From: Diphasiastrum complanatum
Taxonomy: Eukaryota > Streptophyta > Lycopodiopsida > Lycopodiales > Lycopodiaceae
DNA: 64,000 bases
Direction: 5' to 3'
NCBI GenBank assembly: GCA_029204225.1
Contig: CM055102.1
Coordinates: forward strand, 31,738,607 to 31,802,606
The notes below the pieces were generated by a model that saw only the letters and a program-made list of their open reading frames with translations, was not told where the DNA came from and made no database searches. Position 1 is the stretch's first letter. The number at the start of each line of letters is the position of its first letter. Positions 1 through 64,000 of the stretch are shown one piece after another. The position numbers and the translations under genes were made by a program.

Positions 1-299
1 TGATTTTATCATAGTAGAGCTCATGCTATTACAAACCAATCTACCCACTTATTTCATATTCATCATCAACGGAATACTCGTAAGTACTCTATGTTTGTCG
101 CCATTTCAAAATAGTACACACTAAAGGTTGAATGACATAATTTGCAATGACACACTAGTAATGTTTGTCTAATTACACTGCGAAAAAGAAAGAAGCTGAT
201 AACGTGCTACAAAGATCTACCTACCACAATCACAATTGCTATCAATTCAATACCTTTTGTATCTATGTTTGTTCTGTGCTACCTGTATTATTCTAATCT

Positions 300-858
300 T
301 TATTTAGTGTAATAACATCATCATCAACGCCATCATCATCAAGGGGTGGCTAAAGCCTTGCCCTCTCCTATATGCTCAGGATAATTTCTTGCCTGAATTA
401 GTACACCTGGGCTGTTGTGTATTCACAAAGTGTAAACTGCAAGATAGAATATTTACGTATTAGTTATGGTTAAAAAATCTATAGCATAGAAAAATTAATC
501 ACGACTTCAAAACCAAGAATAAATAGAATAAATTACCTTTGAAATATCAACATCATGTTGAAGGTTGAACCACTTAAAAAATATCTTTGCATTATACAAA
601 GTGTACCACACACAACTGAATGAATCATGTTCTAGGGTGACTGCAAAATTAGAACACATAAGATATCAATGAAAAAAACCACACAATGAATAGAATATAT
701 TAGAAGGTCGATTTTAAAATGCTAATGAAATGGACATGATTTACCTTTAGATTGATGATCTCCCATTCCACTACCTTTGCATTCTCGTTTGGAATGTATT
801 TACATATTATTGACATGATCGAGTCAATATCCTTATGCGTATTACTAGCTGAATTCAT
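300..858 (-). pseudogene. Gene X, copy 1: small three-exon gene of unknown function
   Basis: The gene starts at an ATG at 858. Exon 1 (858-745, 114 nt) begins MNSASNTHKDIDSI and ends at a GT donor. Exon 2 ends at 537 and encodes a stretch containing VWYTLYNAK and DVDISK. Exon 3 lies near 445-370 and contains NTQQ and KKLS. Exon 1 has exactly the same length as in the locus 3 copy, and the donor sites match. Differences between the copies are mostly substitutions; a one-base indel in exon 3 and an unclear acceptor for exon 2 suggest this copy is broken. The protein is small (about 90 residues), rich in Asn, Tyr and Trp, with no signal peptide or membrane segment visible. It is transcribed away from gene Y, with about 180 bases between their starts. 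No known family is recognised. Confidence 0.55.
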
Positions 859-1037
859 CTTTACAGAAAAAAGTTTTATTACATTATCTATAGATCTTGT
901 GAAAGAGATCAGATTTAAGCTCCAGCGCTCACTACAAAATAAAAAAGATAGTTTATTAGCTGCAATTTTGAGAACCTGTGCACGTCCTTAACAACCACTT
1001 TTTTCTTGTCTGCTTACCTCGTGCACAAAAGTGATAT

Positions 1038-1980
1038 TTGTCTGAGACTGTGGCGTCGTCTTCCGGATCTAGCCGTGAGAGCACCCTTAGTGCATTTCTA
1101 ACTTATTTTGGAATTTCTGAGAACTTAGACTACTTTCATTCCCTATTTTGTCCTATTTTACATGTTTTCAAGACTGCGCAACCCAATGTTGAAGTATCTT
1201 ATGAACATTATGTTAGATTCAGGGATATAGTCAGTATACATGTTATCTCCATAGGTCCTCTCTCCTTCATGCATTTTACTGATCTTGTCCATTTCTTCTC
1301 ATAGGTCAAGCAGAGATTGGATAGGATGTATAGTAAATTGTTTGAACAATTTAGAAGCACTACGATGTGTGCTGTCTGTAAGAGAAAATGTGTTGAATAC
1401 CAGACTGGGTTCATACTTTTTCTGTTAGTGCAGATCCCGGATGATGAGAAAGTTGTAGCTTCTGATCCTCAAACTACCTCATCCTCAATTCCATCATCCT
1501 TAAAAGACATTAGTCACTTTCTTATTGACACTCTTGACAAAGATAGTGATATCTTTGATGTTGATACTGAAGTGCTTCGGGATTTTTCATTGGCTCAAAT
1601 TTTGTTGTTGATGAATCAATGTCTAATGTTGAATATAAGATGATGAGGAAGGGCTTCTGATGGGTGATGAATGCCTGACGAAAAATTTGTCAGATTTTGT
1701 TGAGCATGGATGAAGCATGTCATCTGAAGAAGAAGTCATGGCAATTCAATCCGAGATGGGCTTTTCTCGTCCATCATCAATGCACATTCTAGGTTTTACT
1801 GATGAGAATGTTCCTTTAAGGAGCTCTCATTATTCATTATACTCTACATATATTGAACTTAGTGGAAACAAGGATAATGCACATCTATTAGATGCCTATT
1901 CAAACATTTCTTTATGGCAATACAACCATTGAAAGAGATACAAAATCTGATGATGAAGAGTGAAACTTTGTATTATGTTA
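1038..1980 (+). pseudogene. Gene Y, copy 1: unknown protein with Cys cluster
   Basis: At least three coding blocks are visible. Block 1 (1,038-1,250) includes YFGISENLDYFHSLF. Block 2 (1,305-1,640) includes YSKLFEQF, the cysteine cluster CAVCKRKC and QIPDDEKV. Block 3 (1,717-1,932) starts MSSEEEVMAIQ. Blocks 1 and 2 align with copy 2 near 44,440-44,830 (DKLEYFASVFFAL; YSNLHDHF; EIPDDESV), so they are genuine protein-coding remnants. A GT-AG intron between blocks 1 and 2 is likely. The start is damaged: the position where copy 2 has ATG has TTG here and a stop lies just upstream. Block 3 has no clear match in copy 2. Function unknown. The only hint is its place in a repeated cassette beside a transposase-like gene. 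Confidence 0.5.
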
Positions 1981-2179
1981 TTATACAATCAATACATATA
2001 CAATGAGAATATATCATTTGACTATGATGCTCCTCTCTCTTGCTCCATAAATTTGCGAACTTTTCTAAACTTGTCATAATTTGAAGACAATTATATCAAA
2101 ATCATTTGTATATGGTATATTTTGAAGAAGAATATAATCTGCTATTTAGCAAATTTTTATTTCCTCTCTTCATGTATGA

Positions 2180-4770
2180 ACTTGCATGCTTTTCTAAACA
2201 TGCTGTATTCTATGGATTTTGTTATGTGCAAATCTGAACTTTGCGGTAGAACCAGTGAAATAATTGACAAATATAGTTCTTTTTTATTGGTTCCTCCATG
2301 TTGTGTATTTCGATGAATTGCCACATCAGCCTATTGCCTAGGCTTCACACGTGTGAGAACAGAGCGTCTGAAAATCTATAGTAGGGCGCACTTCCCATGC
2401 TTGCCAATGTGACTTTTTCATCCCTTGTTATGACCAGACACTAAGGCTTCCATATGTGTTTGCAAAAAATATTGTATTATATCTTAGTATTGATGTGCTG
2501 CACATGTCAAAAATGTAATGTCAGTCTTATGCTTGGATCAAAATATATAGTTGAATTGAAAGAAACTCTAATAATTTATACTAACCATGTAATGAGTGAT
2601 GTGATCTGCTCCCCAACAAACTCGACACAAGTCTTTTGTAGAGCTTTCTTATCAGTATAGAAAATTTATCCTTTTTAAAAATTTTAATTAAACTGTCAAG
2701 CTTCGTCCATACATCAACTTTTAGTAATCTAGCTTTGCTGCTCACCTCAAAGTCTTGAGTGGAAGCAACGATATCTTTCTAGACTGTGTTGAATATTAGA
2801 AGCCTTACTAGTGTGGCTTGACATGAATCGACGTGCTTTTGCTCCTCCTATGCTTGGCTTAGTAGGCATATTTCCTGACTAACCTGAAAGCTTTTCATCT
2901 TTTTGCATTTTGACATGTCCATTATGAAGTCTTTTTTTTTATAGAACATCTTCTAATCGAGAGAGAGCTTCCTTCGCCAGTGATGTTGGCTTAGTATTCC
3001 AAGCAAAAACTATATAAAGATAAATGAGCTTCTCTATTATCCTAAGTTCTGCATGAAGAGTGCAAACATGCACATTTTTTAAGGGAATAGGCAATACAGG
3101 CTTCTAGTTTGGATCTACATTTTCTCTAGTAATTCATGTACTCCTAAAAACATCTTTTGTCATTTTCATGCAGTACAAACAACGCCGCTTAGATGTAGCA
3201 CTGTGAGAGACATTATACGTGCATTTCAATGTTTTCAAATCACCTGCTAAGTGCCATTCAACATTGAAGTCTCCAACTCCTGGAACATTGAGAAATCTTC
3301 CATCCATATGATCCTTGATGATTCTAGGATAAGATGTCCTAGAGAATATCCATGATGATAGTATATTATGATCCTCCTTCAGTACCTGTCTAAAGAATAA
3401 ATCAAACTTAGTTAAATAAGAACTAATACTATCCATTGAATTTAAATAAGAATGAGAAAAATCACCTTCAAGGTTGCCAACACTGAATCTGAAATCTTTT
3501 TGGTCCACTGTTTGTGATAGTGCACCATTCATGAGAGTTATACTAACCCTCTCCATCTTTTGCCCTTTCACAATTTCTGACTCATCTAACTTAAGTACTA
3601 TGATTATTTTACCATTCACCTTTTCAAAGGTTATATCACAGAATGTGACCATGTATCTTAGCAAGTGATTTAGATCAACAAAGAAGTTGTTTGATGAATT
3701 ATAAGATATTGATCTTCCTTTAATTTCATACACCCCCTCAATATAAAATGGGGTATAAATAATCTTATGCATACCTATGTTTAATGTATTTCTCTCTTTC
3801 TTGAAGTGATATGACCTTGGTTTAGGACTTTTCTAATTTGAACTTGCTTAAAAGCTTCTCTAACAAGTTGAAATATTGTTGCATATGCTTCTCTGCTAAT
3901 ACCTGCAAAATCATAGGCACCCTGAAATATAGTCTTATCTAAAAAAATTTGAATGTCCACCATCAAAGGCTCTATAATTTTGCACTTTACATTGGAACTC
4001 CTATTGTTCATCATGATACACTCAGTGGATTTTCCTGTCAATATTGTGCCCACCAATGACATTCCAAGTGAAGCATTGTCCTTAATATTCTGGAGAGCTA
4101 CTAATGCAGATCTAGAAAAAAACCAGATATTTAGTAGAATATCACCGTAGCTGAAATAAATCCATATGTCATTGATCAAGTTACAAAAATCAGAACATGC
4201 TTACTTGAATGCACAAATGCTTCTATTTCGATAACCTTCTTTTGAAAGAGTTTGAATATCCTTGCAACTTTGTCGCTTTCATTTGTTATTCCTAGCCTTC
4301 TTCTTAGCCACTTCCACATCCTTTAGTAATTGTAAGTTTTCAAATCGAATTGATTGTAAGATTGATTGCATTTGCTCTAGTTCTGATTTGATATCGAATG
4401 TTATCTTTTGTAATAATTCATATTTCTTTGAAGTTCTTCATTTTCCTCTAAAGTCTTTTGGACAAGACAATCTCTTTTATGATAATAAGAGGATATGTGT
4501 ATCAACAGTATGCCCATTGCATATCCATGTAACTAGATGAGTTATTGAAGAGAATGTGGGATGAGTCAAAGTGCTAGGATCTTGAGAATACAATGTTCCA
4601 TCAGTCCACAAATCCAAGTTCTTCTTTCCTTCTTCCCTATAATGGAAATGATCCTCAACAAATATTGAAATTCCTTTGCCTCTTCTTCTCTGTAAAGGTG
4701 CCAAATCAGTAAGAATATCCATTTAAAGATTATACAATGTCGTCATCAGAGAAAACAAGAAAGTAATTAC
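2180..4770 (-). pseudogene. Gene Z, copy 1: putative DDE transposase-like gene, decayed
   Basis: Read from the right, the blocks are: an N-terminal module (4,722-4,480; NLDLWTDGTLYS); a coiled coil (about 4,470-4,200; ELEQMQSILQSIRFENLQLL); a domain at 4,108-3,790 (QGAYDFAGISREAY); the core at 3,772-3,134 (KLDESEIVKGQKMERVS, then LAGDLKTLKC, then CLYC); a segment at 3,100-2,830 (LPIPLKNVHVCTLHAE); and an end near 2,440-2,250 (QGMKKSHWQAW). Each block aligns with copy 2 at 51,370-54,020, with a matching donor after the coiled coil. Asp in KLDES (codon 3,584-3,586), Asp in AGDLK (3,239-3,241) and Glu in QGMEK are my guess at a D-D-E triad. Here the Glu is Lys (2,416-2,418), and stops and frameshifts occur, so the copy is dead. 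Not HNH, hAT or MULE by any motif I can see. Confidence 0.6.
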
Positions 4771-4879
4771 ATGCATCAAAGTGAGTCAGAACAGATTTTT
4801 CAAAACAAATCAAAGTACTTATCTTTTATTATATTGTATACTCTGTACCATCAATCCATTGATTTTGCTTTTCCACTTG

Positions 4880-5131
4880 GTTCAAATTTGAAGATGGCAC
4901 TCATATTTTCATTCCAATGTGAAGATTGCGCTCATGTCAACCAAATGGAGGGAATGCATATTCAAATTTAGACAAGCTAAACTCTTTTGTAACAACAATT
5001 CTTACATTTTACTTTATTTCTTGATTCAAATTTGGGGATGGCGCTCATATTTTAGATCCAATGAGAAGATTGCCCTCATCGTAACCAATTGAGGGAATGT
5101 TTATTCAAATTCAGACAAGTTAGACTGTGAA
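4880..5131. repeat. Two-copy tandem duplication upstream of gene Z
   Basis: Two imperfect units (about 4,880-4,983 and 5,025-5,131) share AAATTTGAAGATGGC / AAATTTGGGGATGGC, then CTCATATTTT, GAGGGAATG and TTCAAATT-AGACAAG. They lie just upstream of the first Z block, where a promoter would be. A second short direct repeat (ATTGTCCATAAATCTAAG, 5,391 and 5,423) follows. The rest of 4,771-5,900 has no gene I can support; 5,600-5,760 is a degenerate TCTCATT/GCTTGC low-complexity stretch. Confidence 0.6.
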
Positions 5132-5912
5132 CAATTTAGAGTTCTTAACTGTGATTGTAGACACTATGGTTAGAGCATTGGGAGTTGGGAAGGCCTCGGG
5201 AGTGGTGGGAGCAAGCAAATAAACAATATATATATATATATTAATGTTATTTTTTTTATTATCGTATATGGCATTTCCTTGTAGGTTCATTTTTATATTT
5301 GAAACTCCTCTAATGTGTTCAATTTTGTTGTGTTAGTTGCCTTCCCCTTGGATATCCAATGAGCTGAATAGTGTATAAGTACTACTCAACATTGTCCATA
5401 AATCTAAGAATTGGCCTAAAATATTGTCCATAAATCTAAGAATTGGCAAAAAACTCCTTCACAAATGCCACTAAATCATTGCAACCGTTGCTTTGCTCAA
5501 AAACTGTGGCTAATTTTTTAAAGTCAATTAACCGTCGTCTGGTGACGTTTGCAGGGATGGATATCCATTGTCGGGAAACAATTGATTTGAAACTTCCTTT
5601 CCATGCCTATCAGCATTTTGGCAACTCATTTTATCTCATTGCTTTCATTGCTCTCATTTTGATTTGGCTTGCTTGCTATTGCTCTCATTTTGACCTTGCT
5701 TGCTTCCTATTATCTCATAGTGATCTTATTGCCTTCTAGTTGTCTAATCACCTGTTGACATCTTGTTGCTTTCTAATATAGTTGCAATCTATAGTTTCTT
5801 TTTGGATTGTGCTTTAGTTACTCTAGTTTAGTTTTTTTAAAAAATTCATAGAGTTTTTGTTTTTGTTTTTGTTTCAACATATTTTTTATGTGGTTAGTTA
5901 TTGTCCCACTGG

Positions 5913-6197
5913 TCTTGATGGCCAGTGGAAGTGGTGGACGGTGCGGTCGGCATGACCGGTTGTCTAACTCTTCTGAGGGTGCATCCCTCTAGGTCCAGCA
6001 GCAGCCATAGCTCAAGTGGTGGCCGTGGAGGTGTCACCTCTGGCAACAACCAAAAGGAGGCACTTTGTCTTATGAGAGGCTTGCACCCTTCTACTTGTCA
6101 GTATGTCTACGAGCAATCGATGCGTGAGGACGTGGTGATTGGCTCGCCTACACCTACCAACGAGTCCAGCACATCCCCATATGATATTCATGTATAA
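5913..6197 (+). CDS. Unrecognised GC-rich ORF beside a CACTA end
   Basis: An island clearly richer in GC than its surroundings carries open reading in two overlapping frames. One frame begins with ATG near 5,920 and reads MASGSGGRCGRHDRL before a stop; the other runs to 6,197 and includes HSSSGGRGGVTSGNNQ and EALCLMRGLHP. The composition, rich in Ser and Gly, could be a disordered N-terminal region or an exon of a CACTA-encoded protein, because a CACTA-type terminus follows at 7,040. Neither frame shows a known domain. The true frame and splice pattern are undecided, and the island may be a captured gene fragment. Confidence 0.25.
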
Positions 6198-6359
6198 ATG
6201 TAAATATTTTTTTGTAAATAGAATATGTATACATACACATTGTTAATTAGAATACGTAGCACAAAAAACGACATCAATTTTGATCAATGCTAGTGCTCAC
6301 TTAAAAAATAACACAAGAATTCTCTAAAAAATGAGAGAACTCGTTCATATATATGTACT

Positions 6360-7040
6360 ATGAACAAAAAAAATGGAGCCTCGTGGGTGCAAATGAGCAC
6401 CCGCCGGCTTTGAATTTTTTTTTTAAATCCAAACTAAACGTAGTTGGGTGACGTTCCTCTAAACCCTAAAAAACTTTAGCGATGTTTGTGCAATGCTAAA
6501 GTATGCGTCACATATACCTCGCTATATTTTTTTTTTGTAAAACCCAATAAACGTCATTGGGCGACATACAAATGATGCCCGACGACACTATATATTTTTC
6601 ACAGAAACTAGACCCGAGAGTGTTTGTGATGTTCTTGTGACGGTTGTAAACGTCGCCGCGCGACAATCCAATTTGGTCAAATTTCGAGCTCAAATATGAT
6701 TCAGCGTTATAGCGACACTTAACTATCACTTTATTGTCACCGAGCGATGATCACTCATAATCTCAACTATCAGTCACGCGGCGACAGTTGTTGACAAAAA
6801 TCATTGCGGGACATTTATAAAGATGCTCAGTGACGGACTTGTGTGCCGAAAGACGTTAAAACGTTGCAAAATTGTCGCTAATTTTTCACTTTTGTCGTTG
6901 ATATGTCGCTATAAAAGTCACTTGGCCACCAGTAGTGACACTTAAAAAAGGCAATATTGACATTTGTGCAAGCATATCTGTCGCTAATATATGCATAAAC
7001 GTCACTATAAACGTCATTATGTGTCATTGGTGTGGTAGTG
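6360..7040. mobile_element. CACTA (En/Spm-like) transposon right end with subterminal repeats
   Basis: The stretch ends at 7,040 with GGTGTGGTAGTG, whose reverse complement begins CACTACCACACC, the hallmark of a CACTA terminus. The preceding 550 bases are packed with short motifs in both orientations (GTCGC, GCGAC, CGTCA, GACGTT-like), the usual subterminal transposase-binding layout of plant CACTA elements. No TNP2-like transposase was found. The left terminus was not located, so the element is either truncated or its left end is too diverged to read by eye. Confidence 0.65.
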
Positions 7041-8100
7041 AGTTGGATCCATCAAGCTTGTCTATGATGACACCGGCTTTGCTCTGAGAATACACATGGA
7101 ACTACTGTCTGCTGATGATCTGATCTGTCAATGACTTAAGAATGAAAATGGAGTCTAGTATATTATCAAAACAAGAAAATACTGTGTTGGCATCAGTTAA
7201 TCAGAAAATGAAGCTTGGTTACCACGTTGGAGAGATATGAAAATGTGGAGTGGAACCAAGAGAATGTAGAGAAGCTCGATGAGTAGGAACTATGTTCGAA
7301 CTATCAAATACAAATTAATTGTATCGCGATAGTCGCAACTAATTTTACTTGATCCTCACTTTGAAATCATCAAAATCAACTCAATTGATCATATAGACAA
7401 ACACAAATTCACTAATGCTGGCTGTGGAAATGTGTATTGTAGAAGTATTGAGATGTTCAGACAAAACATACGAGAACTGAGAAATAAAAGTGCTTAAACC
7501 AATATATTAGAGAATACTGACACAGTAACTGAACACAATAAGATGATTAGATTGAGTTCAGATGTAGCATGTACAAAATCAACTAGCTTATGAGCACAAT
7601 GCATTTGCGGTAGTAGTTGTGTGCTCAAAGTCTTCTCACTTACTCAAGTCAGATCGAGAAGTGGTTGACAATGTACTTAATATTCATATTGGAGTGCATG
7701 TCCAAACACTAAGTGTTTGGATTTGTACTTTGCCATCAAAACATCGTAGTCATACCTAGCCGATAATCGTAGGTTTTTGTAAAAATCTCATAAGGAGACT
7801 TCATAAGAAGTCATAAATGCCTGGTGACAGATCGATAGACTTCACCCAATAGTTTAATAACATGTCGATTGTTGGATGACCGTCTGACTATTCGATGACC
7901 TGTCAAATGCTTAACAACCGAATGGATCAAGATTAAAGATTGGATCTAGAGAGAGAGAGAGAAAAGAGAATAGAAATCCAACAAGAACAACAGCCAAATG
8001 CAGTTGTAGTTACATCTCAATCCTCAATTCAAGACAAGGATGGAGTGTTTATGATCAGAGATCAAGAAGCGCAAGCCAATAATCAAAGATTCACAAACAT
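7041..8100. other. No confident gene; left flank of Copia-A1 insertion
   Basis: No conserved coding sequence was recognised. The 3' part (7,940-8,100) keeps an open frame with many Gln and Glu codons and ends at the AACAT target site of the Copia-A1 insertion. It was contiguous with 13,813 onward (Copia-D) before that insertion, so it is probably part of Copia-D or its flank. GAGCACA motifs near 7,590 and 7,620 resemble those in the LTR at 14,180-15,075, but the match is too weak to call an LTR. Confidence 0.3.
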
Positions 8101-8894
8101 TGACGCGAAACTGGGTTTCGTTTCATTGTCGTGTTCGTGAACGATTTTGTGTCTTTGAATTTTCTTTTGCACGGAACATAGGAACCTAGACACGCGAGTG
8201 CACATCATAGAACACATTCTATTCTAGCAATCAAGACAAACGACACAAGACAAGGAGATGCATGAAAATAGAGCAACTGTATTATGAGTTTGATTTTTAG
8301 AGCCAGATCGTCAGTGTCTCGCTCGTTGTTAGAATGACACTCTGCTCTTTCGTTGTGTTCTGCTCGTTGGCATACTTTCATGCACAACTCTTTTGTTTCT
8401 AGTATTTTTCTTTTCTGCTCTACTCGCTACGTCTCTCTCTGTCTCTTACAGAAAATCTGACTATTTTTGTCTATGTCTCTGATTCAGAAAAAGATAGTTT
8501 ATATCTCCACTGTGTGGAGTTTACAAGATAGCTTAACGCAGAATCACAAGACTAGTTAAGGCTAATCAACTAATCAGTTACTCTCCGTCGTTGCCACTCA
8601 TTTCAACTGGGCGTGAAGTCTATGACTTCAAGCCCATTGAGTTGCCAGCTGGTAGTGTGAAAGATTCTCTTTCATTTGTTTCGTTTCCTTCGTTTGCTTT
8701 CGTTTATTTTGTTTTTTTTCATTTTGCGCCCCTTTGCGGTTTGCGGTCCTAAAGGTATGTTTGCGGTTCACAAATGATTCACGAATCATTCGTCCTTCGA
8801 GTCAAGGGACGTTGACTTTCACAAATTGTTCTTGTTTGACCTTCGTCTCGTGTTCGTGTTGCGGCAAAGTTGCAGGAGTTCACCATTTCTAACA
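8101..8894 (-). repeat. Copia-A1 3' LTR
   Basis: This 794-bp LTR matches 13,002-13,807 across its length with scattered substitutions and small indels. It begins TG on the plus strand and ends CA after CCATTTCTAA. The adjacent internal purine tract reads AAGAGAGAG on the minus strand (about 8,895-8,903), serving as polypurine tract. The left target copy AACAT is at 8,096-8,100. Confidence 0.92.
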
Positions 8895-11407
8895 CTCTCT
8901 CTTGAACCTTGCAGCTTTGCACGTTTAATCCAATTGCCTTTCTTTGCTTGGCAAAGAGTGGCTTGTTGAGCAGCTTCATGAACAAATCTACAATCATGTC
9001 TTCTGATTTTACATATTGGACTTGGAGCTCTCCTTTCGAGATTAAATCTCGAATGTGATGGTACTTCAGAGGTATGTTTTTTGTCTTTGAATGGAAGACA
9101 TGATCCTGGGACAGATAGATGGCACTCTGAGAGTCCATCATCATCGTGGTTGGCCCTTCTTGTGGTATCCCAATTGCTTCCAACATCATCTACAGCCACA
9201 CTACCTTGTTCGCCACCTTTGAAGTTGCGACATATTCAGCCTCACAAGAGGATTGAGCCACCAAGGTTTGCTTTTGCATATCCAGCTGATTGCAGCTCCG
9301 CACGCTATTGTACATCCTCCAGTTATGGACTTGCTGCCATCTTTGCAGCTAGCCCAGCTTGCATCACTGTAGTAGTGCAGCTCAAATCCTTTTTCTTCGT
9401 TCTCAGCTCTATAGGTTTATCCCATATTTTGGGTACCTTTCAGATATTGTAGGATTCATTTTGCCATTTGCCAATGTGCTAGGCCAGGATTGGAAGAGAA
9501 TTGGCTTAGGGCATAAACAGAGAAAGCTACATCGGGTCTGGTACAAATTGTAAGGTACATCAGACTACCGATTAGGTTTTGGTAGAGTATACCTGCCATC
9601 TTCTGTTCTTCCTCTTTCGTTTTTGGGCAATCCAACTTCATGAGCTTGGCTCCAACTATCATTGGTGTGGCCTTTTCTTTGTAGTCCACCATGTGATACT
9701 GCTTCAGCACCTTTTTGGCATATTCTGACTGACTCAAGTGTATTTTGCCCTTTGTTCAATCTCTTCTGATCTCCAGCCCAAGGCATTTTGTTGCTTCTCC
9801 AAGATCTGTGATTTCGTAACTTTCAGAAATCTGACTCTTCGTGTCTTTAATCAGCATCAAGGAATTTCCTATCATTAGGGAATAATCCACGAAGATAGTC
9901 AGTATCACAAAATCTTTTCCTACTCTTTTTATGTAGACATTGCAGTCTGGTTGTGTAGAATCGAAGTCTAGAGACTTCAGAAGACTATCGAGCTTCTTAT
10001 ACCAAGCTCGTGATGCCTGTTTTAGACCATAGATGCATCTTTGCAACCAACAGACATATCGTCAATTGTCAGGGTCTTCAAATCCTTCATGTTGTTTCAT
10101 TAAGATTTCCTCCTCTAGATCTCCATGGAGAAAGGCTGTTTTTACATCAATAAGGTGAATTTCCAGATTGTGCTGTGTGACGTATGCAAGGAGTAGTCAT
10201 ATGCTTGTCATCTTGACCATCGACGAATATGTGCCGAAATAATAGACACCATATCTTTGCATGTAGCCTTTCGCGACAAGCCTTGCCTTGTAGCGGCCAA
10301 TGGTGCCATCTGATTTCATCTTTTTCTTGTATACCCACTTGCAGTCGACTATTTTTCTGTTTTCTGGTAGTGGCTCTAATGTCGATGCCTCGTTTCGCCT
10401 CATCGACTCGATTTCCTCTGACATTGCCTGCTTCCATAATTCTCCCTCTCCCTCTGGACTCTGGATAGCTTTTTGATATGTTGTTGGCTCTTCAGTGAAG
10501 CTGCAGTACTCGCACTGTGTGTCTTCGCTCCACTGAAGATTGTCAGAGTTACGGTCTGGAGGTCTTCTTTGTCTCATTGACCTTCGAGGTTTGTTTCATC
10601 ACTGCTCGAACGTTTCTTGTTCGTGGGGTCGATCCTCTGCTTTCTGCTGCTCTGGAGTCTGTGGCTCTACATTCTGATTTGATGTCTGTCCTCGATCTCC
10701 CTCTTGAATAGGCAGCAGTGTGAAGATCTCATGGCCTCTTTCGTCTTTTAGTCCAGGGAATGTGGACTTATCGAACTTCACATCTCTACTCAAAACAACT
10801 TTTTTTGTGGTTGGATCATAGAGTCTGTACAATTGTGTTCCGTTCGAGTAGCCAACCATGATTGTTTGCTCTGATTTGTCATCAATCTTGCTTCTTTTTT
10901 CTTTTGGAATGTGCTAATATGCTGCACATCCGAAAACTCGTACATATGAGAGATCAGGCTTTCTACCTGTCCACATTTCGTATGGTGTCCTGTTATCTAG
11001 TGCTGTCATTGTTGATCTGATTTGCAAGTGTATAGCTGCAGTAATTGCCTCAGCCCAGAATTGACCTGGCAATTGAGCCTATGCCATCATGCATCTAGCT
11101 CCTTCGACTGGCGTTCTGTTTCTTCTTTCTGCTACACCATTGTATTCTGGTGTGTATGCAGGAGTGGACTAGTGTTCGATCCCCTGTTCTTCGTAGAATT
11201 TTAAGAATTCTTTACTTTTGTATTCACCTCCGTTGTTAGATCTAAGGATCTGTATCCTTTTCAAGGTGTGTCACTCTACAAATGCCACAAAGTTCTTGAA
11301 AGAATCAAACACTTCGGATTTCTTCTTTAAGTAGTAGATCGTGGTCATCCGGCTGTAATCATCTATGAACGTCAAAAAGTATCTCGAACCTGAGAGCGAA
11401 TCCATTT
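8895..11407 (-). pseudogene. Copia-A1 pol: integrase, RT and RNase H, inactivated
   Basis: Read on the minus strand, integrase core comes first (11,400-10,950; FIDDYSR, then SNNGGEY, then YNGVAERRNRT). The second catalytic Asp is Asn (SDNGGEY expected). The linker follows (10,859-10,600; VGYSNGTQLYRLYDP). RT starts at about 10,450 (DCKWVYKKKMKSDG; RCIYGLKQASRAWYKKLD at 10,040). Its catalytic box is FVDYSL where YVDDxL is expected, so the second Asp is lost. RNase H runs 9,737-8,900 (IGSLMYLTICTRPDVAFSV; MMDSQSAIYLSQ; HIRDL). Stops and frameshifts separate the blocks. The protein would copy element RNA and integrate cDNA, but this copy cannot. It resembles the Tnt1-like pol class. Confidence 0.9.
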
Positions 11408-12493
11408 TCATCGGTCCACAGACATCAGAGTGGATGAGCTCAAGAACTTCCTTGGCTCTTCTCCTCTCATGTTGAATGGATTGCGATGTTGTTTGCCTTT
11501 TTGACAGGCTTTGCAGAACTCAGTTTTGGGCCTTGAAATCTTGATACCTGTGACAATGTCTTTTCTGCTCATGTCGTATAGGCTCCGCATGTTCAGATGA
11601 TACATTCTCCTATGCCAGAGCTGATCTTCATTTTTGGGTGCATTTAATATGCCATAAGAGTTGCTGATTATTTTGGCCTGGTAGAGGTTTCCTTCTCTGC
11701 ATCCGACCGTCAGCAACTTGTTTGTCGTCTTCTTGATCATGCAGCATGTGTTGCCGTCGAACAAAACTCGAATGCCAAGATCTGCCATCTTGGAGACAGA
11801 TAGCAGATCTTTTCTGAGTGAGGGCACATACAGTGCTCCTGGCAGCTCTGCTTGGCCTGACAGTGTTCGCAGCTGGAGAGTGCCGATGCCTTTGACATCG
11901 TGTCTGCTCCCATCGCCTAGTATTATTGTTCTGTCGTTTTTGAGTTCGCGAAAGTCGATCAAGATCTTCTTGTTGCAGGTTATGTGTGATGTTGCTCCTG
12001 AATCAATGACTACATTATAGGTGTGTTCAATGTAGCTCGTTGAAGCTTCATCGAGTATCGTGAAAGCTTCGTCACCTCTATCAGCATCCTTTGATGACTT
12101 TGCAACATTAGCCTTTTCAGCTTTGTTTTTTCTTTTTGGGTTGAATCTGCAATCGTATGCAAAATGCCCTTTCTTCTTGCAGTGCATGCAAGGGATTGCT
12201 GGATTGAACCAGTATTTGTTGGCCATATGGCCTAGTTTGTGGCAGTGATCGCAGGAAGAAGATTGTTGACTCAAGGACTTCATCTTCTCAAATCTTGGCT
12301 TATTCTTGTTTTTCTTCTTTCCTTTTGTGAAGAGAGCCTTCTCTTGATCACTGCTCCCCTCTCCTTCGTCTCTCATCAGTCTCTCATCAGCGACAAGACT
12401 GACTACTTTGTCGAATGTCACATCTGGTAGACTCAGTATGAGCATTCTCAGCGGCTGATAAGACGTCGGTAGAGATTTCATGAAGTACATCAA
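11408..12493 (-). pseudogene. Copia-A1 gag C-terminus, protease and pre-integrase domain
   Basis: This open frame of 361 codons holds the gag C-terminus, two CCHC knuckles, protease and the GAG-pre-integrase domain. The first knuckle (CDHCHKLGHMANKYW) has Trp instead of the last Cys; the second (CMHCKKKGHFAYDC) is intact. The protease site is VIDSGATSHIT. The pre-integrase block has LWHRRMYHLN and FCKACQKGKQHRNPF, with zinc-binding His and Cys pairs kept. It is the best-preserved part of the element, joined upstream to the broken gag N-terminus and downstream by frame disruption to the integrase. Confidence 0.9.
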
Positions 12494-12937
12494 CTACTAT
12501 GGTGTTGGGACCTGGTGCTCCTGTTCTGATGCAGCGAGTTGAGCAAAGATCGTTCTGATCTTCTCAACGTGCTGATCCAAATGGTTGCCATCCCATCATA
12601 TGGATTGCAGTTGATTGTGAAGGTGCATGACTGAAGCTGCAATCCTCACTTCATACTTCTGCTTTAATCTTTCCCACGTTGCATGGCTACTTTTGCAGTC
12701 TTCAATCTGCATGAGTAGATCTTAATTTATAGACAAAACGATGATCGTCATTGCACGCACATCTTTTCTGATCCATTCCGCTCTCTTCAGGTCTCCCTCT
12801 AGAGGCTGCACCTCTGAGAGTTCGGTCACCGACCAGATGCCTTTGCCCTTAAGAAGTGTTTTGATTTTGAATTTTCAGAGTCTGTAATTTGCGCCATCAA
12901 GACTGATTGCTACTCTTGTCTGGATTGTTGTAGCCAT
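12494..12937 (-). pseudogene. Copia-A1 gag N-terminus, with internal stops
   Basis: An ATG at 12,937 begins MATTIQTRVAISLDG, a typical start of copia gag (UBN2-like) located about 50 bases inside the 5' LTR. Reading continues with KGIWSVTELSEVQPLEGD and ATWERLKQKYEVR. A TGA interrupts the early segment at the place where Trp is usual, and further stops or frame changes occur before 12,493. Gag forms the cytoplasmic particle that packages element RNA. It is inactive here. Confidence 0.8.
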
Positions 12938-12989
12938 ATTGTGTTGTCTAGTAGATCACTGCTTAGATATCAGTAGTGATAACCTGTGG

Positions 12990-13001
12990 GCCATGATACC
13001 A
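12990..13001 (-). other. Copia-A1 primer binding site (tRNA-iMet type)
   Basis: Directly inside the right LTR, the minus strand reads TGGTATCATGGC, which matches the plant initiator-tRNA-Met primer site TGGTATCAGAGC at 10 of 12 positions. Its place fixes the right LTR as the 5' LTR and the element as minus-oriented. Confidence 0.85.
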
Positions 13002-13807
13002 TGACGCGAAACTGTCGCGAAACTTGGTTTTGCTCGTTGTCGTATTCGCGAACGATTTTGTGTCTTTGAATTTTCTTTTGCGCGAAAGCTTCACATGAAC
13101 CTAGACACGCAACTGCACATCACAGAACACATTCTATTCTAGCAATAAAGACAAATGACACAAGACAAGAAGATGCACAAAAATAGAGCAACTATATTAT
13201 GAGTTTGATTTTTAGAGCAAGATCGTCAGTGCCTCGCTCGTTGCCGGAATGACACTCTGCTCTTTCGTTGTGTTCTGCTCGTTGGCAGACTTTCATGCAC
13301 AGCTCTTTTGTTTCTAGTATTTTTCTTTTCTGCTCTACTCGCTACATCTTACTAGAAAATCTGACTATTTTTGTCTCTCTTCTTCTATGTCTCTGATTCA
13401 GAAAAAGATAGTTTATATCTCCATTGTGTGGAGTTTACAAGATAGCTTAACGCAGAATCACAAGACTAGTTAAGGCTAATCAACTAATCAGTTACTCTCC
13501 ATCGTTGCCACTCGTTTCAACTGGGCGTAAAGTCTACGACTTCAAGCCCATGGAGCTGCCAGCTGGCAGCACGAAATATTTCCTTTCATTTGTTTTGTTT
13601 CCTTCATTTGCTTTCGTTCTTTTCATTTATTCTTGTTTTGCGCCCCTTTGCGGTTTGCGGTCCTGGAGGTATGTTTGCGATTCAGAATGATTCGCGAATC
13701 GTTTGTCCTTCGAGTCAAGGGACATTGACTTTTGCAAATTGTCCTTGTTCAACCTTCGTCTCGTGTTCGTGTTGCGGCAAAGTTGTAGGAGTTCACCATT
13801 TCTGACA
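13002..13807 (-). repeat. Copia-A1 5' LTR
   Basis: This 806-bp LTR is the partner of 8,101-8,894. It starts TGACGCGAAACTGTCGCG and ends CCATTTCTGACA on the plus strand. The right target copy AACAT follows at 13,808-13,812. It would carry the promoter of the element on the minus strand. Divergence from the partner is visible every few tens of bases, so the insertion is not recent. Confidence 0.92.
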
Positions 13808-14179
13808 AACATTTCCATTCCTATATGCCTTACGGTACAAAGAAATTCATCCATCTTGGTGATGATAGTACACACACTATCAAAGGTGAAGGCACTATAA
13901 GATTAAAGTTCCAACATAATCAATTCAAGTTATCATCAAATGTTTTGTATGTACCTAAATTGTCGACAAATCTGTTATCAATAAGTAAAATTATTGATTT
14001 AGGTCAAAAGGTAGAATTTGAATCTGATTAATGCCGAATTGTCAATAGGACAAATAAGCTCATTACACTTAGAAAGAGGCTTGGATACTTATATAGACTG
14101 ATATATTTTTATTCTCACACAAGTCAAGCCTTGAATACTTCTATTCTAGTCAATAAAGCATTACTTTGGCACTATAGGT
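13808..14179 (+). pseudogene. Copia-D, part 1: protease end and pre-integrase start
   Basis: The open frame 13,825-14,031 reads MPYGTKKFIHLGDDST and later NVLYVPKLSTNLLSISKI, the classic copia stretch between protease and GAG-pre-integrase domain. After a stop, reading continues to a LWHYR-like motif at about 14,165-14,178. There it is cut by a foreign LTR at 14,180 and resumes at about 15,365 with the Cys pair expected next. The 5' side is cut by Copia-A1. This is the oldest layer of the nest. Confidence 0.8.
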
Positions 14180-15075
14180 GTTGGGGAAATTCGTGATGGA
14201 TGGCTCAAACAATCGGATCGAAGCAATCCTACTACTGCACGAAAGTAGTGGTCGGTGGATTCCCTCGGTGCGTGCACCACTACAATAGTAGACGAACACA
14301 AAACAAGTTTTAATTGTGTTTATGCGGAAGCAGAAGAGCAAACAATCAAACAAAGCAATAAGAGAGTCAAATAGAAAACGAAATAGCAAAACATACAATA
14401 GTGACAAGGACTTTGAATGCAAAACAAAGACAATAATTGATTCAGATTAATGTATATAAATATAAGTGAGATTGATGTTATGAGCACAAGACAATAGCAG
14501 GTGAAACCGCGTGCTCATGAAGCTAACTCCGCTCTGTAAAAGTTATGAGCTTATTACTCACAGTCAATCTGAAAGAATGAATCGATGTGTGAAAGCATAT
14601 ACTGTGTCTGTTTCTAATGACATAATACATGACATGATATTGATTACAAATATTATATGCATATAAAATTTACAGTTGTGTAGATGTATGTACAAGAAGA
14701 TGGCGTGGAGCCGTTGCGTTGGTCTAGAGTAGATTGGCTGCTGCTATCATTGTCCAAGTAGTTTCACAATATAGGAAGTGGATGTGAGAAGACTTCAACT
14801 ATTCAGAGTCGAGTATGTCGTTGTCGATAGTCACTATAGTCGGGATAGTTGTTTGTCCTCGACGATAATCGGTTGAGTCGACAAGTCAGACTCCCCGATA
14901 AATTGGCCAACTTTGACAAGTTGGATAACTTTGACAAGTCGGACTACCACTCTCTTGTCTGTCTTTGATAATAGAGTATTTTTGCAGACTGTGCGATAAT
15001 GCATGTAAAATTGCAGTAATATGAATGGAACTAGATTAACATGGGATTTAGGAGAGTAGAGAAATGAATCCAACA
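14180..15075 (-). repeat. 3' LTR of a truncated minus-strand copia element
   Basis: The 896-bp unit begins TGTTGGGG and ends CCAACA on the plus strand, so on the minus strand it starts TGTTGG and ends CCAACA, a common LTR end pair. The purine tract AAGGAGGGG lies immediately upstream on the minus strand (15,076-15,084), and before it is the tail of a copia RNase H gene (15,086-15,345). Together these identify a 3' LTR. The matching 5' LTR is missing. It splits Copia-D between its pre-integrase and integrase domains. Confidence 0.85.
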
Positions 15076-15085
15076 CCCCTCCTTA

Positions 15086-15345
15086 ATCTGGATCCGTGAA
15101 TGCCTTGAACTTTAGACTAATCAATGCACACAATTTGTTGTGTGCATCAATGCTCAAAGCCTTGGTAAACCCATTTGCGATCATGTTTTGCGTTCGACCG
15201 CACGTTAAGCTCACCGCCCTGTCAAGAACCTTACTCTTGACATAGTGATATCAAATCTCAATGTGCTTACTCCTAGAGTGAAATCTAGGGTTGGACGATA
15301 AGGCAATGGCACTCTGATTATCACAAAACATAATTGTAGGAGTGT
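15086..15345 (-). pseudogene. Tail of copia pol (RNase H end), 5'-truncated
   Basis: On the minus strand the frame reads MFCDNQSAIALSSNPRFHS, then SKHIEI, YHYVKSKVLD and FTKALSIDAHNKLC, the conserved end of copia pol. One stop interrupts it after SKHIEI. It is followed by the purine tract and LTR at 15,075, so this is the 3' end of a second copia element, cut off at about 15,345 where Copia-D sequence returns. It closely resembles the Copia-B1 pol tail at 31,265-31,564. Confidence 0.85.
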
Positions 15346-15364
15346 ACTAGTTAAACTAGTATCA

Positions 15365-16470
15365 TGTGAGGCTTGTATTCTCTCGAAGACTCACACGCTA
15401 GCTTTTCATAAGTCTACCACTAGATCCCTCACCCCTTTGGAAGTTGTCCACTCAAATGTACATAGTTTTTCTCAAGCATCTAATGGTGTTGCAAAAATGT
15501 ATGTCATTTTTAGTGATGATAACTCAAGATATACTTGGATCTACCTCTTGTCTTTGAAGAGTTTGGTGTTTGAAACCTTTATTAAGTACAAAGCTTTGGT
15601 AGATAATCAACTTATTAATATAATATGTGATAATGGAGGAGAACATGTCTCTACACCGATGAAAGAGCTTTGTAGCTTGCATGGCATTAAATGTGAATAT
15701 ACATGTCCCCATACTCCACAACAAAAAGGAGTTACTCAAAGGAATAATAGGAGTCTTTGTGAATGTGCTAAAGCCATTTTGAGGGCAAGCTATTACATGT
15801 GCTAATCATCTATGTAATAGGTTTCCAAATAATGCCATTGGACTCAAGCAAGCACCTAGAGCTTGGTACTCTAGGCTCAATGCTATTCTAATCTCACTCA
15901 ATTTTGACATGAGCTCTTATGATCCATCATTGTACATTAGAGTGAGTGATAGTTTGCTTATCATTCTATTCTTGCATATAGATAATATCATTTTAAGTGA
16001 AAATGATGTAGGAATCAAAGAAGTTGAAATTGCCTTATCTAAAGAGTTTAGAATGGTAGATCGAGGACTTTCAAATTTCATTCTTTGCATTGAAGTCACT
16101 AGAAGAGTAGATTATAGTTCCGTTGTCAACCAAAATATGCATCTATTATCCTTGAAAATTTTGAAATAAAAGGATGTAAATGTTGTGACACACCTATGGA
16201 TCGAAATGTAAATGACTAATTACGAAAGATCCTTCAAGCACATCACAATTTATAGATGACTAATAGGATCCTTGATTTATCTTATGATGACTAGACTAGA
16301 TCTAGCTATAGCATAGGTAGATTAAGTCAATTCATGCAAAGTTCTCTTGAATTGCATTGGAAAATGGCCAAAAAGGTACTTAGATACATCTCGGGTACCA
16401 AAAACTTTGGCATTCTTTATAGAGGATCTAAAATTGACTTTAGAGCTTTTTTAGATTCTAATCTTGGCAT
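15365..16470 (+). pseudogene. Copia-D, part 2: integrase joined to RT/RNase H by deletion
   Basis: Reading starts with SCEACILSKTHTLAFHKS (pre-integrase zinc end) and continues with integrase: MYVIFSDDNSRYTWIYLL, then IICDNGGEHVS, then TPQQKGVTQRNNR. The expected catalytic Glu in the last motif is Gln. Near 15,840 the frame jumps from integrase to RT (LKQAPRAWYSRL), so the integrase C-terminus and RT fingers are deleted. The RT box is FLHIDNIILS where LYVDDIILS is usual. RNase H blocks continue to 16,465 (LHWKMAKKVLRYISGTK). Several stops are present. Confidence 0.85.
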
Positions 16471-18295
16471 CATGCTGGATGACCATGTGTCTAGGCCACA
16501 TGTACATAACTAGATGAAGATGAGAAGGAACCTAAATCATGTCTAGATTCTATTCACTTGATGTTCATAAGCTCCAAATCGAGCTCCTAAAATGTAGGAA
16601 CATTTTGGAATTATTTGCAACCCTCCATGCAAATCTAAGATTTCTCTCAAAATGGATAAGCATGAGCATTGGATGCAAGGGTCATGCTGACACGTGTGAT
16701 CAGATGACCTAAACCTGAAAGTCGAGCTACTGGCAAAAAGCTCATTTGTAAATATTTCTTGAGAGTGAAATCAATAAGGAGTTTTGAAGTTCTCTTTGAT
16801 CCATCACATTTTGTTTTGATTGCTCTTGCTTAAATATCAAAGATTTTTTCATTTCTAGCTTTCAATATTGATAGAAATGAAGATAGTATTGCAATCAATC
16901 ACTCTTGTGGATTGATAAAACCCCTTCAAGGTCCTCATTAATTAGATTTTTAATACGGATGGGGGAACTCCTACTGTTGAAGTGGACCTTTGAAGTCATC
17001 ACAATACTGTGCATTGTCATTAGCAATAAGTACGAAATACCTAATGGTTTTATTAGAGTGTGTTATAATGCATGTCTCTTGTATTGGAATAATTGATGTT
17101 CACTTTATCTATTCTAGTAATGTACTACGGCTCTTAATGATACCTTTGTGATGATATGTTACAAAAATGTCTATACAGGTTATTTAACGAGCCATAAGTA
17201 CTCATAGTATCTAATAATGGTTGATGGGCCTAAACGCTTGTCGTCTAAATCTCAAAGGTTGCAACCACCCCCTATAAGCACTTTTGTATTCATTTTTGGT
17301 TTATGACTAGAGTGGATATTGTAACACAATTGCCATGTGCATTGTTTTCCTAATTCATTGTGAATTGCATGCGTTGAGATTAATTCTAGTTGCTGAAATT
17401 GCCTTATTTGCAACAAAGCAACTGAAAATCCTTGAGGAGAAGAGAAGTAGCCACTTGTTATCGGCATTTCAGTTTCTGATCTTGGATAATGGCTAGCATT
17501 TGTAAGGATTTATCTTGTTGTTGTATGAGAAAAGAGAGCCAATGCCTCTTAACCCTGAACCGCCCCTCATAACGCGGAGATAAAATGCAGCGCAGATCTA
17601 CACACATTCCAACGTTGAAAGATCCGTCCGCAGGAGTCGCAATCTTGTCCCCAAAAATCTATCGGACAAAATTTGGGTAGGGGAATCAATCCGTGATGCG
17701 ATTCAGGGCTCCATGGATCGGAACCAACGTAAAAGAAGAGATTGAGATGCTTGATTGATTGCTGCCAATGCTCCTTCCCTTCCTAGCACACGTTTTGTTC
17801 CTTCCCAAGCAGGCAGGCAGGCAGGCGAGCCACAGATACAAGTGTTGCGAATAGCAGTTTGAAAAGGTGAGTAAGAAATGTGGCTGTCAAAATCAGAGAT
17901 ACACAAATGAGAGTCCAGGTCTGAAATCTGCGAGTATGCATGTCACGTTCAAAATGGCGAGGCCAATTTCGCAGACGATGACTTTCTTGGTTAGATTCTG
18001 AACAGAGGTGAGTCTCACGAATCTGATTTTCTTGGTGAGTCACGCTTATCTGATGCGAGTTTGAATGCAAGTGACAGTCTGGTGTCAATCTGTGAGAATC
18101 TTATTAAATATATGTATGATCTGTTTTCTGAGCACGAGGTAGACTTTTGCCCTAAAAACTTGGAAGTTTGTCACCATTCAGGAGTAAAAATCAACGGATT
18201 ATTTAAGCCTTTTTGCACACATTTTGCCAGCTCGTAGTCCAGACTCCATTTCCATTTCAATGTGAGACGGGCCATTCTTTAACAATATTATCCAA
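16471..18295. other. No recognised gene
   Basis: I see no conserved coding sequence, LTR pair or RNA gene here. The first few hundred bases may be the decayed 3' end or LTR of Copia-D, but no partner was found to prove it. A short (GGCA)n-like tract (GCAGGCAGGCAGGCAGGC) sits at about 17,809-17,827. Several short open frames on both strands near 17,700-18,090 have no homology I can name. Confidence 0.4.
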
Positions 18296-19469
18296 GGGTT
18301 GACTCAGTTGTTTTTGGTCCCATGTTCAAACCCCCCTCGATGCATTTTGCAACACTACCCAATGTGGTTGGCTCAGTTGGTTTTGGTCCCAGGTTCAAAG
18401 CTCCCCTTGGAAACCAAGATGCATTTTAACACTACCCAAGGTGGTTGCGTTGGCTCAGCTGATTTTGGTCCCAAGTTGAAGCTCCCCTTGAAAACCAAGA
18501 TGCATTCTTCAATACCACCCAAGGTGGGCTCAGCTGATTTTGGTCCCAAGTTGAAGCTCCCCTTGGAAACCAAGCTGCATTCTTCAACACTACCCAACGT
18601 GGTTGGCTCAGCTAGTTACCTTGACATCCAAAGTTTCTTTGGTCCCAGGTTCGAGCTTTCCCTTAGAAGCCAGGAAACATTCTTCAACACTAACCATCCG
18701 AGGGTTGGCTCAGTTGGTTGGCATGCAAAGTTTCTTGGGTCCCAAGTTCAAGCCCTCCTTGGAAACCAAGATGCATTCTTCAACACTAGCTTGACGTCCA
18801 AAGTTTTTTTGCTCTCAAGTTTGAGCCTCTCCTTGGAAACCAAGAAGCATTCTTCACCACTATTCAACGGGGTTGGCTCAATTGGTTAGCTTGGCATCCA
18901 AACTTTCTTTGATCCCAACTTCCAGCCCTTTAAAAACCAAGATGCATTCTTCAACACTACCCAATGGTTTGGCTCAGTTGGTTAGCTTGACATCCAACGT
19001 TTCTTTGGTCCCAAATTCGAGCCTCCCATTGGAAACCAAGATGCATTCCTCAACACTACTCACCCAATGAGGTTGGCTTAGTTGGTTAGGTTGACATCTA
19101 AGATTTTTTGGGTCCCAAGTTTGAGCCTCCTCTTGAAAACCAAAAAGCATTTTTCAATACTACCCAATGGGGTTGGCTCAGTTGGTTAACTTGACATCCA
19201 AAGTTTCTTTGGTCCCAAGTTTGAGCCTCCCCTTGGAAAGTAGAAAGCATTCTTCAACTCTACATTACCATCCAATAGGGTTGGCTCATTTGGTTATTTT
19301 AACCTCCAAAGTTTCTTTGGTCCAAAGTTGGTTATTTTGACATCCAAAGTTTCTTTGGTTCCAAGTTCGAGCCCTCCCTCGAAAACCAACAAACATTATT
19401 CAACACTTCAACCTAACAGGGTTGGCTCAGCTGGTTAGTTTGACATGTAAAGATTCTTTGGTCCCAAGG
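18296..19469 (+). repeat. Tandem array of about 13 tRNA-like (SINE-like) units
   Basis: Units start near 18,296, 18,367, 18,443, 18,526, 18,600, 18,711, 18,790, 18,870, 18,966, 19,070, 19,171, 19,279 and 19,420. Most carry GGTTGGCTCAGTTGGTTAG, which fits a pol III A box, and 30-50 bases later AAGTTCGAGCC or a variant, which fits a B box. After the B box comes CTTGGAAACCAAGATGCATT and TTCAACACTACCCAATG. The first four units are about 75-80 bases and lack the block TTGACATCCAAAGTTTC; later ones are about 95-110 bases. The TTGG-AAACCAA part can form a hairpin. None folds as a full functional tRNA by eye. The array is best read as a tandemly amplified tRNA-derived repeat. Confidence 0.75.
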
Positions 19470-20596
19470 AGAAATTAAAATCCACAGGTGAAGGTCCTTA
19501 TTGGATCAAAGAAATTCTTAATCATTGAGCCATGAATTTGGAGAAGCTAGATGGGACACCTTTCGACACACCCATCAACGGTAGCCGGTTGCACAAGTAC
19601 TGGCCAGCGCAGTGAGACAGATCCAGGTTGGTGGTGGCATGTCACGAAAAGTTTATCTGTTCGACCATCACAACTAGATCTAGGAAGATCAAGCCAAATC
19701 AAGCTAGATCCATCAAGATTCAGCCAGATCTGACTAGCTCAGAGAAAATCCAGCAAGATCCAAGAGAGATCCAGGTCCAGATAGGATCAAGAGGGAAGCA
19801 AATTATCAGATTACACCAAGAAGCCCCCAATTTGCAGATAATAGATCTCGATCTCAGTAACTATGGCAAAATGAGGACAAAATTCAACCAAAACTGATGG
19901 ATTTGCTACCAAATATCTATCAAAACTTCGAGAGAGTTACTAACAGTCAGATCTAACATGAATGAAGCAGATTACCGGTTTGAAAAAGGAAAAGAATCTA
20001 AGCCTCGCTGGTGAGTGACTCTATCTTTGAGATAGTCTCCTCCCACGACTATGACGGTTCTATTCCCTTAAAAAAGAGAAAGATCGTAAAAAAAACAAGC
20101 CGTAAAAAAAACCATAAAAGAAAAAGAAATTAAAATTAGCCCAAGCCTCTTTGGTAAATGACTTTTATCCTCCCAAGACTGCAAGGGTTAAAGAGCTATA
20201 GTTGGTATCAAAATAATACTTTTATAGACTCATGGAGAGGTTTCAAAAAGTAGTTTTTGAAGCAAACCAATTTTGTTAAAAATCCTACATAGAACTCTCC
20301 TCACCGCCAACCTTCATCATAAGAACTTTCGTCGAAAGGATATATCTGAAATACCTTGCAAATCTATACCTTGTCCAATTCGTGAATGTTCTATATGAAG
20401 ATTTGTTGAAACTTTCTTCACTCCATCTATCTTCCATCTCATTCATATCAACCCATCCTCAAATTCTAATACTTTTCATTCCTACTGTTTCATTTCTATT
20501 ACGCTCCCATTGTCTCTCCCATTTCTCTCTTATCAACCTCTCTCTCTAGTACATCACCCACTCAACCCAATATCACATTCATCCTGCACAACACCC
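19470..20596. other. Retroelement leader-like DNA; short integrase-end fragment
   Basis: At about 19,470-19,530 the plus frame reads KLKSTGEGPYWIKEILN, which resembles the GPYxI motif at the C-terminus of gypsy-type integrases, so a fragment of an older element abuts the tRNA-like array. The stretch 19,670-19,790 is a degenerate repeat of AGATC and CAGCAAGATCCA-type words. The rest, up to the gag-like start at 20,597, is pyrimidine-rich leader with no gene seen. Confidence 0.35.
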
Positions 20597-21697
20597 ATGG
20601 CTAATATTGAAGAACAACTTGCCCAGATCTCGATGCTTCCCGGAGAAGCTATAAGGGGATACACTACAAGATTTGCCAAGATGGTGGAAGATTGGAATTC
20701 CGATCTTCCTAAACACTACCAGATGGCATTTTATTATGTTGGATTACCTCGCAAGATCAAAACTAGTATGCAACCTTTTACATCCTATGTCAGTAAGATA
20801 AACCTCTATAAGGCAGCAGCTATTGCGGAGGCACATAACTTGCACAAACCATCACATCCCATAACAAATGTTCAAATTTTCAGGTATGACCAGACATATC
20901 ATCAACGAGATGCCAAGTACGACGCTAGCCAAAGTGCTAGCAGTGCGAGCGATCATATAGAAGTTGGTAGTGACAAGGAGGACACATTAAAAAAGTCATC
21001 TATGTCTTCCATCTTGCAAGCAGATCGCTCTTCCAATCAAAGAGATTTTGTTTTAGGAAATTCAGACTCATCACTAATCGGGCAAGGTGTGGTAGAAGTT
21101 TTGGTTATATCAGCGAGCAGACCATCTCATGCAGGGAAAGTTCATACTGGCTCACCACTATATTATGTGGAACGGATTAAAGGACACTTGATGTCTGTGT
21201 ACGCGCATCAATTGAGAGGTGATGGAATTTTGCACACGGTACGGTGTTTTGGATGTGGAGGTAAACATCGCAGATCAGAATGCCCACACCGAAATGACTC
21301 TTTATCCTTCTATCCTTGGTGTGCACAATGCGACATCAATCATCCATGTTGGGATTGCCCACTAAGGGATCAAAGAAAAGTAGCTATGACTAATTCCTAC
21401 TTGCATCGACAAACTCCATATGACCATACGAATCCACCCACTGAGAAGTTGCACTGCAAACGAAAAATTCTAGTGCCACCTGGTTATGAATCAGATGAGA
21501 ACCAAAAGAATGTTACAAAAATCCCAAAGCATGTTGACACGACCACAAGTGAATCACCAACATCACAGGAAGATAGAGTGGGTAAAATTTCTCCAACCAG
21601 AGATAGCGAAAGAAGTCAAGAAATTGGCAACGGATGCAGTCCAACGGGTTTTACCGAGCCTCCTAAAACACTCCTTCCAACAACTTCTGGTCGATGA
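20597..21697 (+). CDS. Gag-like protein of an LTR retroelement
   Basis: The first in-frame ATG is 20,597 (MANIEEQLAQISMLPGEAI), giving 366 residues. The N-terminal third has the retrotransposon-gag pattern GYTTRFAKMVEDWNSDLP followed by AFYYVGLPRKIKTSM. The middle is Ser-rich and probably disordered. Near residue 245 a zinc-knuckle-like CFGCGGKHRRSEC is followed by CAQCDINHPCWDC, a Cys/His pair cluster. The C-terminal part is Pro, Thr and Ser-rich. Frames continue with retroelement-like composition to 22,240 without a recognisable protease or RT. The gene may belong to a non-autonomous gypsy-type element, or be the remnant of one. Unlike its neighbours it has no internal stop. Confidence 0.6.
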   Translation: MANIEEQLAQISMLPGEAIRGYTTRFAKMVEDWNSDLPKHYQMAFYYVGLPRKIKTSMQPFTSYVSKINLYKAAAIAEAHNLHKPSHPITNVQIFRYDQTYHQRDAKYDASQSASSASDHIEVGSDKEDTLKKSSMSSILQADRSSNQRDFVLGNSDSSLIGQGVVEVLVISASRPSHAGKVHTGSPLYYVERIKGHLMSVYAHQLRGDGILHTVRCFGCGGKHRRSECPHRNDSLSFYPWCAQCDINHPCWDCPLRDQRKVAMTNSYLHRQTPYDHTNPPTEKLHCKRKILVPPGYESDENQKNVTKIPKHVDTTTSESPTSQEDRVGKISPTRDSERSQEIGNGCSPTGFTEPPKTLLPTTSGR

Positions 21698-22240
21698 ATT
21701 ACAAAGTAAACCAATGTCAACAGGGCCTCTTGAAGGCAAAACATGCAGCCTTCAACAAAGCAGTGCTTTGAGAAGAGAAAGTCTAAGGTTGGAGATTGCC
21801 CTCTACGTTTGACACCAACCAATAGCAAGATTCAAGCAAAGTCTAAATGTTCCACTCAGCAACAGACCACCACAAAGCTAAATCCGAATGTCACATTGCT
21901 TAAACGGCCAAATCCAGGGAATCCAAGCCCAATTAGGCCTCTAGTCCAGCAAGTACCAGCACATACAATGACAACACCTTGTCCTCAATTTGTAAGATTG
22001 ACTGCGTAGGAAGGTCGTCAGGTTCAAGCATACCACTACTTGGATTGACAAAATAGTCAAACGAGAACGTCATATCCACATTACGAATTGGGAGAGCCTA
22101 TGAAGTTGGGACCAGTTGCGCCAATCTATGAGGATCCAATTTTATCTTGGGATACTCTGATGGAATGCCTCAGCTACCCAATTGTTGATGAACAAGGTTA
22201 TCCGGAATGGCCACTAGACCCTTATGGGTATTATTGAAAA
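21698..22240 (+). pseudogene. Decayed continuation of the gag-like region
   Basis: Open frames 21,743-22,009 and 22,085-22,240 follow the gag-like gene with shifts between them. The last contains PHYELGEPMKLGP and WDTLMECLSYPIVDEQGYP, which looks coding but matches no domain I can name. It is likely the remains of the same element's polyprotein. Confidence 0.3.
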
Positions 22241-24259
22241 TCTGGCAAGTCCTGGCTCTTGCTGATCATCCACTAATAAAGCCTCAGGTTTTACGTAACC
22301 GAATTCTATCCACGCTTTTCCTGAAGCACCCATGTCCCAGCAATAAAAGAACCGACAACAGTGCCCCTTCATGACAGTTGCAGCCTAGTGTCGAGGGACC
22401 GGCACTACTTTGGGCCGTGGACCTTGTTGTGGGTATTTCCTGCACAATAATGAACAAGTGGGTTCCACCACTTGAAATACTGTTGGCCAAGCCTTACCTA
22501 GTGGGCCCCGCCACAATACATTGTAAGTAGGGTAATAAGTGCGAGGGCACTGGCGTCCTGCGTGTGTAAGCCCAACCCAAGTTAAATAGTTTAAGTTGTG
22601 TTCTAGTGACTTGGGCCCTAGCTGTAAATAAATAAGGTTGAGGCCCAAGTTCACAAAGTCAAGTTGAAAAATAAGGAATCTAAGTTGCACAAAGTAGAAC
22701 TCACATGAATCATGTGAGTGCCCTTGTGCTTTCTTAGAACCAATAGATTTAAGTTGTGTTTATTTGAAGGGCTTGGATTAGAATCCTTGTCCCAATGAAG
22801 TGGCCAATGAGAGTGAAGGAGGCTCACCTCTAAAATCTATAAGAGGGAGCCATTTCCTTTGTATTGTATCTTCTTCCATTTTCTCTTTCTGCTGACAATC
22901 AATCTGACAACTTCTTTGTGGCCTAATGGTTAAGCACCAGCATGCTAGCCCCAAAAAATTGGCCGGCCGTGATGCCACATATCTTTATTTGTTTTAGAAA
23001 AATCTCAATTTTAAAACTAGTTTGCTTAATCCTACCTAATTTCAAAATTTGCCTTTCTCTAGTGTGGAACATTTTATTCTAATTGCCAGTTACATATACC
23101 TTCGCTTATTCCCATTGGCCATTTTTTTTTATATCAGCTAGTTTGAAAACATGTTCTTGTTCCATATTAATTACGGAGGCTAGCTTATCTCCATTCAAAT
23201 AGTGTGCTTGCGTAAGCATGTTTTCAAGAAAAGGCACTTATCTTGTACCAATTTTTGTATTCGATGAACTTCAAATACTTATTGAGGATCAATGCTAAGG
23301 CACTAGAAAGTCATCTTGCATATACCCCTTGTCCGTAGAGGCATCCCACATTCTATAACGTGATCTGGACTTTCCCGTAGGGTTTTTTTGGAACACAAAT
23401 TTATTTTTTTTGATGCTAATATGGGTATCAGATCAAAGGTATTTCAAGAGGAATTCATTTACTTAGTTTTCCAGGAGTTTCAAGAGGAGTGCGGTCCAGT
23501 TTTGGGCTAGTAAGTAATTCTTTATATAAAGAGGAAGCAAATGAAGACATGTAGTCTAAATGTAAAATATCTTTCATACCAAAAGAGCTGAATTAACGTA
23601 TTTGTTGATTGACAACACCTATGCAATATAGCTGATTACTTGATGCTTTTGTGACTATATGCCCAATCATTTCTAACAATATATTTACAAGTTTTTATAG
23701 GAAGTTCAGATCGATTGAATCAACCAGTTCTTTCAAACAAAGAAATCTGTAAGCATACAAGTAAATGCATTAATGGGGTAATTTGATTGATATATCACCA
23801 AGATAGTATTGGTAGTTTGAATGAAAATCAAATATGATAAATCTTTTTATTAATCTGACCAATTTTAGAATTCTTTATATCATATTTATACTTTAGTTAC
23901 TTTTGTAGTTTTTTTTATCATTGTAACTTTCTTGTTGCGTTTTAATAATAAAGGTTAAAAAAATTGCAACTTATAATGCTTTGGTTTTTGTAAGCAAATG
24001 GGTATCCATGCTTTTCCAAGATAGAAATTTGTTTTGTCTTTGTCTCGTTTTGTTTTGGACCAACCAATACACGGCTTTCTGGAAATTGGCTAATGGCTTA
24101 CGCATTCACCACCACTTATTAACAATCATTCACACTTGGCAAAATATCATTGGCATACATCTTCAGCAATTTGTAATGCACTTAAAATTATATCATGATA
24201 CATGCCAAAAAGCTCGCTTCAATCTCAAAAAAGCTCGCCAGAAAATCACACCCTTGTAA
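22241..24259. other. No recognised gene; one tRNA-like A box
   Basis: No conserved coding block is seen. At 22,918-22,935 the sequence TGGCCTAATGGTTAAGC fits a pol III A box, but no good B box follows within 60 bases, so a SINE cannot be claimed. The remaining bases are AT-rich with short chance frames. Confidence 0.35.
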
Positions 24260-25319
24260 CCTTTTCTTGCATTGCCATAGCCTACCATGATCCCCTTCAT
24301 GGATATATCCTCCTTGGTTCTTGTGTCCAAAGGGACATGTACATAGCAAATGCATCCAAACACCTTCAAGTTCTAGAGATTAGGCTTTTCTCCATACAAC
24401 AACTCATAAGTTGTTTTACCATTTATAGAGCCACATGGAACTCTATTACATAAGAAGTTAGCACACATGAGAGCTTCTCCCCAAAAAGACTTAGGTAGGC
24501 ATGCATCTAACCTTAGACTTTAGAATATTCACATAATGTCCTATTTCTCCTCTCGGCCACCCCATTTTGTTGAGGGGTGTAAGGGCAGGATAATTGTTTC
24601 TTGATCCTTCTTGATCACAAAAGTCTTTAAAATCATTTGAGATATATTCTCCCCATTATCACATCTAAAAAACTTGATCTTGTGATCATGATGCTTCTCA
24701 ACAAAAGTCTTGAACTTGACAAAACTCTCAAAAACATGTGCTTTAGAGGAAAGTAAATATACTCATCCATATCTTGAGTAGTCATCTATAAGGTGACAAA
24801 TATTGTAGCTCCACCATTACTCTTTGTGCTAGCAAAATGCACATCCAAGTGGATCAACTCGAGAGGATGACTTGTCTTTGTGATTGAGCCTGGATGTGCC
24901 TTAGCCAAGGCACAAGCTTCACATACCCTTTCGTCCTTTGCCCAAGATATTGGAAGGCCGAGAGCATGCTCCTCCTTGCACATGACTTCCATGGACATGG
25001 TGTTGATGCCACCAAGCCTCTTGTTCCACAAATCAAATGTGGTCATGTTGCTCTCCTCGGCTACCTTCACAAATTGGTTAGAATCAACAAAAGCATAAAG
25101 CTAAAACAACCTCCCAAACCTTGTTCCCCTTGCTATGATCATCCCACTTTTCTTGATGCTGCATACATTAGTAAAGAACTCCACAATGAAATCATGATCT
25201 AAAAGTTGACCAACACTAAGCAAATTCTTAGTGATGCTAGGAATGAAGAGAACACCATCTTGGAGCTCGTGTTTCTTCCATAGGAGTATGTCCATGGCAA
25301 AAGCAGTATGTAGGAACAA
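24260..25319 (-). pseudogene. Copia-C', pre-integrase and integrase fragment
   Basis: On the minus strand, 25,319-25,101 covers the end of the protease/pre-integrase segment (SITKNLLSVGQLLDHDF). Next, 25,070-24,786 reads LWNKRLGGINTMSMEVM, CEACALAKAHPGSI and PLELIHLDVH, the pre-integrase zinc region and the integrase start. Integrase remnants with frameshifts continue to about 24,260. It is an isolated piece lacking gag, RT and LTRs, in inverted orientation to the Copia-C RT region at 26,433-28,039. They could be halves of one rearranged element. Confidence 0.75.
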
Positions 25320-26432
25320 GCTTGAGGAAAAACAAAAAACAACGGTATAAAAACCGTCAAAAACTGATAACTAGAGAAGAAGGCCTCAAGAAACAAATAA
25401 GCTTGAGAACTCAAGAACTCTACAAGCAACTTTGAGAATGAAGGTAAACGTACCTCCTTTTACCCCTCCCCAAATCTCCTCTCCAACCTCATACAAAAAG
25501 GACAAGTGGGGCCCAAGAAAGGCCCCATTTGTCCCTTCTAGACTTTTCATACCATGTGGGGCCATAAAATGGTGCCACATGGCCCATGGATCTCAAAGGA
25601 ACAATAAACTTGGTTTACATCAGTTGAGGTCATGCTTTTGAAGATCACAAGCCATTTTTTGTGTAGCTTATTAAATGGCAAGCTTAGAAAAAAAAAAGTA
25701 TGTTTCCACGTTTCACACCTATGAAGATGAATCTATGTGACATTATTTTGCTTAAAAACCAGTAAGTCTTTTATCAGGTGTGCTTCTGTACACTCATTCT
25801 GCGTCAGTTAATCAAGAAGATGCTAAATGCACATGAATAAACATGAATCATCATTGTTTGCAAGCATGACCCCACCCGTGTGAGCACGAATGATATGAAG
25901 GCTATAAGTGCCAACAATGACATGAAAATGGAGAGCCGAGAACCACCACATAAGAATTAGATTATGTTAGATTATGCTACCCTAAACCTATGGAATCTTC
26001 AAATGAATAAACGATGATTTTTTGGTTTCACTGTGTTTTAATTCAGAAGAGAGTCTTGTGATCTCCCAACCTACTGTGCCTCTGCTTGAATTCCTGATAT
26101 ATGGTTTAGGTTTTGTCATGAAAAAGATAGTAATTTTTTGGAGAATTGTTCTCCTCAAATTCTGATGCATGAGAAACCAGTAGACCCTGTAACAAAATCT
26201 TAGCATTTTATGGCAATGAGGTAATGGATTCCGTCCTACTGAAGTTGATCGCTGGATCCATTAACCTATACGAAATGGTGTCAGAGAAGTTTGATTCGAA
26301 CGTCAAAAAACTCGCTTCGAACACGAAAAAGCTCGCCTCAAGAAGCTCGCCAAAAATTATTCCCAGAAAATATTCATTCTCTCTTCTCAAAAGATTGTCA
26401 TTTCTAGAGATATCATTTTTTATGAGACTAGA
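25320..26432. other. No recognised gene
   Basis: No conserved coding sequence was seen. Two places share the word AAAAAGCTCGC(T/C)TC (24,209-24,240 and 26,300-26,340), each next to a Copia-C piece, which hints that both pieces come from one rearranged copy. The stretch may include LTR remnants, but no pair was found. Confidence 0.3.
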
Positions 26433-28039
26433 ATGCATAAGCTTGAAGGTGATTCATCTAATCACACTATTGGAAGAGAGGTAGCCAAGATTGGGGAGGA
26501 GCTTGATCATGAGGAGGAGCTAGAGCCAAGAACACCAAGCACAACAAGAAGATCCACAAGGTCAAGGATGGAGCCATTAAGGCTCACATACAAGGACAAG
26601 GGTAAGCAAGTCGAGGGAAGTACTTCTTCTAATGCTTTCATCACATCTTTTGAAGAGCCTTCAAATGTTAGTGATGCATTAGAATCAAAGGAGTGTTTTC
26701 AAGCTATGTGTAGTACAATGCATTGATGGAGAATGATACTTGGATGCTTGTTGATCTACCTATGGATAAGAATGTGATTGAATGTAAGTGGGTTTTTAAC
26801 AAGTTGAATCAAGATGGGAGTGTTTCTAAGCACAAGGCAAGACTTGTAGCCAAGGGGGTATGCTCAATCAAAGGGCATAGATTACGATGAGACTTTTGCA
26901 CCCATGGCAAAGATGGTCACCATAAGATTAATCATTGCTCTTGCTTCTCACTTTGGTTGGTTGTTGTTTCCAATGGATGTGTCAAATGCATTTATAACTG
27001 GCCATTTGGAAGAGGACATATTGATGGAACAGCCGGAGGGCTTCATCAAGCAAGGTATAGAAGACAAGGTGTGCCATCTCAAGAGGAGCTTGTATGGTTT
27101 GAAACAAGCTTCTAGAAGTTGGAACACAAGGCTCAGTACTTTTCTTATCTCTATTGGATTTACTCCTAGTGAGTATGATCCCATTTTTTACATAAGATTT
27201 AGTGAAAAAGGCATTGTACTTTTATTACTTTATGTTGATGATATCATACTTAGTGATGATTTAGAAGGTGTTGAGAAAACTAAGCTAGATCTATCCAAAG
27301 AGTTTAAGATGGTAGATCTCGGACATTTGCACTTCATTTTGGGTATGGAAGTTCTTAGATCTTTAGATTATGTCTTCATTTGTCAATCTAAGTATGATAT
27401 TTCATTACTCAATAGATTTAACATGCATGGATGCAAGCATGTAGAGAATCCTATGGAGCATGATGTAAAAGTAACCAATAAAGAAGATGAAAGATCCTTC
27501 AAGGACATCACTCTTTATAGGCAACTTATTGGCTCCTTAATGTGGATAACCATAACAAGATCTGATCTTTGCTATAGTGTTTGCAAGCTTAGTCAAAAGA
27601 TGCAAGATCCATTAGTTATCCATTGGAAATGTGCCAAAAGAATATTGAGATACATCCTGGGCACACTAGATTTTGAGATCTTTTATAGAGGTGAATCCAT
27701 TAACTTGCATGCTTTTAGTGATTCAGAGGGGACAAGACGGACAAAAAGTCAACAAGTGCCTTTGCAACTTTCATTGGAGAAGGTGTGGTTTCTTGGCTAT
27801 CAAAGAAGCAAGAAACAATATCTCTTTCATCAATCGAGGCCGAGTACAAGGCTCTAACAACCACAACCAAGGAAGTACTATGGATCAAGAGGTTGCTTGA
27901 GGAGCTCAAAGTGATTAAATCAGGTGTCATTCCACTCATCTACAATGACAACATCTCAGCCCAACACCTAGCATCCAATCCAATCTACCATGCAAGGAGC
28001 AAACACATAGAACATTGTTTTTGGATCTTGAGATCTTGA
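26433..28039 (+). pseudogene. Copia-C: RT and RNase H region
   Basis: The linker runs to about 26,720 (TRRSTRSRMEPLRLTYKDKG). RT starts about 26,725 ([29 protein letters not shown]) with frameshifts. A long open frame, 26,904-27,857, then covers SNAFITGHLEEDILMEQPEG, LKRSLYGLKQASRSWNTRL and an intact RT box LLLYVDDIILSDD. RNase H follows (RQLIGSLMWITITRSDL; a frameshift near 27,735; SWLSKKQETISLSSIEAEYK; ARSKHIEHCFW). The reading frame is well kept except for two or three shifts. Gag, protease and integrase are absent and no LTR is visible at the 3' side. It is truncated just before gene Z, copy 3. Confidence 0.88.
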
Positions 28040-28469
28040 CCCCATATTAGGGTGGATCCTATTAGATTAGATGTTAGGGTTAGGGTATGATAAAATCAGA
28101 GATGATCCAAGCTCGAAATGTATAAAGATGTGATGGGATCTCCATCCAAATATGAAAAAAAAATCGAGTTTTTTTCACTTTCATCAACATTGTCTTTGAG
28201 TGACGAGATATAGCTATTGTATGTGAGTAATTTTATGCATACATTACATGTTTTGGAAGGTATTGAATTCGATTACAGGTCTAGTATGCTTGCTGCACTT
28301 TACTTTTGTGTATCTGATCAAATCTATGTAGCCATTGTGGAGTTAAATGCCAAGTTAGCTAGTTTTGGTAACTAGTCCTGATTCTAGCTCATAGTTTGGA
28401 TCTAGATCTTTGATTTGTGCATCCTCCATCACTTTTAGGATTGATTGGGATTGAATTTGCTGTAAAATT
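28040..28469. other. Retroelement 3' flank; no gene seen
   Basis: Between the Copia-C pol end and the first conserved Z exon I find no coding sequence. It may contain part of a Copia-C LTR and an upstream Z intron. Confidence 0.3.
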
Positions 28470-28760
28470 TTGTTACAGAGAAGCATATCATCCAACCGAC
28501 TTGTGTGGAATTTGTTGATGCCATATTAAAAGCATGGGGGCCAAATCACATCAAGCATTATAGGGTTAGTTACTTTGAGTGTTCCTTGATTTCCGAGTCA
28601 TTACTCATTTCAATTTTTCTTCTGCTAATTCTATATTTTACTATTATGCAAGAAATACTCAGAGATCACACATCATTCTTTGCCAATACCTACGAGAGCA
28701 TGAGTATCTGGTCATCACAAGGAATGGAGAAATTGACTTGACAGCTTGAAACGTGTCTCA
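28470..28760 (+). pseudogene. Gene Z, copy 3: last exons only
   Basis: Two exons match the 3' end of gene Z in the other loci. The first (about 28,482-28,561) follows an acceptor TTACAG and reads PTCVEFVDAILKAWGPNH, ending at a GT donor. The second (after TATGCAAG at about 28,651) contains SMSIWSSQGMEK. The same SIWSSQGMEK is in copy 2 at 51,530, and the intron is at the same place there. The putative catalytic Glu of QGMEK is kept, but the match stops soon after at a TGA. Everything upstream of this exon is lost, replaced by Copia-C. Confidence 0.7.
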
Positions 28761-29239
28761 AGCTCATTGCATCAAACATCGACACGTGGCCCAATTTGAT
28801 TTGTTGCCACTTCGCACATGCGACACGGTGTCTGTTCGCACGTGCAAGCCGTGGGATAAAGGACTTCATCCTTGAGACATTTTTCACTTTTTTTTTGGCT
28901 GCCCCACGTATCGGTCTTGTGCGACACTCGTCCACCATCCCATTTCATAGCTAGTACACTACCTGCGATATGTCGTTCAGTTTTGTACATATCGCTTCTC
29001 TACGACCCTCGTTACACCACTCTCGCTCGTATATGTCAATCGCACAAGTCCAATATCTCGATAGCCTAGCTATATGGATAGGAGGAAGCAGACGAAGAGA
29101 GATTTTTTTTTTGCCGGTTCTTCCTCAAGGCCTCCCATTGCCTTGAATCCTCCAAGGCAAACAAGAAGGTGTAACGGCAACAGGTGGTTATCTAATATTC
29201 AAAATTATTAGAGGTCAACCAATCTCCTTCTTTTCAGAG
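28761..29239. other. GC-richer spacer with hairpin; no gene recognised
   Basis: The stretch has many CGACAC, GTGTCG and CACGTG words and an inverted repeat GCGATATGT / ACATATCGC at 28,965-28,973 and 28,987-28,995. No coding sequence is recognised. A run of T at about 29,105 follows a purine-rich segment. Confidence 0.35.
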
Positions 29240-29455
29240 CACCCTTTTGCCATAGTGTTCGCCAGATCACTAGGAATGATCTTGGAAGTTTTGTTAGGTT
29301 CACACCCGCGACACTTTAGTGCCTTTGAGAGGCTGCTGAAGATTATCAAAGCCTATTTTTTGCTAGCCATACATGTCAAGCGAGTTACCATAATGCCAAA
29401 AGACTTTCAACTGCTATATAGGATGCGAGATAGGTACTCTAGATTACATAAGGGT
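29240..29455 (+). pseudogene. Histone H3-like fragment (histone-fold C-terminus)
   Basis: The frame reads VFARSLGMILEVLL, then AFERLLKIIKAYFLLAIHVK, then RVTIMPKDFQLLYRMRD. The segment AIHVKRVTIMPKDFQL is the unmistakable end of histone H3 (AIHAKRVTIMPKDIQL in the family), and the preceding part fits helix 2. About 11 residues of the usual loop before the Ala-Ile-His are missing, the N-terminal tail is absent, and the frame runs on for 28 unrelated codons to 29,539. No intron is visible. It is a diverged H3 or CENH3 pseudogene, or a fragment captured by the X-Y-Z repeat in which it lies. A functional histone is unlikely. Confidence 0.75.
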
Positions 29456-29875
29456 GTGCCATATCATACCACTATTAACAACAAGAAGCATATAAATTGT
29501 CTTACTTGGTATGATATGGCACGAGCAGGTACATGGTGAGTGGTGTGCATCGACTAAACATGCACTCTACCAAAGGAGTCGTTTTTCTCCTTAATGGACT
29601 GAAGGAAAAAATTGCTGAGAACTAAGACTTCTCGGCTTGAATCCCTTGCAATGTCAAATTGCAAGAGTTGAACCCAGACTCTATCACATGATCACTGATA
29701 GAAGCCTGTCTGTTTTTCAGATCCAAACAATCAATAGTCCTTAAATTTATGCTAAAATCAGGTTCCTCTAATCTAAAACAAAATGAAATTCCTACTCTAT
29801 CAACAACATCAGATATGTCATTCTCAAATTTTAGATATTTATCCGCATCTATATATGTGAAAAAAAAAATTAAAG
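29456..29875. other. Spacer upstream of gene X, copy 3
   Basis: No gene seen. On the minus strand near 29,665 the word GGGTTCAACTC resembles a pol III B box, flanked by an inverted pair GCAATGTCAAATTGC. No A box at proper spacing was found. The final 60 bases are AT-rich and directly precede the X start codon. Confidence 0.3.
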
Positions 29876-30359
29876 ATGAATTCGGCTAGTAATACGCATA
29901 AGGATATTGACTCGATCCTGCCGACAATCTATAAATACATTCCCATAGATAATGCCAAGGCAGGGGAAGGCGATATCATCAATCTGGAGGTAAATCTTGT
30001 CCATCTCATCAACATTTTAAAATCAAGATTATAATGTATTCTATTCATTGTGTGGTTTCCTTCATTGATATCTTGTTTGTTGAACTTTTTGCAGTAACCC
30101 CAGCAGAATGATTCATTCAACTATGTGTGGTACACTTTGTATAATGCAAAGTTGTTATTTGAGTGGTTCAACTTTCAACAGGATGTTGATATTTCAAAGG
30201 TAATTTATTTTGTCTATTCTTGATTTTGGAATCATAATTAATTTTTTTATTCTGTAAATTTTCTAACTGTAACTAATACGTGAATATTCTATCTTGTAGT
30301 TTACAATTTGTGAATACACAACATCCAAATGTACAAATTCAGACAGGAAATTATCCTAA
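29876..30359 (+). CDS. Gene X, copy 3: intact three-exon small gene
   Basis: With GT-AG introns the frame is open throughout. Exon 1 is 29,876-29,989 (38 codons, MNSASNTHKDIDSILPT). Exon 2 is 30,107-30,199 (31 codons, NDSFNYVWYTLYNAKLLF). Exon 3 starts 30,300 (FTICEYTTSKCTNSDRK) and stops at 30,357-30,359, giving 88 residues. All introns are phase 0. Donors are GTAAAT and GTAATT; acceptors are CAGCAG and TTGTAG. Exon 1 length and start are identical in locus 1, and coding exons are better conserved than introns, which supports a real protein. It has no known domain, is aromatic-rich, and has two Cys in exon 3. Expression is unknown, and with its host element truncated it may be dead. Confidence 0.55.
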
Positions 30360-30774
30360 GCATACTGGCGAGGGCAAGGCTTCAGCCACCCCCTGATGAT
30401 GATGGCGTTGTTGCTAATGTTATTATACTACATAATGATTAAAAATATATAAATAGCACAGAACAAACATAGATACAAAATGTATAGAATGGATAGGAAC
30501 ATATACAAGTATATATCAAATGCAGCTCCATTTTATTGTTTTTGGGAGCCCAGAAAACATGTGTTGATGCCCAATTTGAGCTTTCATTTATTGAGTGAAA
30601 GAGTCTATACACAGATTTTATTGAACTATATTTGAATCTATTACTCTTTTACAATGGTGATTGTTGTAGGTTATAGATCTTTGCAGCACGTTATCAGCTC
30701 TTGTCTTTTTCACTAATAAGACAAATATTAGTGAAATTATGTCATTTTTCTTTAGTGTGTACTATTTTGAACTA

Positions 30775-31564
30775 TTACAAGTTAGCTCTCTCACCAATGG
30801 AACCAGATCTCAAATTGTCAAAGGACAAGTGTCTCCGAACAATCGAAGAGAAGAAGCAGATGCGTGAGTATCTTTATCATTCTATAATAGAATTTTTTAT
30901 GTACACAATGATCTGTACCAGGCCAAACATAGCTTTTGCAGTCAGCTCCCTAAGTCAGTTTATGACTAATCCTTGTGTAACACATTGGAAGGCTCTTATC
31001 AAAGTTATGAGATATCTTCGAGCTACTATGGACTTTTGCATTTGTTATGGAGCAGTCGACAACGACAAACTCAATTTACTCATTGGTTTTACCGATGCAA
31101 GTTGGGCATGAGATGTAGACACTCGTAAATTCACTTCCAAATTTACGTTCTTCCTCAACAATGGTCCAATTTCCTAGAACAGTCGCAAGCAATCTTCGAT
31201 AGCTCTATCTTCTACAGAATCAGAGTATATCGTAGCCTCACAAACTACAAAGGAAGCAATTTGGTTGAGAAACTTACTTTTAGATATCAGTCTGAATCAA
31301 TATGCTCCGACATTATTATTTTGTGATAATCAAAGTGTCATTGTCTTATCAACCAACCCTAGATTTCATTCTAGGAGTAAGCACATTGAACTGAAGTATC
31401 ACTATGTTAGAAGCAAAATTCTCGACAAAGTGATCATATTGCAGTACTGTCGAACGCAAGATATGACAGAAAATATTTTCACTAAAGCATTAAGCTTGGA
31501 TGCACACAGAAAATTCTGTGCAGAATTAAGTTTAAAGGTCAAGACATTCATGGATTCAGATTAA
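30775..31564 (+). pseudogene. Copia-B1: RNase H region of pol
   Basis: The reading begins abruptly with NYYKLALSPMEPDLKLSKD, in the RT/RNase H connection, and runs through ICTRPNIAFAVSSLSQFMTN and GFTDASWA. A stop follows, then SSIALSSTESEYIVASQTT and a final open frame 31,265-31,564 (LLFCDNQSVIVLSTNP, RSKHIELKYHYV, MTENIFTKALSLDAHR). Catalytic RNase H Asp (TDAS) and Glu (TESEY) are kept. It is nearly the same family as Copia-B2 (62,040-63,420). Gag, protease, integrase and most RT are missing at the junction with X-Y-Z locus 3. Confidence 0.88.
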
Positions 31565-31802
31565 CAGAGAGTGTTGTATTATTCTCCTTCCTACTAATCG
31601 ACTAATCGGTTTTTAATCTTCATCCAATTGTTTATCCAGTTCTGCGGATTCTCCCGTGTTTTACACAGTTTGTAGAATTACAAGTGTTTTTACATAGTCT
31701 ATAGAAATACACGGAGTTTGACAACGGTGTCAAAAATTTTCTCACTACAAAACTCGACACTATCATTTTTTTGCTACACTCAATTTTTTCTTAAAGCGAC
31801 AC

Positions 31803-31950
31803 TGTCAAAAATTTTGAATAAAAATGTAGTGTCTCGTTTTTTGCATTTTTCGCCTATCAAAAATTTCGAGTAAAAATGCAGTGTCACGTTTTTCGTATTT
31901 TTCGCCAGTTAAGAATTGTGAGTAAAAATATAGTGTCGCATTTTTCAAAG
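31803..31950 (+). repeat. Tandem repeat, 52-bp period, about 2.8 units
   Basis: Units at 31,803-31,854, 31,855-31,906 and 31,907-31,950 share CAAAAATTT, GAGTAAAAAT, AGTGTC and TTTTTCGCC. The array lies inside the Copia-B1 LTR upstream of its TATA box, so it could act as a duplicated promoter element (an inference). Confidence 0.8.
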
Positions 31951-32237
31951 TGCCTCAAATTTTAAAAAAATGAATTTGGCAAAGTGTGGGGCTACCCCAA
32001 TATTCAGGAAATGAGATTTTGCGACATTGTTGTATTTCTCACAAAACTTGCATTTTTCGCTTTCTCCCTGATGATAGTTACGTTCATTTCTGCAGAGTGA
32101 CAATCACGTTCATTTATGCACACAGACTGTTTACGGCCAAATGTCACCGCTTATCAGCAAACAACTTCTGAGAAGAACTGGATGAATGCCAACATACTCC
32201 AGCCAACTGGCAGCCGTATTTGACAACCTAATTGCTT

Positions 32238-32254
32238 AGTATAAATAGTTGTTC
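32238..32254 (+). promoter_or_regulatory. Copia-B1 LTR TATA box
   Basis: CTTAGTATAAATAGTTG contains a canonical TATAAATA and is identical in the second LTR copy at about 63,594. Conservation between copies and position in the LTR support a retroelement core promoter. Confidence 0.65.
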
Positions 32255-32962
32255 ATATTTCAACATCTTAACTTAGATCAAGTATTGAATAGTTAGTTTT
32301 CTCTCAAGCTTGCGATCTTGAACACTCTTGGGTCTAGTTCAGTTCTTTAGAGTTGATTAGAGATTGCTATTGTGCTTACTGCTTATCAGGAGTTGTGCTT
32401 AATCTAGACACATATGAACCATCAAAATCCATCAAGAATCTATACTTGAACCTCACTAAATGGCCCAAATCCTTGAAAAAGCCTGCACACGTGTGAAAGT
32501 ACGGCCTCCCACATTTTAGCCGCTCAGAGATAGCTTAGAGTACGCAACTTTGATCCGCAACTTGTTGTACTCATTTACATTCGTTTTGCTTTCATACTGC
32601 ATCAATACTATCTTCTTATTGCGTTCAGTTTCGTCTTGGAATGTATGCATTTTTGTTATTCTTCGCGACTGATTATTTGTCTGATAATTCAATGTTTTAA
32701 ATGTTTGGCTACGTAATCACTGTAATCAAAGTTACTTACTATAAGATCAAACATGATTTCTATCACCATTGTTTTGTTCGAAATTGATAGGCGTAGTCAT
32801 GCATAAAGAAAGAGGAAGATATCTTATTCGACCTATCTTTTACACACATCTTTCCAACAATACTAACAAATCTGATATAGAGTGACCTCCAAGAATCGTC
32901 TTAAACTCCAAAAATTTTGCTTTCCAATAAGATTTGTATGTCATCTTTGCCCATTTCTTCTA

Positions 32963-33085
32963 TCAAAATTTTTTCTTCGATGATGGATGCAACAACACCC
33001 ATGAATTCTTCGTATATTTTGTTAGCTTCCAGTTATCAGTGTCATCTTTCATAGACTCAATTGTAGATCTTGGTCTCCTTGCCAT
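32963..33085 (-). pseudogene. Short repeated ORF, copy 1, unknown
   Basis: The minus-strand ORF of 40 residues begins MARRPRSTIES and ends SSKKKF. A second copy at 55,681 begins MARKPRSTVES, with DNA identity over about 35 bases around the start codon and weaker similarity beyond. Both lie at edges of retroelement sequence (the Copia-B1 LTR here, the Gypsy-2 leader there). The basic N-terminus is compatible with a gag or a DNA-binding peptide, but no family is recognised. Confidence 0.35.
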
Positions 33086-33554
33086 TGCTATTTTCAAAGC
33101 TTGGGCGCCAAAAATCTCTCTAATATGATACTCAATTCAATTTTTTGTATCACATTTAATCTCATGAGAATGCCACAGTAGTCACAGTTACTGGACATAC
33201 TATACTTCTATAATTGTAACTAGTCTAGTAACAAATTTCATTATACTAACCAGCAGTAGTTAAAATAAATTTAATTTGAGGTATTGAGGTCGAGCAGATA
33301 AGGGCAGAAAGAGCGAACCAATGGGATACATCCATGCTACGACACAAATTTCAAAGTTTGTTCTAATATAGTTTTATTTTTCAATTTATTTGAGCTACGT
33401 TATGTAGATTTGAAATTTGTCCATTTTGATTGGGTCAGGTAAAAAAAAAAAGTATCTTTACAAAGGGTCATTTTTTATTTTGGAATTCCTCTAATGAATT
33501 CAATGTTTGTGGAATCATGAGGTTGCAAATAAGAAAAATGCAATAGGTAGAATC

Positions 33555-33720
33555 TGTGAAAATTTAAAATCTAACGATGATCCTAAATGTGGATCTAGGC
33601 CAATAGTAACTACACAACAAATCACCAATAAAATTGTTAGACAATTTCTACACAATCTCACTAGTTTGATCAAGGTCACTTAACCAAAATGAATTAGAAT
33701 CAAACGCTAATCAACACATG
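33555..33720 (-). repeat. Possible LTR copy (partner of 39,150 onward)
   Basis: TGTGAAAATTTAAAATC, GATCTAGGCC, ACAATTTCTACACA, CTAGTTTGATCAA and AGAATCAAA occur in the same order as TGTCAAAACCTAAGATC, GATCTAGGCA, ACAATTCTACACA, CTAGTTTGATCAA and AGAATCAAA at 39,150-39,300. The pair may be the two LTRs of an old minus-strand element whose interior is now occupied by Gypsy-1. The right limit is unclear. Confidence 0.45.
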
Positions 33721-34758
33721 TTTAGATCTGGTCCTATTCTTTGTAAATAGGCCGTACTATAGCAATGCTACATCATCATCTAATTTATTCACAATCAATC
33801 AGGTTCAGATTATAGAAAAACACTACATATAGCCATTGTCGTTACAATCTCCACTCTCTTCATAAAATGGCAATGAAGACAATGAAATACAAAATTAGTT
33901 ATAGGAGTTGGTTGTACCCTTTGGAGTTTTGATGACCATTTAGGCACATTAACTATTACTAAATACTATAAGTACTTAAAATTCATCAAATAAAACCAAT
34001 GTATAGACATATGTGTAATATATTAACTTGAAGTTATCATTTATTTAGGTCTTAATGTCCATTTTATCACCGAGTGGCCTTCAACATGGAGCTGGTTGAC
34101 TTGATTGTATAGCCATACAAAAACACTCATCAATTAGTTGTTCCTCCACAAAGTTATCATGCTATTCATTTGCTTGTTATTCACTCTCTTGGGATTGGTC
34201 AAAAGACGAATAAACTCTCTCCCATTCTCTAACATTGTGTGCATGTTTCTTGAGTCAAGCATGCATGCTCAAAATGTCCATCCTCTTCACAATAATCGCA
34301 TGGACCTTGCTTTTCAATAGAAGAATTAGATTATCACGTGTATCATGTGAAGGTTAGAAACATGTAATGTTGCCCCAAAAATGACAGGTGGAAGCCCTCT
34401 TGAAAAATCCATATCTCCTTCTATTAGTGTTCAAATCAAGTGATTTTTGGTTCAAAACATAGAAATAGATAGTAGTATGGCGATGAAAAATGACCAACAA
34501 AAATTCGTTCTCCATGTGTAAATGTTGCTCTCTTTTTACTCTCGCAGTAGTGCGTGGCCCATCAGCCACAATTGGCCCCAATGGTAATTCCACCACCATC
34601 CACATTGGAAGCGACACAGGCAAGCACGAGCCAAGATCTAGGATCTAACACGATGGGGTAGCTAGATCAAGGCCCAAATCAAGGCTAAGACACTACCCAA
34701 GGGCCAGGGCATATTCCGGTCAGAGCAGTGGAGGATCAACAAGCATCAACCTCCCAAG
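33721..34758. other. No recognised gene
   Basis: No conserved coding sequence. It may include the remainder of the LTR beginning at 33,555. The GC-richer part from 34,550 to 34,750 directly precedes the Gypsy-1 LTR. Confidence 0.35.
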
Positions 34759-35220
34759 TGTTATGTCCATGTCCTGTATAAGGGAATCGGAATAATTCTT
34801 GACGTGGATAGCCGGTCATTCCAGTTGTATGTGGTTATTCGTTATGCTACGTCATTCCAAACGTGGTCGTTACAAGTAATTAATAATCATATGGGGGCCC
34901 AGACCTATAATTGGACATAGGAGCACTTGCATGGTGAATGACTACTTTAATGCAAGAACAGATGGGGATCCTAAGAGAAATATTATCTCCTCTTGGAGAG
35001 AATACTTACCATGGGAACTCACCCATCTCCCTATTAGAATTTCAGATTCTTGAGCCAAATTTTTCTCTCCTCTCTTGTATTCATTCACTGTGGCTTGGGG
35101 GTGAAGGGTTAGGGTATTGACTAGCCTCTTCATGTTGGTTGGGTGGCTTATGCTCCACAGGTGTCCTTTTAGTTTTCATGAGACATGATTCTTGAAGATC
35201 TTCACTTGGCGATTGTTATA
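34759..35220 (+). repeat. Gypsy-1 5' LTR
   Basis: The unit begins TGTTATGTCC and ends GATTGTTATA just before a perfect tRNA-iMet primer site. The length of about 460 bp is usual for plant gypsy LTRs. No 3' partner was found, so the left limit rests on the TG start and is inferred. Confidence 0.6.
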
Positions 35221-35221
35221 G

Positions 35222-35233
35222 TGGTATCAGAGC
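35222..35233 (+). other. Gypsy-1 primer binding site (tRNA-iMet)
   Basis: TGGTATCAGAGC is the exact plant initiator-tRNA-Met primer site, here one base after the presumed LTR end. It sets the plus orientation, matching the gag-protease order downstream. Confidence 0.88.
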
Positions 35234-36990
35234 TTGAATCACATCAACCAGGTGGGGCTTGGGGATCTTGGATTTTTGTAGTTCTTTTGGTGTATCTCTT
35301 TGCTTATGCTTTCAGGTGGTAAAATTTATTTTCAAGTAGGTGGCTTCTCAGATCCTTGGTGTATTTTAAGCTTGAAGATCATAATTGTGGATTTGCTCCA
35401 TGAATTTTGATGGAAATCATAGGATTTTTTATGGTTTTAGCGAATTTTTCACCTAGAGTTCATGTTTTTTGCTTGGAATTGATCATAGGTACTGATGTAG
35501 TATGTTTTCCAGATTTTACTTGTTGTTTTACAGTCATTAATGATTGGATCTAATGATTGTATGATGTTTGAATAGTCAAAAGGATGTTTAGATAGTGATT
35601 TTGGACCAAAGATTGGGGTTTTTGGACTAGAAATGGGCTATAGAATCCATATTTGACTAAAATCAGAACTTTTAGTGCTTGCATGTAATGAATTTACAGG
35701 GATTAGGATCAGATTGCACTTATTTGTGAATTTATCCCACAAATTTTGGTCAAAATTGGTCAAAAAACATGATTTTTTGATGATTTTTGGACTACTTTTG
35801 TGGTAGATCTCAAAATTTCTAGCCAATAGTTGGTAACAACATTTTCAAAGGTGTAATGAAGCTGTCCTAAGGCTTTCATTAAGTCTGGGGAGGCTCAAAA
35901 CATCAAAAAATAGTGTATTGTTGGTGATTTTTGGGCATGAAAACCTATCAAATGGGGGTCTGAACCTATTGGTTTTTATTACAAGCTTAAAGATATGATG
36001 GATTTCCTCTGATTTGAGCCATCATGCATCCAATTTGGATGGGTGAACATTAGACACCATCATGTTCAAGTTTTGCTTATTGAAGGAGGTCAAAAATGCA
36101 TTTTTTGCATGATTTGGCTTATGATTGCTTGCTGGACCTGCTAGAAGCTTCTATGCCTCTCTAATGAACCTTAATAGAGTGCTTGTAACCTCTGATTGGA
36201 TGCTTATTAGGCTGGAGATAAGTTTTGATGATACCATCTTCCAAAAGTGCGCCCTACTACCTGAATTGTGGCCATTTACTGCTCCCACGTGTGAAGCCTA
36301 AGTGGAAGGATTATGTGGCAAGTGCCTTTTAGACCCACTCTCCCTTCGTACTATGTTTTATAACAACCAATTTGGTGTTCTATAGAGAAAGTTATGGCTG
36401 TCTGAAGTTTGGCAATTTTTGAGCTAAAATTTGCAATGTTTTGGAAATGTTTTGATGCATGCATGCTTGTAATTTAGTGTAGTGCTTGTCTATAAATGAA
36501 AATGTATGGATAGTCATGTAAGCATGCTTGGATGCATGTTGCATGTGTAATTAGTAGATTGATTAGTAGATTTCTTGCATAAAGCTATTTTAAAAAATTC
36601 TAGATCAAAAAGCAAATTTCCTAGTAACTAGGCTAATTATGAAAAAAAATTCGTTTTCTCGAAAAAGTCAGTTTATGTCAAGTTAGATGCGTGCATATGT
36701 TTAGAAATGATTTCGATTTGTAACAGTGCCTGAGAATCTGATAAATCGATTTTCACAGTTGGTCCATTTCAAACGGATTTCGAAAATTCCAATTTTTTCG
36801 TGAATTTTTAGTTTTGGTCCTAAAAGAAGTTGTTTAAATCAGTCTGATATTGATTTTGCAAAATTTGTTTAAAGGAGTGAAAGACCTTGCTGAGTAATAT
36901 CGACCAGTTATGAAAGTTCTGAACTTTTCACTTATTAGTTGATGATTGGATCTCGACTAATTAAGCTCCCTCATTTGATGCAAAACTGGC
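35234..36990 (+). other. Gypsy-1 untranslated leader
   Basis: This long AT-rich leader between primer site and gag has no coding frame. Its 3' half (about 35,870-36,800) is similar to the Gypsy-2 leader (about 55,700-56,800), sharing words such as GCACGTGTGAA / CCCACGTGTGAAGCC, CACCCAATTTGGT-like and GCATGCATG. A long leader is common in plant gypsy elements. Confidence 0.6.
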
Positions 36991-38430
36991 ATCGTGGCAA
37001 TTTATCATGCCTGCAGATTATCAGAATGAGTGCAAGAGTAATGTGCTTCAAACTTTCGATGATGTCATATGAGTCGTGAAAGCGCATGATTCCATAGTGG
37101 TGGCATCTAGAAAGCCATTACAGGCTAATCCATCTGGATCATCTGGACCTTCGTGGTAATAAAAAATCTAAGTATTTTGACGAACTGGATCAAGCTAAAT
37201 TTAGACAAAAGAAACATTTGTCCTAGAAAAGGCTAGAAGGACCAATGTGTGTTTTCATTGTAGTAAGCCTGGACACGTTATGAAATTTTGCCCAAAACAA
37301 AAGAAAGACGAAGCTCAAGTGATTGGGATGCCTAGTAATGAAAATCTTAAGTTGGAAATTAATAAGGTTAATTATGAGTGTGATTGTTCTTTTAGTACTA
37401 CTTCATTCTTGCCAAATGATTTGCGTTTGAAAGGCACTGTCAATGGACATGAAGTTATTATTTTAATGGACAGTGGATCTACTCATAATTTTATTAACTT
37501 TGGTCTTGTGCAGAAACTCAGCCTGAAAATTGAAGCTAGTAACCATAGATATCGAGTGTATCTAGCTTCAGGTGCGAAGTTGGAGATGTGGGATGTTAAA
37601 GTTCCAAGACTTCCAATTTTAGTCCAGTATTATAGAGAGTTAATAGATTTCCATGTTTTAGATTTAGCACATATGACATAATTTCAGGATACGAGTGGTT
37701 ATTTAATAAGCATCTTGAGATAGATTTTGAAAAGCATATTCTCTCTTTTCAGGAGAGTAAAGAAATAGTTACATTGTTTGGAGACAAATATGTACATCCA
37801 TCTGGGATGAGTTCATTTGCTAATGTAATGAAATTTTTTTGATTTGCAGTATGAAGCTTATTCTCTATTTGCTAAGCCAATTTTGGATTTATCTAAAATG
37901 CATCTAAGTAGTTGTGAATTGTCAAAGATTCGTAACTCTATAGACTTAGATCAAGGGCAAATTGAGAAGAATAAGATATTGTCTGAATTTAAAGATGTAT
38001 TTCCAGAAGAATTACCTCATGCAATACCGTCGTCCAGATCGGTAGACCATAAGATAGAGTTAATTCCAAGTAGTCACCCTATCTCTAGACAACCTTATAG
38101 GTTCTCTAAGAAAGAAGAAATAGAGATTACTAAGAAAATTAAAAATTATTTGAAGATGGGTCATATTCATCCAAGTAAGTCACCTTGCTCAGAAACGATG
38201 GGAAAGTATATCTATGGATTTTGTGGTTGGACTTCCAAGGACCCAACACCAAAATGATTCTATTTGGGTTTTTGTGGAACAAGTTTACAAAGTTAGTTAC
38301 TTTTATACCAGTCAAGTCAATTGCTAAGGCTTCGGATTTAGCCCAGATCTTTGTGGAAAGATTATCAACCTCAAATGCTTTTGTTGAGAGTTGCTATTTT
38401 TAAGGTTTTGCTATTTTTTGATGGTGAATG
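36991..38430 (+). pseudogene. Gypsy-1 gag-protease-RT start fused to integrase piece
   Basis: Gag is reduced to frames near 37,010-37,300, ending with an intact knuckle CFHCSKPGHVMKFC. Protease follows with ILMDSGSTHNFINFGLV (catalytic DSG) and a stop at 37,679. The RT N-terminal region (37,844-38,190) reads FKDVFPEELPHAIPSSRSVD and QPYRFSKKEEIEIT. At about 38,190 it jumps to integrase: a short SISMDF-type start is recognisable by comparison with 60,225, then FTKLVTFIPVKSIAKASDL. The whole RT catalytic core, RNase H and integrase N-terminus are deleted. Relative to Gypsy-2 the proteins are clearly the same family. Confidence 0.88.
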
Positions 38431-39137
38431 TTCTAAATGCTTTTACATTAAAATAAGGGCATTAGCACTTGAGCTACCTCTCTCTAATTTTGCTCTCTTT
38501 CCTCCTTTCAATTCTGCTATGGATGTTGTGGGTGATTAGAGTTAGTTGGGGTTAGTGTTAGTGTTAGTCTGGATAGAAAAGCAACTAAAGTAGACAACTT
38601 GATATAGCTAGAGTCATATCCTAGTGGAAATAACCCTTTTGACAAGCGGAGGGGTGGCTCGCGCTAAACTACGACCCTACAACTAAATGCAAAATAATTG
38701 ACAATCTTGGTGCACATCCATATAGGGAGACTTCTCTTTCAAGGAGAGCAAAGCTCATCCACACAGAAAAAATTTCATCCAATAAAGAAGATTAAATCAT
38801 CAACATGGGGTGCATAGCTTACTCACTAGGGAGAGTCATCCACATGGGGAGCATAGCTCACTCGCTAGTGGAGATTGTCAATTTTAGAAGCTAGAAACAA
38901 TATGAAACCTGAATGTATACAAAGTTTTTAACACATAAAAAACTTGTTTTGATGAATCACAACAAAAAACATAAATCGTTGTCCCCAGAATATAAATGAC
39001 CTATAAATGGCTCAAGATCACAAAGATCTAATCACAACATATTTGATAAAAGACAAATGTAGACAAATGCAAAAAATCATGCTAGATTGATGCAAAAACT
39101 TATTTTTGACAAATTCGATATTTTTGGCCACCACCAA
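38431..39137. other. No recognised gene
   Basis: The sequence after the Gypsy-1 integrase fragment contains short repeats (GGGAGCATAGCTCACTCGCTAG-like, twice, 38,810-38,870) and no coding block. It leads into the primer site of a minus-strand LTR at 39,138, so it is likely leader DNA of that element. Confidence 0.4.
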
Positions 39138-39149
39138 GCTCTAATACCA
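39138..39149 (-). other. Primer binding site of a minus-strand LTR element
   Basis: The minus strand reads TGGTATTAGAGC, one mismatch from TGGTATCAGAGC, directly followed on the plus side by TGTCAAAACC, a TG start. This places a 5' LTR to the right (39,150 onward) and its internal region to the left. Confidence 0.65.
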
Positions 39150-39310
39150 TGTCAAAACCTAAGATCCAAACTGATTTTAAACATAGATCTAGGCACAATA
39201 GAGGATGCACAAAACCAAATGTCAAATTTGTAGACAATTCTACACAGAGAATTTCTAGTTTGATCAATCTACTCATCATAACTTGATAGAATCAAAAGCA
39301 AATCAAAATA
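39150..39310 (-). repeat. Possible 5' LTR (start) of a minus-strand element
   Basis: Begins TGTCAAAACCTAAGATCC next to the primer site and shares ordered words with 33,555-33,720. Its right end could not be placed; it may run through the GA microsatellite. No coding region of this element is seen between the two candidate LTRs, which instead contain Gypsy-1. Confidence 0.45.
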
Positions 39311-39312
39311 TC

Positions 39313-40684
<1,372 letters not shown>

Positions 40685-42154
40685 CTAAGCTTTTACATTA
40701 TCGGATCTTCCATCCAGCACATTATTGTCACGGTCTTTGTCCTGGGCATGTCTGGGCACCTCCTCTAAAGCGCCCATCATCCCTTCCATCTCCACCTTTC
40801 CCGTTCTAGCTTCCTTCACATCTTTCAACACCAAAGCCACGAACGGAAAGCTGATTGTCAACAGAATCCAGTTGAACAAAAGTTCCCACAGTAAGGGCAT
40901 TCCCCTTTGGTCGACCTGCCAAGCTATGGCAGCCCCGACGCTCTGAACTCCTTTATAGAATCCGCTGTACCTGCTCAAGGATTTACTATCCTGCGAGAGA
41001 GTGCCGATGATCCAGTAACAAAGCGTCTGATACATGGAATCAAGCAATCCGAACATGGAATACAGCAGAAATGGGCCTGCATACGCTGATCCAGAGTCTT
41101 TGAAATCCAAAAGCTTGGACGGATGTTTATGACGCGAATAGTGCAGCTGATTGACCAAAGCACCGCCCCACACGACTGTGGTGAAGATCGCCATCACTGA
41201 CAAGCCGATGAAGCCGCGAGTTCTTCTTTTGGAGTTGCTACGATCGAGGATAAAGCCTATTGCGAGTGATCCAGCCATCTGGGCTCCCCAGTAGAACACG
41301 TTGTTGAAGCTTCTGGTGCGAATGTTGAAGAGCAAACCATTCACATTATTGAATTGGTATGTGTAAAAAAAATTGCTCGCAAAGCAAGCAGGGAAGAGCA
41401 TCATCAGTTGCGGATTGCGAAACAACTTCAGAATCTCCCACCCTTCCACCAGCGGATTTGAGTATCTGACAGTGGCCACGCGGCTGCCATCATCCCTCAC
41501 CACCCTGTCTGTGGTGGCAAGAGTGAGTGTGAGCAGCACACCTAGACTCATGATCACCATGAAGGCAACATAGGTGGCGTCGTTCACAGACCCAGCTTGT
41601 CTGTTATAATTCAACACAAATGGCACGAAGGCACCAACAACGCCACCGGAGTTGAAGATGCACCAGAAGATGGAAATGTAGCGGCCTTTACTCTGCGGGG
41701 GCGGATACGATGTGACGATGGCGCCTTGGCCAGCCCAGAGGAGGCCGGCGCCCACGCCGAGAAGCGCCCCCGCTGCCACCACGAATCCTTCATTCTGCGT
41801 GTGGTTGTAGTTGAGGAAAGAGCCGACGTAGAGGATGTAGAGAGTGCAGCCGGAGAAGAGGCAGATGCGAGGGCCGAAGAGGTTGTAGATTCCACCCCCA
41901 AGCACCCCGAACACAGCGAAGGTTGCATAGAGAGCTGTGAGGGCGTTGTTGGCTGCTTGATTGCTCACCTGCCCACCTCCGCCCAATCCCGAAAGCACGT
42001 TGAACATGCCTGGGCAGCAAAAGCAGACTGCTCCGATGATGCATACTTGCACCAAGGGGCTGTTGTATCTGGGCCATCGCCACCCCTTTCCTCCTACTCC
42101 TCCTCCATCCCCTTTTCCTTTCCCTTCTGCTGCTCCTCCTCCTGCTGTGGCCAT
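40685..42154 (-). CDS. UNC93-like major facilitator superfamily protein
   Basis: A single-exon gene of 489 residues. The ATG at 42,154 (MATAGGGAAEGKGKGDGGG) is the first in-frame ATG; the longer open frame has only non-ATG codons before it. After a Gly-rich soluble N-terminus come about eleven or twelve hydrophobic segments: QVCIIGAVCFCCPGMFNVLS, ALYATFAVFGVLGGGIYNLF with GPR, AAGALLGVGAGLLWAGQGAI followed by SKGRYISIFWCIFNSGG. The family is the plant and fungal UNC93/DUF895 branch of the MFS, thought to be membrane transporters or channel regulators; substrate unknown. The length is near the usual 450-500, with no stop or frameshift. Codon use is GC-richer than neighbours, as expected of a functional gene in AT-rich repeats. 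The C-terminal tail (about 40 residues) is polar. Confidence 0.95.
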   Translation of the reverse strand: MATAGGGAAEGKGKGDGGGVGGKGWRWPRYNSPLVQVCIIGAVCFCCPGMFNVLSGLGGGGQVSNQAANNALTALYATFAVFGVLGGGIYNLFGPRICLFSGCTLYILYVGSFLNYNHTQNEGFVVAAGALLGVGAGLLWAGQGAIVTSYPPPQSKGRYISIFWCIFNSGGVVGAFVPFVLNYNRQAGSVNDATYVAFMVIMSLGVLLTLTLATTDRVVRDDGSRVATVRYSNPLVEGWEILKLFRNPQLMMLFPACFASNFFYTYQFNNVNGLLFNIRTRSFNNVFYWGAQMAGSLAIGFILDRSNSKRRTRGFIGLSVMAIFTTVVWGGALVNQLHYSRHKHPSKLLDFKDSGSAYAGPFLLYSMFGLLDSMYQTLCYWIIGTLSQDSKSLSRYSGFYKGVQSVGAAIAWQVDQRGMPLLWELLFNWILLTISFPFVALVLKDVKEARTGKVEMEGMMGALEEVPRHAQDKDRDNNVLDGRSDNVKA

Positions 42155-42380
42155 GGGGCTTTGAAGTTTGGAGCTCTTTCTCTCGACTCTCCTCCTCCTC
42201 CAACAATTTTGGGAGATTCTGCTCACCAGCTCTTTTCAGTTGTATTTAAGCTACGCTACTCATGTCTCTCCTCCCTCCACGACATCATTTCCAAAGCGCC
42301 CACTTATATTCTAGCCACGTGTCATGCTCTCGTTAGAATAATCCAAACATGTAAACCAGCCCACGCTAAGTTCCAGCGCG
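42155..42380 (-). promoter_or_regulatory. Promoter region of the UNC93-like gene
   Basis: On the minus strand a TATA-like CTTAAATAC is at about 42,243-42,251, roughly 90 bases upstream of the ATG. A G-box/ABRE-type CCACGTGT is at 42,315-42,322. TATA placement would start transcription near 42,215, supporting the 42,154 start. Abscisic-acid or light-linked bZIP/bHLH control is possible but inferred only from the motif. Confidence 0.45.
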
Positions 42381-42386
42381 CCCATT

Positions 42387-42603
42387 TGGATGTCGTTTGC
42401 GTCTAAATCTCCTCATCTATCTCCATGCCCTCTTATGTCCTCTATGCATCACTTGTGTTTCTTCCCTCTTATGTGGTGAATATCTCTTCCTTATTTGGGA
42501 TGTTGTTTGCGTCTAAATCTCCTCATCTATCTCCATGCCCTCTTATGTCCTCTATGCACCTCTTGTGTTTCTTCCCTCTTATGTGGTAAATATTTCTTCC
42601 TCA
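42387..42603. repeat. Tandem duplication, 110-bp period
   Basis: Two near-identical units, about 42,387-42,494 and 42,497-42,603, share TTTGCGTCTAAATCTCCTC, TCTCCATGCCCTCTTATGTC and TTCTTCCCTCTTATGTGGT. They lie upstream of the UNC93-like gene. A shorter repeat, TCACTCCTAACAACT(G/A)CTATGTG, is duplicated at 42,835 and 42,864. Confidence 0.9.
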
Positions 42604-43450
42604 TGGTAAATATCTCTTCTTATATGTTCTCAAAATTTGTCCATGTTCTAAAGTATGGGAGGGTTTAAGGGCCTTCCCCAAGGAAGAGGGTCTTCCCTCC
42701 AAGAGATTGTCTTCTCTCTATACCATTCGTACCAGTTGTAGATCTGAGGATGAGATTAATCCTCTACGTAGAGACATGATATGGTTTGAAACATGACTGT
42801 TCTTCGCCAACCGGGTGATGCACATGCTCGATATCACTCCTAACAACTGCTATGTGGTAACTATCACTCCTAACAACTACTATGTGTTAAATATCTCTCT
42901 ATGTTGTGAAGATCCCTCTATGTTGTAGAGTACAAGAGTCAAGGAAGGGGGATTCCTCAGCATAAAGCATCTCTAGAAAATAAAAAAAAGTGATGGATTC
43001 AATTATGTGCCGCGCCTACTTTTAATAAAATTTGAGGATTTCGCACTTTTTATTCATTGTAAATTTAATTTACACTTTTGTAAAGCACATTTTATAGTAA
43101 ATACATTCTACAAATTTGTAAGGTCCATTTAACTCTATTTTTAGCAGGTCTAATTATCCAATTTTAGCGTTCCAACAAATACAAAGGAATTTTTTGAGCA
43201 ATGCTTTATGCATAGGGAAAGGCTTGAGGAAGGCAGCCTTCTCCTATACGTAATGGATTTCTGGTGACTATTCTGCCCATTTTTGAACAGATTATTAACC
43301 AGAACTAATTTTAAATAAAGTATGGTCACATCTACAATCAATCACACTTCTACCATTTAATGCTGAAATTGACAACGTTAAGCTTTAAATATAAGACCTT
43401 TTTTATATCCAATAATTATAGTTTTGGAAAATCCCAAAGGCCAAATTTTC
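42604..43450. other. No recognised gene
   Basis: AT-rich sequence with pyrimidine-rich short repeats in its first 300 bases and no coding or RNA gene seen. Confidence 0.45.
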
Positions 43451-44400
43451 ATCCGATAGCTAATCAACGCGCATATAAAATATTTGACAACCATAGTATG
43501 TATTCTCGCTCGCTCATCCGATATTGGATGTAATATGAATGATCAGAGCTTGATTCGATAGATTGTGCATAACTTTGGCCAATATAAAAAGTCTTCCCAA
43601 TCAAGCTTTGATCATGCATATAGGGTCCAATAGTTTCAAAAAATTTGATAATATTTTGGTCCTGAAATAGCGATTTGACGCGCGCAGTCCAAATGCAGCA
43701 AATACATCGTCTGCCAGACACGCTGATCCGATATCCCATACGCAAAAAAATCATACTGGAATGTATATTAAAAGACTTATGAAAATGTTCAGAATGAACA
43801 TTATCTCAAAAGAAATTTTTTTGTCTTTACGGTGCTTAAATAGGACGAGAGATTATAATAATTCTCCTCGTTCACGTTTTTCAATGATATCCATTAATCA
43901 ATTGTTTATAATTTTTTTAATGATTATTCTAGGAGGCTAGTGATTGTCTATTTAATGTATTCCGGTGCAGGGCTAATGATGATTCGTTGAATCTAGTACT
44001 AGACTAGTTAATGTATTTCGGCGTAGGTACAAATTAGTCTCATTCTGATTGGTGAATAAATATAGGCTGTAAATCACTATTCGTTATTTGACAAATGTAT
44101 GGCTGTGATCAACAAGAATTGGCTATAAATATGTGCACCACTTTTCATATTTCGATTCCGTAATCTTTTATTCTGAACTCTCTAGCCTTCTTGTTTTTTT
44201 TCATTCTCCCGATATCGAATCGATGCGCGCCATCCCTTACTGTGCATGCTCGTATTCATTCAGACGCGCTGAATCGATATTAGCCACTTCTGACCAGTGC
44301 TTTTCGGAAAATTTCATTCTTGGCCTTATCATATCGGATCAGCGCGCACACTTTGCTTTATTCCTCTACCGATATTTATCTGACGCGTTGAACCGATATC
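43451..44400. repeat. Dispersed motif cluster: GATATCGGATCAGCGCG-like, both orientations
   Basis: About nine copies of a motif near GATATCGGATCAGCGCG (or its reverse complement) occur at 43,451-43,476, 43,512-43,530, 43,541-43,560, 43,666-43,687, 43,717-43,740, 44,209-44,231, 44,262-44,280, 44,331-44,350 and 44,369-44,400. The best preserved are CGCTGATCCGATATC and ATATCGGATCAGCGCGC. The motif is rare elsewhere in this AT-rich window. The cluster ends just before gene Y, copy 2, and straddles its TATA box, where a transposase-binding or regulatory role would make sense. Confidence 0.6.
44124..44131 (+). promoter_or_regulatory. TATA box of gene Y, copy 2
   Basis: GGCTATAAATATGTG lies 294 bases before the Y start codon at 44,425. 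The intervening leader holds several copies of the GATATCGG/GCGCG motif. Confidence 0.5.
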
Positions 44401-44424
44401 AGATTCAATAGGGCTAGTTCTTCC

Positions 44425-44939
44425 ATGGCCTCAGATGACAAACTTATGGATTTTTTAATACCATTGACATTCCATCTGACAAATTAGAGTATTTTGCTAG
44501 TGTCTTTTTTGCTCTCTTCGATATCGATAAGCTAGTTTATGAGAATTGTTATAATTTAATTTCTTATCTTGATAATTTTTCTCAGACTATTAGTACTCAT
44601 GTCATGGATATAGAAAATTTTTGTTTCGTTCATTTTCAGGACCTTGTACATTCCCAACCATCCTCTAAGCATAAACACAATACAAAGTACTCTAACTTGC
44701 ATGACCATTTCAAAAGAAATATATACTGTGATATCCACAAAAGAATATGTCACCTTCTAATCAAAGGAATGGCTTTTGTGTTCTACATATCTGTTGAAAT
44801 TCCAGATGATGAGTCTGTTGAATCTTCAACTGTTCCATTGATCGAAGCATCTACACCTGCTCGAGCTGATGTAAATGATGCAGATACTGATATAGGGGTT
44901 GAAGTTGAAGCTTTTATGGCTTCAGATTATCAAAAGACT
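44425..44939 (+). pseudogene. Gene Y, copy 2, 5' part (up to insertion)
   Basis: The ATG at 44,425 begins MASDDKLMDFL; after a one-base shift comes IPSDKLEYFASVFFALFDI, then a long frame from 44,604 with YSNLHDHFKRNIYCDIHK, EIPDDESVESS and a Glu/Asp-rich stretch ending in SDYQKT at 44,939. The first parts align with copy 1 (ENLDYFHSLF, QIPDDEKV). At SDYQKT a foreign element starts (TGTTGGCTG), and the frame resumes precisely after it at 50,274, so this is one gene split by an insertion. The function is unknown; it is not a recognisable protease, helicase or nuclease. Confidence 0.55.
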
Positions 44940-45223
44940 TGTTGGCTGATTCTGACGAATCCCCAAGATACTCGGGCAGAGCTACCCATGAGCATCCCTA
45001 CCCTTAGACCGAGGAGGTCTCTAAGAAGACGAGACAAACAAAGACTGAGAGCCGAGGAATACTAGTTAATACTGTCAAGTAGAAACTGTGTAAGCCTCAT
45101 GGTGAATCCCAAAAGATAAAATGACCATGTAGGAACTAGTATTTCTAAGCAAGGTAATAAATGCAAGTAGGCCCCTCTTAGAAAAGTAGAGTGAGCCACC
45201 TTTTGATGGTGACATCTAGTGGA
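44940..45223 (+). repeat. Left inverted terminal repeat
   Basis: Pairs with 49,975-50,268. It shares GATACTCGG, AGAGCTACCCA, CGAGGAGGTCTCTAA and AGTAGAGTGAGCCACCTTTT with the reverse complement of the right copy. The match ends at GACATCTAGTGG. Downstream at 45,292 TTGCTTATTTAAGAGACTCC resembles an LTR core promoter, which supports an LTR origin of this end. Confidence 0.85.
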
Positions 45224-47080
45224 GAGCATAATTCCACTTGTAATTTGTGTAATGTGGAAATGCCACTAAGATGCCACTTTAGAAGCTCTCTTGCTTATTT
45301 AAGAGACTCCCCCTTTGTAGAAGGGAAGCTTTTGTGAATGTATCTACTCCATGCTGAAATGAGACTATCTTCCATGAGTTTTGATGCATTCTTGAGTTCC
45401 TTGATCATTCTTATTTCTTGAGTGATGCATTAATGATCTTGCCCCTCCATCTCCTTTGTGTGTGGTGGTGGATCTTAGGGAGGACTAGATTTCTTGTTAT
45501 TTCATTTATGTTTGTGGATTAAAGTAGGTTTCAACATTCAAGTAAACTATAGAGGCTAGAAATGTGGTGTAAATCTTGCATATTCTTGACATTCTAGTTC
45601 TTGATGTTCTTGGAATGTCCAAGAATCAAGAAATGAGTGTTTCTTGATTCTTGGACTTTCAAAATGCTAGCTAGAGTAATTCTTGTTTCTTGTTTCTAGT
45701 TGTGGATTAGATTTTTTTTGTTTTGGTGGATTAGTGTAGGTTGCAAGCATCCAAGAGATTTGTAGCCAATAATGCGGTATAGATCTTGCAAATTCATTTA
45801 CGTTTTGGTTTCTTGAGTTTCTTGGAAATTTCAAGAATTAAGAAGATGGAGCTTCTTGGTTCTTGAATGCTTGTAGAAATTTGTTTTTTTGTTCTTTATG
45901 AGGAATGTCGCATGCTAGTCTAAGTTTTATGGTCTTGCAAGTAGTTTAGTTTTTGTTTTGCAATGATCCGTTCTAGCATTTTGTTTTTAAGTGCCATAGT
46001 AATGACCAACCGTGTTTTAAGAAGAACTGTTTTTGGGCATTCTTGGTGTGCTTGCATGGTAGAATGTTTGCAAGTGATCTCAAGAGTTCAAGAGTATCCA
46101 TGACAGGTTGAACTATACTACAACCTTGAGAATCTTTCTGCCTGATCTGGGCATGGTAATAAGCAAGATAAAAACCAAGACATGCCCACAGTTCCTGGTT
46201 ACAGGCAGAAAGTAGATGCTGTAACAAGAAAGAAACAGTATCAGAATCTACAATGTAGAATCTGCCTACATTTGGCCCCGTTGCTGCTTGACCTCACACA
46301 CATCATAAACCTTTTACAGTTGCAACGTTGTTCTCCAACAACTCAACAAACATTCTACCTATCTAGATCTATCATCCTCTACAGTTTGGAATATATCCTC
46401 TGCAACCTGCAACACCCAACAGAATAAACAAGCAACTCCAGACACCCTGCCACCTGGAGACAACCTGCCAACATCCTCCATATTCTGCAAACAACTTCCA
46501 AACGACCTGCACATCCCCTGTACGACACTCCACTCCCTCCTGACTGCACAACATGCACACAACATCTAACACACCTGCAACTATCCTATACACACCAACA
46601 CCAAACCACACCCTCAAACGACCTGCAAACGCTCTCTACGTTATGCAACCCCCTAGCACACACATTACACAACCACCTAGCTTACCCACTAACCAAACCC
46701 TTTGCACTCCCATTACCCAAACCTAGTAACACACCCAATACACAATAGCTAACTGACATATTTCCCAAATCCACCCTTACCAACTAACTGATGCAAAAAG
46801 AAAAAAAATAGATATTCCCAATGGAACACCATACAGATCCCCATATTACAAATGAATATCCACATCGCATGGTGTCACCCAGATCTGAAGAAATCACACA
46901 TCTTAGATTATCCCGAATGCGGTCCCATATACAAGAGTCATCTACAAACCCATTCGACAGCCGTGAACTTGATAGAGCTGACTCTTCACGAGCAAGGGCC
47001 CATTTTTATGGTGTTGAACCCTCACAAGCTAAAACCCACCTTAATGGCGTTTTTGCTATCCACGGTGCTCATTATGAGAA
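45224..47080 (+). other. Element interior, non-coding left half
   Basis: It starts with LTR-like sequence (TTTAAGAGACTCC at 45,297, then a T-rich region with the repeated word CTTGATTCTTG). A strongly cytosine-rich, guanine-poor plus-strand stretch follows at 46,300-46,800 (ACACCC, CAACCTGC words). No gene was recognised. Confidence 0.45.
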
Positions 47081-48260
47081 CAGAATCCAAAATTGGATCT
47101 ACCCAAGTACGACGGTAGTTCGGGCCCTCAAAGATTCTTGCAAATCTTTGAGAATGTGTGCGATGTGTATGGCGAGACATCTCCCGACGCTATGGTCCAA
47201 CTGTTTTCTATGACCATAATCGCTAAAGCACGTGACTGATTTTTTTTTAATCTCGATCGTGATGATAAGACTGATTGGTCTGTATTGAAGCAATCCTTTA
47301 TCAAGCATTTCAAGCCCTTTCGTTTGATAGAGAGTCCTTTTGTCAAATTGAGTGATATCAAGATGGCAAAAGAAGAACGCGTACAAGACTATATCGAGCG
47401 TTTAAGTGCTTAAAGAGTCAAGTACAAGACCAGCCCACCAAATAGATGCTCATCATTTGGTTTTTAGTTGGACTTCCAAGATGGATTAGACGTGCGCTTA
47501 AATCCAATGACAAATACACGTGCCCCAAGTTAGCAATGTCTGATGCCATCCAAGATGAAGATGAAGGATCCGATGTTGACGAACCTAGGGAACGAAAAGT
47601 ACTTCGTGATGTTGTCCATGAGTCGAAGCCGATCGAGGATACCCAAGATCGGCTTTGGAAATCACAACTGGAGTTGCTTAATCAGCAACACCAACTGCAA
47701 ATCGAGAAACTCACTAAGGAGTTTCGAAACGCATTGACATCTATCCAAATCCATATGTCTGCTCAACTACACCCTACATAGGTGCCTTGTAGACGACGAA
47801 CCATCTGGTGTCCACAATGTCGGGCTACACATCCTATTAATGATCGTACTTCATATTTGCATATTTAAGCCAATTTCATACAACATTATGAGGATCAACC
47901 ATCCAACTCTAAATCAACCTTGTTTTATCACGAACACAATTTAAAAATCCAGAAGTCCTAGCCATACAAGAGGGTTATGTGATTAAACAAGGGCCAATGA
48001 ACAACAGATGTTTCATCTGTGGTGAAACCAGCCATTTCATGGTTGATTGTCCAGTCAAGGCCAAGTACGATGTTGAGTGTCCTATTGTGTTAGAAAACAC
48101 AGTTTCAAAGACTGTCTACAACAACCACATAAGATCCTACCTGCCTGACACATCAGTTATGACTCCCGATAGGATCCTCACAACAACACAACCCGAGCAC
48201 CATAGCAACCTACCGTCAAGAAGTTGCTTGCCAACTTCTATATTGCCATGAGTTACCCAA
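47081..48260 (+). pseudogene. Gag-like fragments inside the insertion
   Basis: Around 47,240-47,420 the frame reads DRDDKTDWSVLKQSFIKHF and KMAKEERVQDYIERLSA, matching the retrotransposon-gag domain. A stop follows. The frame 47,446-47,781 ends in a coiled-coil-like QLELLNQQHQLQIEKLTKEF. At 48,000-48,070 a CCHC knuckle, CFICGETSHFMVDC, is intact. No protease, RT or integrase is present, so the element is non-autonomous. Confidence 0.65.
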
Positions 48261-48779
48261 CTCAATCATGGACCAGAGACGTCAATGATGAAATGAGTTC
48301 TTACCGAAAGACAGGGAAACCAATATTCTGTCATCTGCTATCATTTCCATCCACGAGCAACCTCACCAGGGAATTCACAGTTTTTATATCTTTCTGCAAC
48401 CTCAATTTTATATGTCTACTACATGCTGAGACGATTTCCAAGGCCTTACACAGATCTGATCCTTTGATGTCCCCAACAATCGATAAGAAGTCTATATCGA
48501 AATTCATTTTAATGAATCTTCTGAACAAAGGAGTACTACGGAAATAGTATATTCTCCTTCCATACATTTCAAGCTATATCTTACAACATCTGCTATCATT
48601 GATGGTAGATTTAGTGCTACCACTCCCGCCTTGTTTTTGACAAGGACATGTTAGAGTTTTTTACTCTACCTCCCGATGAAAATTGCAACTATCTAGGTGA
48701 CGTATCAATGTTGATGAATGACTTTTTGTTTGACAAGTGCTCTATAGTTTTCACTCTCTGTAAGATGGTATCTTTCTTG

Positions 48780-48813
<34 letters not shown>

Positions 48814-49974
48814 ATTATTTTTTGTCATTCTTTATTTTATTTATTTTTGATTTGATAATTTCTTCTAATTGCATCTCTTTTTCTAGATTTGCTTTTAGTT
48901 CATCAAGGATATTCATTGAACAAGAGATGTCATGTAGCGTATCTCAAGAATAACTTGTCATTCATCTATCAATCTTCAGATCACCTTATACAGAGATAGG
49001 ATTTTTGTGCATATTGCAAATTTGCGAAATCCATGTCAATTTAGAGTTGATTCCTAAATCTCATTGCCATATTAGATTTCGAGTCAACTACAGAAAGATC
49101 GAGACAAATTTAGTTAAAATTTGTTCAATCTTCAGTTCAATCGCATGTTCAACGTGTTTTAACTGCGTGTTCCAACCGCCAATCCAACCTTGAGCATGCC
49201 GGATACCAGCAACAACATTGCCACCAACAAAAAAAAAATTTGGGGGGGGGGAGAGAGTGGATTTGCAACCATCCACGGAAGTAGCCCCATTGCCAGCAAC
49301 AACATGAGCAAGATCGATAGCCAAGGTCACAAAATCAAAGACAACAAAGACAAGGCTAACAAAACAGATGGGCAATCCAAAGAGACTCAATCAGAAGAAG
49401 TACCCCAGTCATGACGAAGATCCTTCAAAAGATGGAAGTACAAGCATTGGAAAATCAGTCTCCTTCTCCAGCCAACCCTCTTGACAACATCTGCATCTAC
49501 TCTCATGCCTATCGCCCACACCATCTATCGATGTCACCACCACCATTCTACCCTCCATCTCTCTGTTTTCCACCGTTCCACTATTCATCTGCAAAATTTC
49601 CAATCTTTTCAGATCACTGATAGTCTTACCGAAGTGGCTAAGAGATCATTGCAAATGTCTTGCGGAGACCAACTACCACTTACATCAGTTGGTCAACCAG
49701 AAAAGAAGACCTAAGGAAACAGACAAAGCAACAAAAAGAAATAAAGCAAAGAAGCTGAGGAGGAAAGGAATAAACTAAAGCAACAGATGAGTCAGATTGA
49801 TTTTGATCAAAAGAAACTCTTTGGGGCAATGATAGTCGAATTTCCTCCTATGAAGCCCGAAGAAATCCAAACATAATGGATCAAAATAAGAAAGAGCTGC
49901 AGAAAAGCAAAAAGATGAAGACAACCGTGAACCTACAGAATAAAGTGAGCTCATCACTTAGCAAGTGGTGGTCC
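48261..49974 (+). other. Element interior, right half; no clear gene
   Basis: A T-rich stretch at 48,770-48,870 is followed by coding-like but broken frames (49,190-49,414, Lys and Asp-rich, SKIDSQGHKIKDNKDK; and Lys/Gln-rich remnants to 49,940). They look like gag or spacer remnants. A poly-A and poly-G tract is at 49,232-49,249. Nothing further is recognised. Confidence 0.4.
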
Positions 49975-50268
49975 CACTAGATGTCACCATCAAAAGGTGG
50001 CTCACTCTACTTTTCTAAGAGGGGCCTACTTGCATCTATTACCTTGCTTAGAAATACTAGTTCCTGTAGGGTCATTCTATCTTTTGGGATTCACCATGAG
50101 GCTTATACAGTTTCTACTTGACAAAATTAACTAGTATTCCTCGACTCTCATACTCGGCTCTCAGTCTTCGTTCGTCTCGTCTTTTTAGAGACCTCCTCGA
50201 TCTAAGGGTAGAGGTGCTCGTGGGTAGCTCTGGCCGAGTATCTTGGAGATTCGTTAGAATCAGCCAAC
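49975..50268 (-). repeat. Right inverted terminal repeat
   Basis: Reverse complement of 44,940-45,223, with a few substitutions and a short local duplication (GAGCCGAG-like words repeated around 50,130-50,160). It ends CAGCCAACA at the target duplication AAACT. Confidence 0.85.
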
Positions 50269-51280
50269 AAAACTCTCCCTCGTTCTATAATCCTCTCTGA
50301 TTCTCTTCCATCTGCATCTTTTGTTAATCAATTAGCTCTACTCAATGTTCCTTTATATTTTATAAATAATGAATGTTATATTTCATTTAATGATATTAAA
50401 GATGTATTGAATCTGAGAGAGGATAAGATCCTCTCAATCTTTGCTCACAATTTATCAAATTTTTTTTGACATTGTTGATTACTCATATGATGACCTTGGA
50501 AGTGAGATAAATCATGATAAAAATGGCAATTGAAATGGCAATGAGGCCTTGGAGGCCATGATTGAAAAATCTAAAGCCTATGAAAAGACTTTGCCTACAG
50601 AGGAGAAATTTTTGGAATTTCAAAAAAATATCCCCCTAGGGCTAGATATATCCCCTCCGGAAATGTAGAGGCCATTGGAGGACATGACATTAGCAGAGCA
50701 AACGTCATTGATTACAATGATTATGATTTGGTAAGTAGATATTATATTGGTATTGATATTGTTCAGTTTTCTTATTTCTTATTCGTATTGATATTGTTTA
50801 GTTTTCTTATTGAGTTTGCAGTGTTATGTATCATTCTAAATTTATTTTCTTTTCTCGTTTACATGATGCTATTGAAATAGATGCCTTTGATATGAGACAT
50901 GGAGACGTTCGAGGTGTATCAGCCGGGAGAAAAGGCGTTTCTCTATCTCATTATTTGAAAAACTTTCAAAATAATGAGATATGTATATATCATTCATCTT
51001 ATAATCCATATGCAACCATTGTCATTATGGCATCAAATCATTACCAATTTGTTTAGGAGGCCATAAGTACGCAAGAGGAACATATAACATAATTTTTGTG
51101 AAGAGAGATTTGGCTATTAAGATATTAAGTTATACTCCCAATGAGACTACCAAAAGATCATCTGCAACGACCCTTTATTTGGGTTACATTGATATGAACA
51201 AGAAGAAAAATTTCGAATTTTTGGATCTATATGAAAGGAGATTATTCTTTCATGACAAATACCATCCGTCTGAATCTTGA
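50269..51280 (+). pseudogene. Gene Y, copy 2, 3' part
   Basis: The frame that ends in QKT at 44,939 continues with LPRSIILSDSLPSASFVNQL and ECYISFNDIKDVLNLREDK to a stop caused by a T-run shift at about 50,464. It then continues with DIVDYSYDDLGSE, KAYEKTLPTEEKFLEF, ARYIPSGNVEAIGGHDISR and NDYDL up to a GTAAGT donor at 50,731. After a TTTGCAG acceptor (50,820) comes HDAIEIDAFDMRHGDVRG, then after one more shift RGTYNIIFVKRDLAIKI, and the end FHDKYHPSES at 51,280. Three or four small indels break an otherwise protein-like sequence. No domain is recognised. Confidence 0.5.
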
Positions 51281-51369
51281 AGAGAATGATGATGATAATT
51301 AAATAATTTTCTGTAATAGATTTTTGATAAATTACAAGGATCTCTCTCTTGTAATGAATTTGAATGCCT

Positions 51370-54010
51370 TTCAGAATATTGTAATACTTGGCAAATTTTT
51401 AGCTTGATATCTAAATTGCGCTCTTCTGTAAAACCACTGAAAAAGTTGAACTAAATATTTATTTCTTGAATTGTGTCCTCCATGATTTGTTGCTCTATGA
51501 AATGCTCCCCTTGCTTGCCAATGAGATTTTTCCATGCCTTGTGATGACCAGATACTTAAACTCCCAAAATAAGTTGCATGATGAAGAAGGATGTGCTGCA
51601 AACACTAGTTTTGATTAGCTACATCAGTAGAAAAAAATATAAGCCTGAATGAGAAAAGTACCAAATAATGATATAGATTAGCACCATGTAATGAGTAACG
51701 TTGGATTTCCCCAACAATCATGTACAGATTTTACAAATGTGGCGCAATGATTTTGCAAAGTCCTCATATCTTTTGATGATAGGTTTTCTTTCCTGATAAC
51801 ACCTATGAGTTTGTCTAAGTTGGTCCACACTTGTCCCTTTTCCACTCGATTTCTTCCTTCCAATGTTCATGTGGCTTGAACAATTTCTCTCCAAATTTCA
51901 TATCTGACACTTGATTCTTTGCATGTGTGATTGGATAAAAATCTTCTTGTTTTAGCACCTCCAATTGATGGCTTATTAGGAACGTTTTCTTTTTTCCTTG
52001 AGAGTCTGTCACTATTTTCAATTGTGACATTTCCTTTATGTAGTCCTGCATTTGACAGAACTATTTCCAACCTCCTAATTGCTGCTTTAGCCACTGACTC
52101 TGGTTTATGATTCCATGCTAGTAGAATATGCAGGTAAATTAGTTTTTCAATAATACAGACCTCAGCATGCAATGTGCATATGTGAACATATTTTAATGGA
52201 ATTGGCAGAACACTTTTCATTTTTGGATCTTCAGCTTCTCGTGTTGGGCCAATGTTTGTTGATCGTCCCAAATTCATATTGTAACAATCCTTCATGCAAT
52301 AAAGACATGGATGCTTTGATGTTGCCCCATGAGAGACATTATACATACATTTTAATGTTTTCAGGTGCCATTGAATTTGAAAACTTCCATGGTTTTTGAC
52401 TATAAATTTCTCACCCTCCAAATGTCTCTTTATAATCTCGCCATAGTCTGTTCTTGAAAATATCCATGATAGTATTTTATGGTCCTCTTTCAAGACCTGT
52501 AGAGAAACAAGTAATGCATCACATGTCAACAATAACTGGCAAGGTATGAATTGTTGATATAGATATTCTAAATGAAAATTGAAATATATACCTAGAATGC
52601 TGCCAACCACCGGTGATATGTGATTTTTCGATTAAACACTAAACGTTCGATCATCTGTATCTGAAATTTTATTCATCAAAGTGACACTCACACGTTCCAA
52701 CTTCTGACCCTTGATGACTTCAGATTCATCCAATTTTATTACAATAATGATCTTTCCATTTACTTGATGTTCGTCTAGTTTATAGATCGAATAATGTATT
52801 TTAGAACATTTTCACTATCAAGAAAAATATTATTGCAATCATTGTAATTGAGGTCACCATATTCTGATTTGTATAATTTAGTTATATGAAGTGGTTGGCC
52901 AACTACTTTGAACATTCCGTCATTATAGAAATTTCTAGCTAATCTTACCCGATATGGACGCGGAAGATAATTTTCTTCACCATCACTTGGGAAAAAGTTT
53001 CTTTAACTATTCTAAAAAAATAGAATAAGCATTTCTGCTAATTCTAGATACATCACATGCACCTTGTATCACATTCGCATCCAAGTATGATTGAACCTTA
53101 ATCAAAACAGTCTCTACAATTTCATTTTTCATTTTTTCAAGCCGAACATTTTTTATCATTTCCTTTGTTGACTTTCTTGGTAAAACATGACTTAAAAATG
53201 ATCCAATGCATGAACGATCTGTTAAATAGTTCTTTGCCACCAAACATGATCTACAACAAACATATGAAACTCAAATTATGTTTAATAAATAAATAATCCA
53301 TGTTATCAAGTGCAAAATAAACTTAAATGACATATACAAATCAAATAAACAGTTTAGATGACAACATACTTGAATGTTCGAATTTTTTTTTTTTTATTGT
53401 CGCTATGTGTAGATAGGTCATCAATATTCTTCATCGGTACTCTTTCTCTTTTTCTCTTTATCATTGTCTTATTGATAACTTTTAGATCAACAACAGATTT
53501 TAAACTCTCCGATCGCAACTTTTCCATGGATTCTAACATTTCTTGGTTTGATCCTCGAAGAGTAGTGATAGTAGCATTCAACTCTGACATAGCATTCTTG
53601 AGTGCATTGTTTTCATCACTAGTGTGTTGCACATAATGAAGCAATTGTTGATTTGCACATTGCAATTGTCGATTAGCAAATTGTAATTGTCGATTCAGAC
53701 AAGATATGTTATGCATTCCAATATCTCACAACCTTTGACAATATCCAAGTAATCCGCTATTTCCTTCACATACATATCTGAGAAGATGAGTTACGGACTT
53801 AAAATCTGGACACAAATTGGTAGCTGGATCATCAGAATAAATTGATCCATCCACCCACAAATCTATATTCATATGATTATTCATTTTCAATTCTCTAACT
53901 ATTGCTGCATTATTCTCTACAACTCTCGCATTTTTCTTAATAATTGGAGTGCATTCCATCGGAAGAACAACATGCAAGTGGAACATTGCCATTGTTAAAG
54001 CTACAATCAT
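51370..54010 (-). pseudogene. Gene Z, copy 2: putative DDE transposase-like gene, decayed
   Basis: In reading order: N-terminal module (54,010-53,726; NIDLWVDGSIYSDDP); coiled coil (53,716-53,360; LQFANRQLQCANQQLLHYV, ends TFK at a donor); domain at 53,243-53,007 (QGACDVSRISRNAYSIF); core at 52,960-52,640 (KLDESEVIKGQKLERVSVTL); 52,500-51,867 (LKEDHKILSWIFSRTDY, CLYCMKDC, LPIPLKYVHICTLHAE, PSIGGAKTRRFL); then WGNP at 51,690 and, after an intron, GSLSIWSSQGMEKSHWQARG and LVQLFQWFYRRAQF at 51,570-51,410. An in-frame 12-base deletion removes LAGD before LKTLK, where copy 1 keeps Asp. Glu of QGMEK (51,530-51,532) is present. At least three shifts or stops make it inactive. Confidence 0.62.
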
Positions 54011-54587
54011 GTAAATGAATCTACCTACAGTAAATCAATATGAATAGATCTAGCATTCCTTACTTTTGTAATGTTTATGTTGCATTGAAAAATCGTCCCA
54101 CCTCATATTTCACTATAAGCATACAGTGATTTCAAAAGTTGCCTCTCCCACTTCAGTTTTTGCATTGAGCACACCAAGATATTTAGTCTTAAAGCTCTAG
54201 TCCCAAATTTGGGAATGAGCATGAAGAGAAGTTATTACATCTCATGCTAAACTAACTATTGTCTGAAGTTAACCATATTAGTTAAACATCGGGCAAGCGG
54301 AAAACTCGAAAAACGGTGACCAAAAGTTACCGGTTTGCATTCTCTCTCTACATAACCTCTCTCTAAAGTGAAATTTCTTAAGGGCCCATTTTGAGGCCAT
54401 ATTTCCCCTAATGCTTAGAGAATATTTGTTTTGTTTTTTTTTTTAATTTAATTGAATAGGTTGATTTGATTTGATCTTTGAATTGTTGATAAGAACTGGA
54501 ATCAAACTTCAAAACATCTTCAAACTTCAAAGATCTAGATTCAGCATCACAGAGAAACATCACCACAACATAGGCAAGAATGAATAT
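54011..54587. other. Region upstream of gene Z, copy 2; no gene seen
   Basis: Words near 54,210-54,260 (CAAATTTGGGAATGAGC, TCATGCTAAACT) faintly resemble the tandem units upstream of Z in locus 1 (4,880-5,131), which may mark a shared promoter region. No coding block. Confidence 0.3.
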
Positions 54588-55025
54588 TTACGAAGGATTC
54601 AATTCTTCATGTAGTTTTTGGGCGAACTCCAAATTTTGTTGAGCCTCAATCAACATCAAGTCTTCTTTGGATTTCGTATAACGGCCAACTGGTAGGTTGT
54701 CGAATTCTTGAAGATTAACAGGGAGCAATGTTCCATCGAACAGCTCCTAAGTTAACTTTCTGTCTACATCTGAATCACTACAAAGTGTGATTTCTTTACA
54801 ATAGCGAGCTGAAAATCTTATGAAAGAGTTTTTAACATAAAGATTTTGAACGAGAAACAATGTCTTTGTCGCAAAGGTGCCAAACTACCAAAATGAATAT
54901 GTACGGAATTGCTTATAACATATTGACTTCCTTCTATCTTGCAAATTGTGTCGAATCTCCGCAAAATAATCTGCAAGCTTTCGCTCCCAATCCACGTAAA
55001 GATTGAAAAGTTCAAGATAGGCCAT
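54588..55025 (-). pseudogene. Unknown 146-codon pseudogene with two in-frame stops
   Basis: A single frame from ATG at 55,025 reads MAYLELFNLYVDWERKLADY, then a stop, then KTLFLVQNLYVKNSFIRF, a second stop, then LFDGTLLPVNLQEFDNLPVG, SKEDLMLIEAQQNLEFAQKL and HEELNPS before the final TAA. Absence of shifts and the charged, helical character suggest a recently inactivated gene or an exon of a longer gene. It lies right of gene Z, copy 2, transcribed the same way, and could be a fourth gene of that repeat, although no match is seen beside locus 1. No family recognised. Confidence 0.4.
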
Positions 55026-55699
55026 ATTTATATTGATCAGCAAACCTGCATCGTCGAAAGTGCCTAGATCCGTAACAACTTGTGGTTTCTATAGTTGAAA
55101 CTGCGACTTCCGCTTCCAAAAATGTCGCTTATTGTCTTCGTTTCGTAAAAATTGAAATTCTTTGATTCAAATGTATTCAAAAGCATACATAGCAGAAGAG
55201 CCTATGTATAATTTTGCTAAATAGAAAGGCACGACCTAGAATTTACCCTGAATGCCCCAGCAGAGACATCCTTTCTACTCGATAGATAATTGGGCCCATA
55301 ACCAGAGAAAGTCATCCTTTTCCCATGGTTTCTTCCAATCGTCGAAGGTGATGACTACAATGTACTCTTCTTCTAGTTTTGAAGATGGAAATTCATGGTG
55401 GATAGATAGTGGATCCACTCTATTTAGCAAAATAGTGTTGTTTGTAGTCTAACAGAATTCTTTGTCATGTTCACCTTAGCCAACCTACAGACTTCAAAAA
55501 GCATGAACTTTTGAACGTCTTGAACAAAAAAAGAGTTCTCAAAGCGAATTTTTACATGCAAACTTCAACAGCCGAAATATATGAAGAATGCGACAAAGTC
55601 CTCTACTTAACATTTCAAAGCATCATCTTTCTCATTGTAAAGAATCACAGACTCAACTGTAGATCTTGGTTTCCTTGCCATTGCTATGTTCAATCATAG
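55026..55699. pseudogene. Mixed remnants, including the second MAR-KPRST ORF
   Basis: On the minus strand an ATG at 55,681 reads MARKPRSTVES and parallels MARRPRSTIES at 33,085; its frame stops within about 25 codons. On the plus strand, 55,380-55,430 contains GNSWWIDSGSTL, which could be a relic of a retroelement protease (DSG), though isolated. Nothing else is supported. Confidence 0.3.
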
Positions 55700-56833
55700 T
55701 TTTTTCAAGCTGTCCTAGAAGATAGAGCCAAGAATTCCAGCAATTTGGTTTGTAGGAAGTCAAAACTTGACCAATTTTGGTGAATTTTGGGGGATGGATT
55801 TCTCTAAATCCATAAGGAGATCATTCTTTTTTTACAGCATGATTTGTATTTCTTTTTACTTTCCCAACAAGCTATCAGACCTTTAAATTGATGGGTAGAG
55901 GCTTATGTTTCAATTCCATCAAGTTTGTAGCAATTTTGATTTCTAGAAATCAAGAATTCTTGGTTCTCAACCCATTTGGCTTCATAGGATCTATATGAAG
56001 GCTTCATGAAACTCTTAGAGACCATTTAGGACTGTATGGATCATCACTTTTAGGCTTGGTTGAGTGTTTGCAAGTTTTTAAGCTGATTGGCCTTGAAAAA
56101 GTGCACTCTCCTATAGGTTTTTTGGTTGTTTTGAACTCGCACGTGTGAATCCTAGGTGGCAAACTAACATGGCAACTATCTACTTCACTAGGTCTCCCTC
56201 TGTATTGAGCTTTACAGCACCCAATTTGGTAAAATTTTGCAATTTTGTGAGCAAAATTGGTAGAATTTCCAATTGTTCTGATTGCATGCATGTCAATTTC
56301 CTATTTTGAGGTATTGTGCTTGCATGGAATGTCTTCATGTTGATTCTCATATTGATTCTCACATGCATAAGTGGTTTACATCTGTTTTTTAGTTATATGC
56401 ATGTACTCTCACTGTTAGATACAAAACTGGGTTTTATAGCTGACAATTTCCGTAGAACTTGATTTTACGTAAAATTTTGTAATTGTGAAAATCAGTTTAA
56501 TGTCGCATGTCTTGCATGCCTGATGGACATTAATGAAGTAAAATTAAGAATCGAACTGTGAATCAAATTTTCGATTTCGATTGCTTAATAACTGACAGTG
56601 GTTTTTTTATGAATTTTTAGGAAACGTAAAAAAAAGTTTTAAAAAATTAAAAGTGCAAAAAAATTCGATATTTTTGGTTTTTTCAGTTTTTTGTAATATC
56701 TATGAAATTGACTAAAAATAGTGATTTGACCATGCTAGAGTCAATTTCAGTCAGTTTTTTGGTCAACTGTATTTCACTATGAGTTAATCTGATATTAACT
56801 AAATTTAGTAATTTCCAGAATAAATATATCGAG
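55700..56833 (+). other. Gypsy-2 leader
   Basis: AT-rich non-coding sequence similar to the Gypsy-1 leader (about 35,870-36,800). Its upstream LTR and primer site are missing; the similarity begins near 55,700, where other repeat DNA joins. Confidence 0.6.
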
Positions 56834-57715
56834 ATGGCCAAAGAAACTTCAAATCAAGCTGCAAATCTAGGTGCGCCATCTTATATGGTGATGTGTTAGC
56901 AATTGAGTACGACGCTCAATGATATGAATAATCATAATCAGATGAGAGATCAATAAATGGAGGCTCTGTTGAATAAAGTCAAATTGATGTCTTCACCCAA
57001 TCTCGGTTTTCAACTGGAGGTTTATGCAGGGGAGAAGAAGGAGAAGAAACCGAAGGTCATTGAAGATTGGCTGGCCAAGTGGAGTAGTTACTTCAATCTG
57101 CACGGTGTCTCTGATGAGAAGAAAATTGAAAGTGTCGTGCTATTTTTACGCGGCAAAGCGTCATGGTGTTGGCGAGATTTACCGATGAAGCCAACTACTT
57201 GGGAGGCGTTTGCGGAAAATTTCAAGAAAGCTTTCATAGTTGTTGATGATGTGGACTACTACATGAAGTTCGTGAACTGCAAGATGGATACAAAGAGTTT
57301 AGACTCTTATATCCAGGAATTCATGGACCTATGGAATAGGGTTCCATCATTCAATGCGAAGTTGGCACTTTGGCAGTTTGTCCTAGATTTGCCAGCCGAC
57401 TATCAGAACGAATGCAGGCGAAATGTGCTTCAAAACCTCGAGGATGCATTTCGGATTGCGAAAGCCTATGATTCCACGATGGTGGCATCCAGGAAGCAGT
57501 TTGCGCAAATTTCAGCCACTTTGAAAACCAAGAAGGGTAAGAAGCGCGGTCCTGACCAAGTAAAATATTTTGACAAATTAGATCAAGCAGCATCGGAAAC
57601 CAAGAAGCCGAAGAGAAAGAGATTCGAGAAATCTATGTCTCGGGAAAAGGCTAAGAAAGAGAGCTTATATTTCGTCTGTAAGAAACCTGGACATATGATG
57701 AAATTTTGTCCATAA
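56834..57715 (+). pseudogene. Gypsy-2 gag
   Basis: ATG at 56,834 (MAKETSNQAANLGAPSY) is followed by two early stops, then a long open frame from 56,957. The gag domain has DWLAKWSSYFNLHGVSDEKK, LRGKASWCWRDLP and FVNCKMDTKSLDSYIQEF. The Lys-rich end carries a damaged knuckle, YFVCKKPGHMMKFC, in which the first Cys is Tyr; Gypsy-1 keeps CFHCSKPGHVMKFC at the same place. Confidence 0.9.
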
Positions 57716-57724
57716 AGGAAGAAA

Positions 57725-58354
57725 GTGTCTTCTCACATGATTGAAATCCTAGGAGGCAATGGTAAGACTTTGGAAATTAACCTGACTGATTGTGAGTGTG
57801 AATGTTTTTTTAGTACTACTTCTTTCTTGCCTAATGAACTTTTCCTTTTATTTGGCACAGTTAAAGATCAAGAAGTGAGTATTTTATTGGACAGTGGTTC
57901 AACTCATAATTTTATTAATTTTCATCTTGTGCAGAAACTCAGCTTGGAAACTGAAGCCAGCAATCATAGATATAGAGTTTATCTAGCTTCAGGAGCAGAG
58001 TTGGAGACTTGGAACATAAAAGTCCCGAAGCTCCCAGTTTTGATGCAAGGACACACGGAATTAGTTAATTTTTATGTTTTAGACCTAGCTCGTACTGATT
58101 TAATTTTAGGTTCTGAATGGTTATTTAGTAAATTGCCTTCTCTGTTAATTGATTTTGAGAAGCATGTTCTCACTTTCAAGGAGGGTGATAAGGTAGTTAC
58201 ATTATTTGGCAGTAATTTTGTATGTCCGTTGGATCATATTTCTATAGTTAATAAAATGGAGACATTGGATTATTCTGAGTATGAAGTTTTCTCATTATGT
58301 GTTATTCCAATTGTGGATGTTCCTGAAATGAATCTAAAAACGGTTGTGAATTAA
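57725..58354 (+). pseudogene. Gypsy-2 protease region
   Basis: An open frame of about 200 codons with the aspartic protease site ILLDSGSTHNFINFHLVQ and the later LDLARTDLILGSEWLFS, usual for chromovirus-type gypsy proteases. It would process the gag-pol polyprotein. It follows gag after a stop and precedes RT after another (58,352), so the polyprotein is broken. Confidence 0.88.
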
Positions 58355-58382
58355 CTCAGTAAATTTAAATCATGAACACGCA

Positions 58383-59800
58383 GTGAAAGAACAGATCATA
58401 AATGAATTTAGGGATGTTTTTCCATCTGAATTACCTCATGGTTTACCACCATCTAGGTCAGTAGACCACATGATTGAGTTAATTCCAAGAAGTCAACCTT
58501 TCTCTAGACAACCTTATAGGTTCTCTCAGAAAGAGGAGACAGAGATTTCAAATCAAATAGAAAACTATCTAAGGATGAGACATATACAACCTAGTAAATC
58601 ACCATGGGACGCTCTTGTTCTTCTCAAAGCGAAGAAAGATGGAAATTCTTGAATGTGTGTGGATTACAGGGTCTTATTAAAGTGACTATAAAAAATAAAT
58701 ATCCATTACCCAGGGTGGATGACCTTGTAGATCGCTTGGGTGGAGCTCAGTATTTCACCAAGATAGATCTACAAACAGGGTACCATCAAATAAGAATTAA
58801 GTCAAAAGATGTCCAAAAGACAAGATTTTGTTATAGATTTGGTCATTATGGATTCTTAGTGTTGCCATTTGGATTAACGAATGCTCCAGCAATGTTCCAG
58901 CAAATGATGAACGATTTATTTCATCCATATTTGGGAAAGTTTGTGGTTGTGTTCTTAGACGACATTCTTGTGTACAGTAAATCCTTGGTGGAACACGTAG
59001 AACACTTAAAAATCGTCTTGATGAAACTCCGTTGGGAGTTACTCTACGCTAAAGAATCCAGGTGTGAATTCTTTAAACAAGAGTTGCTTTATCTCGATCA
59101 TAAGGTCACAGTAAATGGGATCAAGATAGATGAGGATAAAATCAAGATTGTTGAGTGGCCAATTCTAGGAACTGTGAGGCAAGTAAAGTCTTTTTTAGGT
59201 TTTACACTTTTCTTCAAGAGATTTATCGAGGATTATGCTAAGTTAGCAGCACCGCTTAATAATCTGACAAAAGGGTTTGTTAATAAAAAGAAAAAGAGGA
59301 ATCAACCTTGTCCGCCTATTGTTTGGAATGAGGAATTGAATCAATGTTTTGAGAAACTTAAAACAATGATTGTTTCAGTTCTTGTGTTACAAATTGCAAA
59401 TCCGGATCTACCTTACGTTGTGAGAATGGACGCAAGTGATGTTGCAGTTGGAGCGGTTCTATTACAAATGGATAGGCCACTAGCGTTTGAGAGCAAAAAA
59501 TTCATTGGTCCTTAGTTGCGTTATACTACGCAGGAAAAGGAATTGTTTGCTGTAATCCATGCACTTAAAACTTGGAGACACTACTTGTATGGTAGTAAGT
59601 TTGTAGTGTATACGGATCACTAGCCTCTTAAGTATTTTTGTAATCAACACTATCTTCGAGGGAGAAAAGCTCAATGGGTTGAATTGATGCAAGAATTCGA
59701 TCATGAAATCCGTTACATAAGAGGCAGCTCTAATCAAGTTGTAGATGCTCTTAGTCGGATCGGTGAACTGCCCAGATTTCTATGGATCTATATCTTCCGA
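58383..59800 (+). pseudogene. Gypsy-2 reverse transcriptase and RNase H
   Basis: RT begins FRDVFPSELPHGLPPSRSVD and QPYRFSQKEE; at 58,650 a stop and shift break it. It goes on with PLPRVDDLVDRLGGAQYFTK, DLQTGYHQIRI, YGFLVLPFGLTNAPAMFQ and the intact catalytic VVVFLDDILVYSKS. RNase H follows: VVRMDASDVAVGAVL, a stop at 59,513, ELFAVIHALKTWRHYLYG, TDH then a stop, and SSNQVVDALSRI. RT and RNase H catalytic Asp and Glu are kept, but at least four nonsense or shift lesions are present. Confidence 0.92.
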
Positions 59801-60285
59801 TGAGAGGAAATATGAATCAGATTCCCATTTTGATCACATTTGGAACATTGTTCAGGCCGGAAGAAATGTGGACAGTGTTGAGTTAGAAACATAGGGGACT
59901 CAACTAACTAAGAAAGATAAGAAGATTGTGGAACAGTTCACCATTTGAGATGGATTACAATTTCGGAATGGGAAAGTTTGTGTACCTAGGGATGATGAGC
60001 TCAAACGTAAGATTTTGTTTGAATGTCATGACATACCCTGTGCAGGACATCCCGGTATACACAGGACTCTGGACTTGGTTAAAAGAGAATTTTATTGGCC
60101 AAAGCTCAAGCCATATGTCGAGTCAAATGTTGTAAAATGCAAACCCTATGAACTAGCAAAGGCTAAATGCCATAAGGCTGGTGGTTTGTTGCATCCGTTA
60201 GATATTCTAGATGAGAAATGAGAAAGCATATCTATGGATTTTGTAGTTGGACTTGCAAAAACCCAATGGCAAAATGATTCTACTG
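59801..60285 (+). pseudogene. Gypsy-2 integrase N-terminus, truncated
   Basis: The HHCC zinc-binding part reads HDIPCAGHPGIHRTLDLVKR, FYWPKLKPYV and VVKCKPYELAKAKC; the first Cys of the pair is kept and the second is Tyr. The core begins SISMDFVVGLAKTQ (catalytic Asp of MDF kept), then at about 60,285 the sequence switches to a copia element. The remaining integrase core and the C-terminus are missing. Confidence 0.88.
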
Positions 60286-61963
60286 CGGACTCTTCAAGAA
60301 GATCCACGCAAGAAAGAAGAGCACTTGTCAGATTTGTACCTAACAACTCAGCCTCTATATCAAAGGAGTTCTGTGGATTTGAAGGAGAACCTCAAACATA
60401 TGAGGAAGTATCAACTGTCCAAAGAAGGACAAGTGGATTAAAGCGTTGGAAGTTGAGATGAATTCCATGAAGCAGAACAATGTCTGGAATCTGGAGCCAT
60501 TACCAGCAGATAGGAAGACTATAAAGTGCAAATGGATTTACAAGTACAAGTATGGACCTGATGGCAACATACCCAAATACAAGGCCAGATTGGTGGCGAA
60601 AGATTACTCTCAAAAGTATGGTGTCAACTATACTAAAACCTTTTCCCCAATCATAAAGCATTCGTCCTTATGCTTGTTATTTGCATATGCAGCAGCATAG
60701 AGTCTCAAGATTCACATAGTGGATGAGAAGACCGCCTTCCTACATGGCGAGTTGAATGAAGAGGTCTATATGGACCATCCATCGAGATTTATCTACTCAC
60801 GCTTTTCCAACTACGCCTGTCGAATGCAAAGAAGCATATACGGACTGAAGCAATCTGGCATGCAGTTGTATAAGAAGAAGGATCACACCCTCAAATCCTT
60901 AGGATTTCAACCATTGATGGATGACTACAATGTCTATACAAAGGTCACAAATGGAAAAACTGTAATCATAGCAGCCTATGTGGATGACACCTTGACCATG
61001 TCCAGAAACAATGAGCTAATCGCTCGGGTGAAGCATGATATTTCATAGCATTCTGAAATATCACACCTAGGTGAAGCAAAATGCTACCTAGGATTGCAGG
61101 TTGACAGAGATCTTGACGGAGGGAAGCTGTATCTTCACCAGTCAAGATACATCCTGAGAATTATTGATGATTTTCAAATGACAGACTGCAAGGGAGCTAA
61201 CACGCCGATGGTAGCTGAAACAGTTCTGACTAGGCAAGACTGCCTGCAGAACGCAGAAGAGTAGGAAGCCATGCAGAACATGCCCTACGGGAGATTAATC
61301 GGATCACTCATGTACTTAGCAGATAATATACGCCCTAACATTGCTTATGCAGTTTTCAGAATGAGCCAGTTTAAAGTCAATCCAGGCCCTATGCACTGGA
61401 AGATAGCCAAGAGAATTCTGCAATATCTTCAACAGACAAAGGATTATGGGCTGTGTTTCTCTCAGCATGAAGGTTCCCAGATTAAATCCTACAGCGATGC
61501 AAGCTGGGTGTCCCTGAAAGATGACTGCAAGAGCATCTCAGGAGGATATACGATAGCAGCCGGAGCAGTTGTCATATGGATCAGCAAGAAGCAGACCGTG
61601 ACCTCGCAATCATCCTGCGAGGCAGAGTATGTTGTAGCAGCCAAGATGGCGAACGAGCTCACATGGCTCAAGCAATTCCTTGACGAACTATGAGAGAACT
61701 CCAACCAGCCGCTGCTACTATTTATGGATAATACATCCGCCATTCATCTGACGAAGGATCCAGTGTTTCATTCTAGAAAACATATTGCTATCATATATCA
61801 TCTGATAAGAGATATGGTTGAGAAAGACAGGTTAAAGACCGAGTTCATTCCAACGAAGCAGATGGTGGCGGATATCTTCACGAAGCCTCTTGACAAGGCG
61901 ATTTTTGAGAAGCATCATGCAAGCTTAGGAATAAAAAAAATATCAGCTTTGAGAGGGAGCTGA
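60286..61963 (+). pseudogene. Copia-A2: RT and RNase H
   Basis: The first bases encode the copia linker SSRRSTQERRALVRFV, then after shifts RT with MKQNNVWNLEPLPADRKTIK, CKWIYKYKYGPDGNIPKYKA, FLHGELNEEVYMDHP, RSIYGLKQSGMQLYKKKD and an intact box AAYVDDTLTM. Stops occur at 60,698 and 61,046. RNase H (61,271-61,963) is well kept: RLIGSLMYLADNIRPN, SYSDASWVS, QSSCEAEYVVAAKMANELTW, FMDNTSAIHLTKDPVFHS, FTKPLDKAIFEKH. It resembles Copia-A1. No integrase, gag or LTR is present. Confidence 0.9.
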
Positions 61964-62039
61964 AGAAACCAAGTGTTTCTATCTTTCAAAGCCTTAACAT
62001 TTTTCCTTTGTTGTTTTTCGTGAACTTTCCAGTTCCTCA

Positions 62040-63421
62040 GTCGACTATTCCTATTGAAGGTCCAAGCTCCTCTACTCATGACGAACAACAAATCAACGAT
62101 GAATTGGAAGATGATGATGTTGCAGACCAGCAACTACAGTATGATGGAAATAATCAACTTCCTTGTATTACCCAGAAGATCTTCAAGGACTAGCAGACCA
62201 CCTAACTGGTATATCGACGAGTCTGCAGCTTATCTTGTTAAAGAACCGACGTTTACCCAAGAGGCACTCAGTTAGCCTGATTCAGATCTATGGAAAGAAG
62301 CTATGGATAAAGAGTATTCATCTCGTATCAAGAATAAGATGTGGACGATTGTCAAATTACCTGCCAGCAAAAGTGTAGTTGATTGCAAATGGATTTTCAA
62401 AGTCAAGTACAATGCAGACGGAAGCATCAACAGAAGAAAGGCATGACTTGTAGCCAGAGGATTTTCTCAGGTATACAACGTCGATTACACTGAGACTTTC
62501 AGTCCAGTAGTCAAGCATTCTTCTATTCGACTTTAGCTATCATTTGTTGCTGCAGCAGATTTGGAAATACATCAAATGGATGTACAACATATCTCAATGG
62601 AGTCATCGAAGAAGACATTTACATGGTGCAACCCAAAGATTATATTATCGAAGGTAAACACAATCATGTGCGTAAACTCCATAAGACACTTTATGGCTTG
62701 AAGCAATCTGCTCGAGCATGGTTTCAAAGGATCAATACTTTCCTTATTGATCACGGCTATACACCTAGCCCTTCAGATTCAAATGCAGTGTAGTAGTCTT
62801 TTATCATTATCACTTTGTACGTGGATGATACATTGCTTTTCAGCAATAGTACCGATTTGATAAAAGAAGCCAAGACAATGCTATCTTCCGAATTTGACAT
62901 AACCGATCTGGGCGAAGCTCATTTTTGCCTTGGTATACAAATCCGTAGAGACAAAAAATAGAAGTTGGTCTACATTACACAACAGAGGTACATCTACAAC
63001 ATGTTAGTCAGATATAATCTGATGAATTGCAAGTTAGCTCTCTCACAAATGGAACCAGGACTCAAACTGTCAAAGGACCAGTGTCCCCAAACAATTCATG
63101 AGAAGCAGCAGATGCGTGAGTATCCTTACCATTCTATTATAGGATCTCTTATGTACGCCATGATCTGTACCAGGCCAGACATAGCTTTTGTAGTTAGCTC
63201 TCTCAGTCAGTATATGACTAATCCTGGTATAACACATTGGAAGGCTCTTATTAGAGTCATGAGATATCTTTGAGCTACTATGGACTTTTGCATTTGTTAT
63301 GGAGTAGTCGGCAACGACAAGCTTAATTTACTCGGTGGTTACACAAGTGCGAGTTGGGCAGGTGATGTAGACACTCGTAAATCCACTTCCGGATTTACAT
63401 TCTTCCTCAACAATGGTCTAA
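62040..63421 (+). pseudogene. Copia-B2: RT and part of RNase H
   Basis: Frames from 62,040 carry the linker (GPSSSTHDEQQINDELEDDD), then RT: LWKEAMDKEYSSRIKNKMW, CKWIFKVKYNADGSINRRKA, a stop, GFSQVYNVDYTETFSPVVKH, TLYGLKQSARAWFQRINTFL, a stop, LYVDDTLLFSNS (intact box) and RNase H from [19 protein letters not shown] to RKSTSGFTFFLNNG. At 63,421 the coding sequence stops dead and LTR sequence follows, so the last third of RNase H and the 5' end of the LTR are deleted compared with Copia-B1. Confidence 0.9.
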
Positions 63422-63439
63422 GTGTCGCCTGTGGCTAAT

Positions 63440-63668
63440 TTAATTCATTTCTGTAGGAGTGACAGTTTGTTCATTTATGCAGACAGAACTTTTACGACCA
63501 ATTTCACCACTTATCAACAATCAATGACAAGGACCAGATGGATGCCAGTGGATCACCAACCAACTGGCGATCGCAACTGAGGATCTAATTTCTTAGTATA
63601 AATAGTTGTTCAAATATATACAGATTAATTCATTGAAAATCAGAATTATCAGAAGCATTTGAATAGTT

Positions 63669-63756
<88 letters not shown>

Positions 63757-64000
63757 CCTGCGCGCTTGAATACTCTTGAGCATTCTAGATCACTTCTTAG
63801 AGTTGTTTTAGAGATTGCTATTGTGCCACTGCTTATCAGTATTGTGCTTAATTTAGACTTTCATTTCAACCGCTCAGAGATAGCATAGAGTATGCGGCTT
63901 CGATCCACAGCTTGTTGTACTCATTTACTTCTATTACATTTTCATACTGAATCAATACTATCCTTCATTGTGTTCAGCTTCCGTCTTAGAATGTGTGCGT
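63440..64000 (+). repeat. Copia-B2 3' LTR (5' part deleted, runs off the window)
   Basis: Aligns with 32,060-32,660 of the Copia-B1 LTR: GTTCATTT(C/A)TGCAG, CACCACTTATCA, CTTAGTATAAATAGTTGTTCA (TATA at about 63,598-63,605), AGATTGCTATTGTGC, CCGCTCAGAGATAGC and CTTGTTGTACTCATTTAC. The 3' end lies outside the window. It contains a large CT microsatellite that the other copy lacks. Confidence 0.85.
63671..63753 (+). repeat. (CT)41 microsatellite in the Copia-B2 LTR
   Basis: A pure CT run of about 83 bases between GAATAGTTAG and AAGCCTGCG. The equivalent place in Copia-B1 (about 32,290-32,310) reads GAATAGTTAGTTTTCTCTC, so the run arose by expansion of a short CT seed downstream of the TATA box, in the transcribed part of the LTR. 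Confidence 0.95.

Follow-up and report, generated by a model that had tools for sequence, protein, structure and literature searches.

What are the genes X, Y and Z that recur at three places in a 64,000-nt stretch of Diphasiastrum complanatum DNA (the window; C11:31738607-31802606 of a 1.74-Gb genome)? The original prediction took them for three copies of a three-gene repeat, possibly a multi-gene DNA transposon or an integrated virus-like unit. We find that they are members of a large DNA transposon family with matching terminal inverted repeats (TIRs), for which computation gave the ends, copy number and gene content together with predicted fold and domain identity. The whole explanation, in which Z would move the family and X would act on chromatin or SUMO-dependent silencing, is likely in our estimation (probability roughly 0.78).

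Window positions 300-4770 matched at least 135 pieces genome-wide, a lower bound because only 40 of 8,100 first-look candidates were scored. The longest pieces had 82-90% identity and were spread over many chromosomes. We read 10 kb at each of 20 matching places plus the left side of locus 1, and extended three of the 20 (E24, E14 and E21) leftward by a further 10 kb. Two of the three had both ends (E24, 9,451 bp; E14, 8,791 bp) and E21 was truncated at its left side. The TIR is 35 bp long, CATTAGAGGAGTTCTCAATATCAAAAAGACCCTTT, and inverted at the opposite end, with 0 mismatches between the two repeats in E24 and 1 in E14. With up to 3 mismatches allowed, the genome contained 1,154 forward and 1,224 reverse matches to this end repeat (2,378 in total), and the reversed-sequence control had 0. 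Spacing between paired ends was 8.1, 9.4 and 11.8 kb in three pairs picked among the first hundred places listed, and about 9.3 kb (L015 with L033) and 4.0 kb (L027) elsewhere. The termini read CATTAG...CTAATG, that is, 5'-CA...TG-3' as in CMCT transposons. The dispersed copies with common ends by which a multi-gene DNA transposon was to be recognised were thus present. The element has at least four genes, as W had been missed in the earlier count of three, and the full copies read have the divergent X/Y and convergent Y/Z arrangement originally described.

All three window loci are relics (Table 1). Locus 1 (window 1-5315) aligns to E24 1585-9451 and has lost E24 2717-4559, including the histone part of X. 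The locus 3 copy (28,492-33,496) is inverted and rearranged; both its inversion and its retention of the C-terminal end of Z had been correctly seen. Its ORF at 29147-29539 matched Pfam Histone at E 4e-4, below the cut-off. Reverse-transcriptase-like ORFs were seen by eye in the sequence that splits this copy, and the ORF at 30677-31111 had no Pfam match. Locus 2 is a distant relative in which Y and Z are present, broken by a nested insertion. The three-copy observation is partly confirmed: no X was found in locus 2 by tblastn or in the E24 alignment. One UNC-93-like gene was seen besides the element genes.

Table 1 Features of the element copies in the window
Locus	Feature	Position	Strand	Evidence
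1	W, C-terminal end (remainder left of window)	2..91	+	tblastn 87% over 30 aa, E 1e-9; E24 alignment
1	X, protease (C48) half; histone half deleted	302..973	-	tblastn X residues 323-475; E24 jump 2716 to 4560
1	Y, decayed	1050..1957	+	tblastn E 4e-68
1	Z, putative RAG1-like transposase, decayed	2292..4746	-	tblastn E 0.0; predicted fold of homologue matches RAG1
1	Right TIR	5281..5315	.	8/35 bases changed
3	Z, C-terminal end	28492..28753	+	tblastn E 3e-7; blastn 28492-28731
3	X, histone H3-like domain, with stops	29074..29461	+	tblastn 62-74%, E 6e-39
3	X protease-region piece, inverted relative to the rest	29477..29867	-	tblastn; E24 alignment
3	X, C-terminal protease part	29873..30433	+	tblastn E 7e-27
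3	Unrelated sequence splitting the copy	30777..32860	.	gap in E24 alignment
3	W, N-terminal exon	32897..33085	-	tblastn 75%, E 1e-25
3	Left TIR	33462..33496	.	8/35 bases changed
2	Divergent Y, N-terminal half	44475..44852	+	tblastn 25%, E 3e-12
2	Nested insertion	44939..50270	.	297-bp inverted ends, 90% alike
2	Y, C-terminal half	50865..51256	+	tblastn 40-41%, E 1e-17
2	Divergent Z	51476..53992	-	tblastn pieces 29-74%, E 5e-101
	Orphan 69-bp W fragment	55619..55687	-	91% DNA identity

Predicted fold and motif order point to Z as a RAG1/Transib-like DDE transposase. The model of a Z homologue matched the RAG1 catalytic core in structure comparison; its confidence was moderate (mean pLDDT 65.9), with pLDDT <50 at residues 761-829, the stretch containing the H-x4-H and E785 motifs. 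D411 and D508 sit on strands of the RNase H-like core in the model, and E785 is placed by motif only. The C(2)C pair between the second D and the E (C528 and C531) was conserved at ≥90% in 19 homologues, and the H(3-4)H preceding the last E was seen in the two of these whose reading extends as far as the E motif (YMHILLVH in P0009, YMHILKVH in P0011). Comparison of the Z family profile with RAG1 by sequence alone was not significant (hhalign, P 0.24) and a PDB profile search had no match at E 10; the modelled relationship to RAG1/Transib is structural and lies beyond the reach of a sequence-only reading. No Pfam transposase matched the window's own Z pieces, and none was among the matches listed for the 19 homologues (25 of 48 weak families). 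By the Pfam test alone, Z is therefore not a standard plant CACTA, MULE, hAT or Harbinger transposase, in agreement with the original prediction. No structure of an EnSpm, Chapaev or Mirage transposase is known to us, and for this reason the fold match cannot choose the Z lineage.

RAG1 and Transib/RAGL (CMCT clade) share with Z the predicted catalytic-core fold and the motif order D, D, C-x2-C, H-x4-H, E, and with the element its CA...TG ends. CAC-type heptamer ends and a defining 5-bp target duplication are traits of Transib and RAG1. Unlike these systems, Z had no significant sequence match, and the element adds W, X and Y, ends in CATTAG rather than a CAC-type heptamer and showed no consistent target duplication. 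We compared the flanks of seven TIR-bounded copies (C1:20721697, C2:29743085, C2:31646204, E24, E14, L015 and L027): they matched at 3 bp in one (E24, TCA) and at 2, 4 or 5 bp in none. Neither the 5-bp duplication of Transib/RAG1 type (0/7), nor a consistent one of the 2-5 bp expected of CMCT transposons, nor the fixed-length duplication anticipated by the original prediction was found in these copies. Decay is a poor reason for this, because their end repeats carry just 0-2 changes; either insertion left no duplication, or the flanks changed afterwards. Given this result we term the element CMCT-like and not a CMCT member.

X was analysed as a 475-aa composite with exon borders set by eye, and its sequence indicates a histone H3-like domain coupled to a Ulp1-type (SUMO-protease-like) domain. 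Pfam Histone scored 87.2 bits (cut-off 26.4) over residues 22-123, and Peptidase_C48 scored 30.2 bits (cut-off 20.7) over residues 315-436. For the H-D-Q-C set of C48, DHW and QQND...SCGW were seen by eye in X copies, the D without placement. In L025 no stop interrupts the reading between the latter half of the histone domain and the protease region. X would be made as a single protein. The nearest PDB chains to the histone domain were H3 (3.5e-20) and, as a close second, centromeric cnp1 (4e-19). Its identity was 46-55% to H3.1, 43-52% to two plant CENH3 domains and 43-57% to a third CENH3, a near tie among reference sequences other than host histones. Five X sequences clustered apart from six reference histones with support of 100/100, in a midpoint-drawn tree with the X group on a long branch. 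At least 14 of the 26 loci contained histone sequence (L009, L013, L014, L015, L021, L022, L024, L025, L026, L028, L042, L043, the second copy behind L020, and window locus 3), with the first part only in L009, L013 and L028; for L042 and L043 the sequence read was chosen at the site where the histone was expected. The other 12, including window loci 1 and 2, had no histone match of the kind counted. Stops or frameshifts, one or more per copy, interrupted the aligned part of all 11 X copies compared; some of them perhaps come from intron sequence.

The histone fold (X residues 22-123) is shared with core H3, and the start of X, M[DE]RRKQT, resembles the H3 tail. Unlike core H3, X has a short tail with no lysine at the K9 position, an extra residue in loop 1 (CENH3-like) and a C-terminal protease. 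In a by-eye alignment to the H3 tail, from which L026 (a twelfth copy, differing there) was omitted, the 11 readable tails had aspartate (10) or isoleucine (one) at the K9 position, and 10 of the 11 had lysine at the K4 position. The absence of a K9-position lysine in the aligned tails is suggestive. No homologue of the X tail was found at E 0.01 among 1,384 candidates scored.

The histone domain of X is under purifying selection. Since copies decay freely once inserted, low dN/dS reflects selection during the active life of the element. Median dN/dS over copy pairs with 0.25<dS<1.5, which share ancestry and are thus non-independent, with values given without tree correction, was lowest in the histone domain (0.20, 17 pairs), followed by Y (0.32, 94 pairs), W (0.35, 19 pairs), X protease (0.43, 44 pairs), Z N-terminus (0.45, 118 pairs), X linker (0.48, 22 pairs) and Z core (0.51, 154 pairs). 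With two copies added, the histone median was 0.215 over the 50 of 55 pairs having dS over 0.1 (highest value 1.58, in one pair), and histone dN/dS was below linker dN/dS in 36 of 40 pairs; L043 is frameshifted within the histone, which may inflate dN/dS of its pairs. Y and W are regular components of the element. Y had no homologue at E 0.1 among 7,997 candidates scored, and the fold prediction for a Y piece (window 1305-1643) was uninformative (mean pLDDT 44.7).

These data bear on several other readings. Segmental duplication of ordinary host genes, with no transposon ends, could account for broken and rearranged window copies, but the sharp common ends, the 2,378 end-repeat matches and the spread over many chromosomes make it extremely improbable. 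We give equally little credence to an integrated virus-like unit: it would suit several genes in about 9 kb, but W, X and Y had no capsid or polymerase Pfam match, an IMG/VR scan yielded no confirmed Z relative, and no viral structure matched the Z fold at E 0.001; this part of the original prediction is not supported. X might instead be an incidental captured host gene, a functionless passenger of transduplication. According to an excerpt of PMC2528002, gene capture is known for plant transposons, and grapevine CACTA and MULE families have ULP1-like regions; the loci lacking a counted histone match fit this idea as well. Against it, the histone recurs across divergent copies with low dN/dS and the X sequences cluster apart from the reference histones, and we regard capture as doubtful.

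The reading with the best standing among these rivals, which we hold possible though on balance not expected, is that the element belongs to the named superfamily Lanisha and that its transposase lineage is then already known. Lanisha comes from a moss. An excerpt of PMC12730594, citing Maumus, McDaniel and Carey (Repbase Reports 2020), describes it as similar to EnSpm and as having the shared motifs C(2)C and H(3-4)H; the likeness of its CMCT-type motifs to those of Z is one of description and not of sequence. Membership would leave only gene content to be compared, and it is compatible with our preferred explanation of a Z-mobilised TIR family with a chromatin-directed X.

Under that preferred explanation, Z probably recognises the CATTAGAGGAG ends and mobilises the element, and X would most likely work in the element's favour on host chromatin or on silencing that depends on SUMO; it might, for example, assemble with host histones on element DNA and remove SUMO nearby. 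The enzymatic activity, nucleosome assembly and anti-silencing role that we infer here would amount to a mobile element equipped, perhaps, with a part of the chromatin machinery of its own. H3K9 methylation is a main silencing mark in plants. A narrower version, tentative and rather unlikely in our view, is that the element supplies its own H3 variant without the K9 lysine, which replaces host H3 with a SUMO protease tethered and so could keep the element free of H3K9 methylation.

Proteases, methyltransferases and demethylating enzymes are known cargo of DNA transposons. ULP1-carrying plant CACTA and Mutator-like elements also have a Ulp1-like domain within a DNA transposon (excerpt of PMC2528002); unlike them, our element joins this domain to a histone and has a transposase without a Pfam family. 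Element-encoded chromatin or silencing functions are likewise described, in the excerpt of PMC12730594, for TET/JBP in fungi, SET in HarbingerS and MuDR, and Vandal anti-silencing proteins. Those products are enzymes or regulators, whereas X would be a histone itself. By titles and abstract beginnings among the matches listed, in a search covering little subscription literature and no Repbase Reports, we found no histone-encoding or CENH3-carrying transposon like the X-bearing element and no plant RAG1/Transib or RAG-like element of such description. A transposon whose histone domain is under selection would have a new route to host chromatin, and the presence in a plant of a putative RAG1-like transposase accompanied by several other element genes bears on the spread of RAG relatives.

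Two further sites were read in detail. The candidate empty site L036/L037 has two flanks that match different repeats among the loci read. At L020, where a right end meets another left end, a reintegrated simple permuted circle was excluded because the second copy matches E24 6-6544, beyond the expected breakpoint; L020 is a head-to-tail junction of two copies.

Elsewhere in the genome, the copy of the element at locus L027 (oriented 4351-8331) was 3,981 bp long with both ends perfect and had an internal deletion corresponding to 1098-6581 of the 9,451-bp copy E24; it is likely a non-autonomous derivative. At L013, both outer parts of the element were absent, with abrupt borders at oriented 2616 and 8220, the left one falling within the histone domain of gene X. 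Locus L020 carried two elements head to tail (oriented 8440-8500), the first element's right end directly abutting the second's left end (CTCCTCT-GAGGAG), with the 4-5 outermost bases missing from each of these two ends. This arrangement resembles a joined-ends junction.

Other features of the window
Feature	Position	Strand	Evidence
Open frame, 516 codons, MFS/UNC-93-like transporter	40685-42235	-	Pfam 1e-16 and 1e-14
Retrotransposon remnant	11408-12493	-	Pfam Pol_BBD + gag_pre-integrs
Retrotransposon remnant	26850-27857	+	Pfam RVT_2
Retrotransposon remnant	56957-57715	+	Pfam Ty3 capsid
Retrotransposon remnant	58598-59515	+	Pfam RVT_1
Nested insertion in locus 2, 5.3 kb	44939-50270		Inverted ends, 297 bp each, 90% alike

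The transporter frame is a host-type gene. Inside the insertion that breaks the element relic at locus 2, a zinc-knuckle match (window 47,913-48,251) was weak and under the cut-off (E 0.0016).
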